Source: a virus. From it: DNA of 64,000 nt. Positions 1-64,000 of this stretch are shown here, piece after piece (position 1 is the stretch's first letter; every line of letters starts with the position of its first letter). Made by a program: the position numbers and the translations under genes. The DNA lies in the IMG/VR virus record IMGVR_UViG_3300034107_000446, positions 51,719 through 115,718 of that record; one strand, 5' to 3'. The notes under the pieces are model-generated. The model saw only the letters and a program-made list of their open reading frames with translations. It did no database searches and was not told where the DNA came from.

Positions 1-46
1 ATCAGCGGCGAGAATACAAATATAATGAAGTTTTTTATTTGAATTT

Positions 47-256
47 TTATCCCAAAACTTTCATATAATCACGACTCCAAGCATGGAGAGTTTGAAGAAG
101 TGCATGGTATGTCCCGCACTTGATCTTTTTGCCGGACTCTTTGTGGATACCAATCCACCCGTTGCATGTGTACATTGTCCACTCTTTTTTGAGTTCATCG
201 ACAAGTTCAGCGGTAGGTTTGAAAACAGTGAAACCGGTCATATTGGGGTTATTCAT
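47..256 (-). CDS. Small early protein of unknown function
   Basis: A 69-residue protein I do not recognise. It has a Trp/Tyr-rich middle (EWTMYTCNGWIGIHKESGKK) that looks like a small folded domain, with no signal peptide or membrane segment. The ATG has an AAGGAA ribosome site eight bases upstream and lies just downstream of a near-consensus sigma70 promoter shared with three other small genes in this window, so it is probably transcribed immediately after infection. Host-takeover roles are common for such genes, but that is inference only. Confidence 0.75.
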   Translation of the reverse strand: MNNPNMTGFTVFKPTAELVDELKKEWTMYTCNGWIGIHKESGKKIKCGTYHALLQTLHAWSRDYMKVLG

Positions 257-283
257 TTGAGGTTCCTTTCACCTTATAGAATC

Positions 284-312
284 AGTATAAACTATTCTAA
301 TGCAAATGTAAA
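284..312 (-). promoter_or_regulatory. Early sigma70-type promoter
   Basis: On the minus strand TTTACA and TATACT are separated by 17 bases, followed by GATTCTATAAGG. The -10 region and the transcribed leader, down to AAAGGAACC, are nearly identical to the promoters at 6937, 8876 and 58940. It faces the gene at 47-256. Confidence 0.85.
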
Positions 313-369
313 TAGTAAAAATTATCTTTTTGCTATTTTGTTTCCTCGAAGAAACCCCAAGTTGTTGAT

Positions 370-474
370 CTAGTATCTTTTTTTAAGTTGTTCCAAGACT
401 TTCAGCAGAATTTCTCTGTCTTTGTAAGATCCGGTTCTGTTGATTAGTTGTTCTAATTCTTGGATGAGTGACAT
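370..474 (-). CDS. Very small protein, 34 residues
   Basis: An ATG follows an AAGGAG ribosome site by eight bases and opens a 34-codon frame (begins MSLIQELEQLINRTGSYKDR). The product would be a single charged amphipathic helix with heptad-like Leu/Ile spacing, so it may oligomerise or bind a partner. It is supported by its ribosome site and coding-like composition only; function unknown. Confidence 0.6.
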   Translation of the reverse strand: MSLIQELEQLINRTGSYKDREILLKVLEQLKKRY

Positions 475-504
475 AAAGAATCTCCTTGTGCTCCAGAAGA
501 TTAT

Positions 505-876
505 TTATCTTCCACGGTCGAGTTTCAGTTGTTCAATACGGGCTTCAGCCTCTTCTCTACTATAGAACCATTTTTTTCGGTCTATATCAAAGATATCAGT
601 TTCATCATACTCTGGATAAATTTGGCCATCAGAGTGTTTAAAATGATACTCTGTTTGTTTATCTTCATCGAATCGGACATCACCTCTTGCGATAAATGTT
701 ACCTTACCGCAATATGTGATTTCTTCAATTTCGTAAGTAAACCGATCCCTATCATAGCGATACCATTCAATTCCATCTGTATCAATCATCGTGATTCGTT
801 TTTGAGCAAAGACGTGATTATCTTCTTTGACAACATATACCTTATCACCAAATTTAAGTTCTTTTAACTTAATCAT
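505..876 (-). CDS. Conserved-looking hypothetical protein
   Basis: A 123-residue protein without a family I recognise. The N-terminal third (LKFGDKVYVV) resembles a small beta-barrel of the kind found in SH3-like phage proteins; the last 30 residues form a charged helix ending in KLDRGR. The ATG has a GGAG site. It lies directly after a strong hairpin downstream of the ClpP-like gene. Confidence 0.7.
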   Translation of the reverse strand: MIKLKELKFGDKVYVVKEDNHVFAQKRITMIDTDGIEWYRYDRDRFTYEIEEITYCGKVTFIARGDVRFDEDKQTEYHFKHSDGQIYPEYDETDIFDIDRKKWFYSREEAEARIEQLKLDRGR

Positions 877-889
877 TTATTTCTCCATA

Positions 890-916
890 TGTCCCATCGG
901 TTAAACCGATGGGACA
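890..916 (-). terminator. Strong intergenic hairpin, possible terminator or processing site
   Basis: A perfect 12-base-pair stem (TGTCCCATCGGT with its complement) closes a 3-base loop between the ClpP-like gene and the next gene. No U-tract follows in either direction, so it may be an RNA processing or stability element rather than a classical intrinsic terminator. Confidence 0.55.
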
Positions 917-925
917 TTTGTCAAT

Positions 926-1612
926 TTATTCTTGAGTTTCTTTTGCTTTTCGTCTTGATTTAAATTTTGGTTTCTCTTCGGGTTCTTTATCAACTTCTTC
1001 AGTTGATTCTTTATTCTTTTCTTTTTCTTCTTCTGCATCCAGAATTTCTTGTCTAGACTTAAGTCTTTTAATTACATCAGTCCCATCCATCCAGATGTCT
1101 TTGTTTTCTAGCATTGATGTAATTTCTTCGTCGGTAAGAAAATGCTTGTATATATCACGTAATAGATTTTCAGACCATGCACGTTCGTGTTTCAGCTGGT
1201 CAAACATTTCACCACCTTTACCGAATACACCACTTGAATAGTTATGGAACATAAACATAGAATGTTCGGATATTTCAAATGTTTCACCACAGAGCATAAT
1301 CATTGTTGCAGCTGAGGCACATAGACCTTCAACTGAAATAACTATATTTGCTGATGTTTCTCTCAATGCTCGCATAAATTGAATTGCTGTAAATACATCG
1401 CCACCATGCGAGTTGACATATATTTTAATTACATCATTTTCTCCAGCGTGACGAATAGTATCAAACCATTGAATGTAATTTTCCGAAGATTCAATATCTC
1501 CACTCAAATAAAATTCGTGGATATTTACCAATTGCTTATGGAATGTTCTATCGTCTTGTTTTACACCTTTACCTAGTAAGATGTCCATAAGATCTAATTT
1601 ATTGGCTTTCAA
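926..1612 (-). CDS. ClpP-like serine protease
   Basis: A 228-residue member of the ClpP/crotonase fold. The oxyanion-loop motif NSHGGDV is at residues 67-73, the nucleophile Ser100 is in CASAATM, and the catalytic His123 is in FMFHN. ClpP normally forms a barrel that degrades proteins fed by an AAA+ unfoldase; phage copies may act in host takeover or head maturation. The acidic and lysine-rich C-terminal tail (about 190-228) is unlike bacterial ClpP and looks disordered. I chose the TTG start because it sits eight bases after AAGGAG and overlaps the preceding stop. No unfoldase is visible in the window. Confidence 0.85.
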   Translation of the reverse strand: MKANKLDLMDILLGKGVKQDDRTFHKQLVNIHEFYLSGDIESSENYIQWFDTIRHAGENDVIKIYVNSHGGDVFTAIQFMRALRETSANIVISVEGLCASAATMIMLCGETFEISEHSMFMFHNYSSGVFGKGGEMFDQLKHERAWSENLLRDIYKHFLTDEEITSMLENKDIWMDGTDVIKRLKSRQEILDAEEEKEKNKESTEEVDKEPEEKPKFKSRRKAKETQE

Positions 1613-1929
1613 TTATTATTCTCCTTTTTATTCCAATAGTCTGTAGGCATATTGGTCCATTGTGTAGACCAGTAGATAGTAAAAAAGTATAGATTTAGTT
1701 GAGCATGTGGACAATCATACCAAAACTTGTGAAGTCCAAAGTTAGGTAAACCAAAAACTTTACGAACATGTGTATCATTTTCAAATTCACGATATGCATC
1801 TCGCATATCTTTATCCATCAACCCCCAACGGAAGTAATAGAAGTAGTGGTTGGTTCCAAGAGTTTTCTCAGATTGCCACCATTCAATTCCCGTCCAGTCG
1901 AGTTTAAATTTCCAAGGATACTGTTTCAT
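1609..1929 (-). CDS. Hypothetical Trp/Tyr-rich protein
   Basis: About 106 residues from the ATG at 1929, which follows an AAGGGA site inside the end of the previous gene. The protein is rich in Trp, Tyr, Phe and His and has no cysteine pair or membrane segment of normal hydrophobicity. It belongs to a chain of short overlapping genes between 1609 and 2548. Function unknown. Confidence 0.65.
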   Translation of the reverse strand: MKQYPWKFKLDWTGIEWWQSEKTLGTNHYFYYFRWGLMDKDMRDAYREFENDTHVRKVFGLPNFGLHKFWYDCPHAQLNLYFFTIYWSTQWTNMPTDYWNKKENNN

Positions 1930-2095
1930 TATCAATTCCCTTAAAATATAATTCATATGCAGATGGGCATACATCGCATTCTTTGCCGTCAACTTCGCCA
2001 TATCCGCCATTGCAAGTATTATTTCCGCATTTACCGCAGATTACAACCTCGTGGTCGCAGAGACTACAATGTATCCAATAATGTTTATCTGTCAT
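1904..2095 (-). CDS. Small zinc-ribbon-like protein
   Basis: A 63-residue protein starting MTDKHYW, whose ATG overlaps the previous stop (ATGA). Several cysteine pairs (HCSLCDH, CGKCGNNTC, CDVC) are spaced as in a zinc ribbon, suggesting binding of nucleic acid or protein. It overlaps the next gene by 26 bases, suggesting coupled translation. Confidence 0.7.
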   Translation of the reverse strand: MTDKHYWIHCSLCDHEVVICGKCGNNTCNGGYGEVDGKECDVCPSAYELYFKGIDNETVSLEI

Positions 2096-2307
2096 TGATC
2101 TTCCATCCAAAATTTTTTGCAATCTGGGCACCTAAATTCAATCCAATAGCAATCGGAACTTCGATCGTAATTTCCACTGCTACCATCTTTCTTCTTGCTT
2201 ACATTCGGATGAGGACACAGATTCTGAAGAATTGTTTCTTCAGTATCCCATTTCAGTTGATTTTTAGTAATTGTTGCAAGTTTACGTCTTACTTGTGCTG
2301 GTGTCAT
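2092..2307 (-). CDS. Small zinc-finger-like protein
   Basis: A 71-residue protein (begins MTPAQVRRKLATITKNQL) with a basic N-terminal helix and Cys/His positions (NLCPHPN, FRCPDCKKFW) that could bind zinc. It is the third of four overlapping cysteine-rich or membrane mini-genes. Function unknown; DNA or RNA binding is plausible. Confidence 0.65.
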   Translation of the reverse strand: MTPAQVRRKLATITKNQLKWDTEETILQNLCPHPNVSKKKDGSSGNYDRSSDCYWIEFRCPDCKKFWMEDQ

Positions 2308-2471
2308 GTTTCATCCCATACTCTTTCACAGATCTTACATTTACATTCTGTATATTGCAGGAAACCACCGCCTGAAGTACATTCACTAATTGATTTTCGT
2401 TCAACATTAGAACTTATAATACTACGAATTGTATGTGCTACATTCCAGCATTCACATCTTTCTTTATTCAT
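2304..2471 (-). CDS. Cysteine-rich mini-protein, 55 residues
   Basis: The ATG overlaps the stop of the gene before it (ATGA) and the stop overlaps the next ATG, so it sits inside a translationally coupled chain. The product has C-x-C near the N-terminus and CKCKIC near the C-terminus, consistent with a zinc site. No family recognised. Confidence 0.6.
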   Translation of the reverse strand: MNKERCECWNVAHTIRSIISSNVERKSISECTSGGGFLQYTECKCKICERVWDET

Positions 2472-2548
2472 TTTCTATCAAACTCACTTGGATTGAATGC
2501 AGCAATCAATACAATTATAACAATAGTAACAAATATAGAACTTATCAT
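2468..2548 (-). CDS. Single-pass membrane mini-protein, 26 residues
   Basis: The ATG lies downstream of AAGAGGTG and opens a 26-codon frame (MISSIFVTIVIIVLIAAFNP, then SEFDRK). It is almost entirely one hydrophobic helix. It is the first gene of the coupled chain that runs down to 1609. Function unknown; small phage membrane peptides often act on host envelope proteins. Confidence 0.55.
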   Translation of the reverse strand: MISSIFVTIVIIVLIAAFNPSEFDRK

Positions 2549-2558
2549 AGTCACCTCT

Positions 2559-2993
2559 TTAAAATAATTTTGTTATATCATCTCGGACAGACATTAGGAT
2601 TTTACCTAATTCATTGCGGCCTGTCCCGAGAGGTGACTGTCCCCAAAATTTGTCACCCCAGGTATTCCCTTCAATCAACTCGTATGATCTTGTTTCTTGG
2701 AGTAATTTCATTAAATTTGCATTCTGGTCAAATTTTGACTCTACTATATTCTTCATGATAGAAACTTTAATAGAGTCCCAGTTGGATTTTAATTTCAAAG
2801 TTCTCCCGAACCGTTTTACATCAGAAGTATTTGGTATTTCTGATATTGCTATTTTTTGAAGTTGATTGTCAGTCTTTGCTGCGACATACGCGTGTTCAGA
2901 AGAAGGATATTCAATACCTTCATATGAGACATTACACGGATAGAAATTTGAAAGAAACCTAAAAGAACCAGAAAATGATGTTATTTTAGCCAT
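2559..2993 (-). CDS. NADAR (YbiA/RibX-like) family N-glycosidase
   Basis: A full-length 144-residue NADAR protein. Diagnostic segments in order are FLSNFYP (14-20), YPSSEHAYVAAK (29-40), KFDQN (88-92), LIEGNTWGDKFWG (105-117) and the final GRNELGKILM. NADAR enzymes cleave N-glycosidic bonds; members act on riboflavin-pathway intermediates or on NAD-derived ADP-ribosyl adducts. In a phage it could reverse ADP-ribosylation or tune NAD-linked defence (inference). It overlaps the YbaN-like gene by 13 bases. Confidence 0.85.
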   Translation of the reverse strand: MAKITSFSGSFRFLSNFYPCNVSYEGIEYPSSEHAYVAAKTDNQLQKIAISEIPNTSDVKRFGRTLKLKSNWDSIKVSIMKNIVESKFDQNANLMKLLQETRSYELIEGNTWGDKFWGQSPLGTGRNELGKILMSVRDDITKLF

Positions 2994-3391
2994 GTAATCC
3001 TTTTGCCTTCATTCACTCGGCGCTGATATTCTTCTTCGGAACCAGGATATCTCCAACCCCAAATTGCAACAAGTAACATAAAAATACCAGAACCAAGAAT
3101 AGCAGCAATATTACCAGTAGTAAACCACATAATGATAAGTGAAGAGGTCATTGTTGCAATCATGAAATATTTGAATTTAGTAGGGAAAATTTTCTTCTCT
3201 TGCCAACCAATAAGGAATGGGCCGAAAATCTTATGTGAATATATCCACTTATGCATACGGTCACTCGATTTAGCAAAGCAAAAGGCTGCTCCAACCGCTG
3301 GTGTACTCCAAGGAATACCTGGGAGCACCACACCAGCATATGCAACAGCCAATAAAAATATTCCTAAACTAAACCACAGTATCTTTTTCAT
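2981..3391 (-). CDS. YbaN/DUF454-like inner-membrane protein
   Basis: 136 residues with an N-terminal membrane helix (3-25), the family signature PGIPWSTPAVGAAFCFAKSS, then HKWIYSHKIFGPFLIGWQ and two further hydrophobic helices (about 75-110). This matches the YbaN (DUF454) family of small bacterial inner-membrane proteins, whose biochemical role is unknown. A membrane location in the infected cell is clear; the benefit to the phage is not. Confidence 0.8.
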   Translation of the reverse strand: MKKILWFSLGIFLLAVAYAGVVLPGIPWSTPAVGAAFCFAKSSDRMHKWIYSHKIFGPFLIGWQEKKIFPTKFKYFMIATMTSSLIIMWFTTGNIAAILGSGIFMLLVAIWGWRYPGSEEEYQRRVNEGKRITWLK

Positions 3392-3620
3392 TTTTCTCTT
3401 TCCGGCAATATGAACATTCTATATAACTTTTCATATCACTCATGTTAAACACGTGGTGGTATTGGTGATTTCCAAATAAACAGTTAATCCAGCCTTTGAA
3501 GAATCTGTAATAACCTTTGATACCACCACCGTGTGCGGTTGCCATTAGATGTATATTTATCCAATGTCCGCCATACCATACAAACACTCGTTTATGTTTA
3601 AAGAGAATTTTCAAGTCCAA
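3369..3620 (-). CDS. Hypothetical protein with C-terminal Cys pair
   Basis: An 83-residue protein rich in His, Trp and Tyr with a possible zinc-binding tail (SYIECSYCRKEK). It overlaps the genes on both sides by 10-23 bases. No family recognised. Confidence 0.6.
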   Translation of the reverse strand: MDLKILFKHKRVFVWYGGHWINIHLMATAHGGGIKGYYRFFKGWINCLFGNHQYHHVFNMSDMKSYIECSYCRKEKNEKDTVV

Positions 3621-4423
3621 AGACTATTTCTGTTTTTAATCAAACGTATCAGCATTTCGGTATCTTCTGCTTCATATGCAGCCTCAATCTCTCGATTTTT
3701 GTCAAGAATCTTTCTAGTCTCTACGTGATCTTCCTCTGGATCATCATGCATGAAACCAATTCCGCGCACACGTTTACTTTTGCAATGTGCAGACCAACCG
3801 CTTAGATCATAAGGGTCTGGGCGGTTAGGATACACCTCTGTCCACCATTTATAAAGTGCAATGATTTCTGTTGCTACTAGAGCTTGAGCAGTAGGCTTTA
3901 CTTCGTGCTTTTTATCTTCATCGAGCCACTCTTCATCTGTAAGACTAGTTTCCCACTCGAGGTGTTGAAGCCCAGCTTCAGGACTACGCCAGGTTCGAGT
4001 TCGCCAGCGACCTACCTGCCACCACTTCATACCTTTTTGTTTTTCTTCACTCCAGCGATAGTTGCTGTAAGCCTTTTCAATCTCGACAAAATCCGCAAGT
4101 TCGTCAAAGAGACATATAAGAATTCGACTATCAAAATCACGATACTGCCCGGGTTTGATGTGTTTAGGGTGAGATACAAGAGCATGACTCTGGTCCACCC
4201 AACGATTCACAACGTAGTACTTTAAACTATAAACGCGGTCGGGAACCCATGTAATAATATTCTGGATATAATCTATTAATTCATCAGCAATCCAATAACG
4301 AATAGGATACTTACTTTTAGCATCAGACTCCCAGTCTTCCCAACCTTTCGCACTAAGCACAAGTGGTTTACCAGTACCTCGAATGATATTCGCAATTTTG
4401 CTACACGACCAGTAGTTCTTCAT
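3611..4423 (-). CDS. Conserved-looking hypothetical protein, 270 residues
   Basis: A soluble, Trp-rich protein with no motif I can name. The N-terminal part (NYWSCSKIANIIRGTGKP) and middle (KGMKWWQVGRWRTRTW) look well conserved, and the C-terminal 60 residues are charged helix. It has its own sigma70-type promoter overlapping the end of the gene before it. Function unknown. Confidence 0.75.
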   Translation of the reverse strand: MKNYWSCSKIANIIRGTGKPLVLSAKGWEDWESDAKSKYPIRYWIADELIDYIQNIITWVPDRVYSLKYYVVNRWVDQSHALVSHPKHIKPGQYRDFDSRILICLFDELADFVEIEKAYSNYRWSEEKQKGMKWWQVGRWRTRTWRSPEAGLQHLEWETSLTDEEWLDEDKKHEVKPTAQALVATEIIALYKWWTEVYPNRPDPYDLSGWSAHCKSKRVRGIGFMHDDPEEDHVETRKILDKNREIEAAYEAEDTEMLIRLIKNRNSLWT

Positions 4424-4447
4424 GATCTAATCTCCTTGAGTAATTAC

Positions 4448-4476
4448 TTTATATCATCAATTAGTAGGTTTGTCAA
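4448..4476 (-). promoter_or_regulatory. Early sigma70-type promoter
   Basis: Minus-strand TTGACA and TATAAA with 17 bases between, lying in the last codons of the 117-residue gene and facing the start at 4423. An AAGGAG ribosome site follows. Confidence 0.75.
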
Positions 4477-4810
4477 CATTTTGTTTGGACTTAAATAACT
4501 TTATATCATTGATAGCACTCTTGAGTGTTTCTGCATAGTTGAGTGCAGTCTGTTCATTCATCACGATGGTTGTTTCCATTTCAGCATGCCCTTTAGTAAG
4601 GATTTGCCAAATTTGTTTCCAACGATTATTTTCCCACCACTTTGTGTGATTTTTCACATAAACATGAACCTGAATACCGCATTCATCTGCTTCAATATTT
4701 ACTTCATGAGAACAATCTTCATTTCCACAATCACAGCGAATGTGGTACCACTTACTATCACCCCATTCAGATGTTTTTAAGATACCTTCAGCTGGTTTTT
4801 GTACTCGCAT
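4457..4810 (-). CDS. Hypothetical protein with zinc-like Cys cluster
   Basis: 117 residues. The N-terminal half contains RCDCGNEDCSHEV, a compact Cys cluster typical of a zinc knuckle; the rest is alpha/beta with a final Lys-rich helix. Its 3' end doubles as the promoter of the next gene. No family recognised. Confidence 0.65.
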   Translation of the reverse strand: MRVQKPAEGILKTSEWGDSKWYHIRCDCGNEDCSHEVNIEADECGIQVHVYVKNHTKWWENNRWKQIWQILTKGHAEMETTIVMNEQTALNYAETLKSAINDIKLFKSKQNVDKPTN

Positions 4811-5103
4811 TATCCGTGCCTCTCCATTGTATCAATAAGTATATCTACATTATCTTCTAAATCTTTTTTGCCGGTTCCGCGGACCTTATCTAGGTTCTTC
4901 ATAATACAAAGATCACAAATAGCCAAGTCAAGATACTCACCGGTTCCCATTGGATCAAATATCGAAGACCCGTAGTGCCCATATGTACGAAAATGAAGAC
5001 CACCCATAGGATGAACTTCAACTATCTTGTCTTTCATATCATATTCGAGATTATCAAGTTCTTCTCCACATGCAATACAATCAATTTTGGTTTCAGTTTT
5101 CAT
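4810..5103 (-). CDS. Hypothetical zinc-binding-like protein
   Basis: 97 residues with two Cys pairs (CIACGEEL at 9-16 and CDLC near 64) that could form one zinc site, and a central Gly-rich segment (HPMGGLHFRTYGHYGSS). It overlaps the neighbouring gene at 5100 by four bases (ATGA type). Function unknown. Confidence 0.65.
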   Translation of the reverse strand: MKTETKIDCIACGEELDNLEYDMKDKIVEVHPMGGLHFRTYGHYGSSIFDPMGTGEYLDLAICDLCIMKNLDKVRGTGKKDLEDNVDILIDTMERHG

Positions 5104-5288
5104 TGTCCCTCAATCAGTTCCCAGCGAGCATCAATTGTTAATTCATTGTGATAATTAGTTGTAATAATTTTTTGGTATAGTTTGCCGTTGATAAACCTTA
5201 GTTCATTAGTTTTTTGTTCGCCGAGGATAAATTCCCCAGCATCATCAGCAATTATAATGTCTCCATCATAGATATTATCTTCTTCCAT
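5100..5288 (-). CDS. Small acidic hypothetical protein
   Basis: 62 residues, acidic N-terminus (MEEDNIYDGDIIIADDAGEF), mostly predicted beta. The start overlaps the stop of the upstream mini-gene as TAATG. Function unknown. Confidence 0.6.
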   Translation of the reverse strand: MEEDNIYDGDIIIADDAGEFILGEQKTNELRFINGKLYQKIITTNYHNELTIDARWELIEGQ

Positions 5289-5452
5289 TACTGTGTTTCC
5301 TTAACTTCTTGCATTCGTTTATAGTGTTCATATGACTTTACAAGAAATTCAAAACGTTTTGGATACTGAAATGGATTTGGAATGTTTTCTACACCATAAT
5401 GCTCTATAAATTCTTCAATAAATGCATCATCTCTGTTCACCGAATAAGTCAT
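5288..5452 (-). CDS. Small hypothetical protein, 54 residues
   Basis: A frame starting MTYSVNRDDAFIEEFIEHYG bridges the genes at 5100-5288 and 5427-5702, with overlaps at both ends that fit coupled translation. Helical and Tyr/Phe-rich; no family recognised. Confidence 0.6.
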   Translation of the reverse strand: MTYSVNRDDAFIEEFIEHYGVENIPNPFQYPKRFEFLVKSYEHYKRMQEVKETQ

Positions 5453-5702
5453 AAATGTCCTTTTTTAATCTTTTAGCATATGGTGTTAACATTTCTTCAT
5501 CTTCTAAAATATAATCTTTGATGAGAAACTTAAGATAGTTTTGAAGTTCTTTCATATAGTTTGGAGTATCAGAAACTATCACTCGTTCTATGAAACCTGA
5601 AGGATACCTAAGTCCGAATACCTGGTATTCACATGATCGCTTAATACGAAAGAATGGAAAATACTGTGTTGAGTAAAGTTTTCCTTCGTATTCTACTTGC
5701 AT
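5427..5702 (-). CDS. Hypothetical protein, 91 residues
   Basis: A soluble alpha/beta protein (begins MQVEYEGKLYSTQYFPFFRI) ending in a basic helix. It abuts the gene at 5703 with no spacer. Function unknown. Confidence 0.65.
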   Translation of the reverse strand: MQVEYEGKLYSTQYFPFFRIKRSCEYQVFGLRYPSGFIERVIVSDTPNYMKELQNYLKFLIKDYILEDEEMLTPYAKRLKKDIYDLFGEQR

Positions 5703-6020
5703 TTAATCCCAGACTTGTGATACTCGATACGAATATTTATTATACTTTTCTTGTTTTGGGTCTGACCATTCAAGAGTATTTTTATCAGCAACTTGTGAAA
5801 GTTTAATTGCTTGATCAGATGTTGCAGCTTCGACTGTTAGGACTGCAGTCCTATATGAAGTTGCAATATCTTGAACTTCTACTGAATACTTACGGAGAGG
5901 CTTTCCTTTTGTCTGCTTTTTAATACCAGTTACCATTTCTTTAAATTTGCCATAAGGCAAATCTTGCCATTCTTGAACTTTTTCGGGAGTTGGTTTTCCA
6001 AGAATACCCCATGAATTCAT
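5703..6020 (-). CDS. Hypothetical protein, 105 residues
   Basis: Begins MNSWGILGKPTPEKVQEW. The second half (YSVEVQDIATSYRTAVLTVE, then AATSDQAIKL) looks like a small beta-alpha-beta domain. No membrane segment or cysteine motif. It overlaps the membrane mini-gene before it by four bases. Confidence 0.65.
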   Translation of the reverse strand: MNSWGILGKPTPEKVQEWQDLPYGKFKEMVTGIKKQTKGKPLRKYSVEVQDIATSYRTAVLTVEAATSDQAIKLSQVADKNTLEWSDPKQEKYNKYSYRVSQVWD

Positions 6021-6163
6021 TTTCTAGTCTCCTGTTCTTTTCTAAAATCACAATATAGTTCAAAGATTAGATATGGTATGAATACAAGTATGCTACCTAC
6101 AAAAAGCATTGCTGTAAGATAATCAGCAATTAAGAAACATACAATGTAATCATACCATTTCAT
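6017..6163 (-). CDS. Small membrane protein, 48 residues
   Basis: The likely start is the ATG at 6163, eight bases after AGGATG and overlapping the end of the SleB-like gene. The product has one or two hydrophobic helices (WYDYIVCFLIADYLTAMLFV and following) and a charged tail. Its position after a secreted hydrolase suggests an envelope role, which is inference. Confidence 0.6.
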   Translation of the reverse strand: MKWYDYIVCFLIADYLTAMLFVGSILVFIPYLIFELYCDFRKEQETRK

Positions 6164-6167
6164 TTTG

Positions 6168-6629
6168 TTACATCCTATAGAAAGTGTGTTCACCAATAGT
6201 TCCAACCTTGGTGAATTTTCTTGCCCACCTTGGCAATCTTTTTATGTCATGTTTATTAATAAAGTGTGTCGCTAAGTGACTATATGATGTAACATTTTCA
6301 TCTAATAGTTCTTTTGCAATTGACGAAGCTTGTTCCCAAGCTTCGTGTTCACTAGGTGTTTTATTCTTTCTAGAACAAGTCCAAGCAAATTGGCAACCTT
6401 GATATACTACAGCGCATATAGTGTCAGGATAATGCAGTGAAGCAACACGATTGATGGTGACTTCACCAACCATTCTCATTCCTTTTTCTGATTCTCCGCG
6501 TGCCTCGTGATAGATATTTAAAGCGAGTGCTTGCAATTCTGCCCGTTCATCGCAATTTCCGGCGACGGCAGCAGTACTCATCAAAGATAAAGCAATACAT
6601 ACAGTCGCCACAAATGTGAATAATCTCAT
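6168..6629 (-). CDS. SleB-like cell-wall hydrolase with signal peptide
   Basis: 153 residues. A cleavable signal peptide (about 1-23, ending STAAVAG) leads to a SleB/Hydrolase_2 domain with NIYHEARGE (catalytic Glu near 42), VGEVTINRV and CQFAWTC. SleB-type enzymes are lytic transglycosylases or amidases of peptidoglycan, so this enzyme would act in the periplasm. With a GH19 endolysin elsewhere, it is a second wall enzyme, perhaps for remodelling or lysis. The start has a good AAGGGA site. Confidence 0.85.
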   Translation of the reverse strand: MRLFTFVATVCIALSLMSTAAVAGNCDERAELQALALNIYHEARGESEKGMRMVGEVTINRVASLHYPDTICAVVYQGCQFAWTCSRKNKTPSEHEAWEQASSIAKELLDENVTSYSHLATHFINKHDIKRLPRWARKFTKVGTIGEHTFYRM

Positions 6630-6661
6630 TTGTAGTCCCTTTTTGTTTGTTACAGATAGAG

Positions 6662-6685
6662 CAAAGGGAGCATAAGCCCCCTTTG
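6662..6685 (-). terminator. Hairpin between genes, possible terminator
   Basis: CAAAGGG pairs with CCCTTTG and an inner GC pair set closes a short ATAA loop, between the genes at 6695-6910 and 6168-6629. On the plus strand AAGTTTTATTT follows; on the minus strand there is no U-tract, so strand assignment is uncertain. Confidence 0.5.
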
Positions 6686-6694
6686 AAGTTTTAT

Positions 6695-6910
6695 TTATTT
6701 ACGAGTGATACCCCGAGATCCTTCAAAGAAGTGGCGTTCAAGAACTCGATTGTTCTTTCGAGAGAACTTGATATTCTTGATATTATCACCAAGGATGATT
6801 TCATCTTGAGTTCGTGAAACAATGACAAAGTCAGATGAAAATTCTTTAAGAACAGATTTCATCAATGCATCACCGCCGATACGAGTCACTTCAATAGCAT
6901 ATTTGTTCAT
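6695..6910 (-). CDS. Small early protein of unknown function
   Basis: 71 residues from the ATG at 6910 (MNKYAIEVTRIGGDALMKSV), after AAGGAACC in the shared early leader. The sequence predicts one compact alpha/beta domain with a basic C-terminus (ERHFFEGSRGITRK). It is the only gene between a consensus early promoter and a hairpin, so it is probably an independent early transcript. Confidence 0.7.
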   Translation of the reverse strand: MNKYAIEVTRIGGDALMKSVLKEFSSDFVIVSRTQDEIILGDNIKNIKFSRKNNRVLERHFFEGSRGITRK

Positions 6911-6936
6911 TGAGGTTCCTTTCACCTTATAGAATC

Positions 6937-6965
6937 AGTATATACTATTTGAAATGAAATGTCAA
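6937..6965 (-). promoter_or_regulatory. Early sigma70-type promoter (consensus)
   Basis: TTGACA, 17 bases, TATACT on the minus strand, with the shared GATTCTATAAGGTGAAAGG leader. It should be among the strongest host-polymerase promoters in the window. Confidence 0.9.
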
Positions 6966-6966
6966 C

Positions 6967-7548
6967 TCATTTGTTTAGAATAAATGCCCCACGGCGATTT
7001 TGTGACCAAGCAGCTTCAGTGGAACCTAGGACAGACGGGCGCTCTTTTCCATAACTAACTGTTTGAATTCTGTTGGCATCAATTCCTTTGGAGATAAGAC
7101 TTGCTTTAAGAGTCGATGCACGCTTCTCTCCTAGATACAAGTTATATTCTCTTGTTCCACGTTCGTCCGCATGCCCTTCGATGGTTACCACATATGCAGG
7201 ATAGTCTTTCATAAACTTTGCTACGTCATCAATAAGCCAATTACTCTCAACATTAGCAGTATCTGCGCTATAATTAAAAAATGCGCGAGTATGTCCAATT
7301 TTATCTTTGCGAGTCATTTCATCAACTATTGATTTTAATTCAACAACTTGGTTTTCTAAAACTTCAAAATTTGTCTGAAGTTCGGATTTATGATCTGTAA
7401 TAGTATTAGTTAGTTGTGTCACTGCATCAGTAATCTGATCATTGATATAAGTTTTAATATCTTCTGCCGGTGCAGTAATAGGGGTCGTAGTTTGTGCAAA
7501 TGCAGCCGTACCTAGTAACATAGCAGCAATTAGTGTAAGTTTTTTCAT
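6967..7548 (-). CDS. OmpA/Pal-like periplasmic protein
   Basis: 193 residues from the ATG at 7548 after GGAGA. A signal peptide (LTLIAAMLLGTAAFAQ) is followed by a helical or coiled-coil linker (about 35-85) and a C-terminal OmpA-like peptidoglycan-binding domain with EGHADERGTREYNLYLGEKR, the family's diaminopimelate-contacting signature. Bacterial Pal has a lipobox; none is seen here, so the protein should be soluble in the periplasm. It may stabilise or compete at the cell wall during infection. A cellular origin is likely. Confidence 0.85.
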   Translation of the reverse strand: MKKLTLIAAMLLGTAAFAQTTTPITAPAEDIKTYINDQITDAVTQLTNTITDHKSELQTNFEVLENQVVELKSIVDEMTRKDKIGHTRAFFNYSADTANVESNWLIDDVAKFMKDYPAYVVTIEGHADERGTREYNLYLGEKRASTLKASLISKGIDANRIQTVSYGKERPSVLGSTEAAWSQNRRGAFILNK

Positions 7549-7584
7549 TTTATTCTCCATTATAAATTAAATTCTGATATTTGT

Positions 7585-8310
7585 TTATTTCCACCATTTC
7601 TCGCCTTTAGACTTTGATTCCCAGAAATGATCAATAATTTGATTGCAGATAAAAATACCTTCTTTGTTTAGATATCTATCACATATTGAAATACTTAAAC
7701 CGATCTGCTCGTCTAGTTTATTCCCATATCTAAGTTCTGGATCTTTTCCGTCATTTAACCTATCAACAATCCAAAGTGCTTTTCTGCAAATTTCTTTTCT
7801 ATCTAGTTTTGGTATGTATATAACGCCAGTATTATACATGATGTATGATGTATTAAAGTCAATATCAACTTCATACCATGGTAAAGATGGAAGAATTTTA
7901 TCCAAATTACGGAATTGCGTAATATAATATTCGGCAGACCATAAAATTGGATTATTTCCCCAGATAGAATTATCTATATGTGATTTAAATGCCGTATCAA
8001 CATCTAATAGTACAACATCTTCACTATCTGAGAAGTCCATTAAAATAAAGATCTTTTCGATCAAGATTCTAATCAGACCAGTAAAAGGTCTGCGGGACGT
8101 GATAATTTTAGAGATATATCCATTTTCTTGACAATACGTCTGGATTTCTAAATCTGAGAAAGAGTGATAAATGTATATAGCAGGATTTACTGTATACATT
8201 TTCAAGCATTCTATTGACTTCTTTAATTGCTCGAAGAAGTCAACTTTATCTTGCGCATTTTTGTACTCGTTAATATAAAGATATGCAAAATTCAAATTAA
8301 TACTCAGCAA
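7585..8310 (-). CDS. GT-A glycosyltransferase-like protein
   Basis: 241 residues with a metal-binding DxD-type motif (VVLLDVDTAF near residue 100) in a Rossmann-like context and downstream aromatic segments (PILWSAEYY, FNTSYIMYNTGVIYIP) typical of GT-A sugar transferases. It lies apart from the main sugar island. No good ATG is available; the TTG at 8310 gives an overlap with the previous gene and lacks a clear ribosome site, so the start is uncertain. Confidence 0.6.
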   Translation of the reverse strand: MLSINLNFAYLYINEYKNAQDKVDFFEQLKKSIECLKMYTVNPAIYIYHSFSDLEIQTYCQENGYISKIITSRRPFTGLIRILIEKIFILMDFSDSEDVVLLDVDTAFKSHIDNSIWGNNPILWSAEYYITQFRNLDKILPSLPWYEVDIDFNTSYIMYNTGVIYIPKLDRKEICRKALWIVDRLNDGKDPELRYGNKLDEQIGLSISICDRYLNKEGIFICNQIIDHFWESKSKGEKWWK

Positions 8311-8497
8311 CTGCTGTAAAGTTATCCATTGTCATGCCACTTTTAAAATTTTGAAAACGACGGATAGTGTGGCGCCCTTTAAACGCCACACCAATCTCGG
8401 TATCATGCCTGTATGGATGCACCTTGTGACCACTCCCACGGCCATTTGTAGTAATAGTATAAAGCAGTCCGTTTTTCTTGTAGCGGAACAGTGTCAT
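8297..8497 (-). CDS. Small early hypothetical protein
   Basis: 66 residues from the ATG at 8497, after AGGAG. Begins MTLFRYKKNGLLYTITTNG and has a basic middle (GHKVHPYRHDTEIGVAF). It is cotranscribed with the gene at 8500-8844 from the early promoter at 8876. Function unknown. Confidence 0.65.
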   Translation of the reverse strand: MTLFRYKKNGLLYTITTNGRGSGHKVHPYRHDTEIGVAFKGRHTIRRFQNFKSGMTMDNFTAVAEY

Positions 8498-8499
8498 GA

Positions 8500-8844
8500 T
8501 CAAGCTCCTAGATTATATTTGCCGATATTGACAAAACCGAAGTTGTCAACGATGTAACAATCACCGTCCTTGACAAAGATATCACCGACAGATCCACTCG
8601 AACCACGAGCAAGCCGCCGAACCAATCCATCTTCCCAGAGGTTTGTCGATTCAAATGCTTGATCTAGGTCATCAGTATCAACTTCATAAGTTGCATCGTA
8701 ATACTCTACAAAGTCTTCATTCCACTTACGAGCACCGAGCATCATATCTGCACGAGCAACTGCTTTAGGAACTGCGTCCCAACCTCGTGCATTGACAGCG
8801 ATAATGTCAGAATCACTCAGTCGGATTTGGTAAATAGTGATCAT
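8500..8844 (-). CDS. Early hypothetical protein, 114 residues
   Basis: Begins MITIYQIRLSDSDIIAVNAR. The protein is acidic, with a possible small alpha/beta fold and no recognised motif. It is the first gene behind a consensus early promoter and keeps the AGGAACC-type leader. Confidence 0.7.
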   Translation of the reverse strand: MITIYQIRLSDSDIIAVNARGWDAVPKAVARADMMLGARKWNEDFVEYYDATYEVDTDDLDQAFESTNLWEDGLVRRLARGSSGSVGDIFVKDGDCYIVDNFGFVNIGKYNLGA

Positions 8845-8875
8845 GTTAGGTTCCTCTGTGTTACCTTATAGAATC

Positions 8876-8904
8876 AGTATAAACTATTTAAAAGCATTTG
8901 TCAA
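8876..8904 (-). promoter_or_regulatory. Early sigma70-type promoter (consensus)
   Basis: TTGACA, 17 bases, TATACT on the minus strand, then the shared GATTCTATAAGGT leader. The -35 box overlaps the stop codon of the upstream mini-gene. Confidence 0.9.
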
Positions 8905-9062
8905 CCCACCAAAGATACTTTTTTCAACTCATCCAACTTTTTACAGACTTCATCCACTTGTTTCCAATCTTGAGCATTTTTAGCGGTTACCAATGCAAGA
9001 ATTAGATCAAGTTTGGTATTTACACGATCAAGAGCAACATTCACATCACGGAAGTTTTTCAT
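8901..9062 (-). CDS. Small helical early protein, 53 residues
   Basis: An ATG eight bases after AAGGAG opens a frame beginning MKNFRDVNVALDRVNTKLDL. The protein is almost all helix with heptad-like Leu/Val spacing, ending KKLDELKKVSLVG. It has its own promoter at 9091 and the next promoter overlaps its stop. Function unknown. Confidence 0.7.
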   Translation of the reverse strand: MKNFRDVNVALDRVNTKLDLILALVTAKNAQDWKQVDEVCKKLDELKKVSLVG

Positions 9063-9090
9063 GGTGTCTCCTTTTATTCATTACGGTACC

Positions 9091-9119
9091 ATTATATACC
9101 GATTCTTTACATTTGTAAA
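9091..9119 (-). promoter_or_regulatory. Sigma70-type promoter
   Basis: TTTACA, 17 bases, TATAAT on the minus strand, just after the nrdA terminator and 30 bases before the mini-gene at 9062. It does not share the GATTCTATAAGG leader. Confidence 0.75.
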
Positions 9120-9123
9120 TAGA

Positions 9124-9145
9124 AAAGAGGCCCGAAGGCCTCTTT
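9124..9145 (-). terminator. Intrinsic terminator after nrdA
   Basis: A 9-base-pair stem (AAAGAGGCC) with a UUCG loop followed by TTTTC on the minus strand, two bases after the nrdA stop. UUCG-capped terminators are typical of T4-like phages. Confidence 0.85.
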
Positions 9146-9146
9146 C

Positions 9147-10166
9147 TTAAGCTTCACATGCAGCGCACCCAGCGGCTGTTACTCTTTTTCTGGTCAATGC
9201 TTGGGCGGCCGACATTGAGTAACTGTAATACAAGCTCTTGACACCCATTTCCCATGCATATAGATAAAGTGCATTTATTTCTTTTACAGGCATATCTGGA
9301 TCAACCATCAAGTTCAAACTTTGACCTTGGTCAATGTATTGTTGACGAACACCAGCGTGATCAATAATAGTGTAAGGGTTAATTTCAGCAAAGGTCTTGA
9401 ATACTTCTTTTTCATTTGGAGACAAGAAGTCTAGATGTTGGATTGAACCATCTGCATTTTTAATTGTTTCCCATACCTCTGTTGTGTTTTTACCTTTTTC
9501 TTCTAGCAATTCCTGAAGGTAAGGATTTTTAATAGTCACTTTCATCTTTGCAAGATCTTTGACATAGCAATTAGAGAACTCAGGCTCGATAGACTGACTT
9601 ACCTGTCCTAGAATAAAACTACTAGATTTAGTAGGTGCAATTGCCATGGTTGTAGTATTACGCATACCATAACCCTTAAGTAATGGTGGTTCACCTAGTT
9701 TTATTGCAAGTTCACGTGATGCAGCGTGTGAACGTTCCTGTAATGTTTTTGCAATTTCCATGTTCTTCTTTGCTGCTTCTTTAGATTCAAAACCAATCAT
9801 ATTAGATTGAAGATATGAATGCCAACCAAGAATACCAACACCGATTGCACGATGATTAATTGCAAATTCACGTGCACGCTTCAGATATTCTTGACCTTCA
9901 GCTTTACGGATAAACTCTTCACAAACTGTATCAAGGAACATTGTCATAACTTCGATAGCGTCTGTTTCAATAATCTCATCCCAGTGAAGAGCATTAATTG
10001 ATGAAAGGACACAAGTAAAAGTTTCAGTGACAGACGACGGAAGTGCAATTTCGATACAATTATGTACCAATATATCGTTGGCAAAAAAAGATGATGTTTC
10101 CGGAACTGTTATATCGTACACGGGTATTTCTTCATCATAATCAATGTATTCTATTCTTATACCCAA
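9147..10166 (-). CDS. nrdA: Ribonucleotide reductase large subunit, C-terminal part with C-intein
   Basis: Residues 1-36 are the C-terminal piece of a split intein, ending in SFFANDILVHN with His35-Asn36; residue 37 (Cys) starts the extein. The extein continues C-I-E-I-A-L-P-S-S, matching the NLCLE active-site loop of class I NrdA, so Cys37 is the thiyl-radical cysteine (C439 in E. coli). TCVLSS supplies the second redox cysteine and the C-terminus GCAACEA the shuttle pair. Trans-splicing with the protein from 11076-12164 would rebuild NrdA, which makes dNDPs. The TTG start follows AAGGAA and overlaps the endonuclease gene by 10 bases. Confidence 0.92.
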   Translation of the reverse strand: MGIRIEYIDYDEEIPVYDITVPETSSFFANDILVHNCIEIALPSSVTETFTCVLSSINALHWDEIIETDAIEVMTMFLDTVCEEFIRKAEGQEYLKRAREFAINHRAIGVGILGWHSYLQSNMIGFESKEAAKKNMEIAKTLQERSHAASRELAIKLGEPPLLKGYGMRNTTTMAIAPTKSSSFILGQVSQSIEPEFSNCYVKDLAKMKVTIKNPYLQELLEEKGKNTTEVWETIKNADGSIQHLDFLSPNEKEVFKTFAEINPYTIIDHAGVRQQYIDQGQSLNLMVDPDMPVKEINALYLYAWEMGVKSLYYSYSMSAAQALTRKRVTAAGCAACEA

Positions 10167-11005
10167 TTTTTAGTTTCCTTTTTTGTAAATTGTCTCCATT
10201 CGTTTGAATGGAAGCTGTTATATTTTTCTAAAGTTATTCCATCTTTTTCGGAACATTTTATTAATTCATCTACCATACCCCAAAATCCTCTATTTGAAAA
10301 TCTAAACATTTTCCAATGTTTTAGATGAGGTAAATTATAGTAAACAGAATGTTGAATCCAAAAACTACCATTAACCAGTTTATTGTACTTATAGCAACAA
10401 TTTTTATAAGATTCTAATAAATCTGTGTCGGAATATTTGCTATTTTGATTAGCATATCCTAGACTCTCGTTACTTCTTATTTTATTCTGTTCAGCAGTTT
10501 TCTTTAATCCTTTAGTAATATGAACCCATTCGCCATTTAAAACCTTTGGATCATTCATTGATACTATACCCAATCTTTCGCCAGTAAGTAGATTTTTTGC
10601 TGGCATAGTTCCAGTTTTACCTTTACTTATAGCTTTATTTGTTTGTATTTTATATTTTTCATATATTCTTGAACTATAGTTATATACAGACCTTTTATTA
10701 TTTACAGGGCCGCCATTTAAAAACATTTTTAATGAAAGATAGCAGCGATATTCCCATTTTGTATTATTCCATATCTTACAAAGTATTAAATGTGCTATAA
10801 AATGTTCTCTTGGAGTAAGATATGTAATATTACCTACGTGCTCGCCATCACCTTCATATATTCCATCATTATGACGAAGTTTTCTTTTATTATTTTTATA
10901 AAAAAATACCGGTACTATATGATGTTTTTCCAAACTACCGCCCCGAATTTTTTTCCTTCTTATACCTCGTTGGCACATATTTTGGTATATTTTTTCATAA
11001 TTCAT
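10157..11005 (-). CDS. HNH homing endonuclease inside the broken nrdA gene
   Basis: 282 residues. The N-terminal third carries an HNH-type centre: LEKHHIVP (His28, His29), GNITYLT (Asn59) and REHFIAHLIL (His68, His72). The C-terminal part has DNA-targeting repeats (TGERLGIVSMNDPKVLNGEW) resembling modules in the GIY-YIG enzyme of the uvsX break. It would cut unbroken nrdA alleles so that repair copies the insertion. A late promoter lies 25 bases upstream, and its stop overlaps the start of the nrdA C-part. It is free-standing, not fused to the intein. Confidence 0.85.
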   Translation of the reverse strand: MNYEKIYQNMCQRGIRRKKIRGGSLEKHHIVPVFFYKNNKRKLRHNDGIYEGDGEHVGNITYLTPREHFIAHLILCKIWNNTKWEYRCYLSLKMFLNGGPVNNKRSVYNYSSRIYEKYKIQTNKAISKGKTGTMPAKNLLTGERLGIVSMNDPKVLNGEWVHITKGLKKTAEQNKIRSNESLGYANQNSKYSDTDLLESYKNCCYKYNKLVNGSFWIQHSVYYNLPHLKHWKMFRFSNRGFWGMVDELIKCSEKDGITLEKYNSFHSNEWRQFTKKETKNWV

Positions 11006-11029
11006 GCAGTAAAATCTCCTTTTTATTTT

Positions 11030-11037
11030 TATTTATA
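11030..11037 (-). promoter_or_regulatory. T4-type late promoter box before homing endonuclease
   Basis: TATAAATA on the minus strand, 25 bases before the ATG at 11005 and in the short spacer after the nrdA N-part. It fits the T4 sigma-gp55 late promoter. Confidence 0.7.
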
Positions 11038-11075
11038 ATAAGGGAGATTTCACTACATTATAGAGTGTTTAGAGA

Positions 11076-12164
11076 TTATTCACCTATTAGAAGTTCATCA
11101 TCTTCTGTAAGATCTTTAGCTTCTACCCAACCTCTGTTTTGAGTAAAGATTTTATGATCTGGTGTGCACTCAACAACTTTGCCTGTTTTATCATCAGTAA
11201 TACGTATCATTTTTTTAGTAGAACCAGTTTGGGCGGCCGCAGTAACTTTACAGAAACCTTTTTCTGTTTTTACTTTAGTCTCAGCTGGTATTCCACCTAT
11301 TGACCAAAGTTTAACAAATGTTTCTATATCTATTGTTTGTGGTTCTTTTTCAAACGGAAACCACACTGTCATAATACTATCACCACGTAGACACATGTTT
11401 GACGCATGGATCTTCATCTTTTTATCTTTATAGACTTGAGGCTTGTTATTGTTAACATTATCACCAAATAGGATATAAGGATACCCAATCTCTGATCTAC
11501 GCTGAAGTACTTTTGCCCAGATTCGGCGCTTCTCTGCATCACCTTTTTTCATTGACTCTATAAATGAGTCTGAAACAACAATACCAGTAGTTAGTCCCTG
11601 AATTGGATTTCCTTCGGTTCCAATATCTAAAAACTCGTCGGCATCTGGATGATCAATATCTTGATATGCAGCAAAGAAACCTCTGCGAACTGAACCTTGT
11701 GAAACTACTGATGCGAGTGTATCATATAGTTGCATAAAGTGGACGGAACCTGATGATGCGCCGGAATCTGTAATATTAGCCCCACGGTGACGGACTGCAC
11801 CGAAGTAACCGGAACAACCACCACCATTTTTCATTAACATACCGTTTTCTGCAACGCCAAAAAGAATTGATTCCATATTATCATCAATATAAGAGCCAAA
11901 GCAAGAAACTGGTAAACCACGCTTCTTACCATAATTAGCCCAAACAGGTGATGAGAGAGAATAGAAACCACGTGACATATAATCATAAAATTTGTCTGCA
12001 TATCCAGGAATACCTAGATATTTTTCTGCTGTTGCGGCGATCTCTCTAATTCGACTTTCTGCAGTTTCACCCGCATCTTCATTGATGTAGCCCCTTGAAA
12101 GAAACTTTCGTGAGTCTTCATTCAACCAATAAAATTTTTCGTACGTCTTTGTTACCTCTATCAA
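11076..12164 (-). CDS. nrdA: Ribonucleotide reductase large subunit, N-terminal part with N-intein
   Basis: Residues 1-257 are the N-terminal half of class I NrdA without an ATP-cone: SSPVWANYG (71-79), PVSCFGSYI with Cys88 (equivalent to C225) and the GGGCSGYFG segment. The half ends HASNM. Residues 258-362 are a split-intein N-piece: Cys258 first, CTPDHKIF as the TxxH-like block, and DLTEDDELLIGE at the end. The break falls exactly between Asn-Met and the catalytic Cys. No homing domain is fused. The related NrdA/NrdJ split inteins known from ocean metagenomes share CTPDH and DELxxDDEL. It overlaps nrdB by four bases. Confidence 0.93.
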   Translation of the reverse strand: MIEVTKTYEKFYWLNEDSRKFLSRGYINEDAGETAESRIREIAATAEKYLGIPGYADKFYDYMSRGFYSLSSPVWANYGKKRGLPVSCFGSYIDDNMESILFGVAENGMLMKNGGGCSGYFGAVRHRGANITDSGASSGSVHFMQLYDTLASVVSQGSVRRGFFAAYQDIDHPDADEFLDIGTEGNPIQGLTTGIVVSDSFIESMKKGDAEKRRIWAKVLQRRSEIGYPYILFGDNVNNNKPQVYKDKKMKIHASNMCLRGDSIMTVWFPFEKEPQTIDIETFVKLWSIGGIPAETKVKTEKGFCKVTAAAQTGSTKKMIRITDDKTGKVVECTPDHKIFTQNRGWVEAKDLTEDDELLIGE

Positions 12165-13441
12165 AATAGATCATCCTCCGTAAATGCTTTTGTTTTCTTT
12201 GAATATGCTGTGCTTCTCTTAACAAAGAAGTCAACATTTTTTGTACTTAAAATTTCTTCAACAAACCAATCTGTGCTTGAAACTGCAACTTGATCTACTT
12301 CATAAATTGGTTTAATATCAATTGCTTGTAGTGATTGGTTGAAACGATGCTTTAGAAATTCCTTGACGGTCTCTTTTGGAAGGAAGTCTAGATCTGAATC
12401 ACCATAGATCCAATCTACAATCATGGACTCTGCCTTATATGCTTCTTTGCAGAGTCGATTTACCTCTGAAATTGTGTCTTTGGTCCACCAATCTGGATTT
12501 TCAGCTTTGATAATGTTAACAAGTTCAAAACCGAATCTAGCATGAATGTCTTCTTCTTTTGAAGTCGCTTCCACTGCATTAGAGATGCCTTTCAACATAT
12601 TCTTATGCTTGTTGAAAGCCATCATGATTAGAAATTGCGAGAATAATGAAACATTTTCTACAAACATAGAAAATAGGACAATATTGTGGAAGTAATCTTT
12701 ATCATCGACTGGGTTCTGAAGAGCTTGTTCTAGGTATGCAATACGCTTTTTTATTGCAGGAACATCTACTATAGTTTCAAACTCTTCATTTAAACCCATG
12801 ATTTCAATGAGATTTGAATAAGCATCGGCATGGCGAACTTCAGATTCTGCAAATGTTGCGCCGACTGCTTGTACTTCTGGTTTCTTTAGTCTATCACCGA
12901 CTTTACCCCAGAATGCTTTGACTTGAACTTCTATTTGTGAAATTGCAAGCATTGCTTTCTTTACAATTTCTACTTCTTCTTTTGTCATTCTTACTTTCAT
13001 GTCTTGGATATCAGATGAGTAATTAAATTCTGTATGAACCCAATATGAATGACGGATAGCATCTTTATATTCGTCTAGTTGTGGATACTCGTAAGGTTTT
13101 AAATTAGTTCTTTTACGAAAAATATCTGGCATGTTATTATGGCGATATACAATGTATTCTCTTGCCAGATCGTGTAGGCCCATGTCCATTATTACATTTT
13201 CAACGGTTCTATGAACTGTATCGACACTTACAATAACATCATTTACTGCACTTTTATTTAAAATATCTGTTACTTCTGTTGCCACTTCTTCTGGCATTGT
13301 TTTACTTCTGATACCGATGGACTTCATTGCTTTAGATACAGCAGTGCTGATCTTGTCTTTGTCATAAACTTCTGTAGTCCCGTTTCGTTTGGTAACGTAA
13401 TTTACTGTCTTAGAATGTTCGTTTGTTGAACTATCTAACAT
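12161..13441 (-). CDS. nrdB: Ribonucleotide reductase small subunit with N-terminal ATP-cone
   Basis: 426 residues. Residues about 13-105 form an ATP-cone (VTKRNGTTEVYDKDKI), the allosteric on/off domain normally found on NrdA. The ferritin-like NrdB core follows: Glu138 region, E201-x-x-H204 with radical Tyr208, Glu262, and E297-x-x-H300 as iron ligands. The last residues form the NrdA-docking tail. Because the NrdA here lacks a cone, dATP control seems to have moved to the small subunit, as described for some bacterial NrdBs. It is cotranscribed with nrdA. Confidence 0.92.
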   Translation of the reverse strand: MLDSSTNEHSKTVNYVTKRNGTTEVYDKDKISTAVSKAMKSIGIRSKTMPEEVATEVTDILNKSAVNDVIVSVDTVHRTVENVIMDMGLHDLAREYIVYRHNNMPDIFRKRTNLKPYEYPQLDEYKDAIRHSYWVHTEFNYSSDIQDMKVRMTKEEVEIVKKAMLAISQIEVQVKAFWGKVGDRLKKPEVQAVGATFAESEVRHADAYSNLIEIMGLNEEFETIVDVPAIKKRIAYLEQALQNPVDDKDYFHNIVLFSMFVENVSLFSQFLIMMAFNKHKNMLKGISNAVEATSKEEDIHARFGFELVNIIKAENPDWWTKDTISEVNRLCKEAYKAESMIVDWIYGDSDLDFLPKETVKEFLKHRFNQSLQAIDIKPIYEVDQVAVSSTDWFVEEILSTKNVDFFVKRSTAYSKKTKAFTEDDLF

Positions 13442-13612
13442 ATGTAAGTACCCTTTCGTTTGAATTGTTAATAGAGAAAATAATTCATAGCCCTAGAAAC
13501 AGGGTTACAATAAATATATTTAAAGGATTTTTAGTCTGTTTTGGTCAACATATGATATTTATTATCTACTATCTTCAACATATTGACTTGTTACAACAAG
13601 TTACCAAAATTT

Positions 13613-14500
13613 CTATACGGCCATAGTTGCTTTTATAGTATCATGACTTTGATAGTTTGTCAACTTAAAACAGTCTACATCATTCAATCTAAAACCACTT
13701 TTCAATCTATCTTCCAAATCAAACTCAGTGTCAATTTCCAGCCCGGGTAATGGATATTCTTCTCTTGAAAGTTGTTCTCGAACTTGATCAAAGTGATTTG
13801 AATAAATGTGTGCATCGCCAATTGTGTGCACATAGTCACCGACTCCAAGACCAACTTCTTTTGCAAGAATATGAGTCAAAAGTGCGTATGATGCAATATT
13901 AAATGGGACACCCAGAAACACATCTGCGCTTCTTTGATACATTTGGCAATTCAACTTGCCGTTAATAACCCTAAACTGGGCGAATGCATGACACGGAGGG
14001 AGTGCCATTTCATGTAGCTGGTTAGGGTTCCATGCTGATAGGATAATTCGTCTTGAATCTGGATTGGTTCTAAGTTGGTGTAGTATGGTTGTGATTTGGT
14101 CGACACCATTGTCGACCGAGAACCCGCCGAATTTACGCCACTGGAAACCATAAACGGGTCCGAGCTCTTTTGTAAACTCGTTGTTGATATAGCCGAGGTC
14201 CTTACCCTGTTTATCGGCATTTGCAGTCCAGATTGTATTTCTTCCAACCAATTCCACTCGGTGTTTACCAAATGTGAGTTCTGAAAGCCGTCTTTCATCT
14301 GTACTTCCTTCAAGGAACCAGAGAATTTCTCCGACGACTGATTTCCACGCAAGCTTTTTCGTTGTAACCGCCGGGAAACCTGCCGAGAGATCGAACCGCA
14401 TTTGATATCCGAAAATGGATCGTGTTCCCACTCCAGTTCTGTCATTTACATCTTCTCCATGTTCTAAAATATCTTCTAATAGCTTATGATATTGTTTCAT
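13613..14500 (-). CDS. thyA: Thymidylate synthase ThyA
   Basis: 295 residues from the ATG at 14500, which overlaps the folA stop (ATGA) and follows GGAGC. Conserved segments include DRTGVGTRS, WGNRFEWRKF-like GFQWRKFGG, LPPCHAFAQF with the catalytic Cys, QRSADVFLGVPFNIASY and HIYSNHFDQV. It methylates dUMP to dTMP using methylene-tetrahydrofolate. With DHFR and NrdAB it forms a full dTMP supply set, suitable for an AT-rich genome. Confidence 0.96.
   Translation of the reverse strand: MKQYHKLLEDILEHGEDVNDRTGVGTRSIFGYQMRFDLSAGFPAVTTKKLAWKSVVGEILWFLEGSTDERRLSELTFGKHRVELVGRNTIWTANADKQGKDLGYINNEFTKELGPVYGFQWRKFGGFSVDNGVDQITTILHQLRTNPDSRRIILSAWNPNQLHEMALPPCHAFAQFRVINGKLNCQMYQRSADVFLGVPFNIASYALLTHILAKEVGLGVGDYVHTIGDAHIYSNHFDQVREQLSREEYPLPGLEIDTEFDLEDRLKSGFRLNDVDCFKLTNYQSHDTIKATMAV
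13635..13663 (-). promoter_or_regulatory. Possible sigma70-type promoter for nrdB-nrdA
   Basis: TTGACA, 17 bases, TACTAT on the minus strand inside the end of thyA, facing nrdB. Just downstream (13586-13603) lies an 8-base-pair inverted repeat AACTTGTT/AACAAGTT that could be an operator. Confidence 0.5.
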
Positions 14501-14979
14501 ACTTTGCTCCAAATACTAAATGATAACCCATCTTGTTCTCGTGATGCCATTTCAGCGTAATCAGAAAGATATTCTTTCATCGGAACAAAAGTATCACATT
14601 GATAGTCACCAGGAATATGTGTTGTATAGATATTATCACATAAATGTAATGTTTGTTTATAGATATCAGCTCCACCGATAAACCAAGTTTTTAGATCGGG
14701 GTATTCGAGTTTCAAAAGACGAATTAGTTTATCCATATCTCCAAAATAGCGACCATCGGGTTCACCTTTTATTTCAGATCTTGTAACAACAATATTAGTT
14801 CTATTGGGCAATTTTTTATTACCTAATGATTCCCATGTTTTCCTGCCCATCACAACAACATGACCATTTGTACATTCTCTAAACCATTTCATATCAGCCG
14901 GATTATGTGGCCAGGGCAGCCCACCATTTTTACCAATACCATAATTGTCATCATGGGCTAAAATTGCATTTATCGTCAT
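14497..14979 (-). CDS. folA: Dihydrofolate reductase
   Basis: 160 residues, full family length. Motifs: INAILAHDDNYGIGKNGGLP at the N-terminus, PADMKWF with the substrate Asp/Glu position, VVVMGRKTWESL, and WFIGGADIYKQTL for NADPH binding. It regenerates tetrahydrofolate used up by ThyA, its overlapping neighbour. Confidence 0.95.
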   Translation of the reverse strand: MTINAILAHDDNYGIGKNGGLPWPHNPADMKWFRECTNGHVVVMGRKTWESLGNKKLPNRTNIVVTRSEIKGEPDGRYFGDMDKLIRLLKLEYPDLKTWFIGGADIYKQTLHLCDNIYTTHIPGDYQCDTFVPMKEYLSDYAEMASREQDGLSFSIWSKV

Positions 14980-14992
14980 AATATCTCCGTTT

Positions 14993-15000
14993 TATAAATA
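14993..15000 (+). promoter_or_regulatory. Late promoter box for plus-strand gene pair
   Basis: TATAAATA on the plus strand, 71 bases before the ATG at 15071, in the divergent space between folA and the plus-strand pair. Confidence 0.55.
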
Positions 15001-15070
15001 CTCAGTGAAATTCGTTCTGTAAATATTTGACCTATACCATGAATTTCATCACTAGAAAGGGAATAGGTCG

Positions 15071-15403
15071 ATGAATATAGGAATACTTGGAATGTATATG
15101 TATTTACCAATAATTGCCTTAATAGTTGGTCTTGGTTTTGTATTTTTCTCCGGTGACGTGTTTAGATATCCGTGTCAAGATCCATTAAATTGGGAAAATG
15201 CAGAGTGCAAACCACCAGTTTGTAAAGCTGCAGGCTTGTGTACAGAAGATCTAATAAAATTTGATACTACCACAATAGAAGAAAAAATTACCGAAGATGT
15301 AATTGCTACTGATAATATGTCCGCTGTAGATGCTTTTATTGAAGATACTCCAGTAATTAATGACCAATTAAACACATGCGAAGGGTCGTCAAATGTCCAA
15401 TAA
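15071..15403 (+). CDS. Membrane-anchored hypothetical protein
   Basis: 110 residues. One N-terminal membrane helix (about 3-27, YMYLPIIALIVGLGFVFF), then a Cys-rich segment (CQDPLNWENAECKPPVCKA, then AGLC) that would be oxidised outside the membrane, and an acidic Thr/Asp tail. It overlaps the next gene by 11 bases. Unlike almost all genes here, it lies on the plus strand. Function unknown; envelope or lysis timing is possible. Confidence 0.75.
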   Translation: MNIGILGMYMYLPIIALIVGLGFVFFSGDVFRYPCQDPLNWENAECKPPVCKAAGLCTEDLIKFDTTTIEEKITEDVIATDNMSAVDAFIEDTPVINDQLNTCEGSSNVQ

Positions 15404-15692
15404 AAGAAAAACAGAAATTACCATAGAACTATTAAATGCTAAACTTAGATTCATTGTTGGAATTTGTCTAGCGTTTACTCTTACAGGAACAATTTTTGCT
15501 GTTTTATACTCGTTGATACATGTTACTCAACCCATGTATACTTCACCTAATGATCAGCAATTCTTTGAATTAATACAACCGATTGCAACATTTTTAACTG
15601 GAACACTTTCTGGTATTATGCTCGGTGGTGCAACTATATCAGGCCGCAGAAAAGAAGACGATGAAGACTCAGTAACTGAAACAAAAGAATAA
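15393..15692 (+). CDS. Two-helix membrane protein
   Basis: 99 residues with two hydrophobic helices (about 22-43 and 62-82, the second ending GTLSGIMLGGATISG) and charged ends (RRKEDDEDSVTETKE). The topology resembles small phage holin or antiholin partners but no family is recognised. It ends at a bidirectional terminator. Confidence 0.7.
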   Translation: MSNKRKTEITIELLNAKLRFIVGICLAFTLTGTIFAVLYSLIHVTQPMYTSPNDQQFFELIQPIATFLTGTLSGIMLGGATISGRRKEDDEDSVTETKE

Positions 15693-15707
15693 AGTAAATA
15701 CATACTG

Positions 15708-15738
15708 AAAGGTTGGTGCTTTATGCGCCAACCTTTTT
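15708..15738. terminator. Bidirectional intrinsic terminator
   Basis: AAAGGTTGGTGC pairs with GCGCCAACCTTT (one G-T wobble) around TTTAT, followed by TTTTT on the plus strand. It serves the plus-strand pair; the same stem contains the primase stop codon on the minus strand. Confidence 0.85.
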
Positions 15739-16740
15739 CCACGACATCATTTTTAAATTAGCTTTCAGACCTTTGTACGTATTATCTAATAATACTTTTT
15801 CAATATCAGTCATACCATTCATTACCATTTCATTAATATCTTTGCCTGGTAAATTAGATGGCCAAATGCATATTGAATAACCATCACGGATAACTTTTTC
15901 CATTCGTTTGTGAATTTCTTTATTTCTTGGTTCAGAATCAAATACAAAAATTGCATTTTCAGGATTCTTTAAACCAGAAACATTACCATCAGCACCTGCC
16001 ATGGCAACAGCATTTGATAAAAACATACTATCAATTGCACCTTCAACAACAAAGTATCTTTTGGTAAAATCAACTTTATCAAGTCCAAAAACTTTTGGAA
16101 CTTCTTCCAACATAATTGTAATATAGCGAAGACCATTTGGTTTAAACCCACGAGCAGATAATCCAAATACCTTTCCTTCACCATCAATAAAAGGTATTAT
16201 TAAACGAGGTTCATCTTTGACCACATTAGGAAATTTATTCGGAATTAATGTATTGATCCATGTCATAAATTTCGGTGCATAATATAGTCTATAATGCTGA
16301 GCTGTAGGTATCTGTCGTTTATCAATATATTGTTTTACTGGATGGTCAAACGCAAGTTGACTAATCTTTTTGATAGTCTTTAGTGGATTGACATATTTCT
16401 TAAAATCTGGTTTTGATGATTTTAATTGATCCAAAGGCTGTGGCTGGGCATCTTTGGCATTTTTCATATATTTTTCAGTGATATAATCATTATATACAAG
16501 GTTATCAACATCTTTTAGAAATGTTTTGAATGTCTTGCTTGCATAACAATTATGACAATAAAAATGAAATGAATTGTTCTTTTCAAGTAACCAGCCGCGG
16601 GCCTTTACTCTGCTTTTCTGTGAATCGAGACATACAGGACATCTGAAATTTATTTTATATGGGTTGGTCGATTTAACTTTAAATCTTTCTAGCCTAGAAG
16701 ACAAAAGCATAGTATATTGAAGATCGACATAGTCAACCAT
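15721..16740 (-). CDS. 61: T4 gp61-like DNA primase
   Basis: 339 residues. A zinc ribbon at the N-terminus (Cys34, Cys37, Cys62, Cys65) is followed by a TOPRIM domain with YFVVEGAIDSMFL and FVFDSEPRN, whose Glu and Asp bind Mg. It makes RNA primers for lagging-strand synthesis together with the gp41 helicase encoded at 43696. It has its own sigma70-type promoter and ends in a shared terminator. Confidence 0.92.
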   Translation of the reverse strand: MVDYVDLQYTMLLSSRLERFKVKSTNPYKINFRCPVCLDSQKSRVKARGWLLEKNNSFHFYCHNCYASKTFKTFLKDVDNLVYNDYITEKYMKNAKDAQPQPLDQLKSSKPDFKKYVNPLKTIKKISQLAFDHPVKQYIDKRQIPTAQHYRLYYAPKFMTWINTLIPNKFPNVVKDEPRLIIPFIDGEGKVFGLSARGFKPNGLRYITIMLEEVPKVFGLDKVDFTKRYFVVEGAIDSMFLSNAVAMAGADGNVSGLKNPENAIFVFDSEPRNKEIHKRMEKVIRDGYSICIWPSNLPGKDINEMVMNGMTDIEKVLLDNTYKGLKANLKMMSWKKVGA

Positions 16741-16774
16741 TTCTAATCACCTATTAATGTAATATTATTGTACC

Positions 16775-16802
16775 ATTATATATTCAAGTTGAAATTTGTC
16801 AA
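16775..16802 (-). promoter_or_regulatory. Sigma70-type promoter for primase
   Basis: TTGACA, 16 bases, TATAAT on the minus strand, 35 bases before the primase ATG and overlapping the end of the gene before it. Confidence 0.75.
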
Positions 16803-17263
16803 CCGAAAAATATCGCCCAAGGTAATTTATTGATTATAAAGAGTAGAACTGCACCGATTCCTAGAATGTACCAGCGCCAGTTTTCTAGTGCCTGTATTCT
16901 TTTATCTTGGGTTTCAAGTTTTTCTGACATATTCCTGTTCATATTTTCAATAGAATCCAATAGTTCACGATGATGGCGCTCTCTTTCTTTCTGAGATGTT
17001 TCTTTCATATCATCAAACTTTGTTGTTAATTCTTTTCGAAATTGTACTTCTTCATCGTTGTGTTTTTTAATTGTCTCTTCGAGTGTTGTCACTCTTTTTT
17101 CATTATTTTCCAAGATATTTTCCTGAACTGCGATAGTTTTAAGTATTTCAGACATTTGACCAACAGCGCTGTCTATTTTAGTAAAAACATACTCAATCTG
17201 CTTTATATCTTTTTGTATCAATGCAATGTCGGTTTTTAAACTATTGATTTCATTGTCTACCAT
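16799..17263 (-). CDS. Coiled-coil protein with C-terminal membrane anchor
   Basis: 154 residues from the ATG at 17263 (GAGG eight bases upstream). Residues about 5-125 form a long coiled coil; residues about 130-150 are a single membrane helix (WYILGIGAVLLFIINKLPWA). Its place directly after the holin gene suggests a role in lysis or lysis timing, but this is inferred from position only. Confidence 0.7.
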   Translation of the reverse strand: MVDNEINSLKTDIALIQKDIKQIEYVFTKIDSAVGQMSEILKTIAVQENILENNEKRVTTLEETIKKHNDEEVQFRKELTTKFDDMKETSQKERERHHRELLDSIENMNRNMSEKLETQDKRIQALENWRWYILGIGAVLLFIINKLPWAIFFG

Positions 17264-17564
17264 TGGTGACATCCTCGTACTCAGTTTTTAATCGTTGGAT
17301 TTTTTCGTTACCACGAGTCCAAGCAGCAACACCAAGAACTGCGCCCATTGCAGCATGGAAAATACCGCCTGATAGTAAAGTCAAAGGACTCCATTGCAAT
17401 GATACTACACCTGTCACACCATATACCTGCACAATACTCCAAAAGATTGGAAATACTATAAAATCGAACAAGATAATAACCATATAAACTACGGCCATCA
17501 TAGGTCGCCAATATTTTTGTAACCAGGTATCTGCTTTCATATGCTTATTTATATTGTGATTCAT
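17250..17564 (-). CDS. Holin, three-helix family
   Basis: 104 residues with three hydrophobic helices (about 20-40, 45-62, 66-82) and the pattern WRPMMAVVYMVIILFDF, PLTLLSGGIFHAAMGAVLGV, AWTRG, which matches a phage 3-TM holin family. It would oligomerise in the inner membrane and open it so the endolysin reaches peptidoglycan. It sits with o-spanin, i-spanin and endolysin. The start could be the ATG at 17564 or the one at 17540. Confidence 0.8.
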   Translation of the reverse strand: MNHNINKHMKADTWLQKYWRPMMAVVYMVIILFDFIVFPIFWSIVQVYGVTGVVSLQWSPLTLLSGGIFHAAMGAVLGVAAWTRGNEKIQRLKTEYEDVTNGRQ

Positions 17565-17889
17565 ATATAGCTATAATCTTCTTCTGTTGATCAATTAGTG
17601 CTCTCACATCAGATAAATTTAATGCTATATTTTCATATCCGCTAGTAGTCAATGCAAAGAATACAACTTCACCAGTTTTAATTTCTTTAAATTTTTCAAC
17701 TGCATTTTCGGGAGTTATGATAATCCATTTAACTTCACGTAATCTAAGTTGATCTACTGTAGGAACTACTGGTGCTGGTTTTTGTATTTCAATAGTTCTA
17801 ACTTCGACCGGTTTTACTGGTTCTATTTTAGTAGATGATCCGCAAGCTGCAAGAAAAACAATAGATGATAGCATTACATATTTTATCAC
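17545..17889 (-). CDS. o-spanin-like lipoprotein
   Basis: About 114 residues from the GTG at 17889 (GGAG eight bases upstream, overlapping the i-spanin stop). A signal sequence ends in the lipobox LAAC, so the mature protein should be lipid-anchored in the outer membrane. A Pro/Val-rich stretch follows, then an alpha/beta domain longer than in lambda Rz1. Its order directly after an i-spanin-like gene supports the role of outer spanin in outer-membrane fusion. Confidence 0.72.
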   Translation of the reverse strand: MIKYVMLSSIVFLAACGSSTKIEPVKPVEVRTIEIQKPAPVVPTVDQLRLREVKWIIITPENAVEKFKEIKTGEVVFFALTTSGYENIALNLSDVRALIDQQKKIIAIYESQYK

Positions 17890-18359
17890 TGCTTCAACTC
17901 CAAGAATAACCAGGGACATTCCGAATTAAATTGGCGCTCAGTTGTTGCCGCCATTTCTTTTTCATTTAGCGGCGCGCCGGACATCAATTCAAAACATCTT
18001 GTTGCATTTGACGAAGCACTATTTATAGTTCTTTCTACAAGACCTGGTTTTGCTGCGGCAAGAGCGCCTAGTTCATGACGACCTAGGCGCTCTTTTAACT
18101 CGTTATTTTGTAATCGTACTATTTGAAACTCAGACTGTACTCGTGAAAAATCTTCTTGAACTTGTTGATATGATGCTTGTAGATTATCAATAGTTTGAAC
18201 ATTTTGATTATTAGCATTAGTAATAGTAAGATTATTTGCTTCAAGGGTAGCAGTATTTTCTATAAGTTGAGCAAGTTTCTTTTGAGTACTATAATAATAG
18301 GCGCCGGCAGCACTACTCATTAAAGCAACTAAAACACCTATGATAATCCACGATTGCAT
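17886..18359 (-). CDS. i-spanin-like (Rz) protein
   Basis: 157 residues: one N-terminal membrane helix (4-24), a coiled coil (about 27-100), and a C-terminal periplasmic segment with two Cys positions (TRCFELMSG, SECPWLF). This is the topology of Rz, the inner-membrane spanin that pulls the two membranes together after wall breakdown. It overlaps the o-spanin gene by four bases. Confidence 0.75.
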   Translation of the reverse strand: MQSWIIIGVLVALMSSAAGAYYYSTQKKLAQLIENTATLEANNLTITNANNQNVQTIDNLQASYQQVQEDFSRVQSEFQIVRLQNNELKERLGRHELGALAAAKPGLVERTINSASSNATRCFELMSGAPLNEKEMAATTERQFNSECPWLFLELKQ

Positions 18360-18362
18360 TTA

Positions 18363-19019
18363 TTAATCTCTTGTAAGCTTCTTGATTGCTAAATCAACAC
18401 CTGCAAGGCGCTTAGCTGCCTTTTCGCGTGGTGCATTAACATCTTTGTTGGTGGTTTTCATGATACTGCGCATCTTGTCTTTATCATCATAAGACATATG
18501 ACGGTTCATCATACGATCCATTTCATCGGACTGTGCTTTCTTTTCACCATATTTAATAGCATTTGAGGCAGCATTATCTGCAGCTTTGCTTACATATGAT
18601 GCAAGTGTTGACTTTTTAAGTTCGTCAAGTTCTTCAGCTTCTTCAGACATCTTTACTTCGCCACTGCGACGCTTAAGGGCCATTGCACGACCGGCTGCTC
18701 TCTTCTTAAGAGTCTCGGTGTCTTTGCCGTCTTTAGACCAATCACCACCACCGACCATCATTTTGCCGGTGATGTCTCTGCCTTGCTCACCAGCCTTATT
18801 GTAATAGTTACGGACAGTGTCTTTTGAGAGTTCGTCAAGTTCTTCAGCTTCTTCTTTCATGTCTTCTTCATCATCATCTTCATCTTCTTCATCTTCATCG
18901 TCGCTCATTTTTGCTTCAAGAGCAAGACGAATACGGCCACGAAGTTCTTCTGTAAGTGCTTCTTTTAGATCACGAGGATTTTTATTAATTGCCTCTTGAA
19001 TGATTCTTTGAATTGTCAT
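18363..19019 (-). CDS. Prohead-core-like acidic protein with ELDEL repeats
   Basis: 218 residues. The N-terminal 38 residues (MTIQRIIQEAINKNPRDLKE and on) match the paralogue at 19044 and resemble T4 gp67/gp68 prohead core proteins. A run of Asp/Glu (39-56) follows. Two repeats, each EEAEELDEL followed by K-x-T-x-x-x-Y, occur near 57 and 127. LDE could be a site for a gp21-type prohead protease (family rule: hydrophobic-x-Glu). The protein is probably a scaffold-core or internal head component. Confidence 0.6.
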   Translation of the reverse strand: MTIQRIIQEAINKNPRDLKEALTEELRGRIRLALEAKMSDDEDEEDEDDDEEDMKEEAEELDELSKDTVRNYYNKAGEQGRDITGKMMVGGGDWSKDGKDTETLKKRAAGRAMALKRRSGEVKMSEEAEELDELKKSTLASYVSKAADNAASNAIKYGEKKAQSDEMDRMMNRHMSYDDKDKMRSIMKTTNKDVNAPREKAAKRLAGVDLAIKKLTRD

Positions 19020-19043
19020 TTGTCTATCCTTTAGTTGTAAAAA

Positions 19044-19766
19044 TTATTTTTTCTTTGCCGCTTCTTTTGCAGCAGCCGCGGCGGCCTGAGCTCTTACTTT
19101 ATCAGCCTCTTTATCCGCTTTTCTTGATGCTCTCATCATATTTTGTGCACCACTATCACGATATGAGATTTCATCAAGTTCTATTTCTTCATTTGCCTTT
19201 TTTCTATTTGCAAATTCAGCCTTATCATATCCTTTATGATAAGCGGTTTCAGCACTATATTTGCCAGAGCGCATTCCAAAATGTGGGCCATAACCACGAC
19301 CTAGTCCGTGTTTAAATGCCATTCTACCAGCTTCTTCGTGTTCACCGGTAGATTTTAGTTTGTCAACAATTTGTCGACCTTCTGCTTCACTCAATTCAGT
19401 TTCTTCTTTCATCTTAACTGGAGATTCACTTGAAGTAAGGTGCCATTTAGCAGAGTCTTTGGCTGCTGCAAGAGATGATTCAGTACCCACTTCGTGCTTT
19501 GCAGTATTACCGCCGATCCGAACTGAGTAACCATTACTTCCCATGGAAGAAGTTTTAGTAATTCTACCTACGGGGTTACCATTGTGGTGAATGTGATGGT
19601 CGCCAGAATCCGTTTTCTTAAATGAAACTGATTCATCAAGATTAGCTTCTTCCATCTTTGCGGCAAGTGCTTCGGCAATTCTTGCTTTTAGTTCTTCAAC
19701 AAGTGCTTCTTTCATCTCTAAAGGGGCACCGTTTATTGATTCTTGGATTATCTTTTGAATTGTCAT
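19044..19766 (-). CDS. Prohead-core-like protein, paralogue of the preceding gene
   Basis: 240 residues. The first 38 residues (MTIQKIIQESINGAPLEMKE) are a near copy of the start of the gene at 18363-19019. The middle is a small beta domain (FKKTDSGDHHIHHNGNPVGR), related to a segment of the 342-residue protein at 23089 (EIHHNGEKIGTVEPYS). An IELDE motif near 205 and an Ala/Lys-rich tail end the protein. Likely head-internal; mechanism unknown. Confidence 0.6.
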   Translation of the reverse strand: MTIQKIIQESINGAPLEMKEALVEELKARIAEALAAKMEEANLDESVSFKKTDSGDHHIHHNGNPVGRITKTSSMGSNGYSVRIGGNTAKHEVGTESSLAAAKDSAKWHLTSSESPVKMKEETELSEAEGRQIVDKLKSTGEHEEAGRMAFKHGLGRGYGPHFGMRSGKYSAETAYHKGYDKAEFANRKKANEEIELDEISYRDSGAQNMMRASRKADKEADKVRAQAAAAAAKEAAKKK

Positions 19767-19767
19767 A

Positions 19768-20658
19768 TTAGGCTCCTAATAATTTTCTGATTTGTTCATT
19801 ATCCATAATACCATCTGCAGTATATTTATTAGTTCTCTGCCATGATCTGACTGCTATTTCAGTCTGGAGACCATAAACACCATCAGCACCTAGACCTAAT
19901 TTAGCTTGAACCTTTTTAACAACATCACCAGTTGATTTTTTCTGGATTGTTGGATAACTTGCAGGAGCTGCCTTTTCAGTTACTACAGCGGCAGCAGGTG
20001 CAGATTTAACCGCAGGTGCTGAACTTACTGAACCACCAACAATTGCTTTTGCCTTTTTGTATCTAGCAGTTCTATCTTCAAGACCGATAGTCCCACCATT
20101 AATTTTCTTTGTCATGCCTACGATATCATCTGCATCTGCAAATTTTTCAAGACCATTCTTTTTCCAGAACCAGCAGGCAGACTCAAGAGCACCTTTCTTT
20201 GTTCTTACATAAGCGGCAGCTTCATCGGCAGTCATACCAATGTCTTTAGCAAAGACGGAATAATTATTTCTACCGGTAAGTTGCTTTACGCCACCACCAC
20301 GGAACTTCCAACCATCACCTGGTTGTGTATTGCCTAGCGCACCTTGCTTTGATCTATTTACATCCATGTAAACATAATTAGCAATTTTTTCTGGATTTCT
20401 TGCATATGCAGCTGCATCTTCCTTACCAGCACCAAAATATCTTGGAAATACCTTCAAAAGAGACTCTGTGCTATAGTTAAGATTTTCCTCAAGTGCACGA
20501 AAGTCTTGTGACTCATGCGAACACTGAGCCATAAAACTAGCTATACGTAATGGTGTAGTTATATTATACTTTTCAAAAAAGTCAACTGCTATATCATACC
20601 ACTCAGCTGCTTCTTTATTTGATGGGATCATTTGTTGAAATTGTGAAGTTGTAATCAT
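19768..20658 (-). CDS. Endolysin: GH19 lysozyme/chitinase-like with peptidoglycan-binding domain
   Basis: 296 residues. The catalytic GH19 domain (about 20-205) has AQCSHESQDFRALEENLNYS with the catalytic Glu and YRGGGVKQLTGRNNY-like GGGVKQLTGRNNYSVF. An Ala/Pro linker leads to a PG_binding_1 domain (about 235-296: VVKKVQAKLGLGADGVYG). It degrades the host wall at lysis, released by the holin. No signal peptide, as expected for holin-dependent lysis. Confidence 0.9.
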   Translation of the reverse strand: MITTSQFQQMIPSNKEAAEWYDIAVDFFEKYNITTPLRIASFMAQCSHESQDFRALEENLNYSTESLLKVFPRYFGAGKEDAAAYARNPEKIANYVYMDVNRSKQGALGNTQPGDGWKFRGGGVKQLTGRNNYSVFAKDIGMTADEAAAYVRTKKGALESACWFWKKNGLEKFADADDIVGMTKKINGGTIGLEDRTARYKKAKAIVGGSVSSAPAVKSAPAAAVVTEKAAPASYPTIQKKSTGDVVKKVQAKLGLGADGVYGLQTEIAVRSWQRTNKYTADGIMDNEQIRKLLGA

Positions 20659-21365
20659 TGTACTGCCATTGTCCTTATATGTTTATTATATCTTTTCTTT
20701 GGGCGATAACCACTGACTGCGGTGTCGCCGGTTCCAGGTTCACCAACTACTGTATCAGATACTTTAATATCGGGCACCGTTAAATCATCTTTTAGAAAAT
20801 CTGAAAATGTTTTTCTACGCTTTAAGGGATCTGAATTAAAAGTTGCAGCTGCTCTTGTTCTATGCTTTTTCTGTTGAGCACGAGTTAAACCAGGTTCACC
20901 CTGTGGTCCAACACCAATACCTGCAATAGCACCAGAGCCAACTGACATACCAATTGCTCCATCTTCCTTTATTTTTTTGTTGACATCTTCTGAAAGTATG
21001 GTATAATTGATATACATATCATAAAATAAATCTATTGATTCATCCAATACATCTTCCGATATATCCTCATTGAGAGTAGAGGAATCAGAAAATTCGTTCC
21101 ATTCACGGATTAACCAGAGTGCAGCCGCATATGATGCAACTTTAGATGAACCACCTGGTACTTTTGCAAGTAGTTTTTTCAATTTTAAAATCATAAGATC
21201 ATATGTACGCAGGGAGTCTTTTTCTTCCTGGGTTTTTCGTTGATCTTTTTTCTTAAGAATATTCCCATCGGTATCAATAATACCTAGTTTATAGGCACTC
21301 CAATCCTCAAAGGGTGTTGTTAGTCTTCTTAAGAATTGATAGACAAGATATAGATCTACTAACAA
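20655..21365 (-). CDS. Phage structural-type protein of unknown function
   Basis: 236 residues from a TTG eight bases after AAGGAA. An N-terminal helical domain (VDLYLVYQFLRRLTTPFEDW, VPGGSSKVASYAAALWLIRE) is followed by a Gly-rich hinge and a C-terminal segment ending in basic residues. I recall similar proteins in marine T4-like phages beside virion genes but know no assigned role. FSDFLKDDL near 190 resembles the FKxFLE leader motif of its neighbours. Confidence 0.65.
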   Translation of the reverse strand: MLVDLYLVYQFLRRLTTPFEDWSAYKLGIIDTDGNILKKKDQRKTQEEKDSLRTYDLMILKLKKLLAKVPGGSSKVASYAAALWLIREWNEFSDSSTLNEDISEDVLDESIDLFYDMYINYTILSEDVNKKIKEDGAIGMSVGSGAIAGIGVGPQGEPGLTRAQQKKHRTRAAATFNSDPLKRRKTFSDFLKDDLTVPDIKVSDTVVGEPGTGDTAVSGYRPKKRYNKHIRTMAVQ

Positions 21366-21379
21366 ATCAGTATTCCTTA

Positions 21380-21976
21380 TTATTTAGTAAGACGATTAAC
21401 AGCACGATTAATCCCAGTTTTTCGATTTAATCTCATTTTATTGAGTTTCTTGTATTCTGGGCTTTTCATATCGGAGGTATGACCAATATCTCTTTGAATA
21501 TGAGTAAGATCATCTGCTGATTTCTTGACATATGAACCAAGAGTTTTCTTGTCCAGTTCATCAATCTGTTCTACTTCTTCATAATTCATTTTAGACATCA
21601 TGCGCTTCTCACCTTCTGCATATGCGTGTAGAGTTTGCATTTGGTCGTGTATGGATGCAAGTTTATTCTGATACCATTCTTCAGGGTCTGAACCCATGTC
21701 AAGGTATTCCATGATTTCCTCTGCTGCGTATGCAATGAATTGAAGTTGACGCATCATCATTGGAACTTCTTCCCATGCATTTTCATCAAGATCAGTTTCT
21801 TCGTTTTTCTCGATACCCTTAGCAATCTTATGAGCTTTTCTAATTGTGCTCTTTTCAAGCGGTGGTTCGTCACCAGTGGCCTTCATAGCAGCAGCCATAC
21901 CTATTGCATATGGATTTGTCGCTTTTTCTTCGAGCTGTTCTATCATCATTGAGATAACTAAATCTTTCATCGACAT
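21380..21976 (-). CDS. Helical virion-associated protein with IDELD motif
   Basis: 198 residues, almost all helix. A central segment (QLQFIAYAAEEIMEYLDMGS, DPEEWYQNKL) looks like a bundle shared in outline with the 437-residue protein at 24988. The C-terminal 60 residues (EEVEQIDELDKKTLGSYVKK) repeat the LxSYVxKA module of the prohead-core-like protein at 18363. Likely capsid-internal. Confidence 0.6.
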   Translation of the reverse strand: MSMKDLVISMMIEQLEEKATNPYAIGMAAAMKATGDEPPLEKSTIRKAHKIAKGIEKNEETDLDENAWEEVPMMMRQLQFIAYAAEEIMEYLDMGSDPEEWYQNKLASIHDQMQTLHAYAEGEKRMMSKMNYEEVEQIDELDKKTLGSYVKKSADDLTHIQRDIGHTSDMKSPEYKKLNKMRLNRKTGINRAVNRLTK

Positions 21977-22351
21977 TTATATTTCTCCTAGTTTTTCGGT
22001 TATTATAGGGTCAGAATTAATCTTATTAGCATATATAATTTTGCCATCATATTCTATATAATCTGGCATAAAATTTAAATAGTCTACAAATGGTTTTAAA
22101 TAGTCTTGATAATCACTTAGTTTCATAAAAAGCATATTAGTTGCTTCTGTTCCGAAACAATTATATATGATAATAAGATGATTGAGAATCAACCTCTCTT
22201 TCAAATCCCCAAATTGTTTGTATCGACCAAAAAGTTTTCGTAGATATTGAAACCTTTTCATGTCTTCTTCAAATTCAGTAATATCATAACAATGTGGGTT
22301 ATCATAATGCTTTGCAGCATATAATAGAAAAGTTGATTCCCCTAGTTTCAT
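21977..22351 (-). CDS. Conserved-looking hypothetical protein, 124 residues
   Basis: A compact helical protein (begins MKLGESTFLLYAAKHYDNPH, later LKERLILNHLIIIYNCFG). I recall homologues in the structural region of marine T4-like phages, with no known role. Sits one base from the next gene, consistent with one transcript for 20655-24978. Confidence 0.65.
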   Translation of the reverse strand: MKLGESTFLLYAAKHYDNPHCYDITEFEEDMKRFQYLRKLFGRYKQFGDLKERLILNHLIIIYNCFGTEATNMLFMKLSDYQDYLKPFVDYLNFMPDYIEYDGKIIYANKINSDPIITEKLGEI

Positions 22352-22357
22352 TCCAGA

Positions 22358-22984
22358 TTATGATGAAGTTACAGTTAGAATTGCTGTAGATGATGTTATA
22401 ATCTGAGAAGTATTAGTTGGTGCTGAAACAAGTACACGATACTTGTCGCCATTTGTTGCACCAGCTCCTGGAGCTACTGCAGTTGCACCTGTGGTATAAC
22501 TAGCAGTTGTTCCGCCGCTACCTGTGGATACGTTGGTCCAAGTAGTACCAGATTCAGTGGATTGCTGTACTTGCCACTGATAGGTAATTGTGGTTGAAGG
22601 TGTTGCTGTTGCTGTAACAGAGAATGTTCCAGTAGCAGGCGCGACTCTAGAAATACTTGCAGGTTGTACTGTAATTGCAAGCAATGTATCTGGAACAGTA
22701 AGATCTTCTGTTGCAGTATTATTAGTAATACCAACGTCAGTTGCATCAGCAGCAGATACTTTCATTGGAATAAGTGGTTCTACGCGAAGTCTTCCATTAC
22801 CAATATCTTGAACTAGGTTCCAACCTGGTGTCTTGATACCTTTTGCTCTATTTGTCTCTACTGCAGCTTCTGTAGTATCTACAAAGAATGCATTATCAAC
22901 ATCAGTTTGTGGTGATGCTCCGGAAGCACTGGTTAGATACTTTGGTGCTGATGCAGCAGTATCAGTTTTTCCCCATAGTGGCAT
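22358..22984 (-). CDS. Virion surface protein with Ig-like domain
   Basis: 208 residues. The N-terminal motif MPLWGKTDTAASAPKYL is typical of decoration-like structural proteins in marine T4-like phages. Residues about 110-208 form an Ig-like beta domain (ITYQWQVQQSTESGTTW, DKYRVLVSA, AILTVT). Such domains decorate capsids or fibres and bind cell-surface glycans weakly. Thr/Ala/Ser composition supports an exposed location. Confidence 0.75.
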   Translation of the reverse strand: MPLWGKTDTAASAPKYLTSASGASPQTDVDNAFFVDTTEAAVETNRAKGIKTPGWNLVQDIGNGRLRVEPLIPMKVSAADATDVGITNNTATEDLTVPDTLLAITVQPASISRVAPATGTFSVTATATPSTTITYQWQVQQSTESGTTWTNVSTGSGGTTASYTTGATAVAPGAGATNGDKYRVLVSAPTNTSQIITSSTAILTVTSS

Positions 22985-23105
22985 TTTTAGTCTCCTTTTT
23001 AATTTCTTCTTTTGTTAATTCAAGTCTGGTAAGTTCATTAATATGATACGGATCAAAGTTATTAATTATGTCTTGTAATAAAGTACCATTAAATAATTTC
23101 TTCAT
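22962..23105 (-). CDS. Small protein overlapping two structural genes
   Basis: 47 residues starting MKKLFNGTLLQDIINNFDPY, helical. It overlaps the upstream gene by 17 bases and the downstream gene by 23, with no strong ribosome site, so translation would depend on coupling. Supported mainly by coding-like composition. Confidence 0.5.
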   Translation of the reverse strand: MKKLFNGTLLQDIINNFDPYHINELTRLELTKEEIKKETKNATMGKN

Positions 23106-24117
23106 TTGTAGCACCAACTTTAACATACATCTTACGCTTAGGTGCTTGGCCAAACTTATATGGTTGTTCAACACGACCTTTTAATTTAGCATCGGCAGTG
23201 GCGCCACCAATCATACGTCCACGGAATTTTTCACGTGTAGAATACTTTGGATTTGCTTCGCGCTCTGCAGCTGATTTGTCTAGATAACTTTTTGCAAGTT
23301 TCTTTGAAATTTCATCAAGTTCAACTTCTTCTTTTAGTGCATTTGCTTTATCACTTAGTTTTTCAGCATATGCGCCAAGTTCTCTTGCGGGATTTATGTA
23401 ATATGCAATATCTTTTGTACCATGTGATAACTGAGCATGTGCAATTTTATGTCTTTCAGCTGCTTCTTTATGTGCGGCTGCAGCGGCAGAATGTGCTCTT
23501 ACATATTCAGGTGCACCCTTTGTTGATTTTTTATCATGAATCTCCATGGTGTCTTTATGAAATTCAACTGCATTCTTAAGAGCGGGAATAGCTCTTTTTA
23601 CATAAGCAGCATCATATGTTTCATCAAGTTCAACTTCTTCTTTTTTGACAGCAGACATGACTTTAGAAATATTCTTTGCTAAAACTGCTGCATTATGCCC
23701 AGGTTTTGGTTTTTTAGCCTCATCAAGTTCTTCATTCTTATTTTTCCAAAACTGGTGATGTCTAGCAGCTGCTTCAAGTGCGTGCTTAGGATTAGCATGA
23801 CCATACTTACTTGAAACAGACATATCTTTGGACGATGATGGACCCTTATCTCTTTCGAAGTGAATACCATATTTAGTTGCATCAGTCCTACTAGTAACAA
23901 TTCTAGCACCAGGTTTTCTTTTTTCATTATATGCGGAATATGGTTCCACTGTTCCAATTTTTTCACCATTATGATGAATTTCGTGAACAAATTTTCCTTC
24001 TGGGTGCTTTGATGTAGGCATTTTCTCTTTTGTTTTTACAAGCGAATAATCACCTGATGTAATAGCAGCCTCATCAAGTTCTATATTTTCTAAAAAGAAT
24101 TTTTTAAAACTCTTCAT
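23089..24117 (-). CDS. Putative capsid-internal protein with leader and LDE motifs
   Basis: 342 residues. The leader MKSFKKFFLE aligns with the T4 internal-protein leader MKTYQEFIAE. LDE occurs at about 15, 130, 165 and 265 (IELDEAA, EELDEAKK, VELDETY, VELDEIS), splitting the chain into segments, each with its own composition: a DHH-like beta segment, a His-rich helix, and a SYLDKSAAER helix. This pattern fits a precursor cut by a prohead protease. No enzyme motif seen. Confidence 0.65.
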   Translation of the reverse strand: MKSFKKFFLENIELDEAAITSGDYSLVKTKEKMPTSKHPEGKFVHEIHHNGEKIGTVEPYSAYNEKRKPGARIVTSRTDATKYGIHFERDKGPSSSKDMSVSSKYGHANPKHALEAAARHHQFWKNKNEELDEAKKPKPGHNAAVLAKNISKVMSAVKKEEVELDETYDAAYVKRAIPALKNAVEFHKDTMEIHDKKSTKGAPEYVRAHSAAAAAHKEAAERHKIAHAQLSHGTKDIAYYINPARELGAYAEKLSDKANALKEEVELDEISKKLAKSYLDKSAAEREANPKYSTREKFRGRMIGGATADAKLKGRVEQPYKFGQAPKRKMYVKVGATNEEII

Positions 24118-24439
24118 TTATTTTAATCCTTAATTTAGTTTTACCAGGTATAATTCTATGATAGACCATTTTTGGTATTTCAATAATATTATTTCTATTT
24201 ATAAAGAATGGTAGTTCATTATCAAATTGGAATTGCCAATCATCACCTTCAAGTATTTGTACTTTTCTAGTATTTAAATCTCTGTGCCAGACATATTCTT
24301 CAGATTCTGTTAGTTCAGGATTAAATTCTCGGATCCATTCTGTATCTGATATTCTTGTATCTGTATATGGTTCATTCACGTTTTCAACTCCACATATTAA
24401 ACTTATAGTCCATTCTATAAAATCCTCTTGGCTTACCAA
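24104..24439 (-). CDS. Small cupin-like protein
   Basis: About 112 residues if the TTG at 24439 after GGAGGTGG is used. The second half has a cupin-like pattern: WHRDLNTRKVQILEGDDWQF and IPKMVYHRIIPGKTKL, a one-domain beta barrel with possible metal-binding His residues. Start uncertain because no ATG fits. It overlaps genes on both sides. Confidence 0.55.
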   Translation of the reverse strand: MVSQEDFIEWTISLICGVENVNEPYTDTRISDTEWIREFNPELTESEEYVWHRDLNTRKVQILEGDDWQFQFDNELPFFINRNNIIEIPKMVYHRIIPGKTKLRIKINEEF

Positions 24440-24978
24440 AAGAATGAGCCACCTCCAGAAAGACCTAGTGCTTTGGCATACATTGGCGTTCTGCAAGCCC
24501 AGTACCCAGGCGCGGTTTTATCTGTTTTAGTAGAGCATTGATGTCTAGCAGCAAATGATTTTCTGGCCGCAGGGTCATTAATCTTGACACTGAGACCTGT
24601 TGTATCACCCCATTGAACCTTTTTTACATTACCAGATGATGGATCTTTGACATAGACATAGAACTTCTTTTCACCGCCACGTTTTGGCTTGCCTAGTTCT
24701 ACTTCACTACCTTTGTACTCTGCTTCCTGTAATGGGAAGTCTAGCGGAACAGTTTCACCTTCATATACATCAAAATCTCCAATATCAGTTTCAAGTAGGT
24801 CCTTTTCAAACCAATCTTTTGGTTCATAAGCACCTTCATTATATAGTCTCTTTGCTTCCATAAAGAGCTTGTTGCTCATTTCAGAGTGAGGACGAAATAC
24901 ATTTTCATAGAAAGGTACTTCATTCTCAACATGATAGGAGATTGCTCTATTGAGAGTGTGTTCCGCTAGAGTTTTCAT
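24433..24978 (-). CDS. Conserved phage protein with ARKSF...C...PGYWxCR motif
   Basis: 181 residues. The C-terminal domain (about 93-181) reads KRGGEKKFYVYVKDPSSG, DPAARKSFAARHQC, KTAPGYWACRTP. I recall this Cys-containing domain in many large phages, always without assigned function. The N-terminal half is helical and acidic (LETDIGDFDVYEGETVPLDF). It lies among putative internal head proteins but lacks the FK leader. Confidence 0.65.
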   Translation of the reverse strand: MKTLAEHTLNRAISYHVENEVPFYENVFRPHSEMSNKLFMEAKRLYNEGAYEPKDWFEKDLLETDIGDFDVYEGETVPLDFPLQEAEYKGSEVELGKPKRGGEKKFYVYVKDPSSGNVKKVQWGDTTGLSVKINDPAARKSFAARHQCSTKTDKTAPGYWACRTPMYAKALGLSGGGSFFW

Positions 24979-24987
24979 TTTACATCC

Positions 24988-26301
24988 TTACTTAGATCTT
25001 GGACCAATTTGTTTTTGCTTAAGGTAGGCGCCGACTCTTTGTGCTTGAGTCTGTGGTTTACTTGGAGCTCCAAAGTTTGCTTTCATGTGATCTGCTACTG
25101 CCTTTGTAATTCTATGGGCAGCACCAATAGAAATACCGGCAACAGTTTCAAGATCGTCTTTTGTTTTTGTTCCAAAGTTTTTTGCTTTATGTAGATGATC
25201 TACGATCTTATCGTGTTTTGGATCATCTTTAGGTACAAAAGTGTGTACTACATCTGAAATATTCTCGCGGTGGACTGGATCATTATAGCCTTCAGCAACT
25301 TCTTCTTTCACTGGGCCCTTATATGGTGAGAGGTGCTCATGTTTTGCTCTAACAGTGGTTGTATCATATTTGTTTTTAGGACTTGGGTGTAGTAAGTTCA
25401 CGCTTCCAGTTCTAGCATAAGTAACTGTATGACGTTCACCAGCGTGCGGCCCAGCATGAACTATTACTTGATCACCTTCTTTGAACTTAATATTATGCTT
25501 AGGAACTGTTCCTCTTGCTGGAGTAGGTAAAGTATCACCAACTGGAGCCTTTTGAAATTTTTGGTTCCATGGGTTTTCAGAGAGTTGTTCAACTTCTTCA
25601 GCAACTTCTTCTTTACCAGATGCTTTATCACGGAACATCTTTTGAAGTGTTGCTTTTGCTACGCGCTCAATACCTCTAATCATGTCAGGGTTCTTGACTA
25701 CTTTTCTAAGATTGTTCTTAATCTGTGAGGGATTGTCACCTTTGACATACATCTTTGGAAGACCTTCAACGTCTACTTCGTAGTCTGTTTCTTCATTCTT
25801 ATAAGTTGGACTCTTATAGCCAGCTTCAGAATACCCTGGCCATTTCTTTCCTACATTTTTAGCTTTCCATGTATCTCTAAAGAATTTTTGACTAGCATAT
25901 TCACGATCAGATTGATCTGCAGAAGCTGCTCTATGTATCTTACCTTGTGGACCAAGTAACGGTGCTTCATCAAGTTCAGTTTCTTCACCATACATAGAAG
26001 GATATTCAAAGCCAACATACATTGGTTCTTCTTCATCATATTCATCGGAATCAGTATCCATCATATCATCTTCCATTTCGTCTGCACTCATACTAGTGTA
26101 GACTGATGCAAGCTCTTCCTTTGCTTTCACAATTGCACTAATCTGCCAGCGCTGGATCATTGCTCCATCTTCTAGTCGCTCAAGGATATTGCTTGCTGCA
26201 TAGCAAGCAATCTTCAATTCACTGATAGTCATTTCATCGGCTGGATACATTTCGCCGCCTTCATTAAATAGTTCTTCTGTGAGTTCTTTAAATCTCTTCA
26301 T
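24988..26301 (-). CDS. Putative capsid-internal protein with leader and LDE motifs
   Basis: 437 residues. The leader is MKRFKELTEE, a variant of the shared leader with L-T-E as a possible cleavage site. A helical bundle (about 20-80) is followed by an acidic stretch, TELDEAPLLG near 113, a KOW-like beta segment (KEGDQVIVHAGPHAGERHTV) and a C-terminal helical domain (VAGISIGAAHRITKAVADHM). The KOW-like part suggests nucleic-acid contact. Probably head-internal, cut into pieces. Confidence 0.6.
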   Translation of the reverse strand: MKRFKELTEELFNEGGEMYPADEMTISELKIACYAASNILERLEDGAMIQRWQISAIVKAKEELASVYTSMSADEMEDDMMDTDSDEYDEEEPMYVGFEYPSMYGEETELDEAPLLGPQGKIHRAASADQSDREYASQKFFRDTWKAKNVGKKWPGYSEAGYKSPTYKNEETDYEVDVEGLPKMYVKGDNPSQIKNNLRKVVKNPDMIRGIERVAKATLQKMFRDKASGKEEVAEEVEQLSENPWNQKFQKAPVGDTLPTPARGTVPKHNIKFKEGDQVIVHAGPHAGERHTVTYARTGSVNLLHPSPKNKYDTTTVRAKHEHLSPYKGPVKEEVAEGYNDPVHRENISDVVHTFVPKDDPKHDKIVDHLHKAKNFGTKTKDDLETVAGISIGAAHRITKAVADHMKANFGAPSKPQTQAQRVGAYLKQKQIGPRSK

Positions 26302-26302
26302 T

Positions 26303-26503
26303 TTATCCTCTGTGTTTAAAATATTGTATTCTACGTTCTACTTTATTGAACCATTCTTTGGAAGGTTTTCCATCACCTTGATAATACTGTAAAACTTTAG
26401 AAGGATCGGATTTGCTTACAACAGCCCATTTTGTTTCGCCTTCAGGTGTTTTAACTTGTTTAAGCATTTCATCTAATGCTAAAAATGATTTAAACGAGAT
26501 CAT
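26303..26503 (-). CDS. Small putative internal protein
   Basis: 66 residues with the shared leader (MISFKSFLALDE), then a compact basic domain (GETKWAVVSKSDPSKVLQYY) that could bind DNA. It sits between two larger leader-bearing genes with 1-2 base spacers. Size and charge resemble T4 internal proteins. Confidence 0.65.
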   Translation of the reverse strand: MISFKSFLALDEMLKQVKTPEGETKWAVVSKSDPSKVLQYYQGDGKPSKEWFNKVERRIQYFKHRG

Positions 26504-26505
26504 CC

Positions 26506-27561
26506 TTAAAACTCCTTAATCATTTTTTCTTCGGAAGGCATCTTCATCATAGAACCATCTGCCAATTTAACATTCTTAAATCTTGTCGGATATTGGAAGA
26601 ATAGGTTACCTCTGGCACTATATTTGTAAATAACACTACTTTCTAATGTAAAACTACTAGAATCTTCAAATGTAAACTTCATGGTATTTTCTACCATTCC
26701 ATTACGAATATTAGTCTTTACTATTTCGTGTGATTTAGGTTGACCTTTCTTCTGAAGGATCAAAGCAAGTTTGGAAGTATTCTTAGAAACAAACCCATCA
26801 ACAATTTCGGATACATTATTCTCGATTAGTTTCTTAATTCTTGCAACTGCGTCTGGCATCTTTTCAAGATACTTCTTGCCTTCTTTTGTTCTCACAATAA
26901 AGATTGTAGTTGCAACAAGTTGGGATGTTTCATCTTTTGGTAGATCAGGACCACGAGTAATGTCACGAATATTTTCATATGCTGTCATAATTTGACTTGT
27001 GACACTTTCCTTCAATTCAGTTTTAAATGAATCGGTGGCTTCCTGCATGAATTTAAATGCAGATTTTGTCGCATCAAATGAAGCAAGAGGTTTTATAAAT
27101 TGACCTGGTTTTGGTTCTTTCGGTGGCTTGCCTTTTTGAACATAACCTTTGATTACACTTAGTGCTTCTGGTATATCTTTTACGGAATTAAAAAATGTTT
27201 TTAATTGTGAAGGCAGATCAGTTATCTTTGCTGTATCTTTGATTGCCTTCTTAATATCACCAGCAGTATAGATTGAATATGGTATTTTTTCAGATGCATC
27301 TCTATTGGATTGGCGATAATCTATAATTGTTTTTGAAACTATATCATATGTTAATCTGACAATATTAAGTAAACCAGATGAAGCTTCGGTAAATCTTGCA
27401 TTGTAAATTGATTTATCTTCTGCTGCCTTTATAAGTATATCTAGATATTCAACACCTTTGGTTTTATATCTATCGCTAACCATATTTAAAATAGGTTTTA
27501 CTTTTGCAAGCGCGGTGCCTGCTTCAGAACTTTCAACAATATATGATTTAAATGTAAACAC
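26506..27561 (-). CDS. Putative capsid-internal protein, unknown fold
   Basis: 351 residues from a GTG at 27561, eight bases after AAGGAAG; this start yields the leader MFTFKSYIVESS, with I-V-E/S as a good prohead-protease site. The rest is alpha-rich with a beta C-terminus (SSSFTLESSVIYKYSARGNL). No known domain. The leader match is what supports the GTG choice over an upstream ATA-rich start. Confidence 0.65.
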   Translation of the reverse strand: MFTFKSYIVESSEAGTALAKVKPILNMVSDRYKTKGVEYLDILIKAAEDKSIYNARFTEASSGLLNIVRLTYDIVSKTIIDYRQSNRDASEKIPYSIYTAGDIKKAIKDTAKITDLPSQLKTFFNSVKDIPEALSVIKGYVQKGKPPKEPKPGQFIKPLASFDATKSAFKFMQEATDSFKTELKESVTSQIMTAYENIRDITRGPDLPKDETSQLVATTIFIVRTKEGKKYLEKMPDAVARIKKLIENNVSEIVDGFVSKNTSKLALILQKKGQPKSHEIVKTNIRNGMVENTMKFTFEDSSSFTLESSVIYKYSARGNLFFQYPTRFKNVKLADGSMMKMPSEEKMIKEF

Positions 27562-27562
27562 A

Positions 27563-28099
27563 TCAATCTTCCTTGTAATATGGGTTTTTAGGATCAGTAT
27601 CACCAGTTACATCCGGCCACCAATCTAATTCAAACCTTTTACCATCGGCGAACATTTTTTTCATAGATTTGATACGTGTTTCATATTCTGATTTAGAAGG
27701 AGTTATATTTCCTTCAACAACATCTATTACATACTGTATTGTAACTGCGTTAGCACTCAAACTAGCACATCTAGCACCAACTTCACCCTTTAAATGGTCT
27801 ATTAAAATACTCTCACTACTTTTAGCAAGATCATCTGATAAATCATGCGATACCTTTAAATCTACATAAGAATAAACATAATCATAATGTGGTAGTGGAG
27901 ATGAATGTAAAATAAACTCATCTAATACTTCAATTCGTTTAAACCCATCTTTATTATACCAAATTGCTCTCTTACTGGTTAATTCGGTAGGCATACCAAA
28001 GAATTTTTGGAGCTGTTTTACGTAATTAGCAGGTTCAGTATTTTCCCACTGATTTAAAATAGAATTAGATTCTTTAATATATTGTTTAAAACCTATCAT
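27563..28099 (-). CDS. Putative capsid-internal protein, 178 residues
   Basis: Leader MIGFKQYIKESN with I-K-E/S. The remainder is alpha/beta (FILHSSPLPHYDYVYSYVDL) and has no named motif. Overlaps the next leader-bearing gene by four bases, implying coordinated expression of the set. Confidence 0.65.
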   Translation of the reverse strand: MIGFKQYIKESNSILNQWENTEPANYVKQLQKFFGMPTELTSKRAIWYNKDGFKRIEVLDEFILHSSPLPHYDYVYSYVDLKVSHDLSDDLAKSSESILIDHLKGEVGARCASLSANAVTIQYVIDVVEGNITPSKSEYETRIKSMKKMFADGKRFELDWWPDVTGDTDPKNPYYKED

Positions 28100-28506
28100 A
28101 CTTTTAGCACCGGGTTTGGAGTAGAGAAGTTCTTCTTGCGCATGATAGTTTTTGCAATAACAACTAAATCATCACTTTTGCGATCATATTCAACTGCGAT
28201 TGGCATATTTAGGTCACTTTGAAGATCCTTTACTACTGCCTCTGCATCTACAAATTTACTAAGTGACTTTTCACCGTGTTGATACTTCTTATAGATCTTT
28301 TGGATCATAGCAGCAAGTTCTTTCATGTCGATGCAAGGATCATTTCGTGAATCTGTCATACGCTCACGGAAGTGCTTTGTGAAGTCAAAGTCAATATTAA
28401 ACTTTTCGAACATCTTGTCAACAAACTTTTCAAATGCCTTCATATGTTCGGTAGTTAGTATTGGGCATGTTTCTGCTTCTACTACAAATTGCTTAAATCT
28501 TAGCAT
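28096..28506 (-). CDS. Putative capsid-internal protein with RelE-like outline
   Basis: 136 residues. Leader MLRFKQFVVEAE, cleavable after V-V-E. The body runs FTKHFRERMTDSRND, then IYKKYQHGEKSL, then VEYDRKSDDLVVIAKTIMRK, a helix-then-beta order like small RelE/ParE-type or phage nuclease-like domains. That assignment is weak. Its stop overlaps the start of the next gene upstream by one base. Confidence 0.65.
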   Translation of the reverse strand: MLRFKQFVVEAETCPILTTEHMKAFEKFVDKMFEKFNIDFDFTKHFRERMTDSRNDPCIDMKELAAMIQKIYKKYQHGEKSLSKFVDAEAVVKDLQSDLNMPIAVEYDRKSDDLVVIAKTIMRKKNFSTPNPVLKV

Positions 28507-31175
28507 TATTCTCCGTCTCCGCTTCCGCCATCTGAACTACTACTTTTGCCACCTGGAACTGATTTTAGTTTTCCATCCATTGTTCTGATTTTTGTATTTG
28601 GTACATCAATCATCTTGCCTTCAAATCCTCTTGCTTTACCTTCGAGGAATGTTTCAAATTTTTCATCAACACTTTCAAATGCAACACCAACTTTAGTATG
28701 TTTTGCTTCTTTTTCATACTTTTTTCTCATTTTTGATGTTGCTTCGCCTGGTGTCTTTGTTTTATCAAATGAAGGGTCTGCAACAAGCTCACCGCCACCA
28801 ACTGATTTAGTATCTTGTGCATCAACATCACCGTCACTATCTGTATCTTTACTTTTGAGAGCATGTTGTATCATTTGCTTTAGATTAAGACCAACACCAA
28901 GGTGGTGCTGATTGTGCTTTGAAACTAGAGCTGAAATATCAGGTGTTGCTGGTTCTACAAAGTCTGGTACAGTAGTCTTAGAGTGCTTGAGTGGTGGAAC
29001 ATATTTTATTTCATCTAATTCACCTGGTGTATCACTTTTTAGTATTCTAACAAGACTATCAGTACCATCTTCTCTATTAGTAGCTTTTGATTTGTCAATG
29101 TTTATCTTGAATGATTCCCAAGCATCAACATTACTATATGCCTTTTCATAATGTTTTGCATTTTTAATTCTATGGTAAAGTTTTACAAGATCGGCTGAAG
29201 TCATTGCCATATTATGAGACTTGACTACTTTTTCCGCATGATGCGTGTGATCACCCGGACCTGCATTTTTAACAAGTTCAGAGAAATCTTTAAGAGCTTT
29301 TGCCATCTCTCTATGCTTCTTCTCACGTGCAATAATCTTATTAATGATTTCAGATGATTCTGTATTCAATGAACGGCGGGTTGAATCAACCTTACGAGCA
29401 TTATCAAGCATATTCTTGTGCTTTTCAGCATCAGCATCTTTTTCTCTCGATATAGAAGCCCTTACCATATCCAGCGCATTACCTTCTTGGACACAGTTTG
29501 GAACCATTCTATTACCTTTTTTCTTTAGACCGATTTGTTTATAACCGTCCCAGCAATCTTCCTCTACCGATTCTTTGCGAACTTTTGCTGCTAGATCAGC
29601 GTCAGCTTTGCCCCAGGTTCCAGGTCCTTTTGTTGCAAAGCTATTGACTCTGGCATAACCCCATTGTTCTGGAGTTGTTCCTGGTCTGTGACCTGTTCTC
29701 CAAGCAGCAACCCCGCGATCAAATACCTTCTTTAGAATACCATATGAAATACCAGTTTTCTCTGCCTTTTTCTTTAAACCCTCTTTTGGTTCTTCGAATA
29801 TCATTTCTACTGAATTAATAAGATCATCTAATTCTTCAAAATATACTTCGGTTGATTCATAGATATTGACTTTTGGTTTATATCGCTTAAATCTCATGTC
29901 GTGTTTGACAGTACCTTCTTTATTAAAGATTTGGTGAAATCTTTTTGTGTGCATAGAAGGTTTTGTTTTAGCACGAGCATCACCCGGTGCTGGTTTATAT
30001 GCAGCAGGATTATTATCATCCATTGCGGCACCTTTATTAAAATGTGCTTGTCTTTTTGCTATCGTTGATTTTGAGAGTCCGGCATGATAGTCTTTATTTA
30101 GATTGGCGGACTCCAGCATAAAATTTTCAAGAAATATCTCGAATTGATCATCAACACTTTCAGTTTTAGATCTGGACATCGCGCTTATACGGTCTGATTC
30201 TGCTTTGCGTACAATTGGTAATTGTTTGGTTGCAATTCTATTAATAACTGACTGTGGTATTCTAGATAATCTTTGATCTAGTGATAATTTTTCAGCAGAT
30301 GACATGTCACCATACGATTTAGTTTTTGAAATTTTAGCACGAAGAATTGCTAGTGCTTTCTTTTGTGCCCGATCTTTGATTTTTTCTGGTGATGCTCTTC
30401 TCTTTTGTGCTCTCTTTCTTGCAGCTTCAATCTTACCATGATATCGTTTCATGACCATCGAGCGCTTGAGTCTTTGCATAAATGTAAGAGGAGTTACCTT
30501 TTCTTCTAAGGTTTCATCTTCAAAGTCTTCCATTAATTTCATTCCCTTTAAAATTGCTTTATATACTTCTTCGGCATGTGATTTTAATTTAGAAGGAAGT
30601 CCCTTCTTGAATGTTTCAAAGTCACCTTCTACTGCAAGTGATCTTAATTTTGAAGCAGACATTCCAGAAACATCATCTGCATCAGGATCTCTTTCACCTG
30701 CTGAGACAACATCTATAGTTTTAAAGTCAAATTCTTTGCCATTATATTTGTCAAGTAATGTCTGAAATTCTAATACTCGATCAGATCCTACTACAGCAAT
30801 AAGTGTATCATATTTGCCAGACAGTTCTTTTGCTACTTCAATAATTGTTCTTGCAGTTGTCCTTTTAACTAATGACCCAAACGCAGTTTGAAGAAAGTTT
30901 ATCTTTTCATCATATGTAAGTGGATTTTTCTTCTTATCATATGTATGTGATGTAAATACCATAGGATCTGCTTTACGAGAAACAGCAACATCTTTTATCT
31001 TATTTACAAGTTTTTCGTGCCCTACTGTTGGGGGTGAAAATCTTCCAAAGGTCAATACAACTGATTTATTTTTAGCTTCAGACATTGTTCTGTCACTCAA
31101 TGTTGGCTCAATGTCTATATATTTCTTTGGATCAAAGCCTTTAGGATTTATTTTTTTTACTGATTTCTTTTCCAT
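28506..31175 (-). CDS. Large multi-domain protein: nucleotidyltransferase head plus processed-type tail
   Basis: 889 residues. Residues about 37-215 are a cytidylyltransferase/NMN-adenylyltransferase-like domain: LTFGRFSPPTVGHEKL (T-x-G-H motif at 50-53) and SGMSASKLRSLA as the second nucleotide motif. Then come a basic helical domain (about 230-345), FEIFLENFMLESANL (near 350), a domain with KKAEKTGISYGILKKVFDRG and GHRPGTTPEQWGYARV, an ELDEI motif and a final FETFLEGKARGF. The repeated FExFLE motif resembles the FK leader of its neighbours and could mark cleavage sites of a polyprotein. A TATAAATA box lies 34 bases upstream. Confidence 0.75.
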   Translation of the reverse strand: MEKKSVKKINPKGFDPKKYIDIEPTLSDRTMSEAKNKSVVLTFGRFSPPTVGHEKLVNKIKDVAVSRKADPMVFTSHTYDKKKNPLTYDEKINFLQTAFGSLVKRTTARTIIEVAKELSGKYDTLIAVVGSDRVLEFQTLLDKYNGKEFDFKTIDVVSAGERDPDADDVSGMSASKLRSLAVEGDFETFKKGLPSKLKSHAEEVYKAILKGMKLMEDFEDETLEEKVTPLTFMQRLKRSMVMKRYHGKIEAARKRAQKRRASPEKIKDRAQKKALAILRAKISKTKSYGDMSSAEKLSLDQRLSRIPQSVINRIATKQLPIVRKAESDRISAMSRSKTESVDDQFEIFLENFMLESANLNKDYHAGLSKSTIAKRQAHFNKGAAMDDNNPAAYKPAPGDARAKTKPSMHTKRFHQIFNKEGTVKHDMRFKRYKPKVNIYESTEVYFEELDDLINSVEMIFEEPKEGLKKKAEKTGISYGILKKVFDRGVAAWRTGHRPGTTPEQWGYARVNSFATKGPGTWGKADADLAAKVRKESVEEDCWDGYKQIGLKKKGNRMVPNCVQEGNALDMVRASISREKDADAEKHKNMLDNARKVDSTRRSLNTESSEIINKIIAREKKHREMAKALKDFSELVKNAGPGDHTHHAEKVVKSHNMAMTSADLVKLYHRIKNAKHYEKAYSNVDAWESFKINIDKSKATNREDGTDSLVRILKSDTPGELDEIKYVPPLKHSKTTVPDFVEPATPDISALVSKHNQHHLGVGLNLKQMIQHALKSKDTDSDGDVDAQDTKSVGGGELVADPSFDKTKTPGEATSKMRKKYEKEAKHTKVGVAFESVDEKFETFLEGKARGFEGKMIDVPNTKIRTMDGKLKSVPGGKSSSSDGGSGDGE

Positions 31176-31208
31176 TTAAAACTCTAATATGAGGGATAAT
31201 ATTGTGAA

Positions 31209-31216
31209 TATTTATA
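31209..31216 (-). promoter_or_regulatory. Late promoter box
   Basis: TATAAATA on the minus strand, 34 bases before the ATG at 31175, in a non-coding gap between the sugar island and the internal-protein operon. Confidence 0.7.
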
Positions 31217-31233
31217 ATGCATTAACTTTACAT

Positions 31234-31794
31234 TTATGATCTTAATCTTACATTTGATAATGATAAAAATTCTGTAGTAATATATGCCTTTTCTGTAGCA
31301 AAATCGTGTGGACAACCTCTATCTTTAATTCGTTTTGGATCTGTATATGTTGGAGTTTCTTTCCAGTCAAATCCATATATATCTAAAGATGCAGGGCTAG
31401 AACTCATTATCCAATCTAATGCAATTAAACCAGTAGTTGGATTATTATGTTGTCCTGATTTTTTTCTTAGTTCTGTATAATTTGGTATCATTGGATAAAC
31501 AAAATCAGTTTGTTTTGTATTTGCGTCAAATCTTGCCTGGTGGCCTGCGTGCATTTTCTTTACTTTTGGATATTTGGAAAATTGATTCTTGTATTCACTA
31601 GTATTCCAAAATATCCAAACATCTGTCTTTTTACCATGACTTTTTTCAACATCCATTCTATCATATAGCATTGCAGCTTTATTTAGTCTTACTACTACAT
31701 CATGTGAATCAATTTCTTTGCCATAATTTTTATCAAAGAGAGACATTGCGTTGCCGATAATGGCAACTGTTTTACCTTCAAACCATTCTTTCAT
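31234..31794 (-). CDS. GT29 sialyltransferase-like protein
   Basis: 186 residues. The L-sialylmotif is at the N-terminus (KTVAIIGNAMSLFDKNYGKE, then IDSHDVVVRLN), the S-motif follows (PTTGLIALDWI, LDIYGFDWKET), and the VS-motif is PHDFATEK. GT29 enzymes transfer sialic acid from CMP-sialic acid; bacterial and viral members may use related nonulosonates or Kdo. It overlaps the next paralogue by four bases. It probably modifies lipopolysaccharide or a virion glycan. Confidence 0.82.
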   Translation of the reverse strand: MKEWFEGKTVAIIGNAMSLFDKNYGKEIDSHDVVVRLNKAAMLYDRMDVEKSHGKKTDVWIFWNTSEYKNQFSKYPKVKKMHAGHQARFDANTKQTDFVYPMIPNYTELRKKSGQHNNPTTGLIALDWIMSSSPASLDIYGFDWKETPTYTDPKRIKDRGCPHDFATEKAYITTEFLSLSNVRLRS

Positions 31795-32294
31795 TTTCTT
31801 AACTCAAAAATATTAGTATTAAAAAATTTATTTGCACAATATTTATTTTCTAATTGAAAATCGTGCCTATTGTCGTGTAGCTTAGTATCATGAAAAGATG
31901 GAGTAGCTTTCCAATCAAATCCATATACACAAACCTTTTTAGGATTATAAAGAGAAATTAAATGTAAAATTCGCAAACCGGTTGAGGGTCTGTGGTGACC
32001 TAAATCACTTTTTAGCCATTCTATATCTATTAAAGGGCTATTTAATATTTCTATAGTATGATTACAAGTTTTTGTTGTGACCTTTTTCGGGTTCATTGTT
32101 TTAAACCAATTTAGAAACCAAACATCAGTTCTTTGGCCATGTGATTTTACATCACTTGGTTTTAACATGAAAAATCCCCGTTTAATTCTACAGACAACTT
32201 CCGAAGAGTCTATTTCGGCTCCATAATTGGTATTGAATAGACTTTTAGCATTACCAACTAGAGAGATTGTTTTACCTTCAAATAGTTCTTTCAT
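31791..32294 (-). CDS. GT29 sialyltransferase-like protein, second copy
   Basis: 167 residues, paralogous to its neighbours: KTISLVGNAKSLFNTNYGAE with IDSSEVVCRIK, PSTGLRILHLI with VCVYGFDWKAT, and RHDFQLENKYC. Divergence between copies (about one-third to one-half of residues by eye) suggests different acceptor sugars. It overlaps genes on both sides by four bases. Confidence 0.8.
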   Translation of the reverse strand: MKELFEGKTISLVGNAKSLFNTNYGAEIDSSEVVCRIKRGFFMLKPSDVKSHGQRTDVWFLNWFKTMNPKKVTTKTCNHTIEILNSPLIDIEWLKSDLGHHRPSTGLRILHLISLYNPKKVCVYGFDWKATPSFHDTKLHDNRHDFQLENKYCANKFFNTNIFELRK

Positions 32295-32968
32295 AGTCCT
32301 CTCTGTAAACTATAATCCATATAAATTCGTTCTCTGTGCCATTCATCTGCCATAGGTGTTGTCGCAAAATCATGGAAACAAGGGGTGCCTAGTGTATAGT
32401 GAAGCAATTTTGCACTTTTATTTTCACCGAACTCATCTGGTAACCAGTTCCATTCAATAGGAAGTTCACCTATTAAACTATCATCTAACCAAGAAAATCT
32501 ATGTACTTGTGCACCTGTTGCATTCTGAACAAACTCCGGTGTTACTACTTTGTTTGATTCGTGTCCACAGTTCCATAATATCACACTTGACCAATTTTTT
32601 CTAGGATAATTTTCATTTTTTGCACCAAGATATTTCTCTGCCATTCGTGTTTTATAATCATGTTTCACCACCATTGCGGCTTTCGACTCATCTCGCATGT
32701 TCCATAGTTCTGTAATATCCCCACGGAGAATCATATCACCATCTAAGAATACAGCCCACCCTTTGTAACCCATTAAATGTGGTATTAGAAAACGACTGTA
32801 TATAAAATGATTACTTCCATCTGTATGCTTTTCTTCATAACCATTCAAAAGATTTAATGAAAGTGGGTTTAAACTTATTGGACTGGATGATAGTCTTATA
32901 ATTGAATTGCTGCAAACGTGGTATGCTGTTGCTTCTCTCTTATCAAATCCTATAAAAATTGGTATCAT
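32291..32968 (-). CDS. GT8-like glycosyltransferase
   Basis: 225 residues, a GT-A fold starting MIPIFIGFDKREATAYHVCS. The donor and metal motif is VFLDGDMILRGDI near 73, and LHYTLGTPCFHDF is the typical C-terminal His region. It resembles glycogenin/LgtC-like enzymes that transfer hexoses. Part of the overlapped sugar operon. Confidence 0.8.
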   Translation of the reverse strand: MIPIFIGFDKREATAYHVCSNSIIRLSSSPISLNPLSLNLLNGYEEKHTDGSNHFIYSRFLIPHLMGYKGWAVFLDGDMILRGDITELWNMRDESKAAMVVKHDYKTRMAEKYLGAKNENYPRKNWSSVILWNCGHESNKVVTPEFVQNATGAQVHRFSWLDDSLIGELPIEWNWLPDEFGENKSAKLLHYTLGTPCFHDFATTPMADEWHRERIYMDYSLQRGL

Positions 32969-33741
32969 TTAGGTTTCCTTCTCATTAATTCTTCATATGC
33001 TTTAGTAAAAAATCTTTTTCTATAAGCACCACCTTTGACATCTATGACTATATCTAAGCTTTTAACAACTAAACGGCCAGTAGCATCTAATGGTTTTACA
33101 TATGCAGAACCATCATAGTCCATAATTTTTACTTTTAGGCCATCATAATCAAAGAAGTGATTATTTTTATTTTCAAAATACTTTGTAATTAAGCCTTTGC
33201 TTTCGAGTGCTCTATTAATACTATACATATCAGCACCCCATTTCTTTTCTTCCTCGGTAGATTTGTAATAAAATTCTTCTCTAGTTTGAAAGAACTTGTC
33301 AATTCTATCTTTATTGTTTTCATTTGAATTGACTAAAACTACAGAGTTTCTTACATACCTTTTTTTAGGGTGCACAAAGAAACAAAGATCAAATTCATCT
33401 TTAAAGAAAGCTTCAACACTACCACATATTAAATGATCAGCACCTGTTAGGATTAATTTACCCATATGATTTTTTACAAAATTAGTATTTGCTTTTACTA
33501 TTGCACCCATTAATGGAACATCAGATAAATTACTTCTAAAGCAATCTATACCATTAGTTTCAGTAAATTCATCAGTTTGTATTACGAATTTATGGTCTTT
33601 AGAGTTATATGCATAGAATGTATTCTTTAACTTTTCTATTGCATCCATATAATCAAAGAAATTTACTCTTTCTCTTAATTCTGTAGACATATTTTCGGAA
33701 GATTTTTTTAAATTTTTATAGAACGGTGCAAAGGTTATCAT
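32965..33741 (-). CDS. Possible glycosyltransferase of unknown family
   Basis: 258 residues with alpha/beta composition; LILTGADHLICGSVEAFFKD occupies the place of a sugar-nucleotide loop and KKWGADMYSINRALESKGL resembles a glycosyltransferase C-terminal part. It overlaps genes on both sides within the sugar island. The family is not certain. Confidence 0.55.
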   Translation of the reverse strand: MITFAPFYKNLKKSSENMSTELRERVNFFDYMDAIEKLKNTFYAYNSKDHKFVIQTDEFTETNGIDCFRSNLSDVPLMGAIVKANTNFVKNHMGKLILTGADHLICGSVEAFFKDEFDLCFFVHPKKRYVRNSVVLVNSNENNKDRIDKFFQTREEFYYKSTEEEKKWGADMYSINRALESKGLITKYFENKNNHFFDYDGLKVKIMDYDGSAYVKPLDATGRLVVKSLDIVIDVKGGAYRKRFFTKAYEELMRRKPK

Positions 33742-34783
33742 CTATGGTTTCCTTAATTATTTCAATAACTGTATTTACATCAAGATTTGGATATATCGGA
33801 AGACTAAGTTGTTTCTTTGCGAGTTTATTTGTGTTTTCTAAGCCGCTTGTATTAAATATGTAAGGACTTTGTGAACTTACGGGAATATCATAATATACTC
33901 TAGTCTGTAATTTACTACTAATTTTACTTATAACATCTTCTCTATTATTTACTAAAATAGTATAAATGTTATAAGAATGATTTACGCCAGGTTTAGTTTT
34001 TATATTACTAAAATATTTGCTATATTCTCCTGCAATATCTTTCTTTGCAGACATGACGCGACTATAATGTTTAAGTTTTACGGATAGAAATTCTGCTTGA
34101 ATATTATCCATTCTATAGTTATAACCAATATCTCCAACTTCCCAATTCCGTAATCGTTTGACTTTATCATAATGTTTTTCATTATTTGTGATTATGCATC
34201 CTGCATCTCCAAGTGCACCTATATTTTTACTTGGATAAAAACTAAAAGTACCTATATCACCGAATGTTCCAACGTGTTTATCATTTATAGTAGTACCATG
34301 TGCCTGACTGCAATCTTCTATTACAGGTATACCATACTTATCTGCTATTTTCATAAGTTCTGGCATATCTACCGCATTACCAAATAAATGCACTGGTATG
34401 ATACACTTGGTCTTCTCTGTGATTTTTTCTTCAACCTTTGAAACATCCATGCAAAATGTTTCTGGATCTATATCTACATATACTGGTATTGCACCTTCAT
34501 ACATTATTGCAGAAACAGTTGCTCTGAATGTATATCCAACTGTAATTATTTCATCACCTGGTTTTATGTTTAATGCTTTGATTGCAAGATGAAGTGCTGC
34601 AGTACCACTAGCAACACATGCAGAATATGATGAACCTACAAAATTTGCAAATTCTTCTTCAAACTTTGATGTACCTAAAATGTAGTTACCACTTTGTATT
34701 ATTGTTTCTGCACTAGCATTTAATTCATTAATACAATCTTTATGTATTGCTTGTAGATTAAAGAATGGTATTATTCCAGCCAT
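33716..34783 (-). CDS. PLP-dependent sugar aminotransferase (DegT/DnrJ/EryC1; GnnB-like)
   Basis: 355 residues. Features in order: SYSACVASGTAALHLAIKAL (PLP phosphate loop), EDCSQAHGTTI, and FGDIGTFSFYPSKNIGALGD with the PLP lysine. This family aminates 3- or 4-keto UDP- or dTDP-sugars. Next to a Gfo/Idh oxidoreductase and an LpxA-like acyltransferase it fits GnnB, which makes UDP-GlcNAc3N, or a WbpE-like role. It overlaps the oxidoreductase by 13 bases. Confidence 0.88.
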   Translation of the reverse strand: MAGIIPFFNLQAIHKDCINELNASAETIIQSGNYILGTSKFEEEFANFVGSSYSACVASGTAALHLAIKALNIKPGDEIITVGYTFRATVSAIMYEGAIPVYVDIDPETFCMDVSKVEEKITEKTKCIIPVHLFGNAVDMPELMKIADKYGIPVIEDCSQAHGTTINDKHVGTFGDIGTFSFYPSKNIGALGDAGCIITNNEKHYDKVKRLRNWEVGDIGYNYRMDNIQAEFLSVKLKHYSRVMSAKKDIAGEYSKYFSNIKTKPGVNHSYNIYTILVNNREDVISKISSKLQTRVYYDIPVSSQSPYIFNTSGLENTNKLAKKQLSLPIYPNLDVNTVIEIIKETIDDNLCTVL

Positions 34784-35673
34784 TTTTGTATCCTTCTTGC
34801 CTGATAGATATCACTAATCATATTGTCATTATTAGCAATACCATTTATAAATGCTTGTTTAGCCATTTCTAAACCAGGCATTTGTTTAATTTTTAATTCA
34901 ATTCCATTTTTACAATTTTCAAATGAAAAGTTTTCATCTATTGGTTTATCAATATTTAAAACATTACAGCGACCATCTAGATAATTTAAAAGCAATTTTG
35001 AACCAGCAATAAAAATTTGTCGTTGTTTAATCGGAGATACCCAACTACATGTAATAGTTGCTCTAAAACCACTTTCAAATTTTAAATTTATTATAGCGTG
35101 ATCTGATAATATATTTACATGATAATTCTTTATTTCAGTCTTAGAAATAAGTTTTTGATTTGGAAAAAGAAAATCAATGATACTCAAATCATGAATTGCT
35201 AAATCATATAGTACATCAACATCCGGTTGAAATAGACCTTGGTGTAATCTATAACTTTCAAAATATAAAGGTTCACCAAAATCAATATTTTCTTTTATGT
35301 GTTGTATTGTAGAGTCATGGCACATAATATGATCAACAAAAACTTTTACTCCCATGTTCTCAGATAGAACAATAAGTTCATTTATTTCAGTTAAAGATGT
35401 GCACGCAGGTTTTTCAATCCACACATGTTTGCCTGTTACTATTGCCTTTTTAGCAAAATCAAAGTGTGTAGCAGCTTTTGTCGCTATAAGTACTGCTTTG
35501 ATATTAACATCATTTAATGCTAAATCAAAATTATCATAAATGATTGCATGTGGATATAATTCTTTTAATTGTGGATGTATTGAGTGATTAGATTCACATA
35601 TAGCATATAATTCTTTATTGAATGTTCTTGCTATATTTTTACCCCAATAACCATGACCTAATAATAAAAACAT
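34771..35673 (-). CDS. Gfo/Idh/MocA oxidoreductase (GnnA/WlbA-like)
   Basis: 300 residues. The Rossmann loop is at the very N-terminus (FLLLGHGYWGKNIARTF), EKPACTS is the catalytic-lysine signature and LYDLAIHDLSIIDFL carries the conserved His. It oxidises C3 of a UDP-sugar with NAD, feeding the aminotransferase next door. Together the two genes resemble GnnA/GnnB. Confidence 0.87.
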   Translation of the reverse strand: MFLLLGHGYWGKNIARTFNKELYAICESNHSIHPQLKELYPHAIIYDNFDLALNDVNIKAVLIATKAATHFDFAKKAIVTGKHVWIEKPACTSLTEINELIVLSENMGVKVFVDHIMCHDSTIQHIKENIDFGEPLYFESYRLHQGLFQPDVDVLYDLAIHDLSIIDFLFPNQKLISKTEIKNYHVNILSDHAIINLKFESGFRATITCSWVSPIKQRQIFIAGSKLLLNYLDGRCNVLNIDKPIDENFSFENCKNGIELKIKQMPGLEMAKQAFINGIANNDNMISDIYQARRIQKWLE

Positions 35674-36261
35674 TTAATTTAACTTTCGAAGTTGTTGATA
35701 TCTATTTATTTCAACGTCTAACATTGCTTCATCTATACTATTTCTAGTCAATGCAATTGTATTTTTCTTTAAATATTTTGCAGGTGAACCAACGTATGTA
35801 TTTCCTGGTAATATTGTACTCTTTTTAGTAACAATTGTTCCCATACCTAACATTGAATAAGATCCAATCACTTGAAATTGGTGTATCATACAACCAAAAC
35901 CTATATTAGCATTTTTCATTATTCTACAATGCCCGCCGATCTGCACGGAATTTGATATAGTAGTATTATCTTCTACTATGCAATCATGTGCTACATATGA
36001 ATACATCATTAAATAATTATTAGAACCTATTTCAGTTACTTTAGATAAAACAGTTGGTTTATTTATTGAACAATACTCTCTAATAACATTGTTATTTCCT
36101 ATCTTTACAATGCCGTCAGATTTCTCTCGCATATGAACAGCATCAAACCCAATTGTAACATAGGGGTATATTATATTACCTTTACCTATGTCAACTACAT
36201 CCCATTCAATTATTGCAGTTTCATGAATTAGATTACCATTTATCTCTTTAAACCCTTGCAT
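35674..36261 (-). CDS. LpxA-like left-handed beta-helix acyltransferase
   Basis: 195 residues from the ATG at 36261, after GAGG and overlapping the previous gene. Hexapeptide repeats run from about 12 to 160; YSYVAHDCIVEDNTTISNSV holds the catalytic His of LpxA, and GCMIHQFQVIG matches the LpxA HQF region. It is shorter than bacterial LpxA (about 260), with only a short C-terminal helix. With GnnA/GnnB-like neighbours it may acylate GlcNAc3N for lipid A, or act like WlbB on an O-antigen sugar. Confidence 0.82.
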   Translation of the reverse strand: MQGFKEINGNLIHETAIIEWDVVDIGKGNIIYPYVTIGFDAVHMREKSDGIVKIGNNNVIREYCSINKPTVLSKVTEIGSNNYLMMYSYVAHDCIVEDNTTISNSVQIGGHCRIMKNANIGFGCMIHQFQVIGSYSMLGMGTIVTKKSTILPGNTYVGSPAKYLKKNTIALTRNSIDEAMLDVEINRYQQLRKLN

Positions 36262-37216
36262 TTTTTTCCTCAAAAAATTTATATGCTGCTTTATATAATA
36301 AACCTTTTCCAATATCATCATAACTAAAATGCGACATTGCTAAACGCTCTAACCATTCTTGTCTATTATCTGGCATATCTGGATTTTCAATTAAACCAAG
36401 ATTTATATTTGACATAGGATATGCTTGACTCTTTTTTGGATCAAGATCTAATAAAAATACAGGTATACCTTCAATAGTACTAACAACTGAAGGTGAACTA
36501 TTATATACTATACAGCACCATGCATCTTTTAGATCTTCTTCTATTCTAGTATTTGATGTTGCACGAATCATATTTTTAATTTTTGTTTTGTAACTTGCCA
36601 TCACATGTTCAACTGCAGTATGTAACCGCCCATCACCTGGGTGTTTTCTTATTACTATTTTTCTATCTGTGACTTTAGATATATCCAAAATAGTTTGTGT
36701 TAACCAGTTAATAATACCTTTTTCATAATTAAATGAAAATCCATTTGTTCTTTGTAAACACAAAAGAACATGATTACCTGATTTTCTCCAAGGCTTTACC
36801 TCGATAGATAAATCTTTCTTTATTGTTTCCCATCTAGTTTTATCAACATCTCTATCAAAATAGTAACCGGTATTTGCATACACACCATCCATACTATATC
36901 TTAGATAATTATATCTATATGATTGATCTTTATAGACAAAAAGACTATTATCAATAGCCATAACATGATTTGAAGATTTTAATTGCTTATTTATTATTTC
37001 CTTTTTAAACATTTTTATACTGGTTTTAGCAGGTTTTTCACCTGCAATAGATTTTCTTTCTGTCATCCAACTATATATTATTGCTAAATCGGATTCACTG
37101 TAATTTATTTCTTTTATTAATCTACTATTTGGAAATGTTTTAATAATATCATCATATTTTTTAAATTTACCATTTCTATCAGTTGATGAATATACATTAG
37201 TACTAAAATGTTGCAT
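36248..37216 (-). CDS. Capsule/Kdo-transferase-like protein
   Basis: About 322 residues from the ATG at 37216 (TAATG overlap). The C-terminal half shows a GT-B-like pattern, VLLCLQRTNGFSFNYEKGI, DRKIVIRKHPGDGR, and DAWCCIVYNSSPSVVSTIEG, similar to capsule-synthesis or Kdo transferases that hold the donor between two Rossmann domains. With KdsA elsewhere in the window, Kdo is a reasonable donor, but this is inferred. Confidence 0.65.
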   Translation of the reverse strand: MQHFSTNVYSSTDRNGKFKKYDDIIKTFPNSRLIKEINYSESDLAIIYSWMTERKSIAGEKPAKTSIKMFKKEIINKQLKSSNHVMAIDNSLFVYKDQSYRYNYLRYSMDGVYANTGYYFDRDVDKTRWETIKKDLSIEVKPWRKSGNHVLLCLQRTNGFSFNYEKGIINWLTQTILDISKVTDRKIVIRKHPGDGRLHTAVEHVMASYKTKIKNMIRATSNTRIEEDLKDAWCCIVYNSSPSVVSTIEGIPVFLLDLDPKKSQAYPMSNINLGLIENPDMPDNRQEWLERLAMSHFSYDDIGKGLLYKAAYKFFEEKNARV

Positions 37217-37746
37217 TATTTTCTCACTATAAACCAAGATTTTGCAAAAAAAACTTTTTCACAGTAATCTTTTTCTTCTTTAAAACTGTGTGCTACACAC
37301 ACTCTTTTTTCGTGCCATGAAAATGTTTCTTTCCAATCAAATCCATAAACCTTTACTTCTTTTGGATCCGAACGATATACATAATCCAGAACTCTTAATC
37401 CAGTCGAAGGTTTTTTACTTAAATTAGATGAAAGTTCTTTACACATTTCTTTGGTATATACCAAATCTACCAAATCTATAAAATGCGGAGATACATCGAT
37501 TGTATCCATCTGCATTTTATGTGCTTTAGTTCTGGTTACAAATGGCTTATTTTGTCTGCCATTCTGCATACACCAGACATCAAGTTTAGTGCCCATTTGT
37601 ACCGGAAAATCTGAGAACCTATAACCGCCTCTGTTAATACGAACTACTACTTCGGCTTGATCTATTTCTTGACCATATCGCTGTCTTATAAGAGATTCAG
37701 CATTCCCAACAATAGCAACTGTTTTACCTTCAAACCATTCTTTCAT
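37216..37746 (-). CDS. GT29 sialyltransferase-like protein, third copy
   Basis: 176 residues, first gene of the sugar island: KTVAIVGNAESLIRQRYGQE with IDQAEVVVRIN, KPSTGLRVLDYV with VKVYGFDWKET, and the VS-like AHSFKEEKDYC. Here the VS motif has H-S-F in place of H-D-F. All three copies start MKE-W/L-F-E-G-K-T. Confidence 0.82.
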   Translation of the reverse strand: MKEWFEGKTVAIVGNAESLIRQRYGQEIDQAEVVVRINRGGYRFSDFPVQMGTKLDVWCMQNGRQNKPFVTRTKAHKMQMDTIDVSPHFIDLVDLVYTKEMCKELSSNLSKKPSTGLRVLDYVYRSDPKEVKVYGFDWKETFSWHEKRVCVAHSFKEEKDYCEKVFFAKSWFIVRK

Positions 37747-37771
37747 GTATAATTAATCTCATCAGTAAAAT

Positions 37772-37799
37772 AAAAAAAAGGTGGAGTTTATCCCACCTT
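37772..37799 (-). terminator. Intrinsic terminator upstream of the sugar island
   Basis: AAGGTGG pairs with CCACCTT around a 7-base loop, followed by eight T on the minus strand. It ends the transcript of the mini-gene chain at 37824-38405. Confidence 0.88.
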
Positions 37800-37823
37800 A
37801 TATTTATTCTTTTGTGTATAGTA

Positions 37824-37952
37824 TTACTTTATTCCAAGTCTGTCTCTAATATCTTTAGCGGTTAATTTGATACCATTTTGCCAGGCACCGTACCATTCTC
37901 TATGATACTCTATTTTATAGTATTCTATAATACCTATATCTGAAATGCTCAT
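37824..37952 (-). CDS. Mini-protein, 42 residues
   Basis: Starts MSISDIGIIEYYKIEYHREW; the ATG overlaps the stop of the 18-residue frame before it (ATGA). Tyr/Trp-rich with a basic C-terminal helix (LTAKDIRDRLGIK). Last gene before a strong terminator. Function unknown. Confidence 0.6.
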   Translation of the reverse strand: MSISDIGIIEYYKIEYHREWYGAWQNGIKLTAKDIRDRLGIK

Positions 37953-38005
37953 TTCTTCTTTTTCTCTTCTTTTTCATCTTCGCCGTAATAAGGAATGTGT
38001 GACAT
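37949..38005 (-). CDS. Mini-protein, 18 residues
   Basis: MSHIPYYGEDEKEEKKKK after a strong AAAGGTGG ribosome site, with start and stop overlapping neighbouring frames. It could be a translational-coupling peptide rather than a functional product. Confidence 0.45.
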   Translation of the reverse strand: MSHIPYYGEDEKEEKKKK

Positions 38006-38067
38006 TATTTACCACCTTTTTTCTTTTCACACGGTGTGCGAAATACTGAGTGATCTGGATCTATCAT
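38005..38067 (-). CDS. Mini-protein, 20 residues
   Basis: MIDPDHSVFRTPCEKKKGGK; its ATG overlaps the DUF1127 gene stop (ATGA) and its stop overlaps the next start (TAATG). Evidence is the tidy overlap pattern only. Confidence 0.4.
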   Translation of the reverse strand: MIDPDHSVFRTPCEKKKGGK

Positions 38068-38405
38068 TGTGCCCAACCATGTGAAAGGTTTCTAGCTCTT
38101 ACTTGCCATGGTGCAAGACCTCTATCTAGATCTTTAAGTCTATTTTCAAGATCTACTACATTTGCGGATTCTGCTAGATATTCATCAATTTTATTCTTTT
38201 CGGTCTTTACTTTAAAAAAGTCACGAAAAGGTTTAAACTCAAATTTAATTTCTTCGCCATCTGTTGCATCGTGTGCAACAGATTGAATATCTGATCTTGT
38301 AATACCTAGATCATGTAATTCTCTGTCGGAAAGTACTGATAACTCTTTAAGAGTTCTAGTATACATTAAGTGTTTTTTATAAGCAGCAATTATTGCTCTT
38401 AGCAT
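38064..38405 (-). CDS. DUF1127-domain protein
   Basis: 113 residues. Residues about 15-42 (YTRTLKELSVLSDRELHDLG, then ITRSDI) match DUF1127 (YjiS-like), a short helical domain abundant in alphaproteobacteria and linked there to RNA and nutrient regulation. The C-terminal 70 residues are unrelated charged helix. The gene has a TATAAATA box 33 bases upstream. A host origin for the domain is likely. Confidence 0.78.
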   Translation of the reverse strand: MLRAIIAAYKKHLMYTRTLKELSVLSDRELHDLGITRSDIQSVAHDATDGEEIKFEFKPFRDFFKVKTEKNKIDEYLAESANVVDLENRLKDLDRGLAPWQVRARNLSHGWAQ

Positions 38406-38437
38406 GTCTGTCTCCTACTCTGTGTGTCATACGCCCT

Positions 38438-38445
38438 TATTTATA
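38438..38445 (-). promoter_or_regulatory. Late promoter box
   Basis: TATAAATA on the minus strand, 33 bases before the DUF1127 gene start, in a non-coding gap. Confidence 0.65.
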
Positions 38446-38509
38446 GACATTATAACACAAGAATAGGTAATGAGTATTGACATTCCTGAAAGGCAGGTAT
38501 TCGGTTATG

Positions 38510-38779
38510 TTATGGCAGGATCGGATCACTTACATCAGCAAGATAATAATTACATCCTTCATATTTAGGAAATGATACTAATGACATCACATCTGGATAT
38601 CTTCGACAACCTTCTGGCCTAGTTTCATATATATTACAACGAATGGTTTCTTGATTGAAATGTTCACACCATCTTAGAGTAAACTTTGTTTTGTCTACAT
38701 CATCATAGACACGAAATTTGCAACATACTGCACCACACTTGTCAGTAACACAGCTGCCTCTTACTTCTAATTCTCCCAT
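38510..38779 (-). CDS. YkgJ-like zinc/iron-chelating protein
   Basis: 89 residues with the pattern C-x-x-x-C-x-x-x-C-C (10-20), WCEHFNQETIRCNIYETRPE, then GCRRYP, matching the YkgJ-type Cys-cluster family. The family is thought to bind zinc or an iron-sulfur unit; no phage role is known. It follows the fibre-like gene by five bases. Confidence 0.75.
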   Translation of the reverse strand: MGELEVRGSCVTDKCGAVCCKFRVYDDVDKTKFTLRWCEHFNQETIRCNIYETRPEGCRRYPDVMSLVSFPKYEGCNYYLADVSDPILP

Positions 38780-38784
38780 TTAAA

Positions 38785-40602
38785 TTATACCCAGGCAAAA
38801 TACTGTATAGTAGTTGCGCCTTGGTCAACGTTACCGCCATAGTTATGAAACTCTATACTAAGTGTATCTGCAGCAGAAACCCATGCTCCTGCGATCATTA
38901 ATCCATAAGGTAATGCAGTTCCAGAAGTTATCACAATTTTGTGATTAGTTGTTAATCCGCTTACAGTAAACGTTAATGTACTAGCTGATGTTTTATTAAT
39001 TGAAGCAGGGTCTATTGATACAGAACCAGCAAGTATACTAGTGGCAGCAGAAAGATTTGTAGAAGTAGTAGCAGTGTTTGCATTACCATTAATTGAACCA
39101 GAAATAGTATTTGTGACTGTTAGATTAGTCAATGTACCTACTGTGGTTAGACTACTTGTAACTACATTGCTTGCTAGTGTCGTTCCAGTAATATTAGCAG
39201 CTGCTACTGAACCGGCAGTTCCTGACACATTCCCAGTAACATTACCCGATAATACCTTACCCGATTCGAGTGTAATCCCTATGCTGTCTACTGTTGCAAT
39301 TTTGGCAAGTGTAGTAGAGTTTAATGGGGTAGTCCACAACTCAATGGCACCGCCGTGATTAGTCAATGTTTGATTTCCAATTGCCTTGTAAATAATCCGA
39401 GTATTTCCAGCGCCTGGGATAGATGTACCGTCATGCGCTGTTCCACTGATACGCATGATCTCTTCGTCAGCCAATACTGCTGTAGGAGCGGCAACTGTAC
39501 CGTTAAACCGACGAGCAACAAATGCTGCAAACGCATTTTGACTATCATTGTAAATTCTTGATGGGATTCCAGGAGTATCATACTGTCCTGTTATGTGTAG
39601 CATAACTCCAGTGTTGAGAGGAGATATAAATGCGCCAGTTGCACTACCTACTATACTCACGGCACCTTCGATACTATCAATAGTTGGCACCAACATCTTA
39701 ACTTGACCATCTGATTTGACTGCAAACACTGGCTCTTCTTCTAAAATCTCGGTAAGTGATCCATTAGTTGGGTGTACATGAAATTGTCCAACTACGTTAA
39801 TACTGCCAATGCCATTGGATGCAATAACTACATCTTCATCATCATTTATTGCTTTTAGAATGGCATATTCGGTATTAGATGTATATGTACCTACTGTGGC
39901 TGCAAAATCACCGAATGAGAAATCTAATCCAGTAGAATCAATAATAATTTGATCTTGATCATTAACTGTAACACCTGGGCCCAGTTTAACACCGCCAAGA
40001 TCTGTATTAGTTGCTACTATAATCTGTAACGCGTTAGAACCGTCAATCTCAAATGCTTGTCCTATTTTTATTCCACCGAGTACTGTTGGTGATGCAACAG
40101 AAAGAGTAACTTCATTATCTGTATTCAGGTAAAGACCATCGCTGATTCCTACAGTATCAAAATAGAATTTTCTAGTATTTTGATCATATGTTAAATATTT
40201 GTTTAATCCAACAGATGCTGAATTAATATCATCTAATCTAGCAAATTTAACTTCACCGCCACCACCCATGGTTGACATCTGCTGTTGGATTCGCTGCAGG
40301 AATAGACCATAATGGTCGTCCATTTCCTTAAATGTTATAAACTTTTCAGTAGAACTTTTACGAAGTGGGTCATCCCATCTTTGCTTTTCAATATTTGCAG
40401 GTGTTGCAGGAATATCATCACTCTTTTTAGTAAGATATTTTGCAGTTTTTTGTGCAATTGTTTCTTCTTCATTCACTTGAATATTAGTTTGCGGAGTTAA
40501 ACTAATACTAGTTTCTTTTGATTCTTTAACTTCTTTAATCTCTTTATTTTGAAGTTTATTAGCTTCAGCAAGAAGTTTTTTAAATTCGTTTAGTGCGCTC
40601 AT
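38785..40602 (-). CDS. Fibre-like virion protein
   Basis: 605 residues from the ATG at 40602 (ATGA overlap with the ligase-like gene). The N-terminus is MSALNEFKKLLAEANK, with L-A-E/A as a possible cleavage site. Long beta-repeat regions follow (LGGIKIGQAFEIDGSNALQI, LGGVKLGPGVTVNDQD), then an Asn/Thr/Gly-rich segment (GKVLSGNVTGNVSGTAGSVA) as in phage tail fibres and a C-terminal beta domain. Probably a fibre or whisker that touches the host surface. Confidence 0.72.
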   Translation of the reverse strand: MSALNEFKKLLAEANKLQNKEIKEVKESKETSISLTPQTNIQVNEEETIAQKTAKYLTKKSDDIPATPANIEKQRWDDPLRKSSTEKFITFKEMDDHYGLFLQRIQQQMSTMGGGGEVKFARLDDINSASVGLNKYLTYDQNTRKFYFDTVGISDGLYLNTDNEVTLSVASPTVLGGIKIGQAFEIDGSNALQIIVATNTDLGGVKLGPGVTVNDQDQIIIDSTGLDFSFGDFAATVGTYTSNTEYAILKAINDDEDVVIASNGIGSINVVGQFHVHPTNGSLTEILEEEPVFAVKSDGQVKMLVPTIDSIEGAVSIVGSATGAFISPLNTGVMLHITGQYDTPGIPSRIYNDSQNAFAAFVARRFNGTVAAPTAVLADEEIMRISGTAHDGTSIPGAGNTRIIYKAIGNQTLTNHGGAIELWTTPLNSTTLAKIATVDSIGITLESGKVLSGNVTGNVSGTAGSVAAANITGTTLASNVVTSSLTTVGTLTNLTVTNTISGSINGNANTATTSTNLSAATSILAGSVSIDPASINKTSASTLTFTVSGLTTNHKIVITSGTALPYGLMIAGAWVSAADTLSIEFHNYGGNVDQGATTIQYFAWV

Positions 40603-41825
40603 CTTTGCCATCCTTTGATATATTCAGGTGAGAAGTTTGCTTTGCTAAATTGCAATCTATCTACTAATTTCAGTGCATTTTTACCGAGATGATCAATAGC
40701 AACAAAACCTTCTTGACCTGTTACTTCATAGCCATCCTTGGTTTTAAGAAATGTTCTCATATTATTTACTCTATTGAGTTTATCCAATAGTATGTACTTA
40801 ACTTCGTCTACAATATTATAGATACGGAAAACATCGACAACATCAGACCCATGTTCCTTGAAGTATGAAAGTATCTCATCACGCTTTTTAAATGAAGATT
40901 CTTTACCAGCATCTGACTTCTTTTTGTCTGCGTCTTTCTGATAATAATCTTCTATATATTTAATCATATCAGCGATAAATTTCTTGGGGTCACCGATTCT
41001 CTGGCCTTCTCTCACTTTGACATTAATGAAAGCATTAACACGGATTCTACGCTCTTCATTATCTGAAAGTCCATCCAATACTGGTCTTTTTATCTTTGCA
41101 AATATTTTTCCTGCATCTGAAAGAAGAGCAGTTACGTGCTTTGTTTCTTCAGCAGTCATTGTAGCACTACCAGAAACATCCTTAAATACAGCATCAACAG
41201 ACCAGACAGTTTTTACTTTTTTGAGATTTGTTGCAATCTCCTGTCCAAAACTCGCTGACATTGATTCAAAAGAGTCTCCTCCGTATGTTGTGTGCCATAC
41301 CACACCGATTTTGGATCCAAGTATTTGTTTAGCAAGATCGCTTGTTTTTGGTACCGCATAAACAATCGTGTTAGGATGAAAAGTAATATACGATTCTCCA
41401 TCAATGTTAACTTCTTTAATATCTTCGCGCGCATAAAGAAAATCACCCTGTATCACGCCCTTAATACCAAGTTTTGGCAACTCAGCAAGAGCTAATTTCA
41501 ATTTTGTGTTTAAATCACCTGATGTATCTGCATCAACGTCTGCATTAGTTTTATAGACTTTTGGGTTCTTGTTAAAGATACCTTTCTTTGCCACAAAGAA
41601 TTTACCATCAGTTGGATCAATACCTGCAAAAACTGCAGGGGCACCATCCCACTTAGTAGAAATATTCATTGGGGTTTTAGTATGACCGGCAAGTGTATCT
41701 CTTAGAACTCTCAAATGATTAATTGCTTGACGAGTACCTTCAACACCGCCATCAATGATTGCATCAGCAAGATGCACCATATGTGAATTTTTTTCTTCTT
41801 CTAGATACTGTTTGAATGATAGCAT
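40599..41825 (-). CDS. Ligase-like nucleotidyltransferase with capsid-targeting-type leader
   Basis: 408 residues. The leader MLSFKQYLEEEK is followed by a nucleotidyltransferase core: STKWDGAPAVFAG (57-69) holds K58-x-D-G, the motif I lysine of DNA/RNA ligases and capping enzymes; KFFVAKKGIFN and GIKGVIQGDFLY fit motifs III and IV. The C-terminal half is helical (YIEDYYQKDADKKKSD). It may seal nucleic-acid nicks or transfer nucleotides. It lies next to a HAD phosphatase with the same leader, suggesting an end-repair pair packaged in the head. Confidence 0.75.
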   Translation of the reverse strand: MLSFKQYLEEEKNSHMVHLADAIIDGGVEGTRQAINHLRVLRDTLAGHTKTPMNISTKWDGAPAVFAGIDPTDGKFFVAKKGIFNKNPKVYKTNADVDADTSGDLNTKLKLALAELPKLGIKGVIQGDFLYAREDIKEVNIDGESYITFHPNTIVYAVPKTSDLAKQILGSKIGVVWHTTYGGDSFESMSASFGQEIATNLKKVKTVWSVDAVFKDVSGSATMTAEETKHVTALLSDAGKIFAKIKRPVLDGLSDNEERRIRVNAFINVKVREGQRIGDPKKFIADMIKYIEDYYQKDADKKKSDAGKESSFKKRDEILSYFKEHGSDVVDVFRIYNIVDEVKYILLDKLNRVNNMRTFLKTKDGYEVTGQEGFVAIDHLGKNALKLVDRLQFSKANFSPEYIKGWQR

Positions 41826-42430
41826 TATACTTTCCTTACCGATCCATCATGTTGGACATGATATGCTTCGAATGTTATATTAGGATAATTTTTTGCAAGA
41901 GCCTTAAACATAGTAATATTGGGCATTGCATCATCAAAGAACCTGACTCTTTCATATTTACCACCACGCAAGTATTTATGGAAAATAAACCTCTTGTTTT
42001 TAGCAGATGAACCAAGGTTTAGATTACCTGATCGTTCGACATAAACTTTGTCAATGTCAATTCCATATCTACGGAATGTATCAAGGAACTTGTTCTTGTT
42101 ATCAAAATCTGGTCTTGCAGTGACAATAATAACCTTTGATCCCACATTGACTGCATTCTTAATAATTGCCTTTGCTTTTTTGATCATAGACCAAATTGGA
42201 ATTGAAGTATCGTGAAAAATTTCGGCACTTCTAAATTCACCATAGTCGTATGTTTCACCTGGTTTTATTTTATATTCATTGTATTGTTGATTGTCAAGGG
42301 TTCTTACTAGTTTTCCGTCTTTCATTATCTTGACGAGTGCTTTAGTACGAAATAGAGTCTCATCAATATCAAATATTGTGAGACCCTTTCCATTAGATTG
42401 CTCAGTAATGAATTGTTTAAATGATTGCAT
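41825..42430 (-). CDS. HAD-superfamily phosphatase with capsid-targeting-type leader
   Basis: 201 residues. The leader MQSFKQFITE (I-T-E, a classic T4 prohead protease site) precedes a HAD domain: IFDIDETLF (D21-x-D23 nucleophile and acid), KVIIVTARPDF (motif II) and VRFFDDAMPN (motif IV). The layout recalls the 3'-phosphatase half of T4 polynucleotide kinase, but no kinase P-loop is present. It overlaps the ligase-like gene by one base. Substrate unproved. Confidence 0.8.
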   Translation of the reverse strand: MQSFKQFITEQSNGKGLTIFDIDETLFRTKALVKIMKDGKLVRTLDNQQYNEYKIKPGETYDYGEFRSAEIFHDTSIPIWSMIKKAKAIIKNAVNVGSKVIIVTARPDFDNKNKFLDTFRRYGIDIDKVYVERSGNLNLGSSAKNKRFIFHKYLRGGKYERVRFFDDAMPNITMFKALAKNYPNITFEAYHVQHDGSVRKV

Positions 42431-42447
42431 TTATTTACTACTTTAAA

Positions 42448-43458
42448 TTATACTAATTTACCAGTTTGGAGGCAAGTACTCCCTATAGAAGAAAGTGGAT
42501 CACTTTGAGACTGAAATTTATGGGTCTGTGTTGCAAATTTCTTATCGTTGTGATAAAAACTAGTAATAGAACCATTTGTTTTTACTGTAATATTTTTAGG
42601 ATCATTAAGAATGTGTTCATGTTCTGATTCTGGGTGTGAGGTATGATGTTGGATACCTTTGGCAGTTTTATATGTAGTATGTTTTATAAAATTATGACCT
42701 GCATTTTGTAAAGGTGTATTTCTTGCCTTTAAAACATCACGAATGTGATTAACCACTTCTTTATGTTGTCCGCTATCTAATTTTTGTTGTAATTCAGCGC
42801 CGTGTTCACCTGCAATAGTACGTAATAATTTTTTATTGCGGCTTATGATATCAGCTTTTACTGCCGGATTTGAATTTAATTCTGCTTTTCTATCATCTCT
42901 ATTATTTTTATTTAAGTTAGGATAGTCTTTAAGAATATCACTTTTATGTTTTTCGTGCATTTCTTTAGCTTTGGAACCAGCAGATTCAATACCTAAATTA
43001 GAAGTTGTTATATTTTTATTAGAATTATCAGATACTTTTAGACTAACTCCGTGATATGTCGGTTTATCTGAAGATTTCTTTTTAGTATGAATCATAAGAT
43101 CAGAAGGATCTTCTTTTTGAGTAGAATGAATACCAGTAGATCTATGTATGTCACCAGGTTTTGAAGTCCATTGAACTTGGTGTATTGTATGGCCCGCAGG
43201 TAATTTTGTTTTTATGTTGTCTGCTGCCGCTTTAGCTCTATCATTTGCTTTTTTATAATCATCAGGGTGCATTGAAGCTTTTAATTTATCATGTGCTTCT
43301 TCTGGACTATAACCATTTGAATCTTTATGGTGAGTCATGTGTTTACCACCGTTTAAATGATATCCAGTTAATAATTCATGCATGACACCTTTAGTATTAT
43401 TAGAAACAGAATTTTTAGTTTCCTCATCAAGATGCATAAAAGATTTAAATCTCAACAT
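42448..43458 (-). CDS. Putative nuclease-like internal protein
   Basis: 336 residues. The leader is MLRFKSFMHLDEE. Near residues 118-145 DPSDLMIHTKKK and YHGVSLKVSDNSNKNI give a D-x(n)-x-x-K pattern like PD-(D/E)xK nucleases. The rest is very His/Lys/Asn-rich, in keeping with DNA packing in the head. A late promoter box lies 24 bases upstream. T4 internal protein I blocks a host nuclease, so offence or defence roles are both possible. Confidence 0.6.
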   Translation of the reverse strand: MLRFKSFMHLDEETKNSVSNNTKGVMHELLTGYHLNGGKHMTHHKDSNGYSPEEAHDKLKASMHPDDYKKANDRAKAAADNIKTKLPAGHTIHQVQWTSKPGDIHRSTGIHSTQKEDPSDLMIHTKKKSSDKPTYHGVSLKVSDNSNKNITTSNLGIESAGSKAKEMHEKHKSDILKDYPNLNKNNRDDRKAELNSNPAVKADIISRNKKLLRTIAGEHGAELQQKLDSGQHKEVVNHIRDVLKARNTPLQNAGHNFIKHTTYKTAKGIQHHTSHPESEHEHILNDPKNITVKTNGSITSFYHNDKKFATQTHKFQSQSDPLSSIGSTCLQTGKLV

Positions 43459-43481
43459 TAGATAAACTCCTATTTTTTACT

Positions 43482-43489
43482 TATTTATA
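43482..43489 (-). promoter_or_regulatory. Late promoter box
   Basis: TATAAATA on the minus strand, 24 bases before the ATG at 43458, heading the operon of leader-bearing genes 42448-38785. Confidence 0.72.
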
Positions 43490-43501
43490 AAGTAAAAAAA
43501 A

Positions 43502-43699
43502 TTAAGTTCCTTGATGAAACTCATGTTTTACTGCAAAGAACATTGGAGTCCAGCCATTAAAGCCAGAGCCAAGATTTAGTTTTCGGCAAAGATCTTTTGC
43601 TTTCTTTTCCTCAAATGATAATTCAATAAGTACATCACCACCTTTTTCATAGATGTTATATGCGGCGGCTGCATTAGTCTTTTTTACAATATAACTCAC
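43502..43699 (-). CDS. Small hypothetical protein after helicase
   Basis: 65 residues (begins MSYIVKKTNAAAAYNIYEKG), alpha/beta with no recognised motif. It overlaps the gp41 helicase stop by four bases and ends at the late promoter, so it belongs to the replication transcript. Confidence 0.65.
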   Translation of the reverse strand: MSYIVKKTNAAAAYNIYEKGGDVLIELSFEEKKAKDLCRKLNLGSGFNGWTPMFFAVKHEFHQGT

Positions 43700-45120
43700 A
43701 ATATATCCTCTGCTTCTTTCAATTTCTTTTTCCGTTTACTTGACACATCAGCCCATTCATCATTAAATGCACTTTTGTCAAATACAGGTTTATCTTCATC
43801 TTTGGTAGTTTTACTTTCAGACATTACTTTGTTTTGTGCATCTTCCTCCAGATCAAAGATTTTCATTTTTGCACGGTCGATACCAACCATGAATCTCTTG
43901 TAATATGATAAATCACCCCATCGGTTTTTCAATTGTTTTATCATCAATTGTTTACGTTCTTCAAGTTCCTCATTACTGATTAAACCAAAAATAGCATCAG
44001 CTGTATGAGCTATACCCATGGATTCTGATGTATTGGACAAGTCAACATCAGAACTGTCATACGCGCTACGGTTAAATTGTGATGATGTGACAATAGCAAC
44101 ACCAAATTCCATTGCAAGACCACGAACTTCTTCGGCAATAGATTTAACCAATGTGTATGAATTTGCAGAAGCAGCACCTTTGACACGAGATGACGAACAG
44201 ATATTTAAATAGTCAATAAAGATGATATCCGGCGTAAAATTTTTCTTGAGTCTAAGTTCGTTTAATAGATGTCGAAAATGTCCAGAATGTGCAGAACCAG
44301 TTGGATATTCTTTGATGATTAATTTACCAGGTGTTTTACTTTTGATTTTATTGACACGAGATTGGTATACTTCCTTTGGTAATACCAATAAATCATCAAG
44401 TCTAGTATCTAATAAATTAGCATCTATTCGGCGGGCAACTTCTTCCTCGGGTAGTTCCATTGTAATATATAAAACATTTCTTCCGAACATCAAACTTGTC
44501 GCTGCCAAGTGACATTTAATAAGTGATTTACCACCACCAGTCGTAGCAAGTAAAACTGTCATTGACTTTCTTGGAAGGCCACCTTTTGTAATTTTATTGA
44601 AGATATCAATGTCAAATGATAGACGCTCTTCTTTTCTGTGATAATATTCATACCGATCATCAAAATCCTCAAGAAAATCGTGACCTACACTGCTGTCAAA
44701 ACTGATACCCAATGAATCTGATAATAGTTTAGGTAGAGCACCTTTATCAAAATCTTTATCTTGACCATCTAGAATTAGAATTGCTTTGCGGATTGAGTTA
44801 TAAAGATCTTTGTCTTGACAGAATTTTTCTGTTTCACTTAAGAGCCATTCTTGATTTGTATTATTATCAATAGCAAGTTCATCAATAGATTTGCATACCT
44901 CTTTATATGCATCTTCATTCAAGTCTTTTCGATTGTCAATGGAAATTTTAAGTGCTTCAATCGACGGAGGTTCTTTATACTTTTCTACATACTCCGAATA
45001 AGTAGAAAAGATCTTTTTGTGCGTATTTTCATCGAAATACTCATCTTTAATATAAGGGAAAACCTTGCGGGAAAATTCTTCATTAAATAAAAGATTCGAA
45101 ATAATTGTCTTTTCTATCAT
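43696..45120 (-). CDS. 41: Replicative DNA helicase, T4 gp41 / DnaB type
   Basis: 474 residues from the ATG at 45120 after AGAGGTGG. The N-terminal helical domain (1-150) binds the primase. The RecA-like motor has Walker A LLATTGGGKSL, Walker B DIIFIDYLNIC, and the sensor and arginine regions VTSSQFNRSA and KNRWGDLSYYKRF. It unwinds DNA 5' to 3' as a hexamer with gp61. It is unbroken, although gp41 is a known split-intein site in metagenomic relatives. Confidence 0.94.
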   Translation of the reverse strand: MIEKTIISNLLFNEEFSRKVFPYIKDEYFDENTHKKIFSTYSEYVEKYKEPPSIEALKISIDNRKDLNEDAYKEVCKSIDELAIDNNTNQEWLLSETEKFCQDKDLYNSIRKAILILDGQDKDFDKGALPKLLSDSLGISFDSSVGHDFLEDFDDRYEYYHRKEERLSFDIDIFNKITKGGLPRKSMTVLLATTGGGKSLIKCHLAATSLMFGRNVLYITMELPEEEVARRIDANLLDTRLDDLLVLPKEVYQSRVNKIKSKTPGKLIIKEYPTGSAHSGHFRHLLNELRLKKNFTPDIIFIDYLNICSSSRVKGAASANSYTLVKSIAEEVRGLAMEFGVAIVTSSQFNRSAYDSSDVDLSNTSESMGIAHTADAIFGLISNEELEERKQLMIKQLKNRWGDLSYYKRFMVGIDRAKMKIFDLEEDAQNKVMSESKTTKDEDKPVFDKSAFNDEWADVSSKRKKKLKEAEDIL

Positions 45121-45145
45121 AAACCACCTCTTTGGAAACAAATTA

Positions 45146-45171
45146 TGCTCTGATCATTGCTGATCAGAGCA
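45146..45171 (-). terminator. Hairpin between uvsX and gp41
   Basis: An 11-base-pair stem (TGCTCTGATCA) with a GCAA tetraloop in the 73-base gap after uvsX. No long U-tract (TAATTTG follows), so it may attenuate rather than end transcription. Confidence 0.6.
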
Positions 45172-45181
45172 GTCTTAAATC

Positions 45182-45210
45182 ATAATAACATACTTATTCG
45201 TCGATGTCAA
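45182..45210 (-). promoter_or_regulatory. Sigma70-type promoter for gp41 helicase
   Basis: TTGACA, 17 bases, TATTAT on the minus strand overlapping the last uvsX codons; the hairpin at 45146 lies in its leader. Confidence 0.65.
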
Positions 45211-45745
45211 CATCTTCTTCATCATCGTCAATACGTGTTTGTGATCCACCAGATCCACCACCAGTCAATTTAAACTTACGTTCAACATAGTCTTTAAAAA
45301 CTTTGTCTTTGATTAGATTTTCAAAGTATGCATCATTATTCTCAATGTCTTTTGCACGATAACTCTTTTCAGAGATTTCACCGGTTTCCATATCCACAGT
45401 CTGATACCAACCAACTTTTGGTTTAATAATGTGTCCAGATTCTTGAGCAAGCTCAAATAGTGAGGACCATTTATAGATACCGCTGTCAAAGAATACACTG
45501 AATGGAAGCTTTGACTTTTCCTTGACATAACGAGACTTTTCAATGTTGATAGTAAATTTGAAACCCGCGAGTTCAGTTCCATCTTTCTCCTGTGATTTGG
45601 AGATGATAAAGATTTGGTTGGCCGAGTAATAGATACCAGTATTATGTGTTACTACTCCATTTCTTAGAATATAATGTTCGACTTCGTTTACAGATAAATC
45701 GTAAACAGGCTTTTTACCTACACTTTTAATTTGCGATATTTTCAT
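45194..45745 (-). CDS. uvsX: UvsX recombinase, C-terminal part with C-intein
   Basis: 183 residues. Residues 1-35 are a split-intein C-piece (VEHYILRNGVVTHN ends with His34-Asn35); Thr36 is the first extein residue. The extein runs TGIYYSANQIFIISK, then KSRYVKEKSKLPFSVFFDSG, and ends in an acidic tail (DDDEEDVDIDE), as in T4 UvsX. Trans-splicing with the product of 46676-47581 would restore RecA-like strand exchange. Its ATG lies inside the end of the endonuclease gene (20-base overlap). Confidence 0.92.
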   Translation of the reverse strand: MKISQIKSVGKKPVYDLSVNEVEHYILRNGVVTHNTGIYYSANQIFIISKSQEKDGTELAGFKFTINIEKSRYVKEKSKLPFSVFFDSGIYKWSSLFELAQESGHIIKPKVGWYQTVDMETGEISEKSYRAKDIENNDAYFENLIKDKVFKDYVERKFKLTGGGSGGSQTRIDDDEEDVDIDE

Positions 45746-46628
45746 CTTTTTTCCTTTTGTTGTTATTCCAACCCTGATAAAGTCTACCGAACTTCCACCC
45801 TTCTGGCAATTCTTTTTCTGACTTTATCTTTATGTTTTCTATACCATTATTAATCCATTTGCTACCAGTGGATTTTTTTTCTGATAATGTGTAAGGATTA
45901 ACCCACAGTTTTTTGTCATATGAATCTGATAAATCTTTATGGATTCTTACAGTTGCACCTGTTTCTTTATTTTTTAACATAATAAGATTTTTTCTTCCTA
46001 TTTTCTTTTTATGTTCTTCAGATTTAGGTTTTTTTGCTATATTTTCAATCCATTCTTGAACTTTCTCAGGAGACCTAGTTTCTCTGCTATTGGCGATTGC
46101 AATTTTACTTCTAGTTTCGTCAGAATGAGTTTTTCCATAAAATCCATTTTTATCACCCGAAGATCCTCTTTTCTTTCTTTCCTCTGAGGTTAAAATAGTA
46201 CCTTTAGAAACACCTACATATTCACCGTTTAGAACTTTTTTATGATTTCTTGGCAACCTTACTGTTTTACCTGTTCTGGTATTTTTATATGTTGCGTAAT
46301 CTGAATCACTAAAAGTATTTACTGATGCTAATGATAAATTAAAATATTCTGTATCTGCAACAACATCTAAGTGTTTTTGTATTTCATACTCATACTTTAA
46401 TGTTTCTTTATAATCTTCAAACGTGGCTAAAATTTCAGTTTCAATAATATCTTCATTTATGTAATCTTTAAAAAATTTATAAGTCGAAGAACCATAGTAT
46501 GGTTTATTTCTTTTATCATAAATAACACCCTCAAATAGTGTTGAATTTGATTTAGAACCTATATACATATATGGTTCTTCGCCTCTTTCTTTGCGTTTTG
46601 TAAAAGTAAGTTTATATACACAGTGCAT
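45726..46628 (-). CDS. GIY-YIG homing endonuclease inside the broken uvsX gene
   Basis: 300 residues. The GIY-YIG domain is at the N-terminus (VYKLTF at 4-9, YMYIGSKS at 20-27, PYYGSSTYKF). NUMOD-type DNA-targeting repeats follow: TGKTVRLPRNHKKVLNGEYV, GDKNGFYGKTHSDETRSKIA, and TGATVRIHKDL, and KWINNG near the end. It would cut intact uvsX alleles. It has a TATAAATA box upstream, is free-standing, and overlaps the next coding part, just as the HNH gene does at nrdA. Confidence 0.9.
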   Translation of the reverse strand: MHCVYKLTFTKRKERGEEPYMYIGSKSNSTLFEGVIYDKRNKPYYGSSTYKFFKDYINEDIIETEILATFEDYKETLKYEYEIQKHLDVVADTEYFNLSLASVNTFSDSDYATYKNTRTGKTVRLPRNHKKVLNGEYVGVSKGTILTSEERKKRGSSGDKNGFYGKTHSDETRSKIAIANSRETRSPEKVQEWIENIAKKPKSEEHKKKIGRKNLIMLKNKETGATVRIHKDLSDSYDKKLWVNPYTLSEKKSTGSKWINNGIENIKIKSEKELPEGWKFGRLYQGWNNNKRKKDENIAN

Positions 46629-46664
46629 TTTGGTATCCTTAGTTAACAGTATAGTAGATACCTG

Positions 46665-46672
46665 TATTTATA
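46665..46672 (-). promoter_or_regulatory. Late promoter box before GIY-YIG endonuclease
   Basis: TATAAATA on the minus strand, 37 bases before the ATG at 46628, immediately after the stop of the uvsX N-part. Confidence 0.7.
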
Positions 46673-46675
46673 AAT

Positions 46676-47581
46676 TTAAAGAACTGTGCAATCAATTCCT
46701 ACTGTTAGATCTTTGGCTTCTACCCATTTACCATTAACTAAAAACTTATGCTTATCGGAAACAGTAACTGTATAACCATCCTCAAATGTAATTTCATAAC
46801 ACTCTGGCATACCATCTTCTAGAGTATCTGGGTTCCACACGTGAGTCACAATTTGCTCGCCACTGAGTGTAATAACTTTTTCACCCACATTAAAATCTTC
46901 TACCTTTTTCAACCCGTCTGGTGTTTGTATTTCAGTACCCGCAACAACACAACCACCAGAAACAATAGCCTTTGGATAAAGACCCATTTCCTGATAGATA
47001 TGATTGACGGCAAGACATGGGATATTCTTTGTAGTCAAGTGCGGAGTGATAATGCGGAACAAAGATTTTAGACTCTTTGCACGTGACATATCAGCAACTG
47101 ACTTTTCATTTTCTGCATCTTCTACTTCTTTCTTGGAAGCAAGGTTACCGATAGAGTCAATCATAATAAAGACATTATCCTTTTTATCTACTTCTTGTAG
47201 ACGTTGGACAATATCAAATTTAAGCTGTTCAACATTTTCAAGTGGTATGTGAATAACGCGGTTACTATCAATATTAAAACTTTCAAGATAATCGGGCGTG
47301 ATACCAAATTCTGAGTCATAAAGAATAGCAACACCTTCTTTATACTTATCAAGATATGCTTTCATACAATATAGTGATAGCATGGTTTTAAAGCTCTTCG
47401 AAGCACCAGCAACTACTGTTAGACCTGGTAGCAAACCACCTTCAAGTGAACCACTGAATGCAATGTTTAAGATCGGAAGATCTGTAGGGATTATATCTTT
47501 AGCGTTAAAGAATGTTGATTTGGAAAGTACTGATGCAGCTTTGATATTACCTGCTTTTAACATTTTTTCTAATAGACTCAT
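46676..47581 (-). CDS. uvsX: UvsX recombinase, N-terminal part with N-intein
   Basis: 301 residues. Residues 1-210 are T4 UvsX-like: Walker A GASKSFKT (59-66), AILYDSEFG, VFIMIDSIGNL (Walker B), and AVNHIYQEMG. It ends AIVSGG. Residues 211-301 are the intein N-piece: Cys211, TEIQTPDGLKKVEDFNVGEK, VTVSDKHKFLVNGKWVEAKD, ending IDCTVL. The break falls in the conserved SGG/TG loop near DNA-binding loop L2. No homing domain inside. UvsX acts in recombination-dependent replication. Confidence 0.93.
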   Translation of the reverse strand: MSLLEKMLKAGNIKAASVLSKSTFFNAKDIIPTDLPILNIAFSGSLEGGLLPGLTVVAGASKSFKTMLSLYCMKAYLDKYKEGVAILYDSEFGITPDYLESFNIDSNRVIHIPLENVEQLKFDIVQRLQEVDKKDNVFIMIDSIGNLASKKEVEDAENEKSVADMSRAKSLKSLFRIITPHLTTKNIPCLAVNHIYQEMGLYPKAIVSGGCVVAGTEIQTPDGLKKVEDFNVGEKVITLSGEQIVTHVWNPDTLEDGMPECYEITFEDGYTVTVSDKHKFLVNGKWVEAKDLTVGIDCTVL

Positions 47582-47862
47582 CTATGAATTCCTTCTACAA
47601 TTCGTTTTAATTTTTCTTTATATTCTTGGATTTTTTCAACTCTGTTTGGCCAATGTATTGTTGATTTTTCTGGATTTTTACAAAGATTATCCAAGAAAGG
47701 AATAATTGATGAATATAGAAGTTTGAGTCTATCTTCTAAATCTTCTATTTTTTCTTTATCACCGCGGATAACTGCCCCTAGGCTTTCCTTGACCTCATGT
47801 ACTTCTTCATCAGCAAAACTAAAACCAAAATCAAAGTCTTCTATTTTAGCCTCTTTTTTCAT
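47578..47862 (-). CDS. Hypothetical protein between gp32 and UvsX
   Basis: 94 residues, helical (KEKIEDLEDRLKLLYSSIIP, ending STIHWPNRVEKIQEYKEKLK). I recall similar proteins with an IxWPNR motif beside recombination genes of marine T4-like phages; a UvsY-like or clamp-associated role is possible but unproved. It overlaps uvsX by four bases. Confidence 0.7.
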   Translation of the reverse strand: MKKEAKIEDFDFGFSFADEEVHEVKESLGAVIRGDKEKIEDLEDRLKLLYSSIIPFLDNLCKNPEKSTIHWPNRVEKIQEYKEKLKRIVEGIHR

Positions 47863-47893
47863 GTGTATATCCTCTCATTAAAGTATACAATAA

Positions 47894-47943
47894 ACTCGAT
47901 TGAATCGAGTGAATGTTAATTGGAGAGGGAATTAACCCTCTCC
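47894..47943 (-). terminator. Tandem hairpins after gp32
   Basis: The first is GGAGAGGG/CCCTCTCC around TTAATT; the second is ACTCGATT/AATCGAGT with a 1-base centre. They lie between gp32 and the next gene. No U-tract is seen, so they may limit read-through and set the gp32 to UvsX ratio. Confidence 0.55.
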
Positions 47944-47960
47944 ATCTTTAAGTTGTGATT

Positions 47961-48902
47961 TTAGGTCTTTGAAAGGTTTCTGAAGAACTCTAGATCATCT
48001 TCATCTTCGTCAGTTGAAGCGGCTTGTTCTTTCATTGGAGCTGCAGGTGTCTCTTTTTTAGGGGCCTGTGCTTTACTCATATCGAGTTCACCATATAGAT
48101 CTTCCTCTGCTGAAGACGCAGCATTGGAGCGAAGATCGGCATCAGCACCAACAATGCCAAGTACACGATGAAGTTTTGCCTTTAGTTCATCATATGGTTT
48201 GAAGTTCTTTGGATCAATGACATCCTTGAGAGAATGTGATTGTTTCCATACTCTTTCAATTTCAGAATCATCTTCGAAGAAAGCAGACGATGAATCAAAT
48301 TCAGATTTATCATAGTTTGGATAACCTTCAAACACCCGGATTTTCAATCGGAAGTTAGCACCTTCCCATAGATCGAATGGGTTAACAGGCTTTTCATCTT
48401 CGAATGAAGGATTCATAAGATCATTGAGTTTGTCCCAGATCTTCTTGCCATATTTAAACAAGAATACCTTGCCATCATTTTCTGGGTTGCCAGAATCCTT
48501 AACGATATATACGTTAGAGATGTAATGAAGTCTGCGTTTCTGGTCACGTGCTTGTTTACGTTCTGGAGCACTATCGTCAGTACTCACATTCCATAGTTTG
48601 GTATTTAGTTCAGATACTGGGTCTGGTTGACCAACTGTCGTAAGTGAATTTTCGATATACCAACCACCAGGACCTTTAAACCCGTGGTCCCATAGACGTA
48701 CGAATGGCATATCCTCGCCTTCTGGTGAGTCTAGAAAGCGAATAATCGCAAAACCATTACCTGCTGAGTCTCGAGTCGGTTTCCAATATTTACCTTCATT
48801 TGGATCGGCATATGATTTGGAACTGATTTTTGTGAGCTGTTGGTTCAGTTTCTCGAGTGAATTTGAACGGTTCTTCTTTAGTGCTTGAAAATCTACAGCC
48901 AT
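47961..48902 (-). CDS. 32: Single-stranded DNA-binding protein gp32
   Basis: 313 residues. A basic N-terminal LAST-type motif (ALKKNRSNSLEKL) drives cooperativity; the core (about 30-235) contains NGFAIIRFLDSPEGE and RRLHYISNVYIVKD; the C-terminus ends in an acidic tail (STDEDEDDLEFFRNL) that recruits gp59 and others. The Cys-zinc cluster of T4 gp32 is not evident, as in marine relatives. It coats ssDNA in replication and repair and lies after gp33 and gp59 as in T4. Confidence 0.94.
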   Translation of the reverse strand: MAVDFQALKKNRSNSLEKLNQQLTKISSKSYADPNEGKYWKPTRDSAGNGFAIIRFLDSPEGEDMPFVRLWDHGFKGPGGWYIENSLTTVGQPDPVSELNTKLWNVSTDDSAPERKQARDQKRRLHYISNVYIVKDSGNPENDGKVFLFKYGKKIWDKLNDLMNPSFEDEKPVNPFDLWEGANFRLKIRVFEGYPNYDKSEFDSSSAFFEDDSEIERVWKQSHSLKDVIDPKNFKPYDELKAKLHRVLGIVGADADLRSNAASSAEEDLYGELDMSKAQAPKKETPAAPMKEQAASTDEDEDDLEFFRNLSKT

Positions 48903-48948
48903 AGTGTTTCTCCTTATATAGCATTATATGCAATTGTTTACAATGTAT

Positions 48949-48972
48949 CGTAATGTTTATTTTATCATTACG
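48949..48972 (-). promoter_or_regulatory. Leader hairpin upstream of gp32
   Basis: CGTAATG pairs with CATTACG around ten A/T-rich bases, 47 bases before the gp32 ATG, in an unstructured leader. T4 gp32 represses its own translation by binding such AT-rich leaders next to a fold; a like role is possible here. Confidence 0.45.
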
Positions 48973-48982
48973 AGTTTATTTA

Positions 48983-49579
48983 TTACTCGAAAAAGTGTTC
49001 TTTGACAATATCTGAAAATTTTTTTCGATTTATTTCCAAAAATGGATAATATTTTTTGGATAGTCTAATAATATCACCTGCCACGATTTTGTCAACTACT
49101 TCCTTTGACCATCGTTCATAAACATTTGAAATGTTTGCTAAAATTGTAAACGTTTCAATGGATATTTTGTTTTGTAAATATAGTGATATTACATATGGGT
49201 GCTGACCATTAACAGGGATAAAATTCTCTGCATAATTCTCTTTTAATCTAGAGAGATCATTTTTGAATATGTATGTTATTGAGTCAATTCTGCCTTCCCA
49301 TTCAGCAAAAATAGTTTCGGCATTTTCTTCTAATATTTCTCTTACCCAGATGTTTGGGTTTTTAAGTATATTAGCCAATATCATATTATGCCAATCTTTT
49401 TTCTTTGATAGTTTATAGAAAAAGAAAACATCATTTCTAGTGGAAAAACTATCAAATGATGCTCTTACTTTTCCATTATATTTTTGGTAATCGTAACTAT
49501 CAGTAGTAAAATGTCGCTTCAGTGCCAGATAATCGACATAAACACGAAACGATTCATCAGTCGCATAGTTTATTGTCAT
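48983..49579 (-). CDS. 59: Helicase loader gp59
   Basis: 198 residues. The N-terminus VYVDYLALKRHFTTDSYDYQ, then KYNGKVRAS, is the family signature; the rest is all-helical with HPYVISLYLQNKISIETF. gp59 loads gp41 helicase on gp32-covered forks. It overlaps the gp33-like gene by 23 bases and lies just before gp32, the T4 order. Confidence 0.92.
   Translation of the reverse strand: MTINYATDESFRVYVDYLALKRHFTTDSYDYQKYNGKVRASFDSFSTRNDVFFFYKLSKKKDWHNMILANILKNPNIWVREILEENAETIFAEWEGRIDSITYIFKNDLSRLKENYAENFIPVNGQHPYVISLYLQNKISIETFTILANISNVYERWSKEVVDKIVAGDIIRLSKKYYPFLEINRKKFSDIVKEHFFE
49068..49095 (-). promoter_or_regulatory. Possible sigma70-type promoter for gp32
   Basis: TTGACA, 16 bases, TATTAT on the minus strand within the end of gp59, about 165 bases before gp32. 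Confidence 0.5.
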
Positions 49580-49790
49580 TTTTATCTTTTTTCACCAATT
49601 TCATATTAATAGCTTCGGATCTAATCTTTTCTTTCATTACAGTTGATTTTTTCACAATTTCTGCAATTGTTTCTATTTCAACATTTCGTGTTTTGGCATA
49701 TTCAACCAATGCATCAATATAGGGAACTCCCATTGAAAGCATTCTTGCAATTTCAAAATGAATCTTTTCAGGAGTTTGTGTTTCTATCAT
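49557..49790 (-). CDS. 33: Late-transcription coactivator gp33-like
   Basis: 77 residues, helical (IDALVEYAKTRNVEIETIAE, IVKKSTVMKEKIRSEA). Size, composition and its place immediately before gp59 and gp32 match gp33, which links RNA polymerase to the sliding clamp at late promoters. The presence of TATAAATA boxes in the window fits a working gp33/gp55 system. Confidence 0.82.
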   Translation of the reverse strand: MIETQTPEKIHFEIARMLSMGVPYIDALVEYAKTRNVEIETIAEIVKKSTVMKEKIRSEAINMKLVKKDKNDNKLCD

Positions 49791-49990
49791 CCGTTAAGAA
49801 CCTGAATTGAGCCTAACCAATTAGATGCCATACTTTCGACAAACAAGACTGAAGAATTTTTATATGGTACTTTTTTAATACTTCCGGCTGGACTATAATA
49901 CTCTATGTAATAGTCTGTTTCGGTTTCTTGATGAATTTCTGCACGATATTGACCGTGATCGCTTTCTTTAAATATAGTTTTTAATAGCAT
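49787..49990 (-). CDS. Small hypothetical protein before gp33
   Basis: 67 residues (begins MLLKTIFKESDHGQYRAEIH), mostly beta with a Tyr-rich middle. The start has GGAAGGAA and the stop overlaps gp33. Function unknown. Confidence 0.65.
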   Translation of the reverse strand: MLLKTIFKESDHGQYRAEIHQETETDYYIEYYSPAGSIKKVPYKNSSVLFVESMASNWLGSIQVLNG

Positions 49991-50003
49991 AACTTTCCTT
50001 CCA

Positions 50004-50642
50004 TTAATTTTTAACTAAAAAACCGATCCTGGGAAGATCTAAAAACCCGGCGGCACCATCGTAGTTAATAATATAACTATAACCTAATTTTGTATATTTG
50101 TCAACTACTTCCTCATCGCCCTTCCAAACAGGTATCAGTTCATTGTAGTCTGGATCAGGTGATGTTCTTAAATGTACTTCGATTATTTTATCATCAATAT
50201 ATTCTATATTAATCTTATCAAGATCTGCTAGTTCATGAAACATTATTCCAATATTAGGGTAAAAATCTGTTCTAATCCACTTTGTAAATTTTGAAAGGTT
50301 TTCATCTTCCTTAATACCTTGCCAGCACGATATTGGCTCCCATCCACCAGGATAGTCCTTCCATTGATATGTCACTGAATACTGATTACCATAAAACCAT
50401 TCACACCAAAAATAACCAGGTGGTACTTTAGTGCAATCATCAGTGTCAATCCATATTTTCTTCGCTCCGACACCCATACCCAATAAATTTATCATGGGTC
50501 GAGTGATATAAAATCCAGAAGTTTTTGGTGCTATGCCCGCAGGCCCGCAATTATAACCAAGTTGTTCAGATAACCAAAGTTTATTGTACCAATGTCTTAA
50601 ATGCGAATAAGACTGATAGGCATCAACATCAGTATCTACCAT
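50004..50642 (-). CDS. Conserved-looking hypothetical protein next to bilin reductase
   Basis: 212 residues, rich in Trp/Tyr/Pro (VPPGYFWCEWFYGNQYSVTY) with a beta C-terminus. No cofactor motif is visible. It begins right after the bilin reductase stop, so cotranslation is likely, but I have no basis for a pigment role. Confidence 0.65.
   Translation of the reverse strand: MVDTDVDAYQSYSHLRHWYNKLWLSEQLGYNCGPAGIAPKTSGFYITRPMINLLGMGVGAKKIWIDTDDCTKVPPGYFWCEWFYGNQYSVTYQWKDYPGGWEPISCWQGIKEDENLSKFTKWIRTDFYPNIGIMFHELADLDKINIEYIDDKIIEVHLRTSPDPDYNELIPVWKGDEEVVDKYTKLGYSYIINYDGAAGFLDLPRIGFLVKN
50076..50104 (-). promoter_or_regulatory. Possible sigma70-type promoter for gp33-gp59
   Basis: TTGACA, 17 bases, TATAGT on the minus strand inside the end of the 212-residue gene, about 90 bases before the gene at 49990. 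Confidence 0.5.
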
Positions 50643-51311
50643 TTAAATAATCTCGGGAAATAAACACTTGCTTACAAAGAAATCAACGTCTTGCTCGTCA
50701 AGACCTAATGCCTTCATAGTTCGAGGTGTATGGGGATTTTGTTTTTGATAGTGGGCATATTTATTATGTGCATACGACGAAGGCATATCATCTATCACCT
50801 GCATATTCTCAACATACCATTTCGTGTTTGCTATGACTAGTGATGTAAGACGATACAACTCTTCGTCCGTTTGGATGTTGCCAGCTGCTACCATATTCCC
50901 TGAGAAGATTGCTCTCGCCCAATCTGGCAACTCTCGCTGTTTACCCCATGTATACTGAGACACTTCATCGGCAAAGTATGTGAGTGCAGGGTCATTAAGG
51001 TTTGCTGGGGAAAAATCGTGAAATGCGCCGGTGATCTTTGTCGGCCCCGATATAATATCGAAACCATATATAGGAGCTCCGGACTGCAGTTGTGGGAATA
51101 CACACACGTGCATCATCCACAACTTTTTGGTTTCTCGCGCATCCACAACATCGATGTGTGCTCGTCTAAACTTTTCAGACTTCCATGTTCGATTAATCCA
51201 TCCTGCTTGATTAAACCGCTGGGTGTGTTCTTCATCATATCGAACCATATTTTTGTCGAATATGTCTTCGATATCACGTTGCAGCGTTATTAGGTGGTCC
51301 CATATCGGCAA
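50643..51311 (-). CDS. pcyX: Ferredoxin-dependent bilin reductase (PcyX-like)
   Basis: 222 residues of the FDBR family. YGFDIISGPTKITGAFHDFS (82-101) covers the biliverdin pocket, with Asp85 and His98-Asp99 in positions of the catalytic acid residues. The N- and C-terminal helical parts (SSYAHNKYAHYQKQNPHTPR) match family length. These enzymes reduce biliverdin with ferredoxin electrons; PcyX from ocean viruses makes phycoerythrobilin. The TTG start follows GGAG and overlaps heme oxygenase by 38 bases. No bilin-binding apoprotein is visible nearby. Confidence 0.88.
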   Translation of the reverse strand: MPIWDHLITLQRDIEDIFDKNMVRYDEEHTQRFNQAGWINRTWKSEKFRRAHIDVVDARETKKLWMMHVCVFPQLQSGAPIYGFDIISGPTKITGAFHDFSPANLNDPALTYFADEVSQYTWGKQRELPDWARAIFSGNMVAAGNIQTDEELYRLTSLVIANTKWYVENMQVIDDMPSSYAHNKYAHYQKQNPHTPRTMKALGLDEQDVDFFVSKCLFPEII

Positions 51312-51852
51312 AGCTATTCTCCAATTCTTCCATGAATGTTTTAATCATATTAAAGCAGACTTTTGCTTCATCGGCAAGCCCATCATGTAACTTTGCCCGA
51401 ACTTTTTCTTTTAATTCACTAACATCGGTCTCAAATTGATAGTGTTGACCAGAACCGTGTATAAATTTTTTTATAATCTGACCACCAGAAAGATCACCCA
51501 TATGTCGAACATATATATGTGCCAAAAGTTTTTCTGGCTCTTCGTGTATCTTGTAAATATAGCGCATATAGTCACTAGTACTTTTCAAATGAATAGGAAT
51601 CTCAAATCCATATTCCTTTTCGAGTTCCTTTAGATCTTTTGCAATGGCATTTCCACGCTTGATATCTTCAATACCTATTAGAACACCGGCATCAGTTGCA
51701 TGTGTCTCTAAAGTAGTATACATGAGGAACTGATTACAAAGATAGATATAATATTGATATGGTGTTATCTCTTTTTTGAGTAATTTCTTTACAAAAAGAG
51801 ACCTTTCAGCATTCTTGTGCTGTTCATGTGTCAATTCTTTTAAATTATTCAT
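51274..51852 (-). CDS. hemO: Heme oxygenase
   Basis: 192 residues from the ATG at 51852 (ATGA overlap). LTHEQHKNAE at the N-terminus provides the axial His; RHMGDLSGGQIIKKF is the distal-helix signature. It opens heme to biliverdin, Fe and CO with ferredoxin electrons and so supplies the reductase encoded next. It ends inside the reductase gene, a strong sign of joint function. Confidence 0.92.
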   Translation of the reverse strand: MNNLKELTHEQHKNAERSLFVKKLLKKEITPYQYYIYLCNQFLMYTTLETHATDAGVLIGIEDIKRGNAIAKDLKELEKEYGFEIPIHLKSTSDYMRYIYKIHEEPEKLLAHIYVRHMGDLSGGQIIKKFIHGSGQHYQFETDVSELKEKVRAKLHDGLADEAKVCFNMIKTFMEELENSFADMGPPNNAAT

Positions 51853-52058
51853 GGCTTGCAAATATTTGAAACCTTGCAACCATCGAGTGTAATTTTGGTA
51901 AAATCTTCAAAATTCTTAGTTATTATTTTACACAATTCTGATTGTTTGTCAACAAAATTGTAAAGACCTTGCTTTATTCTTTCATCAGTCACAGTTGCAT
52001 TTACAAATTGTTTTTTGGTGGATTGTATAAAGTCAATCATGAAGTTTACATTATTCAT
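51849..52058 (-). CDS. Phasin-like small helical protein
   Basis: 69 residues (MNNVNFMIDFIQSTKKQFVN), all helix, with the Phe/Lys pattern of phasin-type proteins. It is the first gene of the bilin operon and overlaps heme oxygenase by four bases. The phasin match is weak and rests on pattern only. Confidence 0.6.
   Translation of the reverse strand: MNNVNFMIDFIQSTKKQFVNATVTDERIKQGLYNFVDKQSELCKIITKNFEDFTKITLDGCKVSNICKP
51925..51952 (-). promoter_or_regulatory. Possible sigma70-type promoter for heme oxygenase
   Basis: TTGACA, 16 bases, TAAAAT on the minus strand within the small gene before heme oxygenase, about 70 bases before its start. Confidence 0.45.
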
Positions 52059-52075
52059 GTTAGTCTCCTTGTATA

Positions 52076-52101
52076 AAGAGGGAACTTAATTGATCCCTCT
52101 T
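52076..52101 (-). terminator. Hairpin after the Ala/Gly-rich gene
   Basis: AAGAGGGA pairs with TCCCTCTT around ten bases, seven bases after the stop at 52108, followed by TATAC. Probable terminator with a weak tail. Confidence 0.6.
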
Positions 52102-52107
52102 ATTTTT

Positions 52108-53001
52108 TTACCAGAATTTCAGTTTCTTTACTACGTTTTTAGCACCATCTGAAATAGTATTTACAACAGTAGTTCCGGTATTCACTACAGTTGTTGCAGC
52201 TTGAGTAGTTACATTAGCAGTATCATTTGCTACATTTACTACTGCTACTTGTGCTGGTTTAGTATCAACACTGACACTAGTATTAACTTCAACACCCGCT
52301 AGTAATGCAACTTCACCACTTACACCAACGGTAGCAACACCATGATCCATAGTGGCACCGCCGCCGACTTCAGCACCTACTTGAACCCCTATACTAGCAC
52401 CAGCGCCCGCACTGGCTCCATTACCATTACTGTCATATGCACTGGTTGTATTTTCTACACCAACACTTGCACCTGCGACAGCACCAGCATGACCCGCAAC
52501 ACCATCTTTACCAACTTGTACGTCAGCTCCAGCACTTGCTCCTGCCTCTGCTTTAACAGTTGTTTCATTTTTTACCGTAACATCACCAACTTGTTGACTA
52601 ATGCTAGCACTCGCTTCTGCGCTTACACCCGCTTCAACACCGACTTGTGCATATGCATTACCATCTGTAAATCCTGCTTGAGCTCCTGCTGTCGCATGTG
52701 CTTCGGCACCTGCATGTGCTTCTACTGATGTGTCACCATAAGTTGCACTTGCTCCTGCTTCTGCACTTACACCTACTTCGGCAGATGCAGCAGCACTTGT
52801 ATTAGTTATTTCTGTTCCTGCTGTCGCATGTGCTTCGGCACCTGCATGAGCTTCTAAATTAACTCCGCCGACCGTAGTTTCAGTAGTTACCTCTTTGTTT
52901 ACACTTGCACTTGCTCGTGGATTAATATCCGTACCAGCTGTGAAGTCACTAGATGCTTTAGTTTTAAGACCTTTTTTATCTTTTTTTGTTTTATTTGCCA
53001 T
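52108..53001 (-). CDS. Ala/Gly/Val-rich repetitive protein
   Basis: 297 residues. Degenerate repeats of A-x-A-G-A-x-A and two longer units (VEAHAGAEAHATAG at about 49 and 90) make up residues 40-230. A Lys-rich N-terminus and a C-terminus VKKLKFW flank them. The pattern recalls low-complexity beta-rich or secreted filament proteins; no family recognised. A TATAAATA box lies 61 bases upstream, suggesting late expression, so a virion or surface role is possible. Confidence 0.7.
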   Translation of the reverse strand: MANKTKKDKKGLKTKASSDFTAGTDINPRASASVNKEVTTETTVGGVNLEAHAGAEAHATAGTEITNTSAAASAEVGVSAEAGASATYGDTSVEAHAGAEAHATAGAQAGFTDGNAYAQVGVEAGVSAEASASISQQVGDVTVKNETTVKAEAGASAGADVQVGKDGVAGHAGAVAGASVGVENTTSAYDSNGNGASAGAGASIGVQVGAEVGGGATMDHGVATVGVSGEVALLAGVEVNTSVSVDTKPAQVAVVNVANDTANVTTQAATTVVNTGTTVVNTISDGAKNVVKKLKFW

Positions 53002-53061
53002 TATTTAATTTTTCCCAGTTGTATAAATGTAATAAGAAGAGGAGACATTCATCCCCTCTTC

Positions 53062-53069
53062 TATTTATA
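53062..53069 (-). promoter_or_regulatory. Late promoter box
   Basis: TATAAATA on the minus strand in the gap between pstS and the Ala/Gly-rich gene, 61 bases before its start. Confidence 0.6.
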
Positions 53070-53082
53070 ATTTACAGTGAAA

Positions 53083-54045
53083 TTATTTTAAATCAGCAAC
53101 TGCTGCTTGTGTTGCAGCAAGTTCTGGATCAGGAACTAAACCGTATGCAACAAGCGCTCCATTTGGTCCTGCCATTTCATCACTGACAAAAAATGCAATG
53201 TATTCTTTGAGGCCTGGGATTACTTGGAGGTGTGCATTCTTTACATAGAAATACAATGGGCGACTGATAGGATAATCACCACTTGCGATTGTTTCTACGT
53301 CTGGAAATATACCATTAATAGTTGCTACCTCAAGCTTGCTTGTATTGTTTTGATAAAAACTTAGGCCGAATACACCAAGCGCTGCTGGATTAGCATCTAG
53401 ACGAGCAAGAGTTTCGGTATAGTCACCGTCAATATCAACTGCAGCGCCATCTGTGCGAGTTTTAGTGCAGGATTTCTTTTGGTCATCGTCTAATTTTTCA
53501 ACTCCAAGAGCTGCTTTACACCCTTGTTCCATAACTTTAACATCAAATACTTCTCGTGTTCCATGTTTTGTTCCTGGAATAAATGCAAGAATTTTAGCAT
53601 CCGGTAAAGCTGGATCAACTTCATTCCACCTTTGCGCAGTACTAGAAGCATGTAAAGCATTGTATAGTTGCAGTGGAGTTAAATCATCAATATTTAGTTT
53701 ATCAATATTTGATGCAAATACAATTCCATCATACCCAATGCGAACTTCAGTAATTTTACCTACTTTTGCTTCACATGCAGCCCATTCTTCATCTTTCATC
53801 TTAGAAGAACTATTTGCAATATCTACCGTATTTTCACCGGTCCCTTCACATAGTTTCTTTCTACCTGCACCTGAACCACCCCCTTCGACAACCGGTGATG
53901 GAAATTCAAAGTTTTCTCCAAATGCTTCGGCAGCAATGGTTGCATAAGGTAGAACAGTTGATGAACCTGTTACTTGGATATTGTCTCTTGCAAATGCAGT
54001 AGACGCTGCTATAATTAATGCTGCACTTAGTATTACTGTTTTCAT
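53083..54045 (-). CDS. pstS: Periplasmic phosphate-binding protein PstS
   Basis: 320 residues with a signal peptide ending AASTAFA and the phosphate-binding TGSSTV motif, then EGGGSGAGRKKLCEGTGE and RVGYDG-like IRIGYDGIVFAS. PstS passes phosphate to the host PstCAB transporter. Marine phages carry it to keep phosphate flowing in starved cells. A weak PHO-box-like CTGTTACA lies upstream but I could not confirm a host PhoB site. Confidence 0.93.
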   Translation of the reverse strand: MKTVILSAALIIAASTAFARDNIQVTGSSTVLPYATIAAEAFGENFEFPSPVVEGGGSGAGRKKLCEGTGENTVDIANSSSKMKDEEWAACEAKVGKITEVRIGYDGIVFASNIDKLNIDDLTPLQLYNALHASSTAQRWNEVDPALPDAKILAFIPGTKHGTREVFDVKVMEQGCKAALGVEKLDDDQKKSCTKTRTDGAAVDIDGDYTETLARLDANPAALGVFGLSFYQNNTSKLEVATINGIFPDVETIASGDYPISRPLYFYVKNAHLQVIPGLKEYIAFFVSDEMAGPNGALVAYGLVPDPELAATQAAVADLK

Positions 54046-54162
54046 TCAATATCTCCATATTAAGAGGCCTGCATTTTGCTTCCCCTGTAGGACTAATTTA
54101 TACTACAATTGTAACAGCCGTATAAATTCTATATTATAGTTTTGTAAAATTAATGAAGGCCC

Positions 54163-54420
54163 TTACGAGCCTTCACCTTTTCTTGTTGACGATGACACAA
54201 AGTTATAAAGTGCAGAAGCACGAGTTATGACTTCTTCTGGTGTATACATTGTAGGAGAGTTTTGTTCAACAAAATTATTTACTCCGCCAATGTCTGTAGT
54301 TCGCAATGTCTCAACTTGTTGATTGAATTTTTGCTCTTTCAAAAACATTTCTCTGTCTAGCATTTCTTGTGCCATTTTCAAAACATCAAGTCGAACTTCG
54401 AAGGGATTCTTATTATTCAT
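54163..54420 (-). CDS. Small protein paired with VWA protein
   Basis: 85 residues from the ATG at 54420 (MNNKNPFEVRLDVLKMAQEM), overlapping the VWA stop by eight bases. Helical N-terminus; C-terminus TPEEVITRASALYNFVSS. I recall this small protein beside a VWA gene in other marine T4-like phages. Function unknown. Confidence 0.7.
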   Translation of the reverse strand: MNNKNPFEVRLDVLKMAQEMLDREMFLKEQKFNQQVETLRTTDIGGVNNFVEQNSPTMYTPEEVITRASALYNFVSSSTRKGEGS

Positions 54421-55222
54421 CTTTTGATACTGAAGCAGTTCGTTCTTGGTCAGTAAAAGCAGTTGCCACATAAAGAGCTGCCACGCCGTCGTGGCCACTA
54501 TATTCACCAGTCGCATAAGCTGATTTCATACGAGACGTCATAGCAGATGCAGAACGCATTGTGTTACCCATTGAAGCGGTATCATATTGCATAGTATTAT
54601 TGGAATTGAAACCAAGTGCAGAACCTGCAGCAAATGCATTGATATTTGCACCGAGGAACATAAAGCCCCAGTTTTTACCTTCTGCTTTTTCCACCATTTG
54701 TTTGACTGTAGTATTATTGAAAGTTCTGGAAGCATTTTCTGCACCATCAGTCAAGATAGTGATAATGATAGAGTCACGATCTGCTTTCTTGTTTGCAGAA
54801 AGTTGACTATTGATCTGCATCATGACACCACCAATGGCATCATAAAGGTTTGTGGTACCTTGTGGATCATATGTTTTTTCATTAAGATCTTGAACTTCAT
54901 CTACAGTAACACGACTGAAAACACTGTTGACAGACGAACCGTCAAATTTATAAAGGGAAACAAAGGTTGGAATCCCCGTCTCCACTGCGTCTTTCTTTTG
55001 TGCTTGTAGGTACTCGTTATAGCCAGAGATCGTTGCAGCACGACAGGACTGCATTGAGCCAGAATCGTCTAGAACAAAGATAATATGAGAGGTTTTTGTA
55101 CCCGCGCGTTTCGGCTTGAACGCATCAGCAAGTGATACAGTTGGTTTTGAAACAGTAAGTGTTGTATGCGGGAGAATATTTACTTGTTGGTTTGGGAGTT
55201 TTGGAAAATTTACATATGTCAT
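54413..55222 (-). CDS. VWA-domain (MIDAS) protein
   Basis: 269 residues from the ATG at 55222 after AGAAAGG; an earlier frame extension would run into the tmRNA and lacks a ribosome site. The von Willebrand A domain (about 45-240) has a complete metal site: DDSGSM (residues 52-57), GTTNLYDAI and LTDGAEN. Such domains bind partner proteins through a divalent metal. Phage homologues have no settled role. Confidence 0.85.
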   Translation of the reverse strand: MTYVNFPKLPNQQVNILPHTTLTVSKPTVSLADAFKPKRAGTKTSHIIFVLDDSGSMQSCRAATISGYNEYLQAQKKDAVETGIPTFVSLYKFDGSSVNSVFSRVTVDEVQDLNEKTYDPQGTTNLYDAIGGVMMQINSQLSANKKADRDSIIITILTDGAENASRTFNNTTVKQMVEKAEGKNWGFMFLGANINAFAAGSALGFNSNNTMQYDTASMGNTMRSASAMTSRMKSAYATGEYSGHDGVAALYVATAFTDQERTASVSKDE

Positions 55223-55249
55223 AATAGACCTTTCTATGTTGTGTGATGT

Positions 55250-55580
55250 GTGATGCAACTTTTCTGTTTCTAGGTAAGTTGCCAACCCACAGTACTTATG
55301 CTGCTAGAGCAAAAGCCTTAGGTGCGAAATTTTCATTTGCATTTCTTATTTTATTGCGTTAACCGAGCTTTCGCCGGGTAGCTCCATCCTGCCTAGTGCG
55401 CCTGTCGATCCTATTTATCGCCCAGCAAAGATACCGATCGTCTTGTTTACATAAACTTATCTCGCCATATGATAGCAATGCTTCATACATCCAAGGGTTC
55501 CATAAACTGACCGGTATCTGTGGTGGACGATTCGGGTACCGCCCCCGAGTCCAGAACGTGTTCAGTGAATATCATCACTA
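55250..55580 (-). ncRNA. ssrA: Two-piece, circularly permuted tmRNA
   Basis: In gene order the acceptor piece comes first (about 55580-55521, ending ATCGTCC-ACCA), then a spacer of about 97 bases, then the coding piece (55423 to about 55250). The coding piece begins GGGCGAT, which pairs base for base (one G-T) with ATCGTCC to make the seven-base-pair tRNA-like acceptor stem. GGATCGACAGG follows, like the conserved tmRNA GGATTCGACGG. A GAGC/GCTC stem with loop pairing resembles pseudoknot PK1, then comes the tag reading frame. The T-stem is TCGGG/CCCGA; its loop GGCGGTA departs from the usual TTCRANY. tmRNA frees stalled ribosomes and tags proteins. This permuted form is typical of alphaproteobacteria. 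Confidence 0.92.
55296..55340 (-). other. tmRNA proteolysis-tag reading frame
   Basis: The resume codon is GCA (55338-55340) and the frame reads ANENFAPKAFALAA then TAA (55296-55298). The start ANEN and end ALAA fit bacterial tmRNA tags; ALAA is the degron read by ClpXP and ClpAP. It lies in the coding piece, directly after the PK1-like fold. Confidence 0.93.
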
Positions 55581-55585
55581 CATAG

Positions 55586-55780
55586 TTATTTATTACATCT
55601 TTTTAAATATGCTTCTTCAAAATCATATTCATGTACACAATTTTCGTGATTACCCCAGATACGATCAAAGTAACCATTATATACACTCATGATTTCTTTT
55701 TCGCGCCAAGAGTCCGGGATAAGATGACCTTTCACAATCCAGAAGTATCTATTGGCTTCTTTTAATTCAACCTCTGTCAT
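55586..55780 (-). CDS. Small hypothetical protein upstream of tmRNA
   Basis: 64 residues if started at MTEVELKEANRYFWIVKGHL; an in-frame ATG ten codons earlier lacks a ribosome site. The protein is aromatic and acidic with no recognised family. It overlaps the 20-residue frame before it by 14 bases. Confidence 0.55.
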   Translation of the reverse strand: MTEVELKEANRYFWIVKGHLIPDSWREKEIMSVYNGYFDRIWGNHENCVHEYDFEEAYLKRCNK

Positions 55781-55829
55781 ATCTTCTTTGTTTTTCTTCT
55801 TCTGAATCATGTCTAGGTTTATCAGCCAT
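55767..55829 (-). CDS. Mini-protein, 20 residues
   Basis: MADKPRHDSEEEKQRRYDRG with a very strong TGGAGGAT ribosome site. Hydrophilic, charged, disordered. It may serve mainly to bring ribosomes to the overlapping gene downstream. Confidence 0.45.
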   Translation of the reverse strand: MADKPRHDSEEEKQRRYDRG

Positions 55830-55872
55830 TTAATCCTCCAACAATTTTGGAGTATTTATCTATCCAAGAAGT

Positions 55873-56640
55873 TTATAATTTCTCGTAGTGAAATTGTAAA
55901 ATTTGTTGAACTATACTTTCAAAGTTATCTAGATGTAACATATTAGGACCATCAGAAGGTGCATTATCAGGGTCGGGGTGTACTTCTAAAAAGAAATTAG
56001 AAACACCTATAGCGCTAGCAGCTCTACACAGACCTGGTACATAATTACGATTACCAGAACTTGAATCTCCAGCGCCACCAGGTCTTTGAACAGAATGTGT
56101 AGCATCAAATACGAGTTTAGTATTAAAATTATCTAATATGTATTGCATACCAGTAAAGTCAACTACTAGATTATTATAACCAAAACTAGTACCTCTTTCA
56201 GTTATCCAGACTTCTTTTGCAGATGCTGTTTTTGAAAGTATTCCTGAGATATCCCAAGGTGCCAGAAATTGACCTTTCTTGATATTTACTATTTTACCTG
56301 TTTCACAAGCAGCAAGTATTAAATCCGTTTGTCGACATAAAAATGCAGGTATTTGTATTACATCAACAGTATCTTTAATATAAGAAATATGATCTTGTTC
56401 ATGAATATCTGTAACTATTTTAATATCTTGTAAATCTTGCTTTATTTTCTTAAAATCATCAATAGTCCTAGAAATACCTAGTCCTCTTTTACCATTTATA
56501 CTTGTTCTATTTGCTTTATCAAAACTTGCTTTGAAATAATAATCTATATTGTACTTACGGCATATATCAGAACAATGTTTTGCTATTTCTAATGATTGTT
56601 TTAAACTTTCGTGTTGACAAGGTCCTGCTATAATAATCAT
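55873..56640 (-). CDS. kdsA: 3-deoxy-manno-octulosonate 8-phosphate synthase
   Basis: About 255 residues from the ATG at 56640. Conserved stretches: IIIAGPCQHES at the start, YYFKASFDKANRTS, IQIPAFLCRQTDLI, KKGQFLAPWD, FDATHSVQRPGG, and FFLEVHPDPDNAPSDGPNML. It condenses arabinose-5-phosphate with PEP to Kdo-8-phosphate, the precursor of Kdo in LPS. It may supply sugar donors to the capsule/Kdo-transferase-like and GT29-like enzymes at 31-38 kb, although it lies far from them. An alternative GTG start is at 56655. Confidence 0.93.
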   Translation of the reverse strand: MIIIAGPCQHESLKQSLEIAKHCSDICRKYNIDYYFKASFDKANRTSINGKRGLGISRTIDDFKKIKQDLQDIKIVTDIHEQDHISYIKDTVDVIQIPAFLCRQTDLILAACETGKIVNIKKGQFLAPWDISGILSKTASAKEVWITERGTSFGYNNLVVDFTGMQYILDNFNTKLVFDATHSVQRPGGAGDSSSGNRNYVPGLCRAASAIGVSNFFLEVHPDPDNAPSDGPNMLHLDNFESIVQQILQFHYEKL

Positions 56641-56644
56641 TAAT

Positions 56645-57001
56645 TTAAATTTCACTTCCTATACTTCGGCGGACAATATCATCATGATTAAATTCAGCCC
56701 AATATAATTCAAATGCAACACCATCTTCAAGTCCTTCAAATTGATGAATCTTGCCGGGTTTGACTTGTGTAAAATCACCTGGACCAAGAATAGTTTCATC
56801 AACCAAGCCTTTTTGATCAGCATCTTGCCATACACGAACTAGCATTTTACCAGATTCAACAAAGAATCCATTCCATTTAAATCTGTGTTCGTGTTCACTG
56901 CATTTAAATCCTGATTTAAATTCAATTCTATGAAACTCAAGAACACCGTTTGCGTGTATTAATTCGGTATTTCCCCAAATTTTTCCAGCTTTTATACCCA
57001 T
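56645..57001 (-). CDS. Cupin-domain protein
   Basis: 118 residues from the ATG at 57001 after GGAGG. A single cupin barrel: CSEHEHRFKWNGFFVESGKM gives the first metal motif (H-x-H...E) and GPGDFTQVKPGKIHQFEGLE the second. Its neighbour kdsA suggests a sugar-isomerase or epimerase role, yet the metal site alone does not tell the substrate. Confidence 0.78.
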   Translation of the reverse strand: MGIKAGKIWGNTELIHANGVLEFHRIEFKSGFKCSEHEHRFKWNGFFVESGKMLVRVWQDADQKGLVDETILGPGDFTQVKPGKIHQFEGLEDGVAFELYWAEFNHDDIVRRSIGSEI

Positions 57002-57015
57002 AAGAACCTCCATAT

Positions 57016-57045
57016 AAAAATGAGAGGCTAACCATAGGCCTCTCA
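57016..57045 (-). terminator. Intrinsic terminator after the outer-membrane protein gene
   Basis: TGAGAGGC pairs with GCCTCTCA around about nine bases, then TTTTTAT on the minus strand, between the barrel gene stop (57082) and the cupin start. Confidence 0.8.
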
Positions 57046-57081
57046 CGGGTTTATTTATGGGAACCAAACCTTGTTATAGAA

Positions 57082-57669
57082 TCAGAATTGAAGGGCAAGC
57101 TTAAGATTTAGATTGGTTTCATCTGCACCAGTATCAAAGCTATGTGCTACACTTGGTGTAAGTGCAATATTGTCACTAAGTGCGTAACGTGCGCCAGCTT
57201 CTACAGAACCACCTTCTTGTGTCCAATCGGTACTCGCATTCCAAGTATATGACACTTGACTGTAAGCAGAAAGTTTATCATTTACACGATAACCGACACC
57301 AACGGTAGGAGTGGCATCCCATGCACCTTCATTAGCGCCAGATGCAATGGTATATTCAGCTTCAGCGGTACCGTATACATTCAATTGGCCGAAATTTTTG
57401 GAAAGGCCATATGCTGCGGTGAGTGTAATATCTTCTGATTGGATACCATACTTTGCACCAAAAGTTAGATCAGCATCTGCACCCATTACGGAATATGGAA
57501 GTACGGTTACAGTAACTGAAAGATCATTAGCTTGACCAGCAGTCGAAGAAATTCCAAAAGTCATATTGTCGCGCTCAAGTACAAGATCGACGCTGTTATT
57601 TTCAAAATCGGCAGCAAATACAGCGGTAGAAGCTAGAACTAGCGCGGCGGTAAGGATAATAGTTTTCAT
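57082..57669 (-). CDS. Outer-membrane beta-barrel protein
   Basis: 195 residues from the ATG at 57669 after GGAGAG. Signal peptide LTAALVLASTAVFAA, then about eight alternating beta strands (for example DITLTAAYGLSKNFGQLNVY and KLSAYSQVSYTWNAS) and a C-terminal Phe (NLKLALQF), the Bam recognition end. A phage porin-like barrel could change host permeability or mask receptors against superinfection. The sequence looks bacterial in origin. Confidence 0.82.
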   Translation of the reverse strand: MKTIILTAALVLASTAVFAADFENNSVDLVLERDNMTFGISSTAGQANDLSVTVTVLPYSVMGADADLTFGAKYGIQSEDITLTAAYGLSKNFGQLNVYGTAEAEYTIASGANEGAWDATPTVGVGYRVNDKLSAYSQVSYTWNASTDWTQEGGSVEAGARYALSDNIALTPSVAHSFDTGADETNLNLKLALQF

Positions 57670-58133
57670 TTTATTTCTCTCCATTGTTTATTTTCTTCAC
57701 GTGTAATACCAAAGACATATTGATCTTTGAGATCACCTTCTTTTGTCATAAAGGATTTCGTGATAGTACCTTCATGTTTCCATCCGATTCTCTCGGAAAC
57801 TTTTACCATAGATTTTAGTGGTGTGATACCATATAATTTCATTACCTTAGAATTATTAAAGATTAAATCAGTCAAGAATATACCTGCCTTTAGTGATTTT
57901 ATAGGGCTATTGTTTTTTGCAAACATGTGTACTCTTGCAAGCCATTTTGTTTCCGGAACAATGTATAAGATAAAACCATCTTTTTCTAGAGGTAGTGATT
58001 TTCCACTCTTAATATCTTGTTCAATATCAACAAAAATATCATCTTTTGTTTTTTCGGGTGCTTGAAATATCCATGGGTCAATTTGCTCGTAAATAATTTG
58101 AGCAACTTCTTTATTCAAAATTGTATTATTCAT
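57666..58133 (-). CDS. GNAT-like acetyltransferase
   Basis: 155 residues. A GNAT-like pattern is present: WLARVHMFAKNNSPIKSLKA, FNNSKVMKLYGITPLKSMVK, ERIGWKHEGTITKSF, DLKDQYVFGITREEN. The acetyl-CoA loop is not classic Q/R-x-x-G-x-G/A, so activity is uncertain. It overlaps both neighbours by four bases. Confidence 0.68.
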   Translation of the reverse strand: MNNTILNKEVAQIIYEQIDPWIFQAPEKTKDDIFVDIEQDIKSGKSLPLEKDGFILYIVPETKWLARVHMFAKNNSPIKSLKAGIFLTDLIFNNSKVMKLYGITPLKSMVKVSERIGWKHEGTITKSFMTKEGDLKDQYVFGITREENKQWREIK

Positions 58134-58615
58134 TCTACTGTAATTCGTTGACCAATTTCAAAGATTCTATCGGTATTTACTCGATAATAGTTACCATCAA
58201 CTTCATATGTTATTTGATAGTGGTGAAACATTCGAGTTTCTTGGGGAATTTCCACAAGTTCACACCGCCATTCATAGACATAATCTACAACAGCCCGGCG
58301 ATTACGACCGGCAGTATCAGCACCAACAATTGCACCAAGAACAGTCATGGCATCTTTACCGTCACCTGATCCAAATTGATTTCCGATAGCACCACCAATA
58401 AGTGCACCCGCAAGAACATCTCCAGTCGAACCTTGTGTGTTTCCATAAATTGGAATTCGTTGTTCAAAACATTGTTCTTGAGTTTTATATGTATAGTCTG
58501 TGCTATATACGGCTTCTACATCAACTACAATACCTTGACGAGAATTATAACCATCTGCACAGGCGGTGGAAGCACCACACAAAATAGCTGTGGTAGCAAG
58601 AATGGTTTTGATCAT
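58130..58615 (-). CDS. Glycine-zipper periplasmic protein (17-kDa antigen type)
   Basis: 161 residues. Signal peptide (1-20, ending CADG region) and a glycine-zipper segment (GDVLAGALIGGAIGNQFGSG, GKDAMTVLGAIVGAD) of the Rickettsia 17-kDa antigen family. There is a Cys in the signal (LCGAS) but the lipobox is imperfect. Likely inserted into the outer membrane; encoded with the barrel protein. Confidence 0.75.
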   Translation of the reverse strand: MIKTILATTAILCGASTACADGYNSRQGIVVDVEAVYSTDYTYKTQEQCFEQRIPIYGNTQGSTGDVLAGALIGGAIGNQFGSGDGKDAMTVLGAIVGADTAGRNRRAVVDYVYEWRCELVEIPQETRMFHHYQITYEVDGNYYRVNTDRIFEIGQRITVE

Positions 58616-58691
58616 TGTATAGCCTTTATTTCACCTATATGTACTATATATTACATTTTTAGAAAAAGTAAATAGTACATTTTAAATATAG

Positions 58692-58723
58692 AAGTAAGTG
58701 TTACAATAAAGCAACACTTACTT
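58692..58723 (-). terminator. Terminator hairpin
   Basis: AAGTAAGTGTT pairs with AACACTTACTT across a short loop; the stop of the 63-residue early gene lies inside it. It ends that early transcript. Confidence 0.65.
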
Positions 58724-58909
58724 GTGTTGAAGATAGAACTGAACCACCTTCATGTCGATTTCATCAAGTTCAGGTGCGAACTTTGTGGTTCCGATAGACT
58801 CAATTTTACGAGATACCCGAGCAAGGGCATTCGAGATCTTGTCATTCGAGTGGGTGGCAGCCATATTGGACATGCCGTCGCAGAGAGACAGGAGCTTCAT
58901 AGTTGTCAT
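58718..58909 (-). CDS. Small early protein of unknown function
   Basis: 63 residues (begins MTTMKLLSLCDGMSNMAATH), helical, with FAPELDEIDMKVVQFYLQHK at the end. It is the only gene between a consensus early promoter and a hairpin, as with the gene at 6695. Function unknown; a takeover factor is a fair guess. Confidence 0.7.
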   Translation of the reverse strand: MTTMKLLSLCDGMSNMAATHSNDKISNALARVSRKIESIGTTKFAPELDEIDMKVVQFYLQHK

Positions 58910-58939
58910 TTTCGGTTCCTTTATTCACCTTATAGAATC

Positions 58940-58968
58940 AGTATATACTATCCATCCGAATATGTCAA
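58940..58968 (-). promoter_or_regulatory. Early sigma70-type promoter (consensus)
   Basis: TTGACA, 17 bases, TATACT on the minus strand and the shared GATTCTATAAGGTG leader. Confidence 0.9.
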
Positions 58969-58971
58969 CCA

Positions 58972-59448
58972 TTAATTTACATTAAAATTGTTAACATAGT
59001 GATCTGCACCAAAACTTGCGCACCAAGCGTCAGGTTTCATCTTTGCTTCCACACCAGTCACTCCAAGAACATATCCTGCTGCCTGTGTAGCAACACAATT
59101 TGAACCATGCTTGGGATCAGTATTTACGTCGACGTGAATTTCGACATCAAATTCATCAATAAAAGGTGCGAGTTGATTGTAAAGTTCACAAGATTTGTAG
59201 ACTTCATTCATCAGTCGTAATGAAGGACGATTCTTCTTTAAGTCATAGTCTGGTTCAATCGAACGGTATGTAAAGACTCTACAGCCCTTATTACCGTTCT
59301 TGTGGACGACACAAACACTTGCAAACTTTGCATACCAACGACCTTCTTTTCTAAAACGAACAGAGTCAGTACCAATGTAAATTTTTGTATCGGCAGTAAG
59401 ACCATATAAAAGATTAACTAATTCTTCGATTTGTTTTTGTTTAAACAT
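58972..59448 (-). CDS. RNase H-like protein (YkuK/DUF458 type)
   Basis: 158 residues. IYIGTDSVRFRKEGRWYAKF gives the first Asp of an RNase H fold, EIHVDVNTDPKHGSN a second acidic pair and the end DAWCASFGADHYV the last Asp. It resembles the YkuK family, whose substrate is unknown. Could remove RNA primers or process transcripts. Confidence 0.75.
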   Translation of the reverse strand: MFKQKQIEELVNLLYGLTADTKIYIGTDSVRFRKEGRWYAKFASVCVVHKNGNKGCRVFTYRSIEPDYDLKKNRPSLRLMNEVYKSCELYNQLAPFIDEFDVEIHVDVNTDPKHGSNCVATQAAGYVLGVTGVEAKMKPDAWCASFGADHYVNNFNVN

Positions 59449-59563
59449 TGCGTCACCTCATTATCTCCCTTCAGTTATAATAGTGATTGATTTGCTACGC
59501 TGGCTCAATCACCAAAACCTCGATTGAGTCTCTACCGATAGGTGGAAACTTCGAATTTATTTA

Positions 59564-59860
59564 TTACATAAAGCCGAATAGATCACTTTGATTTGCTACT
59601 TCCAAAATTATATCACAGTGACATGACTTTGGCGCACACCAGCAGATTAAATTTGTTCCTCGCAATTCATTCTTTGCTTGGTCTATTAACGGTTGGTTTG
59701 ATAAAAACCATATTCGGTGCTTTTCTATAACTTCAGTTCTATTACCGTCTATTCCTGTCTTAAATGGATTTCCATACTTAGATGGTCTTCCACAATATAC
59801 AGAACCTTCTAGTTTTGTACCAACTTCTCTTGCATTCAAAATTTTAGGTTGTAAATTCAT
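59564..59860 (-). CDS. DUF4326 protein
   Basis: 98 residues. YCGRPSKYGNPFKTG and TNLICWCAPKSCHCDIILE match the DUF4326 signature with its Cys/His cluster. Common in phages; function unknown, often linked with nucleotide or DNA metabolism genes. Overlaps the phosphatase gene by 17 bases. The 115 bases downstream contain only a GTGATTGA/TCAATCAC inverted repeat. Confidence 0.82.
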   Translation of the reverse strand: MNLQPKILNAREVGTKLEGSVYCGRPSKYGNPFKTGIDGNRTEVIEKHRIWFLSNQPLIDQAKNELRGTNLICWCAPKSCHCDIILEVANQSDLFGFM

Positions 59861-60518
59861 GGAATGCTACAGGTCCTTGAACATCTTTGTAATATTCAGC
59901 TATCACCAACCGTCCATAGAAAACAACACCACAGTCAAGGTTGGTTCTATTTGGAGACTTCACAGGACCATGCTTACGTGGAGTGTGCCCGTGAGTCAAA
60001 TAGAGTCCTTGTTTATTGTTAGGGAACTTCATCCAATCATCCATACGGGTCCAAACACATTTGCTAGAGACTTGATCTTCTGGGCTAATAGTATCATCAT
60101 AGAATGCATGTGCAAAGACATTTTTATCTTCGATGTGACATATCTTTAAATTATACATCCACTCCATAATAGCCCGATCAATACCTTGACGGACGTGTTC
60201 ATAAATCACAAATTCATCTTGTTTAAAGCCTGCAATATCTTTAGCAGCTCTAGGATCATAGAATGGTGTGCCATGAAAATAAGAATCAATGAACATTTCC
60301 TCGTGGTTTCCGAGTAATGTTACAAATTCCCAGCCTTCTGGTGGATTCATAATAGTTGTAATAACACCAAGATTATCTGGTCCACGGTCAATATAGTCAC
60401 CGAGAAAGATAATCTTACCACCATTTGGATTTTGCTTGTAAACAAATGAAAGCGCATCTCTCAGAAGATCACTACAACCGTGAATATCTGGAAAGCAATA
60501 ATAGCGCTGTTCATTCAT
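59844..60518 (-). CDS. PPP-family serine/threonine phosphatase (lambda type)
   Basis: 224 residues. The metal motifs are in order: PDIHGCSDLL (GDxHG), GDYIDRGPDN (GDxVDRG), LLGNHEEMF (GNHE), and TLTHGHTPRKH-like YLTHGHTPRKHG. It cleaves phosphate from proteins or nucleotides, like lambda PPase. Its own consensus promoter suggests early action on host signalling. Confidence 0.9.
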   Translation of the reverse strand: MNEQRYYCFPDIHGCSDLLRDALSFVYKQNPNGGKIIFLGDYIDRGPDNLGVITTIMNPPEGWEFVTLLGNHEEMFIDSYFHGTPFYDPRAAKDIAGFKQDEFVIYEHVRQGIDRAIMEWMYNLKICHIEDKNVFAHAFYDDTISPEDQVSSKCVWTRMDDWMKFPNNKQGLYLTHGHTPRKHGPVKSPNRTNLDCGVVFYGRLVIAEYYKDVQGPVAFHEFTT

Positions 60519-60543
60519 AATTTACTCCTTGTTTGTTAGAATC

Positions 60544-60572
60544 AGTATATATTAACTATACTGAATTGTCAA
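60544..60572 (-). promoter_or_regulatory. Early sigma70-type promoter
   Basis: TTGACA, 17 bases, TATACT on the minus strand, then GATTCTAAC. It lies between tRNA-Arg and the phosphatase gene. Confidence 0.85.
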
Positions 60573-60580
60573 CTAGAAAA

Positions 60581-60657
60581 TGGTGCCCCTGGCAGGATTC
60601 GAACCCACAACCTGCCGCTTCGAAGGCGGAAGCTCTATCCAGTTGAGCTACAGAGGC
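60581..60657 (-). tRNA. tRNA-Arg (anticodon TCG)
   Basis: Acceptor GCCTCTG/CAGGGGC with discriminator A and an encoded CCA; D-stem GCTC/GAGC; anticodon loop CTTCGAA giving TCG; T-stem GTGGG/CCTGC with TTCGAAT loop. One mismatch (T-C) at the top of the anticodon stem. It decodes CGA. Confidence 0.93.
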
Positions 60658-60664
60658 ACTATTC

Positions 60665-61795
60665 TTAAATTACAATTACTTCAAGCGGTGGAAACCCATT
60701 AAATGCTACAGTGCTGTATGTAGTAGTATAAGCACCTGTATTATCAATGATGATTTTATCACCACATTTTAAGTTTTCTGATAATAGAACTTTATGTTCT
60801 TCATAAAGCACATCAGCACTATCACAGGTAGGTCCTGCAATAATGTATTCAATTTTCTCATCCGCATCTTTACCAGGAATAAAGAACCTATACTTGATAG
60901 CTTCCTTTTCTGTTTCTGCAAGACCAGAAAATCTTCCGATATTTAGATACAACCATCTTACTGGATCACCAGGTGTCTTTGTAGAGACTAGAAGTACTTC
61001 AGATGCAATAGATCCTAGATTTGCAACCATTCCACGACCTGGTTCGATCATCAGATATTTCAGTCCAGCAAACCGATCATAGATTTCTTTGTTTAGTGTT
61101 TCACAATATTCTACCGAATCTGTTATGTCAACCCCATAATAACTAGGGAAACCACCACCTGCATTTAATAGCCAAAGATCAAAGCCTTGTTCCTTGCTGT
61201 AATTCCAGATACTTTCAACAAAATCCAAAGTATCAAGCCACATATGAGGATGTCTAGTTTGACTTCCAACATGAAAACTTAAACCAGCAACTTCTAGACC
61301 AGCATCTCTTGCAGCTTCCATAACTTGAGGAACCATACTTGAACTGCAACCAAACTTGCGACTTAGAGGCCATTCTGCTTCAGTACTTCTGACAAGAACT
61401 CTGACAAAGACTTGAGAACCAGGTGCGTGTTCAGCAACCTTTTCTACTTCTTCTATAGAATCAACTGCGAATAGTTTGATACCTTTTGAATATGCATATT
61501 TAATGTCTTGAGGTCTTTTAACTGTATTACCGAAACTGATATTGGATGGAGATGCACCTGCTGTTAGGCACATGTCTATTTCACCTGCAGATGCTGCATC
61601 AAATTTTGAACCAAGACTATGCAATTTAGAAAGGATTTCTGGATGAGGATTTGCTTTCACTGCATAATGTACATGACACGAAGGCATTCCAGCTTTAAAA
61701 CCGTTGTAATTAGTTTCTAAATTTTCAAGTGACATAATTAAAGTAGGACGATCAAAGTTATTATTTTTTATATAATCGTGTACTAAATTTTCCAT
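60665..61795 (-). CDS. PLP-dependent ornithine/diaminopimelate-type decarboxylase
   Basis: 376 residues, group IV decarboxylase. YAVKANPHPEILSKL holds the PLP lysine, SFHVGSQT and LNAGGGFPSYY bind PLP phosphate, EPGRGMVAN and GPTCDSADVLYEE carry the active Cys. The GPTCDSxD form and length favour ornithine decarboxylase over DAP decarboxylase, so the product would be putrescine, which neutralises DNA in T4-like heads. It is followed by tRNA-Arg. Confidence 0.9.
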   Translation of the reverse strand: MENLVHDYIKNNNFDRPTLIMSLENLETNYNGFKAGMPSCHVHYAVKANPHPEILSKLHSLGSKFDAASAGEIDMCLTAGASPSNISFGNTVKRPQDIKYAYSKGIKLFAVDSIEEVEKVAEHAPGSQVFVRVLVRSTEAEWPLSRKFGCSSSMVPQVMEAARDAGLEVAGLSFHVGSQTRHPHMWLDTLDFVESIWNYSKEQGFDLWLLNAGGGFPSYYGVDITDSVEYCETLNKEIYDRFAGLKYLMIEPGRGMVANLGSIASEVLLVSTKTPGDPVRWLYLNIGRFSGLAETEKEAIKYRFFIPGKDADEKIEYIIAGPTCDSADVLYEEHKVLLSENLKCGDKIIIDNTGAYTTTYSTVAFNGFPPLEVIVI

Positions 61796-61840
61796 CCAGT
61801 ATTGGATTCCTTTCTTGATTAAATTAATGTGATAAATTTT

Positions 61841-62194
61841 TTAGCAGAGAGTTGACACATTGAAAAGACCTTTGATGAACTTACCAGTAGCTTTGGCCTC
61901 TTTGTAGAGAGCAGCTTTGGCGCCGCCTTTGCCATATTTTGGAAGTTGCGAGAATGGAAGTTGAACATCGACATGTCGCCCATTCAGGAGACCATGACAA
62001 TAGGAAACATCCCATGCAGGAAACCCAGGATCTGAAAGAAGGCGGAGACGAGTGATTTCAAGACCAGGTTCGGTCCAATCAACTGTATCAACTCCGCCTT
62101 TTTGTTCATGTCGAGTATTATGATATGCAATACCGTTTACAAGTCCATTGACTTCGCCGACGGCAGGGCGTTCAGTAGTAGCAAAAGCAGTCAT
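61841..62194 (-). CDS. Early hypothetical protein, 117 residues
   Basis: Begins MTAFATTERPAVGEVNGLVN; beta-rich N-terminus (NGRHVDVQLPFSQLPKYGKG) and an Ala/Lys C-terminal helix. It is more GC-rich than its neighbours, which may mean recent transfer. It has its own early promoter at 62222. Function unknown. Confidence 0.7.
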   Translation of the reverse strand: MTAFATTERPAVGEVNGLVNGIAYHNTRHEQKGGVDTVDWTEPGLEITRLRLLSDPGFPAWDVSYCHGLLNGRHVDVQLPFSQLPKYGKGGAKAALYKEAKATGKFIKGLFNVSTLC

Positions 62195-62221
62195 TTCAGT
62201 TCCTCATTCGGTTATAGTATT

Positions 62222-62250
62222 AATATAAACTGATTCGGGGTATTTGTCAA
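62222..62250 (-). promoter_or_regulatory. Early sigma70-type promoter
   Basis: TTGACA, 17 bases, TATATT on the minus strand, directly after the dps terminator and facing the gene at 62194. Confidence 0.78.
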
Positions 62251-62261
62251 CTGAAAGTTTA

Positions 62262-62282
62262 ACGGGCGCTCTTGGCGCCCGT
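62262..62282 (-). terminator. Terminator after dps
   Basis: ACGGGCGC pairs with GCGCCCGT around five bases, five bases after the dps stop. GC-rich; a U-tract is short (TTAAAC). Confidence 0.7.
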
Positions 62283-62286
62283 GTTA

Positions 62287-62727
62287 TTATTCTGCAAATG
62301 CGGTTAGTTGCCACTGCATTTTTTCATGGAATTGGATTTGTGTCTCTAGTGTAGCAGAGATACCAATTTCATTCATAGAATCTGCCATGGCATGTGCTGA
62401 TCTTAATTCATCCAATACAAGGCCATTATCAGATGCAAGTCTTACAAACATAAATCTTGGACTTGGGATTGCAATTTCATCTGAAATTATTGTAAGTTCA
62501 GAAAATCTTTTCAAAGAACCTGGTGCAAATGAACTCATTGTACGGATCAATTCTGCATAAACATCAACTGAATCGTGAACTGATTCATAATAACCAGCAA
62601 AGAAAGCATGATATTCACTAAAATTTGGTCCAGTGACATTCCAGTGATAATTATGTGCTTTAAGATAGAGTGAAAATGATGATGCAAGTATCATTTTTAG
62701 CTTTTCAACTAATTCAGTTTTATCCAT
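62287..62727 (-). CDS. dps: Dps-like ferritin-fold protein
   Basis: 146 residues from the ATG at 62727 after GGAGAC. KAHNYHWNVTGPNFSEYHAF, ESVHDSVDVYAELIR supply the ferroxidase His/Asp/Glu ligands at the dimer interface. Dps binds DNA or stores iron and protects from oxidation. A TATAAATA box lies 35 bases upstream, so late expression is likely. Confidence 0.9.
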   Translation of the reverse strand: MDKTELVEKLKMILASSFSLYLKAHNYHWNVTGPNFSEYHAFFAGYYESVHDSVDVYAELIRTMSSFAPGSLKRFSELTIISDEIAIPSPRFMFVRLASDNGLVLDELRSAHAMADSMNEIGISATLETQIQFHEKMQWQLTAFAE

Positions 62728-62761
62728 TGTAGTCTCCATTATGAGGGTGATTGTTATGGGC

Positions 62762-62769
62762 TATTTATA
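62762..62769 (-). promoter_or_regulatory. Late promoter box before dps
   Basis: TATAAATA on the minus strand, 35 bases before the dps ATG and just downstream of the tRNA-Val-like gene. Confidence 0.65.
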
Positions 62770-62775
62770 ATTAGA

Positions 62776-62849
62776 TGGTTTCCCTGGAAGGAATCGAGCC
62801 TTCTCCTCCGTCGAGTCAGGACGGTGCACTGCCATTATACTACAGGGAA
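62776..62849 (-). tRNA. tRNA-Val-like (anticodon GAC) with unusual loop
   Basis: All arms form: acceptor TTCCCTG/CAGGGAA, D-stem GTAT/GTGC, anticodon stem CCGTC/GACGG, T-stem GAAGG/CCTTC, A73 and encoded CCA. The anticodon loop CTGACTC gives GAC (Val), but position 37 is T instead of a purine and the T-loop starts C54. These odd bases may lower decoding or mark a special role. Confidence 0.75.
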
Positions 62850-63037
62850 AAATAGACTAGTTTTGTTGTGTGTCTTGACGGGCCGCTTACTGGCGATCCA
62901 CAATGAATGTGTTTTGGGTATTCCAGGGTTTCAGAATTTCGGCCTATAGTACAAACCCTTTTTATATAAATATAATTGTAGCTCGCGGATTTCTTGGCGG
63001 TCATCCCAACTACACTAGAAACATAAGGAGTTCCAGC
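62850..63037. other. Leader between tRNA-Val-like gene and plus-strand endonuclease
   Basis: Holds the plus-strand TATAAATA box at 62965 and the AAGGAG site of the endonuclease. I see no further tRNA or open frame with a ribosome site. Local GC is higher than nearby genes (for example GGGCCGCTTACTGGCG), so part of it could be decayed RNA-gene sequence. Confidence 0.5.
62965..62972 (+). promoter_or_regulatory. Late promoter box before plus-strand endonuclease
   Basis: TATAAATA on the plus strand, 66 bases before the ATG at 63038. Confidence 0.6.
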
Positions 63038-63673
63038 ATGATATATTTATACGTCAAAACACACAACAAAACTGGTCTAAAATATTTAGGCAAAACAATC
63101 AATGAAGATCCATACAAATATACGGGATCAGGTAAATATTGGTTGAGACATCTTAAAAAGTATGGTACTGATTACACTACGCAAATACTTCTAGTAACTG
63201 AAGATAAAGATGAGCTAAAACAAACTGGATTATTTTTTAGTAAAATTTGGAATATTGTTAAATCTAAAGAGTGGGCAAATTTAATGCCAGAATCTGGCAA
63301 TGGCGGAAAACAAGAAAAACTTTTAAACGAAGGTAAACATAATTTTCAAAATTCTGAAGTTCAAAGAAAAATTCAATTAAATAGAGTTAAAAAAGGAACT
63401 CATAATTTACAATCTAAAAATAGAAATTCTACTAGAATAAGTAGAAAGGGTATTCCCCATCCTGTTACACTTCAGAGAAACCTTACCGATGATAATCCGT
63501 TTCGAGGTAACATTCCATGTATTGATAAAAATGGTAATTCAATAATGATTGAAAAAAGCTTTTATTATGCACAAAATGGAAATAAAGAAGATTGGAATTA
63601 TGTTCATACAAAATCTAAAGAAGCAAAGAAAAGAAAATTATTAACTGCTACTACAAACCTTTTTTCGCTTTAA
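63038..63673 (+). CDS. GIY-YIG homing endonuclease, free-standing
   Basis: 211 residues from the ATG at 63038 after AAGGAG. The GIY-YIG domain is at the N-terminus (MIYLYVKTHNKTGLKYLGKT, then YKYTGSGKYW), followed by a basic NUMOD-like region (KGTHNLQSKNRNSTR) and a C-terminal targeting-like module (CIDKNGNSIMIEKSFYYAQN). It lies among tRNA genes on the opposite strand, like Seg enzymes of T4, and its end overlaps the converging gene by 23 bases. Confidence 0.85.
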   Translation: MIYLYVKTHNKTGLKYLGKTINEDPYKYTGSGKYWLRHLKKYGTDYTTQILLVTEDKDELKQTGLFFSKIWNIVKSKEWANLMPESGNGGKQEKLLNEGKHNFQNSEVQRKIQLNRVKKGTHNLQSKNRNSTRISRKGIPHPVTLQRNLTDDNPFRGNIPCIDKNGNSIMIEKSFYYAQNGNKEDWNYVHTKSKEAKKRKLLTATTNLFSL

Positions 63674-63905
63674 TCTTTTGTGATAGTTCAACAATAAATA
63701 AACCCACGGGGTGCTTCATTGCTTCCTGCAGTTCAAAATACATCTTTGGACTCATACAGATAATTTCATATTTTTCTCTATCATCATCCCATTGTCTAAT
63801 AAAAACTTGGTCGTCTGTTATCATAACCTGGACATCTTCATAATCGGCACCTTCGTCCATTATGGTTGTCACAGTTTCATCAAAGTCAAATTCGTTTGTA
63901 AACAT
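63651..63905 (-). CDS. Small acidic hypothetical protein
   Basis: 84 residues from the ATG at 63905 after GGAGAT (MFTNEFDFDETVTTIMDEGA). Acidic alpha/beta protein, no recognised family. Tail-to-tail overlap with the plus-strand endonuclease gene suggests the endonuclease inserted right at its end. Confidence 0.65.
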   Translation of the reverse strand: MFTNEFDFDETVTTIMDEGADYEDVQVMITDDQVFIRQWDDDREKYEIICMSPKMYFELQEAMKHPVGLFIVELSQKIKAKKGL

Positions 63906-63922
63906 CGAATATCTCCAAAGTT

Positions 63923-64000
63923 TGGCGGGGGCGGGGGAGTACGATTCCCATACCAGTATAAGTGGCACGATCCGCTTAGCAGGCGGTCCTAGAGCCCCTC
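63923..64000 (-). tRNA. tRNA-Ser (anticodon GCT), cut by window end
   Basis: The 3' part is visible: encoded CCA, acceptor strand CGCCCCC region, T-arm GGGA/TCCC, a long class II variable arm, and anticodon loop CTGCTAA inside CCGC/GCGG. The 5' acceptor strand lies beyond base 64000. It decodes AGC/AGT. Confidence 0.8.

Follow-up and report, generated by a model that had tools for sequence, protein, structure and literature searches.

Nine open reading frames (ORFs) on the minus strand of a 64,000-nt stretch of DNA from an environmental bacteriophage (the window) begin M-x-x-F-K-x-[FYL], and the question is what purpose a common start serves in them. All nine starts named in the original prediction were found at their positions (Table 1). 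Read from sequence, the set consists of otherwise unlike proteins (66-178 aa in three, 201-437 aa in six), some of them enzyme-like, with a common ten-residue tag. Our analysis suggests that the shared N-terminus is very probably a capsid-targeting sequence of the T4 type, by which the tagged proteins would be packed in the prohead, cut by gp21, kept in the head and, by analogy with T4, injected. The evidence consists of the leader, its kept columns, the link with virion detection in a relative, the gp21, gp22 and gp23 genes, promoter motifs and one domain boundary. On this evidence packaging and cutting are likely in this phage, and injection we infer from T4.

The leader was first described as aligning exactly with T4 internal proteins at aromatic positions 4 and 7 and at Glu 10. 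Phenylalanine at position 4 was found in 9/9 proteins; position 7 is F/Y in eight and L in one, and E10 occurs in seven. The leaders of 26303 and 42448 carry L-D-E at 10-12 in place of Glu at 10. As judged from these sequences, E10 and K5 are not general features of the leader set. A strict L/I-x-E occurs by residue 16 in eight leaders, and the ninth (28096) has V-x-E. The 26506 ORF has the expected leader form, MFTFKSYIVESS, but begins at 27561 with GTG, its longest frame opening at 27603.

Table 1. Leader proteins, polyproteins and promoter motifs located in the window.
Feature	Coordinates	Strand	Evidence
Nuclease-like leader protein, 336 aa, MLRFKSFMHLDE|E, HinP1I/MspI-type fold (predicted), first gene of cargo operon 1	42448..43458	-	
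HAD leader protein, MQSFKQFITE|Q, polynucleotide kinase/phosphatase-like	41825..42430	-	profile
DUF6267 leader protein, MLSFKQYLEE|E, RNA-ligase-like covalent nucleotidyltransferase (predicted)	40599..41825	-	PF19782, motif, fold
TATAAATA motif, 31 nt before 42448 gene (operon 1)	43482..43489	-	
TATAAATA motif, 41 nt before 28506 gene (operon 2)	31209..31216	-	
Cytidylyltransferase-type polyprotein, 889 aa, without N-terminal leader, related to cyanophage virion protein	28506..31175	-	phrog_3041 cytidyltransferase E 1.6e-92
Leader protein, 136 aa, MLRFKQFVVE|A; domain of cytidylyltransferase polyprotein elsewhere	28096..28506	-	
Leader protein, 178 aa, MIGFKQYIKE|S; no family match	27563..28099	-	
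Leader protein, 351 aa, MFTFKSYIVE|S, GTG start; no family above cut-off	26506..27561	-	
Leader protein, 66 aa, MISFKSFLALDE|M	26303..26503	-	
Leader protein, 437 aa, MKRFKELTEE, one internal EETELDE site	24988..26301	-	
181-aa protein, strict leader absent; C-terminal domain begins after PLQE|AEYKG	24433..24978	-	
Leader polyprotein, 342 aa, MKSFKKFFLENIELDE|A, two internal EEVELDE sites	23089..24117	-	
Polyprotein, two internal [LI]DE sites, module resembling that of gp67-position protein (outside the predicted region)	21380..21976	-	
Polyprotein, two internal LDE sites (outside the predicted region)	19044..19766	-	
Polyprotein, two internal LDE sites (outside the predicted region)	18363..19019	-	

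Genes of the T4 head pathway were expected elsewhere in the genome. A search of the window's own record, which is a fragment, found neither the gp21 (S77) protease nor the gp23 capsid protein. A second contig of the same virus (G001; 99.94-100% identity to the window's record in overlaps) carries portal, a gp67-position gene, gp21, gp22 and gp23, so the sought genes were found there. The gp21 search gave matches in 7/7 named phages, T4 included, and these form its proper control since the search's own control genomes give no match for the protease and capsid families. The gp67-position gene, between portal and gp21, encodes a leader-bearing protein of 709 aa with four EEVELDE sites. The motif TATAAATA, which we take to be a T4-type late promoter, precedes five of the eight G001 genes examined (gp18-like, gp67-position, gp21, gp22 and gp23) and the first gene of both cargo operons. 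It was not found within 70 nt of eight of the nine leader genes, as expected inside operons, though this is not proof.

Frequency of the leader was analyzed in a pool of 243 ORFs, picked mechanically from the window's record and from the opening 37.8 kb of the second contig. The pattern M..F[KST].[FYLMI] was seen at the first start of 10 ORFs, where 1,000 shuffles gave 0.75 +/- 0.86 (maximum 5), and M..[FYL]..[FYLMI]..E at 7, where shuffles gave 0.96 (maximum 4). One of the 10 is the gp67-position gene, outside the window, and another, 51274, probably does not belong to the set. Of 1,341 ORFs in 80 related contigs, 168 scored as leader-bearing (58 being of the DUF6267 bait family) compared with 41 of 10,002 internal starts, a comparison that favours the leader by taking the best start within 40 residues per ORF against single internal starts. 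A matrix was trained only on the nine window leaders, after the N-termini of cyanophage S-CREM2 had been looked at. In a podovirus control 0/53 proteins reached threshold 4 (best 3.8; 53 of 58 annotated CDS). Shuffles, internal starts and the podovirus control all speak against a chance likeness among short N-termini, which only the short length favours and which we regard as extremely improbable.

The same matrix placed three T4 internal proteins, presumably IPIII, IPII and IPI, at ranks 3-5 of 293. A profile search of the leaders in other marine myoviruses had been proposed; in S-CREM2 the top five of 219 proteins were all virion-detected; beyond the top the matrix is weak as a general virion predictor (AUC 0.57, p 0.12). 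The pattern M..[FYL]..[FYLM]..E matches six of the 219 S-CREM2 proteins, and five of these appear among the 52 proteins listed for the virion (PMC10665884 Table 3), while gp175 (55 aa) fits the pattern and is absent from the list. Fisher tests gave 0.003 overall and 2e-4 without 24 annotated structural proteins, values that are not blind because the pattern was written after seeing these N-termini. The S-CREM2 authors allow, in the portion of their paper available to us, that some proteins could be carry-over (PMC10665884). A cytidylyltransferase is reported in the S-SM1 virion in the available text of PMC3037559; the S-SM1 protein examined, taken as the same one, has the N-terminus MKKFSAFLNE. 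For S-CRM01, the kinase reported from the virion according to the accessible part of PMC10665884 starts MISFDQFLSE. DUF6267 has no leader in S-CRM01, nor, as called, in S-SM1.

Occurrence of the leader on virion-detected proteins of these three phages and on the gp67-position gene argues against a signal for assembly or localisation that has nothing to do with the head (such as one for binding a replication or membrane complex), with T4 likeness arising by convergence. Cargo operon 1 does follow a DnaB-like helicase gene, the leaders are short and simple, and many relatives have none; we nevertheless consider such a signal improbable, the match of the kept columns to T4 targeting and cleavage residues also being against it. 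Among 52 distinct DUF6267 N-termini, columns 4, 7, 8 and 10 are kept and columns 2, 3, 6 and 9 vary; E occurs at column 10 in 50, the full pattern fits 49, and the remaining three lack one residue in length. In the alignment 32/32 DUF6267 proteins, down to 37% identity, keep the leader Glu, with a fetching bias in that one of the six patterns used to fetch the locus overlaps residues 9-16. The kept columns are those defined by T4 mutants, in which residues 4 and 7 serve targeting, residues 8 and 10 serve processing, and gp21 cuts L/I-x-E (PMC9026906, in the sections available).

Analysis of leader-bearing bodies in the 80 related contigs revealed 36 clusters, 17 with at least two members. No BLAST link at 1e-4 was found between the clusters after residue 15. 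This speaks against inheritance of the N-terminus from one duplicated ancestral gene without present function, which the adjacency of several tagged genes would favour. The variation of columns 2, 3, 6 and 9 while 4, 7, 8 and 10 hold is likewise against it, as are leaderless and leader-bearing nucleases that differ by the leader alone: the nuclease leader adds ten residues directly ahead of the Met where leaderless relatives begin. We therefore regard common inheritance as very improbable. The T4 likeness held in tests able to fail, namely matrix ranks, the gp21, gp22 and gp23 genes, the invariant Glu and TATAAATA.

The set was predicted to be wider than that of T4, and it proved larger still, as the polyproteins at 18363-21976 and the gp67-position gene extend it. 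Polyproteins with internal L-D-E-type sites occur at 18363, 19044, 21380 and 23089. The pattern E-E-x-x-[LI]-D-E, written after seeing the sequences, was not found in the T4 or S-CREM2 ORFs scanned. At the C-terminal domain boundary of 24433, Glu occurs at -1 or -2 in 19/19 distinct relatives and [LIVM]-x-E in 18/19, counts given without a chance level. At the 28096 domain boundary Glu occurs at -1 in 4/10 junctions, and some relatives of the 28506 polyprotein carry 28096 or 24433 domains fused. Assignment of 28096 as Csn2 was rejected, the one weak PADLOC match (E 0.005) being judged chance.

The polyproteins bear on whether tagged proteins are scaffold-like and only aid head assembly, without being injected or without acting in the host. 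In T4, IPIII influences how the head is assembled, and gp22 and gp67 leave fragments that are largely removed (PMC9026906, in the sections available); sites and module-like stretches of the gp67-position protein also recur in the window polyproteins. For the polyproteins this assembly role may well be right. For the set as a whole we hold it possible but on balance unlikely, since invariant catalytic-type residues, enzyme-type folds and varied cargo clusters fit injected effectors better.

Three of the nine had been guessed to be ligase-like, a HAD phosphatase and a possible nuclease, and each guess is supported by predicted fold or by profile; the other six proteins carry no functional assignment. 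The 40599 protein matches PF19782 (DUF6267) at E 1.6e-107, and a KxDG motif with later EG and K (K58-x-D60-G61, E372-G373 and K386) is invariant in 32/32 family members. PDB sequence searches with window proteins gave nothing useful. The fold claims rest on VIA as a second comparison, Foldseek alone being weak (no E under 0.001 for 40599; probability 1.00, E 1.1e-3 for 42448). VIA gave a best Z of 8.8 for 40599 (rmsd 3.5, 180 aligned; all 50 listed rows RNA or DNA ligases) and Z 9.1 for 42448 against HinP1I (rmsd 4.4, 218 aligned; Z 7.4 to MspI), the 8.8 and 9.1 being, by the tool's own note, only slightly above scores reachable by unrelated models. The 42448 AlphaFold model has pLDDT 90.7; residues 1-15 are below 50 in both models. 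The 40599 protein looks like an RNA-ligase-like covalent nucleotidyltransferase by its model, with predicted activity. The 41825 protein, with DxDxT present as FDIDET, matches phrog_415 polynucleotide kinase (E 3e-9) and PF03767 (E 8e-6, just under the family cut-off) and by profile looks like a PNK-phosphatase-like HAD protein; a PDB sequence search and a tblastn search of 50,697 phage records (1e-5) both gave no match for it.

The 42448 model looks like a nuclease of the HinP1I/MspI fold (PD-(D/E)XK), again with predicted activity. Residues D120 and S139-x-K141 are invariant in 26/26 family members, with Ser where PD-(D/E)XK has D/E/Q. Relatives were fetched by two patterns, one being the leader itself, which biases the sample; most distinct relatives carry no leader, at least four of those in contigs with gp21 and gp23. 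Neither gp21 nor gp23 was found in the five leader-bearing nuclease contigs searched (pieces of 28-80 kb). The idea that leaderless nucleases occur only in gp21-less phages failed: five of the 12 searched contigs not called leader-bearing have gp21 and gp23, and four of these (L155, L162, L171 and L191) hold clearly leaderless nucleases, L182 being uncertain. The record was examined for a trace of the nuclease's target and showed strong depletion of no palindromic tetranucleotide: the lowest ratios to expectation are 0.60 for CCGG and 0.68 for GTAC, and GCGC lies above expectation at 1.37. A C5-methylase was not found there.

In the proposed mechanism, hydrophobic or aromatic residues 4 and 7 would bind the prohead core, so that tagged proteins are built in alongside gp22 and the protein of the gp67 position. 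Cutting by gp21 would follow, after [L/I/V]-x-E at residues 8-10 or slightly later, and would free a body that remains in the head beside the DNA and enters the next host with it, as in T4. In the polyproteins gp21 would cut at the repeated E-E-x-x-L-D-E sites to give several pieces, in the manner of T4 gp67 and gp22. The predicted enzymes would act ahead of phage gene expression, most plausibly repairing host-inflicted RNA or DNA cuts and blunting defence.

The T4 targeting mechanism itself is known; what differs here is the variety of leader-tagged, enzyme-like proteins and the polyproteins. T4 IPI, IPII and IPIII are alike in the ten-residue leader, hydrophobic 4 and 7, the L/I-x-E site, gp21 with a gp22-type core, and bodies unlike each other. 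T4 internal proteins are small and basic, as a trait rather than a strict criterion. Here one window encodes nine tagged proteins (66-437 aa), of which three have an enzyme-type fold or profile, as well as polyproteins, and K is favoured at 5. This suggests a wider injected toolkit than that of T4. T4 gp67 and gp22 (cut into several fragments) resemble the gene between portal and gp21 in repeated protease-like sites, whereas here that protein has 709 aa, a leader and four EEVELDE sites, with similar sites in far-off genes. Ejection proteins of phiKZ-like giant phages (SPN3US) are alike by description only, as many head proteins, some cut by prohead protease, in the literature available. RNA ligases (Naegleria RNA ligase, T4 Rnl2 and Rnl1) with PNK-type end repair share the fold, the KxDG motif and a PNK-phosphatase-like neighbour; the set here, with predicted activity, would already be packed in the virion instead of being synthesised once infection has begun. 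T4-like cyanophage virion enzymes (NMNAT/cytidylyltransferase, APH-type kinase and SAM hydrolase) are matched by the related cytidylyltransferase in the window and by the same leader type on the detected S-CREM2, S-SM1 and S-CRM01 proteins. The portions of that literature available name no targeting signal and leave contamination open, whereas the leader offers a mechanism.

We are evenly divided on a broader proposition, that an open, modular route of delivery is common to T4-superfamily phages infecting many different hosts, so that any gene gaining the ten-residue leader becomes virion cargo. An enzyme kit (RNA ligase, PNK-type kinase/phosphatase, restriction-fold nuclease, cytidylyltransferase and kinase) and protease-cut peptides would then be injected, so that repair, counter-defence and host attack precede phage expression. 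If true, a sequence-readable tag would turn many unknown T4-type phage proteins into predicted injected effectors and would explain the recurring enzymes in cyanophage virion lists. The view of the first minutes of infection would change if an RNA-repair set were injected or a restriction-type nuclease packaged.

Pfam analysis of 20 representatives of the other leader clusters revealed one clear domain, HD_4, plus a weak ParB_N, and PHROGs gave matches in five of ten cluster representatives, all to families of unknown function. Candidate cargo in relatives includes a P-loop protein, a cytidylyltransferase, an APH-like kinase and a protein annotated as SAM hydrolase. The leader-bearing P-loop protein adjoins the ligase, or lies within 300 bases of it, in five related contigs.

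All nine ORFs to which the original prediction assigned the leader (a shared N-terminus, M-x-x-F-K-x-[FYL]) were present, every one on the minus strand and grouped in two blocks. In the pooled gene set (243 mechanically picked ORFs from the record and the first 37.8 kb of a same-virus contig), 10 starts of the form M..F[KST].[FYLMI] were observed, compared with a mean of 0.75 after shuffling of residues 2-25. The full virus record containing the window has 115,718 bases, and head genes were not found in it. A 137,360-base IMG/VR contig matches the record at 99.94-100% identity in overlaps and runs on into genes for terminase, portal, a 709-aa protein, gp21, gp22 and gp23 (profile names). Since this contig carries head genes, the virus has the T4-type machinery needed by the leader idea. 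The check proposed earlier, a search for gp21/gp22/gp67 elsewhere in the genome, thus returned gp21, gp22 and the 709-aa gene at the gp67 position. Furthermore, gp21 was present in all seven named phages examined. Among the 60 of 435 matches listed for the RNA-ligase-like DUF6267 protein (gene 40599), the closest named relatives were Stenotrophomonas phage DLP6 (54% identity) and Phage C48C1 (53%), followed by Methylophilales phage Melnitz (46%), then cyanophages and pelagiphage HTVC008M. The Melnitz annotation includes a tmRNA, as does the ARAGORN output for the window.

Positions of features, in the window unless a locus (L-number) is given
Feature	Position	Strand	Remarks
Leader block 1	43458-40599	-	after the DnaB-like replicative helicase gene
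DnaB-like replicative helicase	43696-45141		phrog_19
Leader block 2	28506-23089	-	
Island between the two cargo blocks	31234-37746		by eye: glycosyltransferase-, aminotransferase- and oxidoreductase-like genes, three related MKE(W/L)FEGKT..GNA genes; perhaps surface-sugar synthesis
RecA/UvsX-like and ribonucleotide reductase genes	45194-47581; 9147-12164		split, with intein-like ends and adjoining homing-endonuclease-like ORFs
tmRNA	55205-55616		ARAGORN; tag ANENFAPKAFALAA; asterisk in output taken as permuted
DUF6267 gene	L044 4726-5970		cut segment of leader repeated (FITEDFITEE), apparently a tandem duplication
T4 gp61.1	L012 18966-19130		54 aa
S-CREM2 gp12	L007 7704-10313		leader-like LRFASFMAEA at residue 17
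Nicotinamide phosphoribosyltransferase-like and NMN adenylyltransferase-like genes	L003 3631-5130; 5695-6765		by eye; a possible NAD rebuilding pair

A total of 80 IMG/VR loci were fetched with DUF6267, and an N-terminus was found at the expected distance in 73 (52 distinct). Analysis of these 52 revealed phenylalanine as the predominant residue at column 4 (F 43, L 5, K 2, Y 1, T 1), phenylalanine or tyrosine at column 7 (F 28, Y 20, L 3, I 1), leucine or isoleucine at column 8 (L 31, I 18, three others) and glutamic acid at column 10 (E 50, Q 2), a count that may be slightly inflated because one of the six fetch patterns overlapped residues 9-16. Columns 2, 3, 6 and 9 were variable, and three N-termini were shorter by one residue, with glutamic acid at 9. 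According to the review PMC9026906, T4 mutants assign residues 4 and 7 to targeting and residues 8 and 10 to processing, and gp21 cleaves after L/I-x-E. The DUF6267 columns agree closely with these residues, and at the sequence level the leader has the behaviour of a T4-type targeting signal. Residues 1-15 had pLDDT <50 in both predicted models (DUF6267 and 42448), which might fit a cleavable tail.

Mass spectrometry of cyanophage S-CREM2 identified 52 virion proteins, as listed in PMC10665884. The T4-spaced leader pattern matches six of 219 S-CREM2 proteins, five of which were among those detected: gp6 (annotated SAM hydrolase), gp13, gp14 (APH-like kinase), gp136 and gp154 (cytidylyltransferase). 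The sixth, gp175 (55 aa), is absent from the list. A scoring matrix built from the nine window leaders placed the same five proteins on top (scores 12.7 to 4.4), with gp175 next (2.8). As a virion predictor for the 195 S-CREM2 proteins without structural annotation, the matrix gave an AUC of only 0.57 (p 0.12), because most virion unknowns of this phage have no leader. In a podovirus control, none of 53 proteins reached the threshold of 4 (best 3.8). Among 293 T4 ORFs, the top score belonged to gp61.1 (MKTFKEFIKE), possibly an overlooked internal protein; two MKTYQEF proteins and a 95-aa MKTFKEF protein at 73.6 kb ranked 3-5, and we take these to be IPIII, IPII and IPI. The leader also occurs on the S-SM1 cytidylyltransferase, assumed to be the protein reported in that virion by PMC3037559, and on the S-CRM01 kinase, given as virion-detected by PMC10665884. 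The DUF6267 proteins of S-CRM01 and (as called) S-SM1 have no leader. The virion protein S-CREM2 gp12 is annotated as Cas9, which looks doubtful.

On this model the leader tag would bind the prohead core, the protease would release the protein body from it, DNA would be packed over the freed body, and the body would enter the host along with the DNA. Column conservation, virion data from relatives and the presence of the protease suggest core binding and release. Entry with DNA is proposed by analogy to T4, whose Ip1, Ip2 and Ip3, once injected, block type IV restriction (PMC12373910). Tagged packing is already known in T4; a wider set, with predicted enzymes and polyproteins, is new here. A literature search for both 'capsid targeting' and 'cyanophage' returned the T4 review PMC9026906 alone, the latter term being in a reference title; this is weak evidence of absence, many journals lying outside the search.

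In the 80 related loci, 168 of 1,341 distinct ORFs scored at least 4 on the matrix of window leaders (58 being the bait family) versus 41 of 10,002 internal starts, and 67 loci had at least one such ORF. Without their first 15 residues, the bodies formed 36 clusters unconnected by BLAST, of which 17 had at least two members. Within the nuclease family, forms with the leader have FKGYITE followed by MANTDSADINEI, and leaderless forms begin at that Met (MTANT or MASNT), so that in sequence the leader resembles ten residues added ahead of a start codon that is older. Phages with gp21 also have leaderless forms; a phage can therefore keep such a protein outside the head.

The C-terminal domain of 24433 provided 19 distinct junctions, two immediately after the leader (L076, L066) and the rest after linkers or in polyproteins. 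By raw counts made by eye, 13 junctions have glutamic acid at -1, six have it at -2, and 18 have [LIVM]-x-E; for the 28096 domain, glutamic acid is at -1 in only four of ten. The pooled set contains 14 E-E-x-x-[LI]-D-E sites, with two or three residues allowed between, spread over seven proteins (shuffles 0.26, maximum 3 in 300): four sites in the gp67-position protein (709 aa), two each in 18363, 19044, 21380 and 23089, and one in 24988. A site in 45194, close to the protein end, was judged to be chance. Segments following several sites are similar by eye (e.g. SKKTLGSYIKKA) and common to the gp67-position and window proteins. Melnitz has three such sites; none were found among the S-CREM2 and T4 ORFs scanned.

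The motif TATAAATA, presumably the T4 late promoter motif, lies 31 nt upstream of the gene that opens cargo operon 1, and 41 nt upstream of 28506. Of eight head-block genes checked, it lies 30-60 nt upstream of five (gp18-like, gp67-position, gp21, gp22 and gp23) and not before the gp19-like, portal or gp68-position genes. Of the nine leader genes, 42448 alone has a copy no more than 70 nt upstream; the other eight are operon-internal. The window contains 11 copies on the gene strand, including sites upstream of other genes, and two on the opposite strand.

Three of the nine leader proteins were assigned a fold or function, in support of the enzymes guessed earlier: the ligase-like one is the DUF6267 protein, with a predicted ligase fold and KxDG; the possible nuclease is 42448, with a modelled restriction-endonuclease fold nearest HinP1I and MspI; and the HAD phosphatase is 41825, which is PNK-phosphatase-like. 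A leader-bearing P-loop protein adjoins the ligase or lies at most 300 bases away in five related contigs (L065, L069, L097, L099 and L102), some almost identical to each other. Together the ligase-like, PNK-phosphatase-like and P-loop proteins suggest a nucleic-acid end-repair set. In Melnitz (L004-L006), GATC (23 versus 498 expected) and CGCG (1 versus 61 expected) are almost absent.
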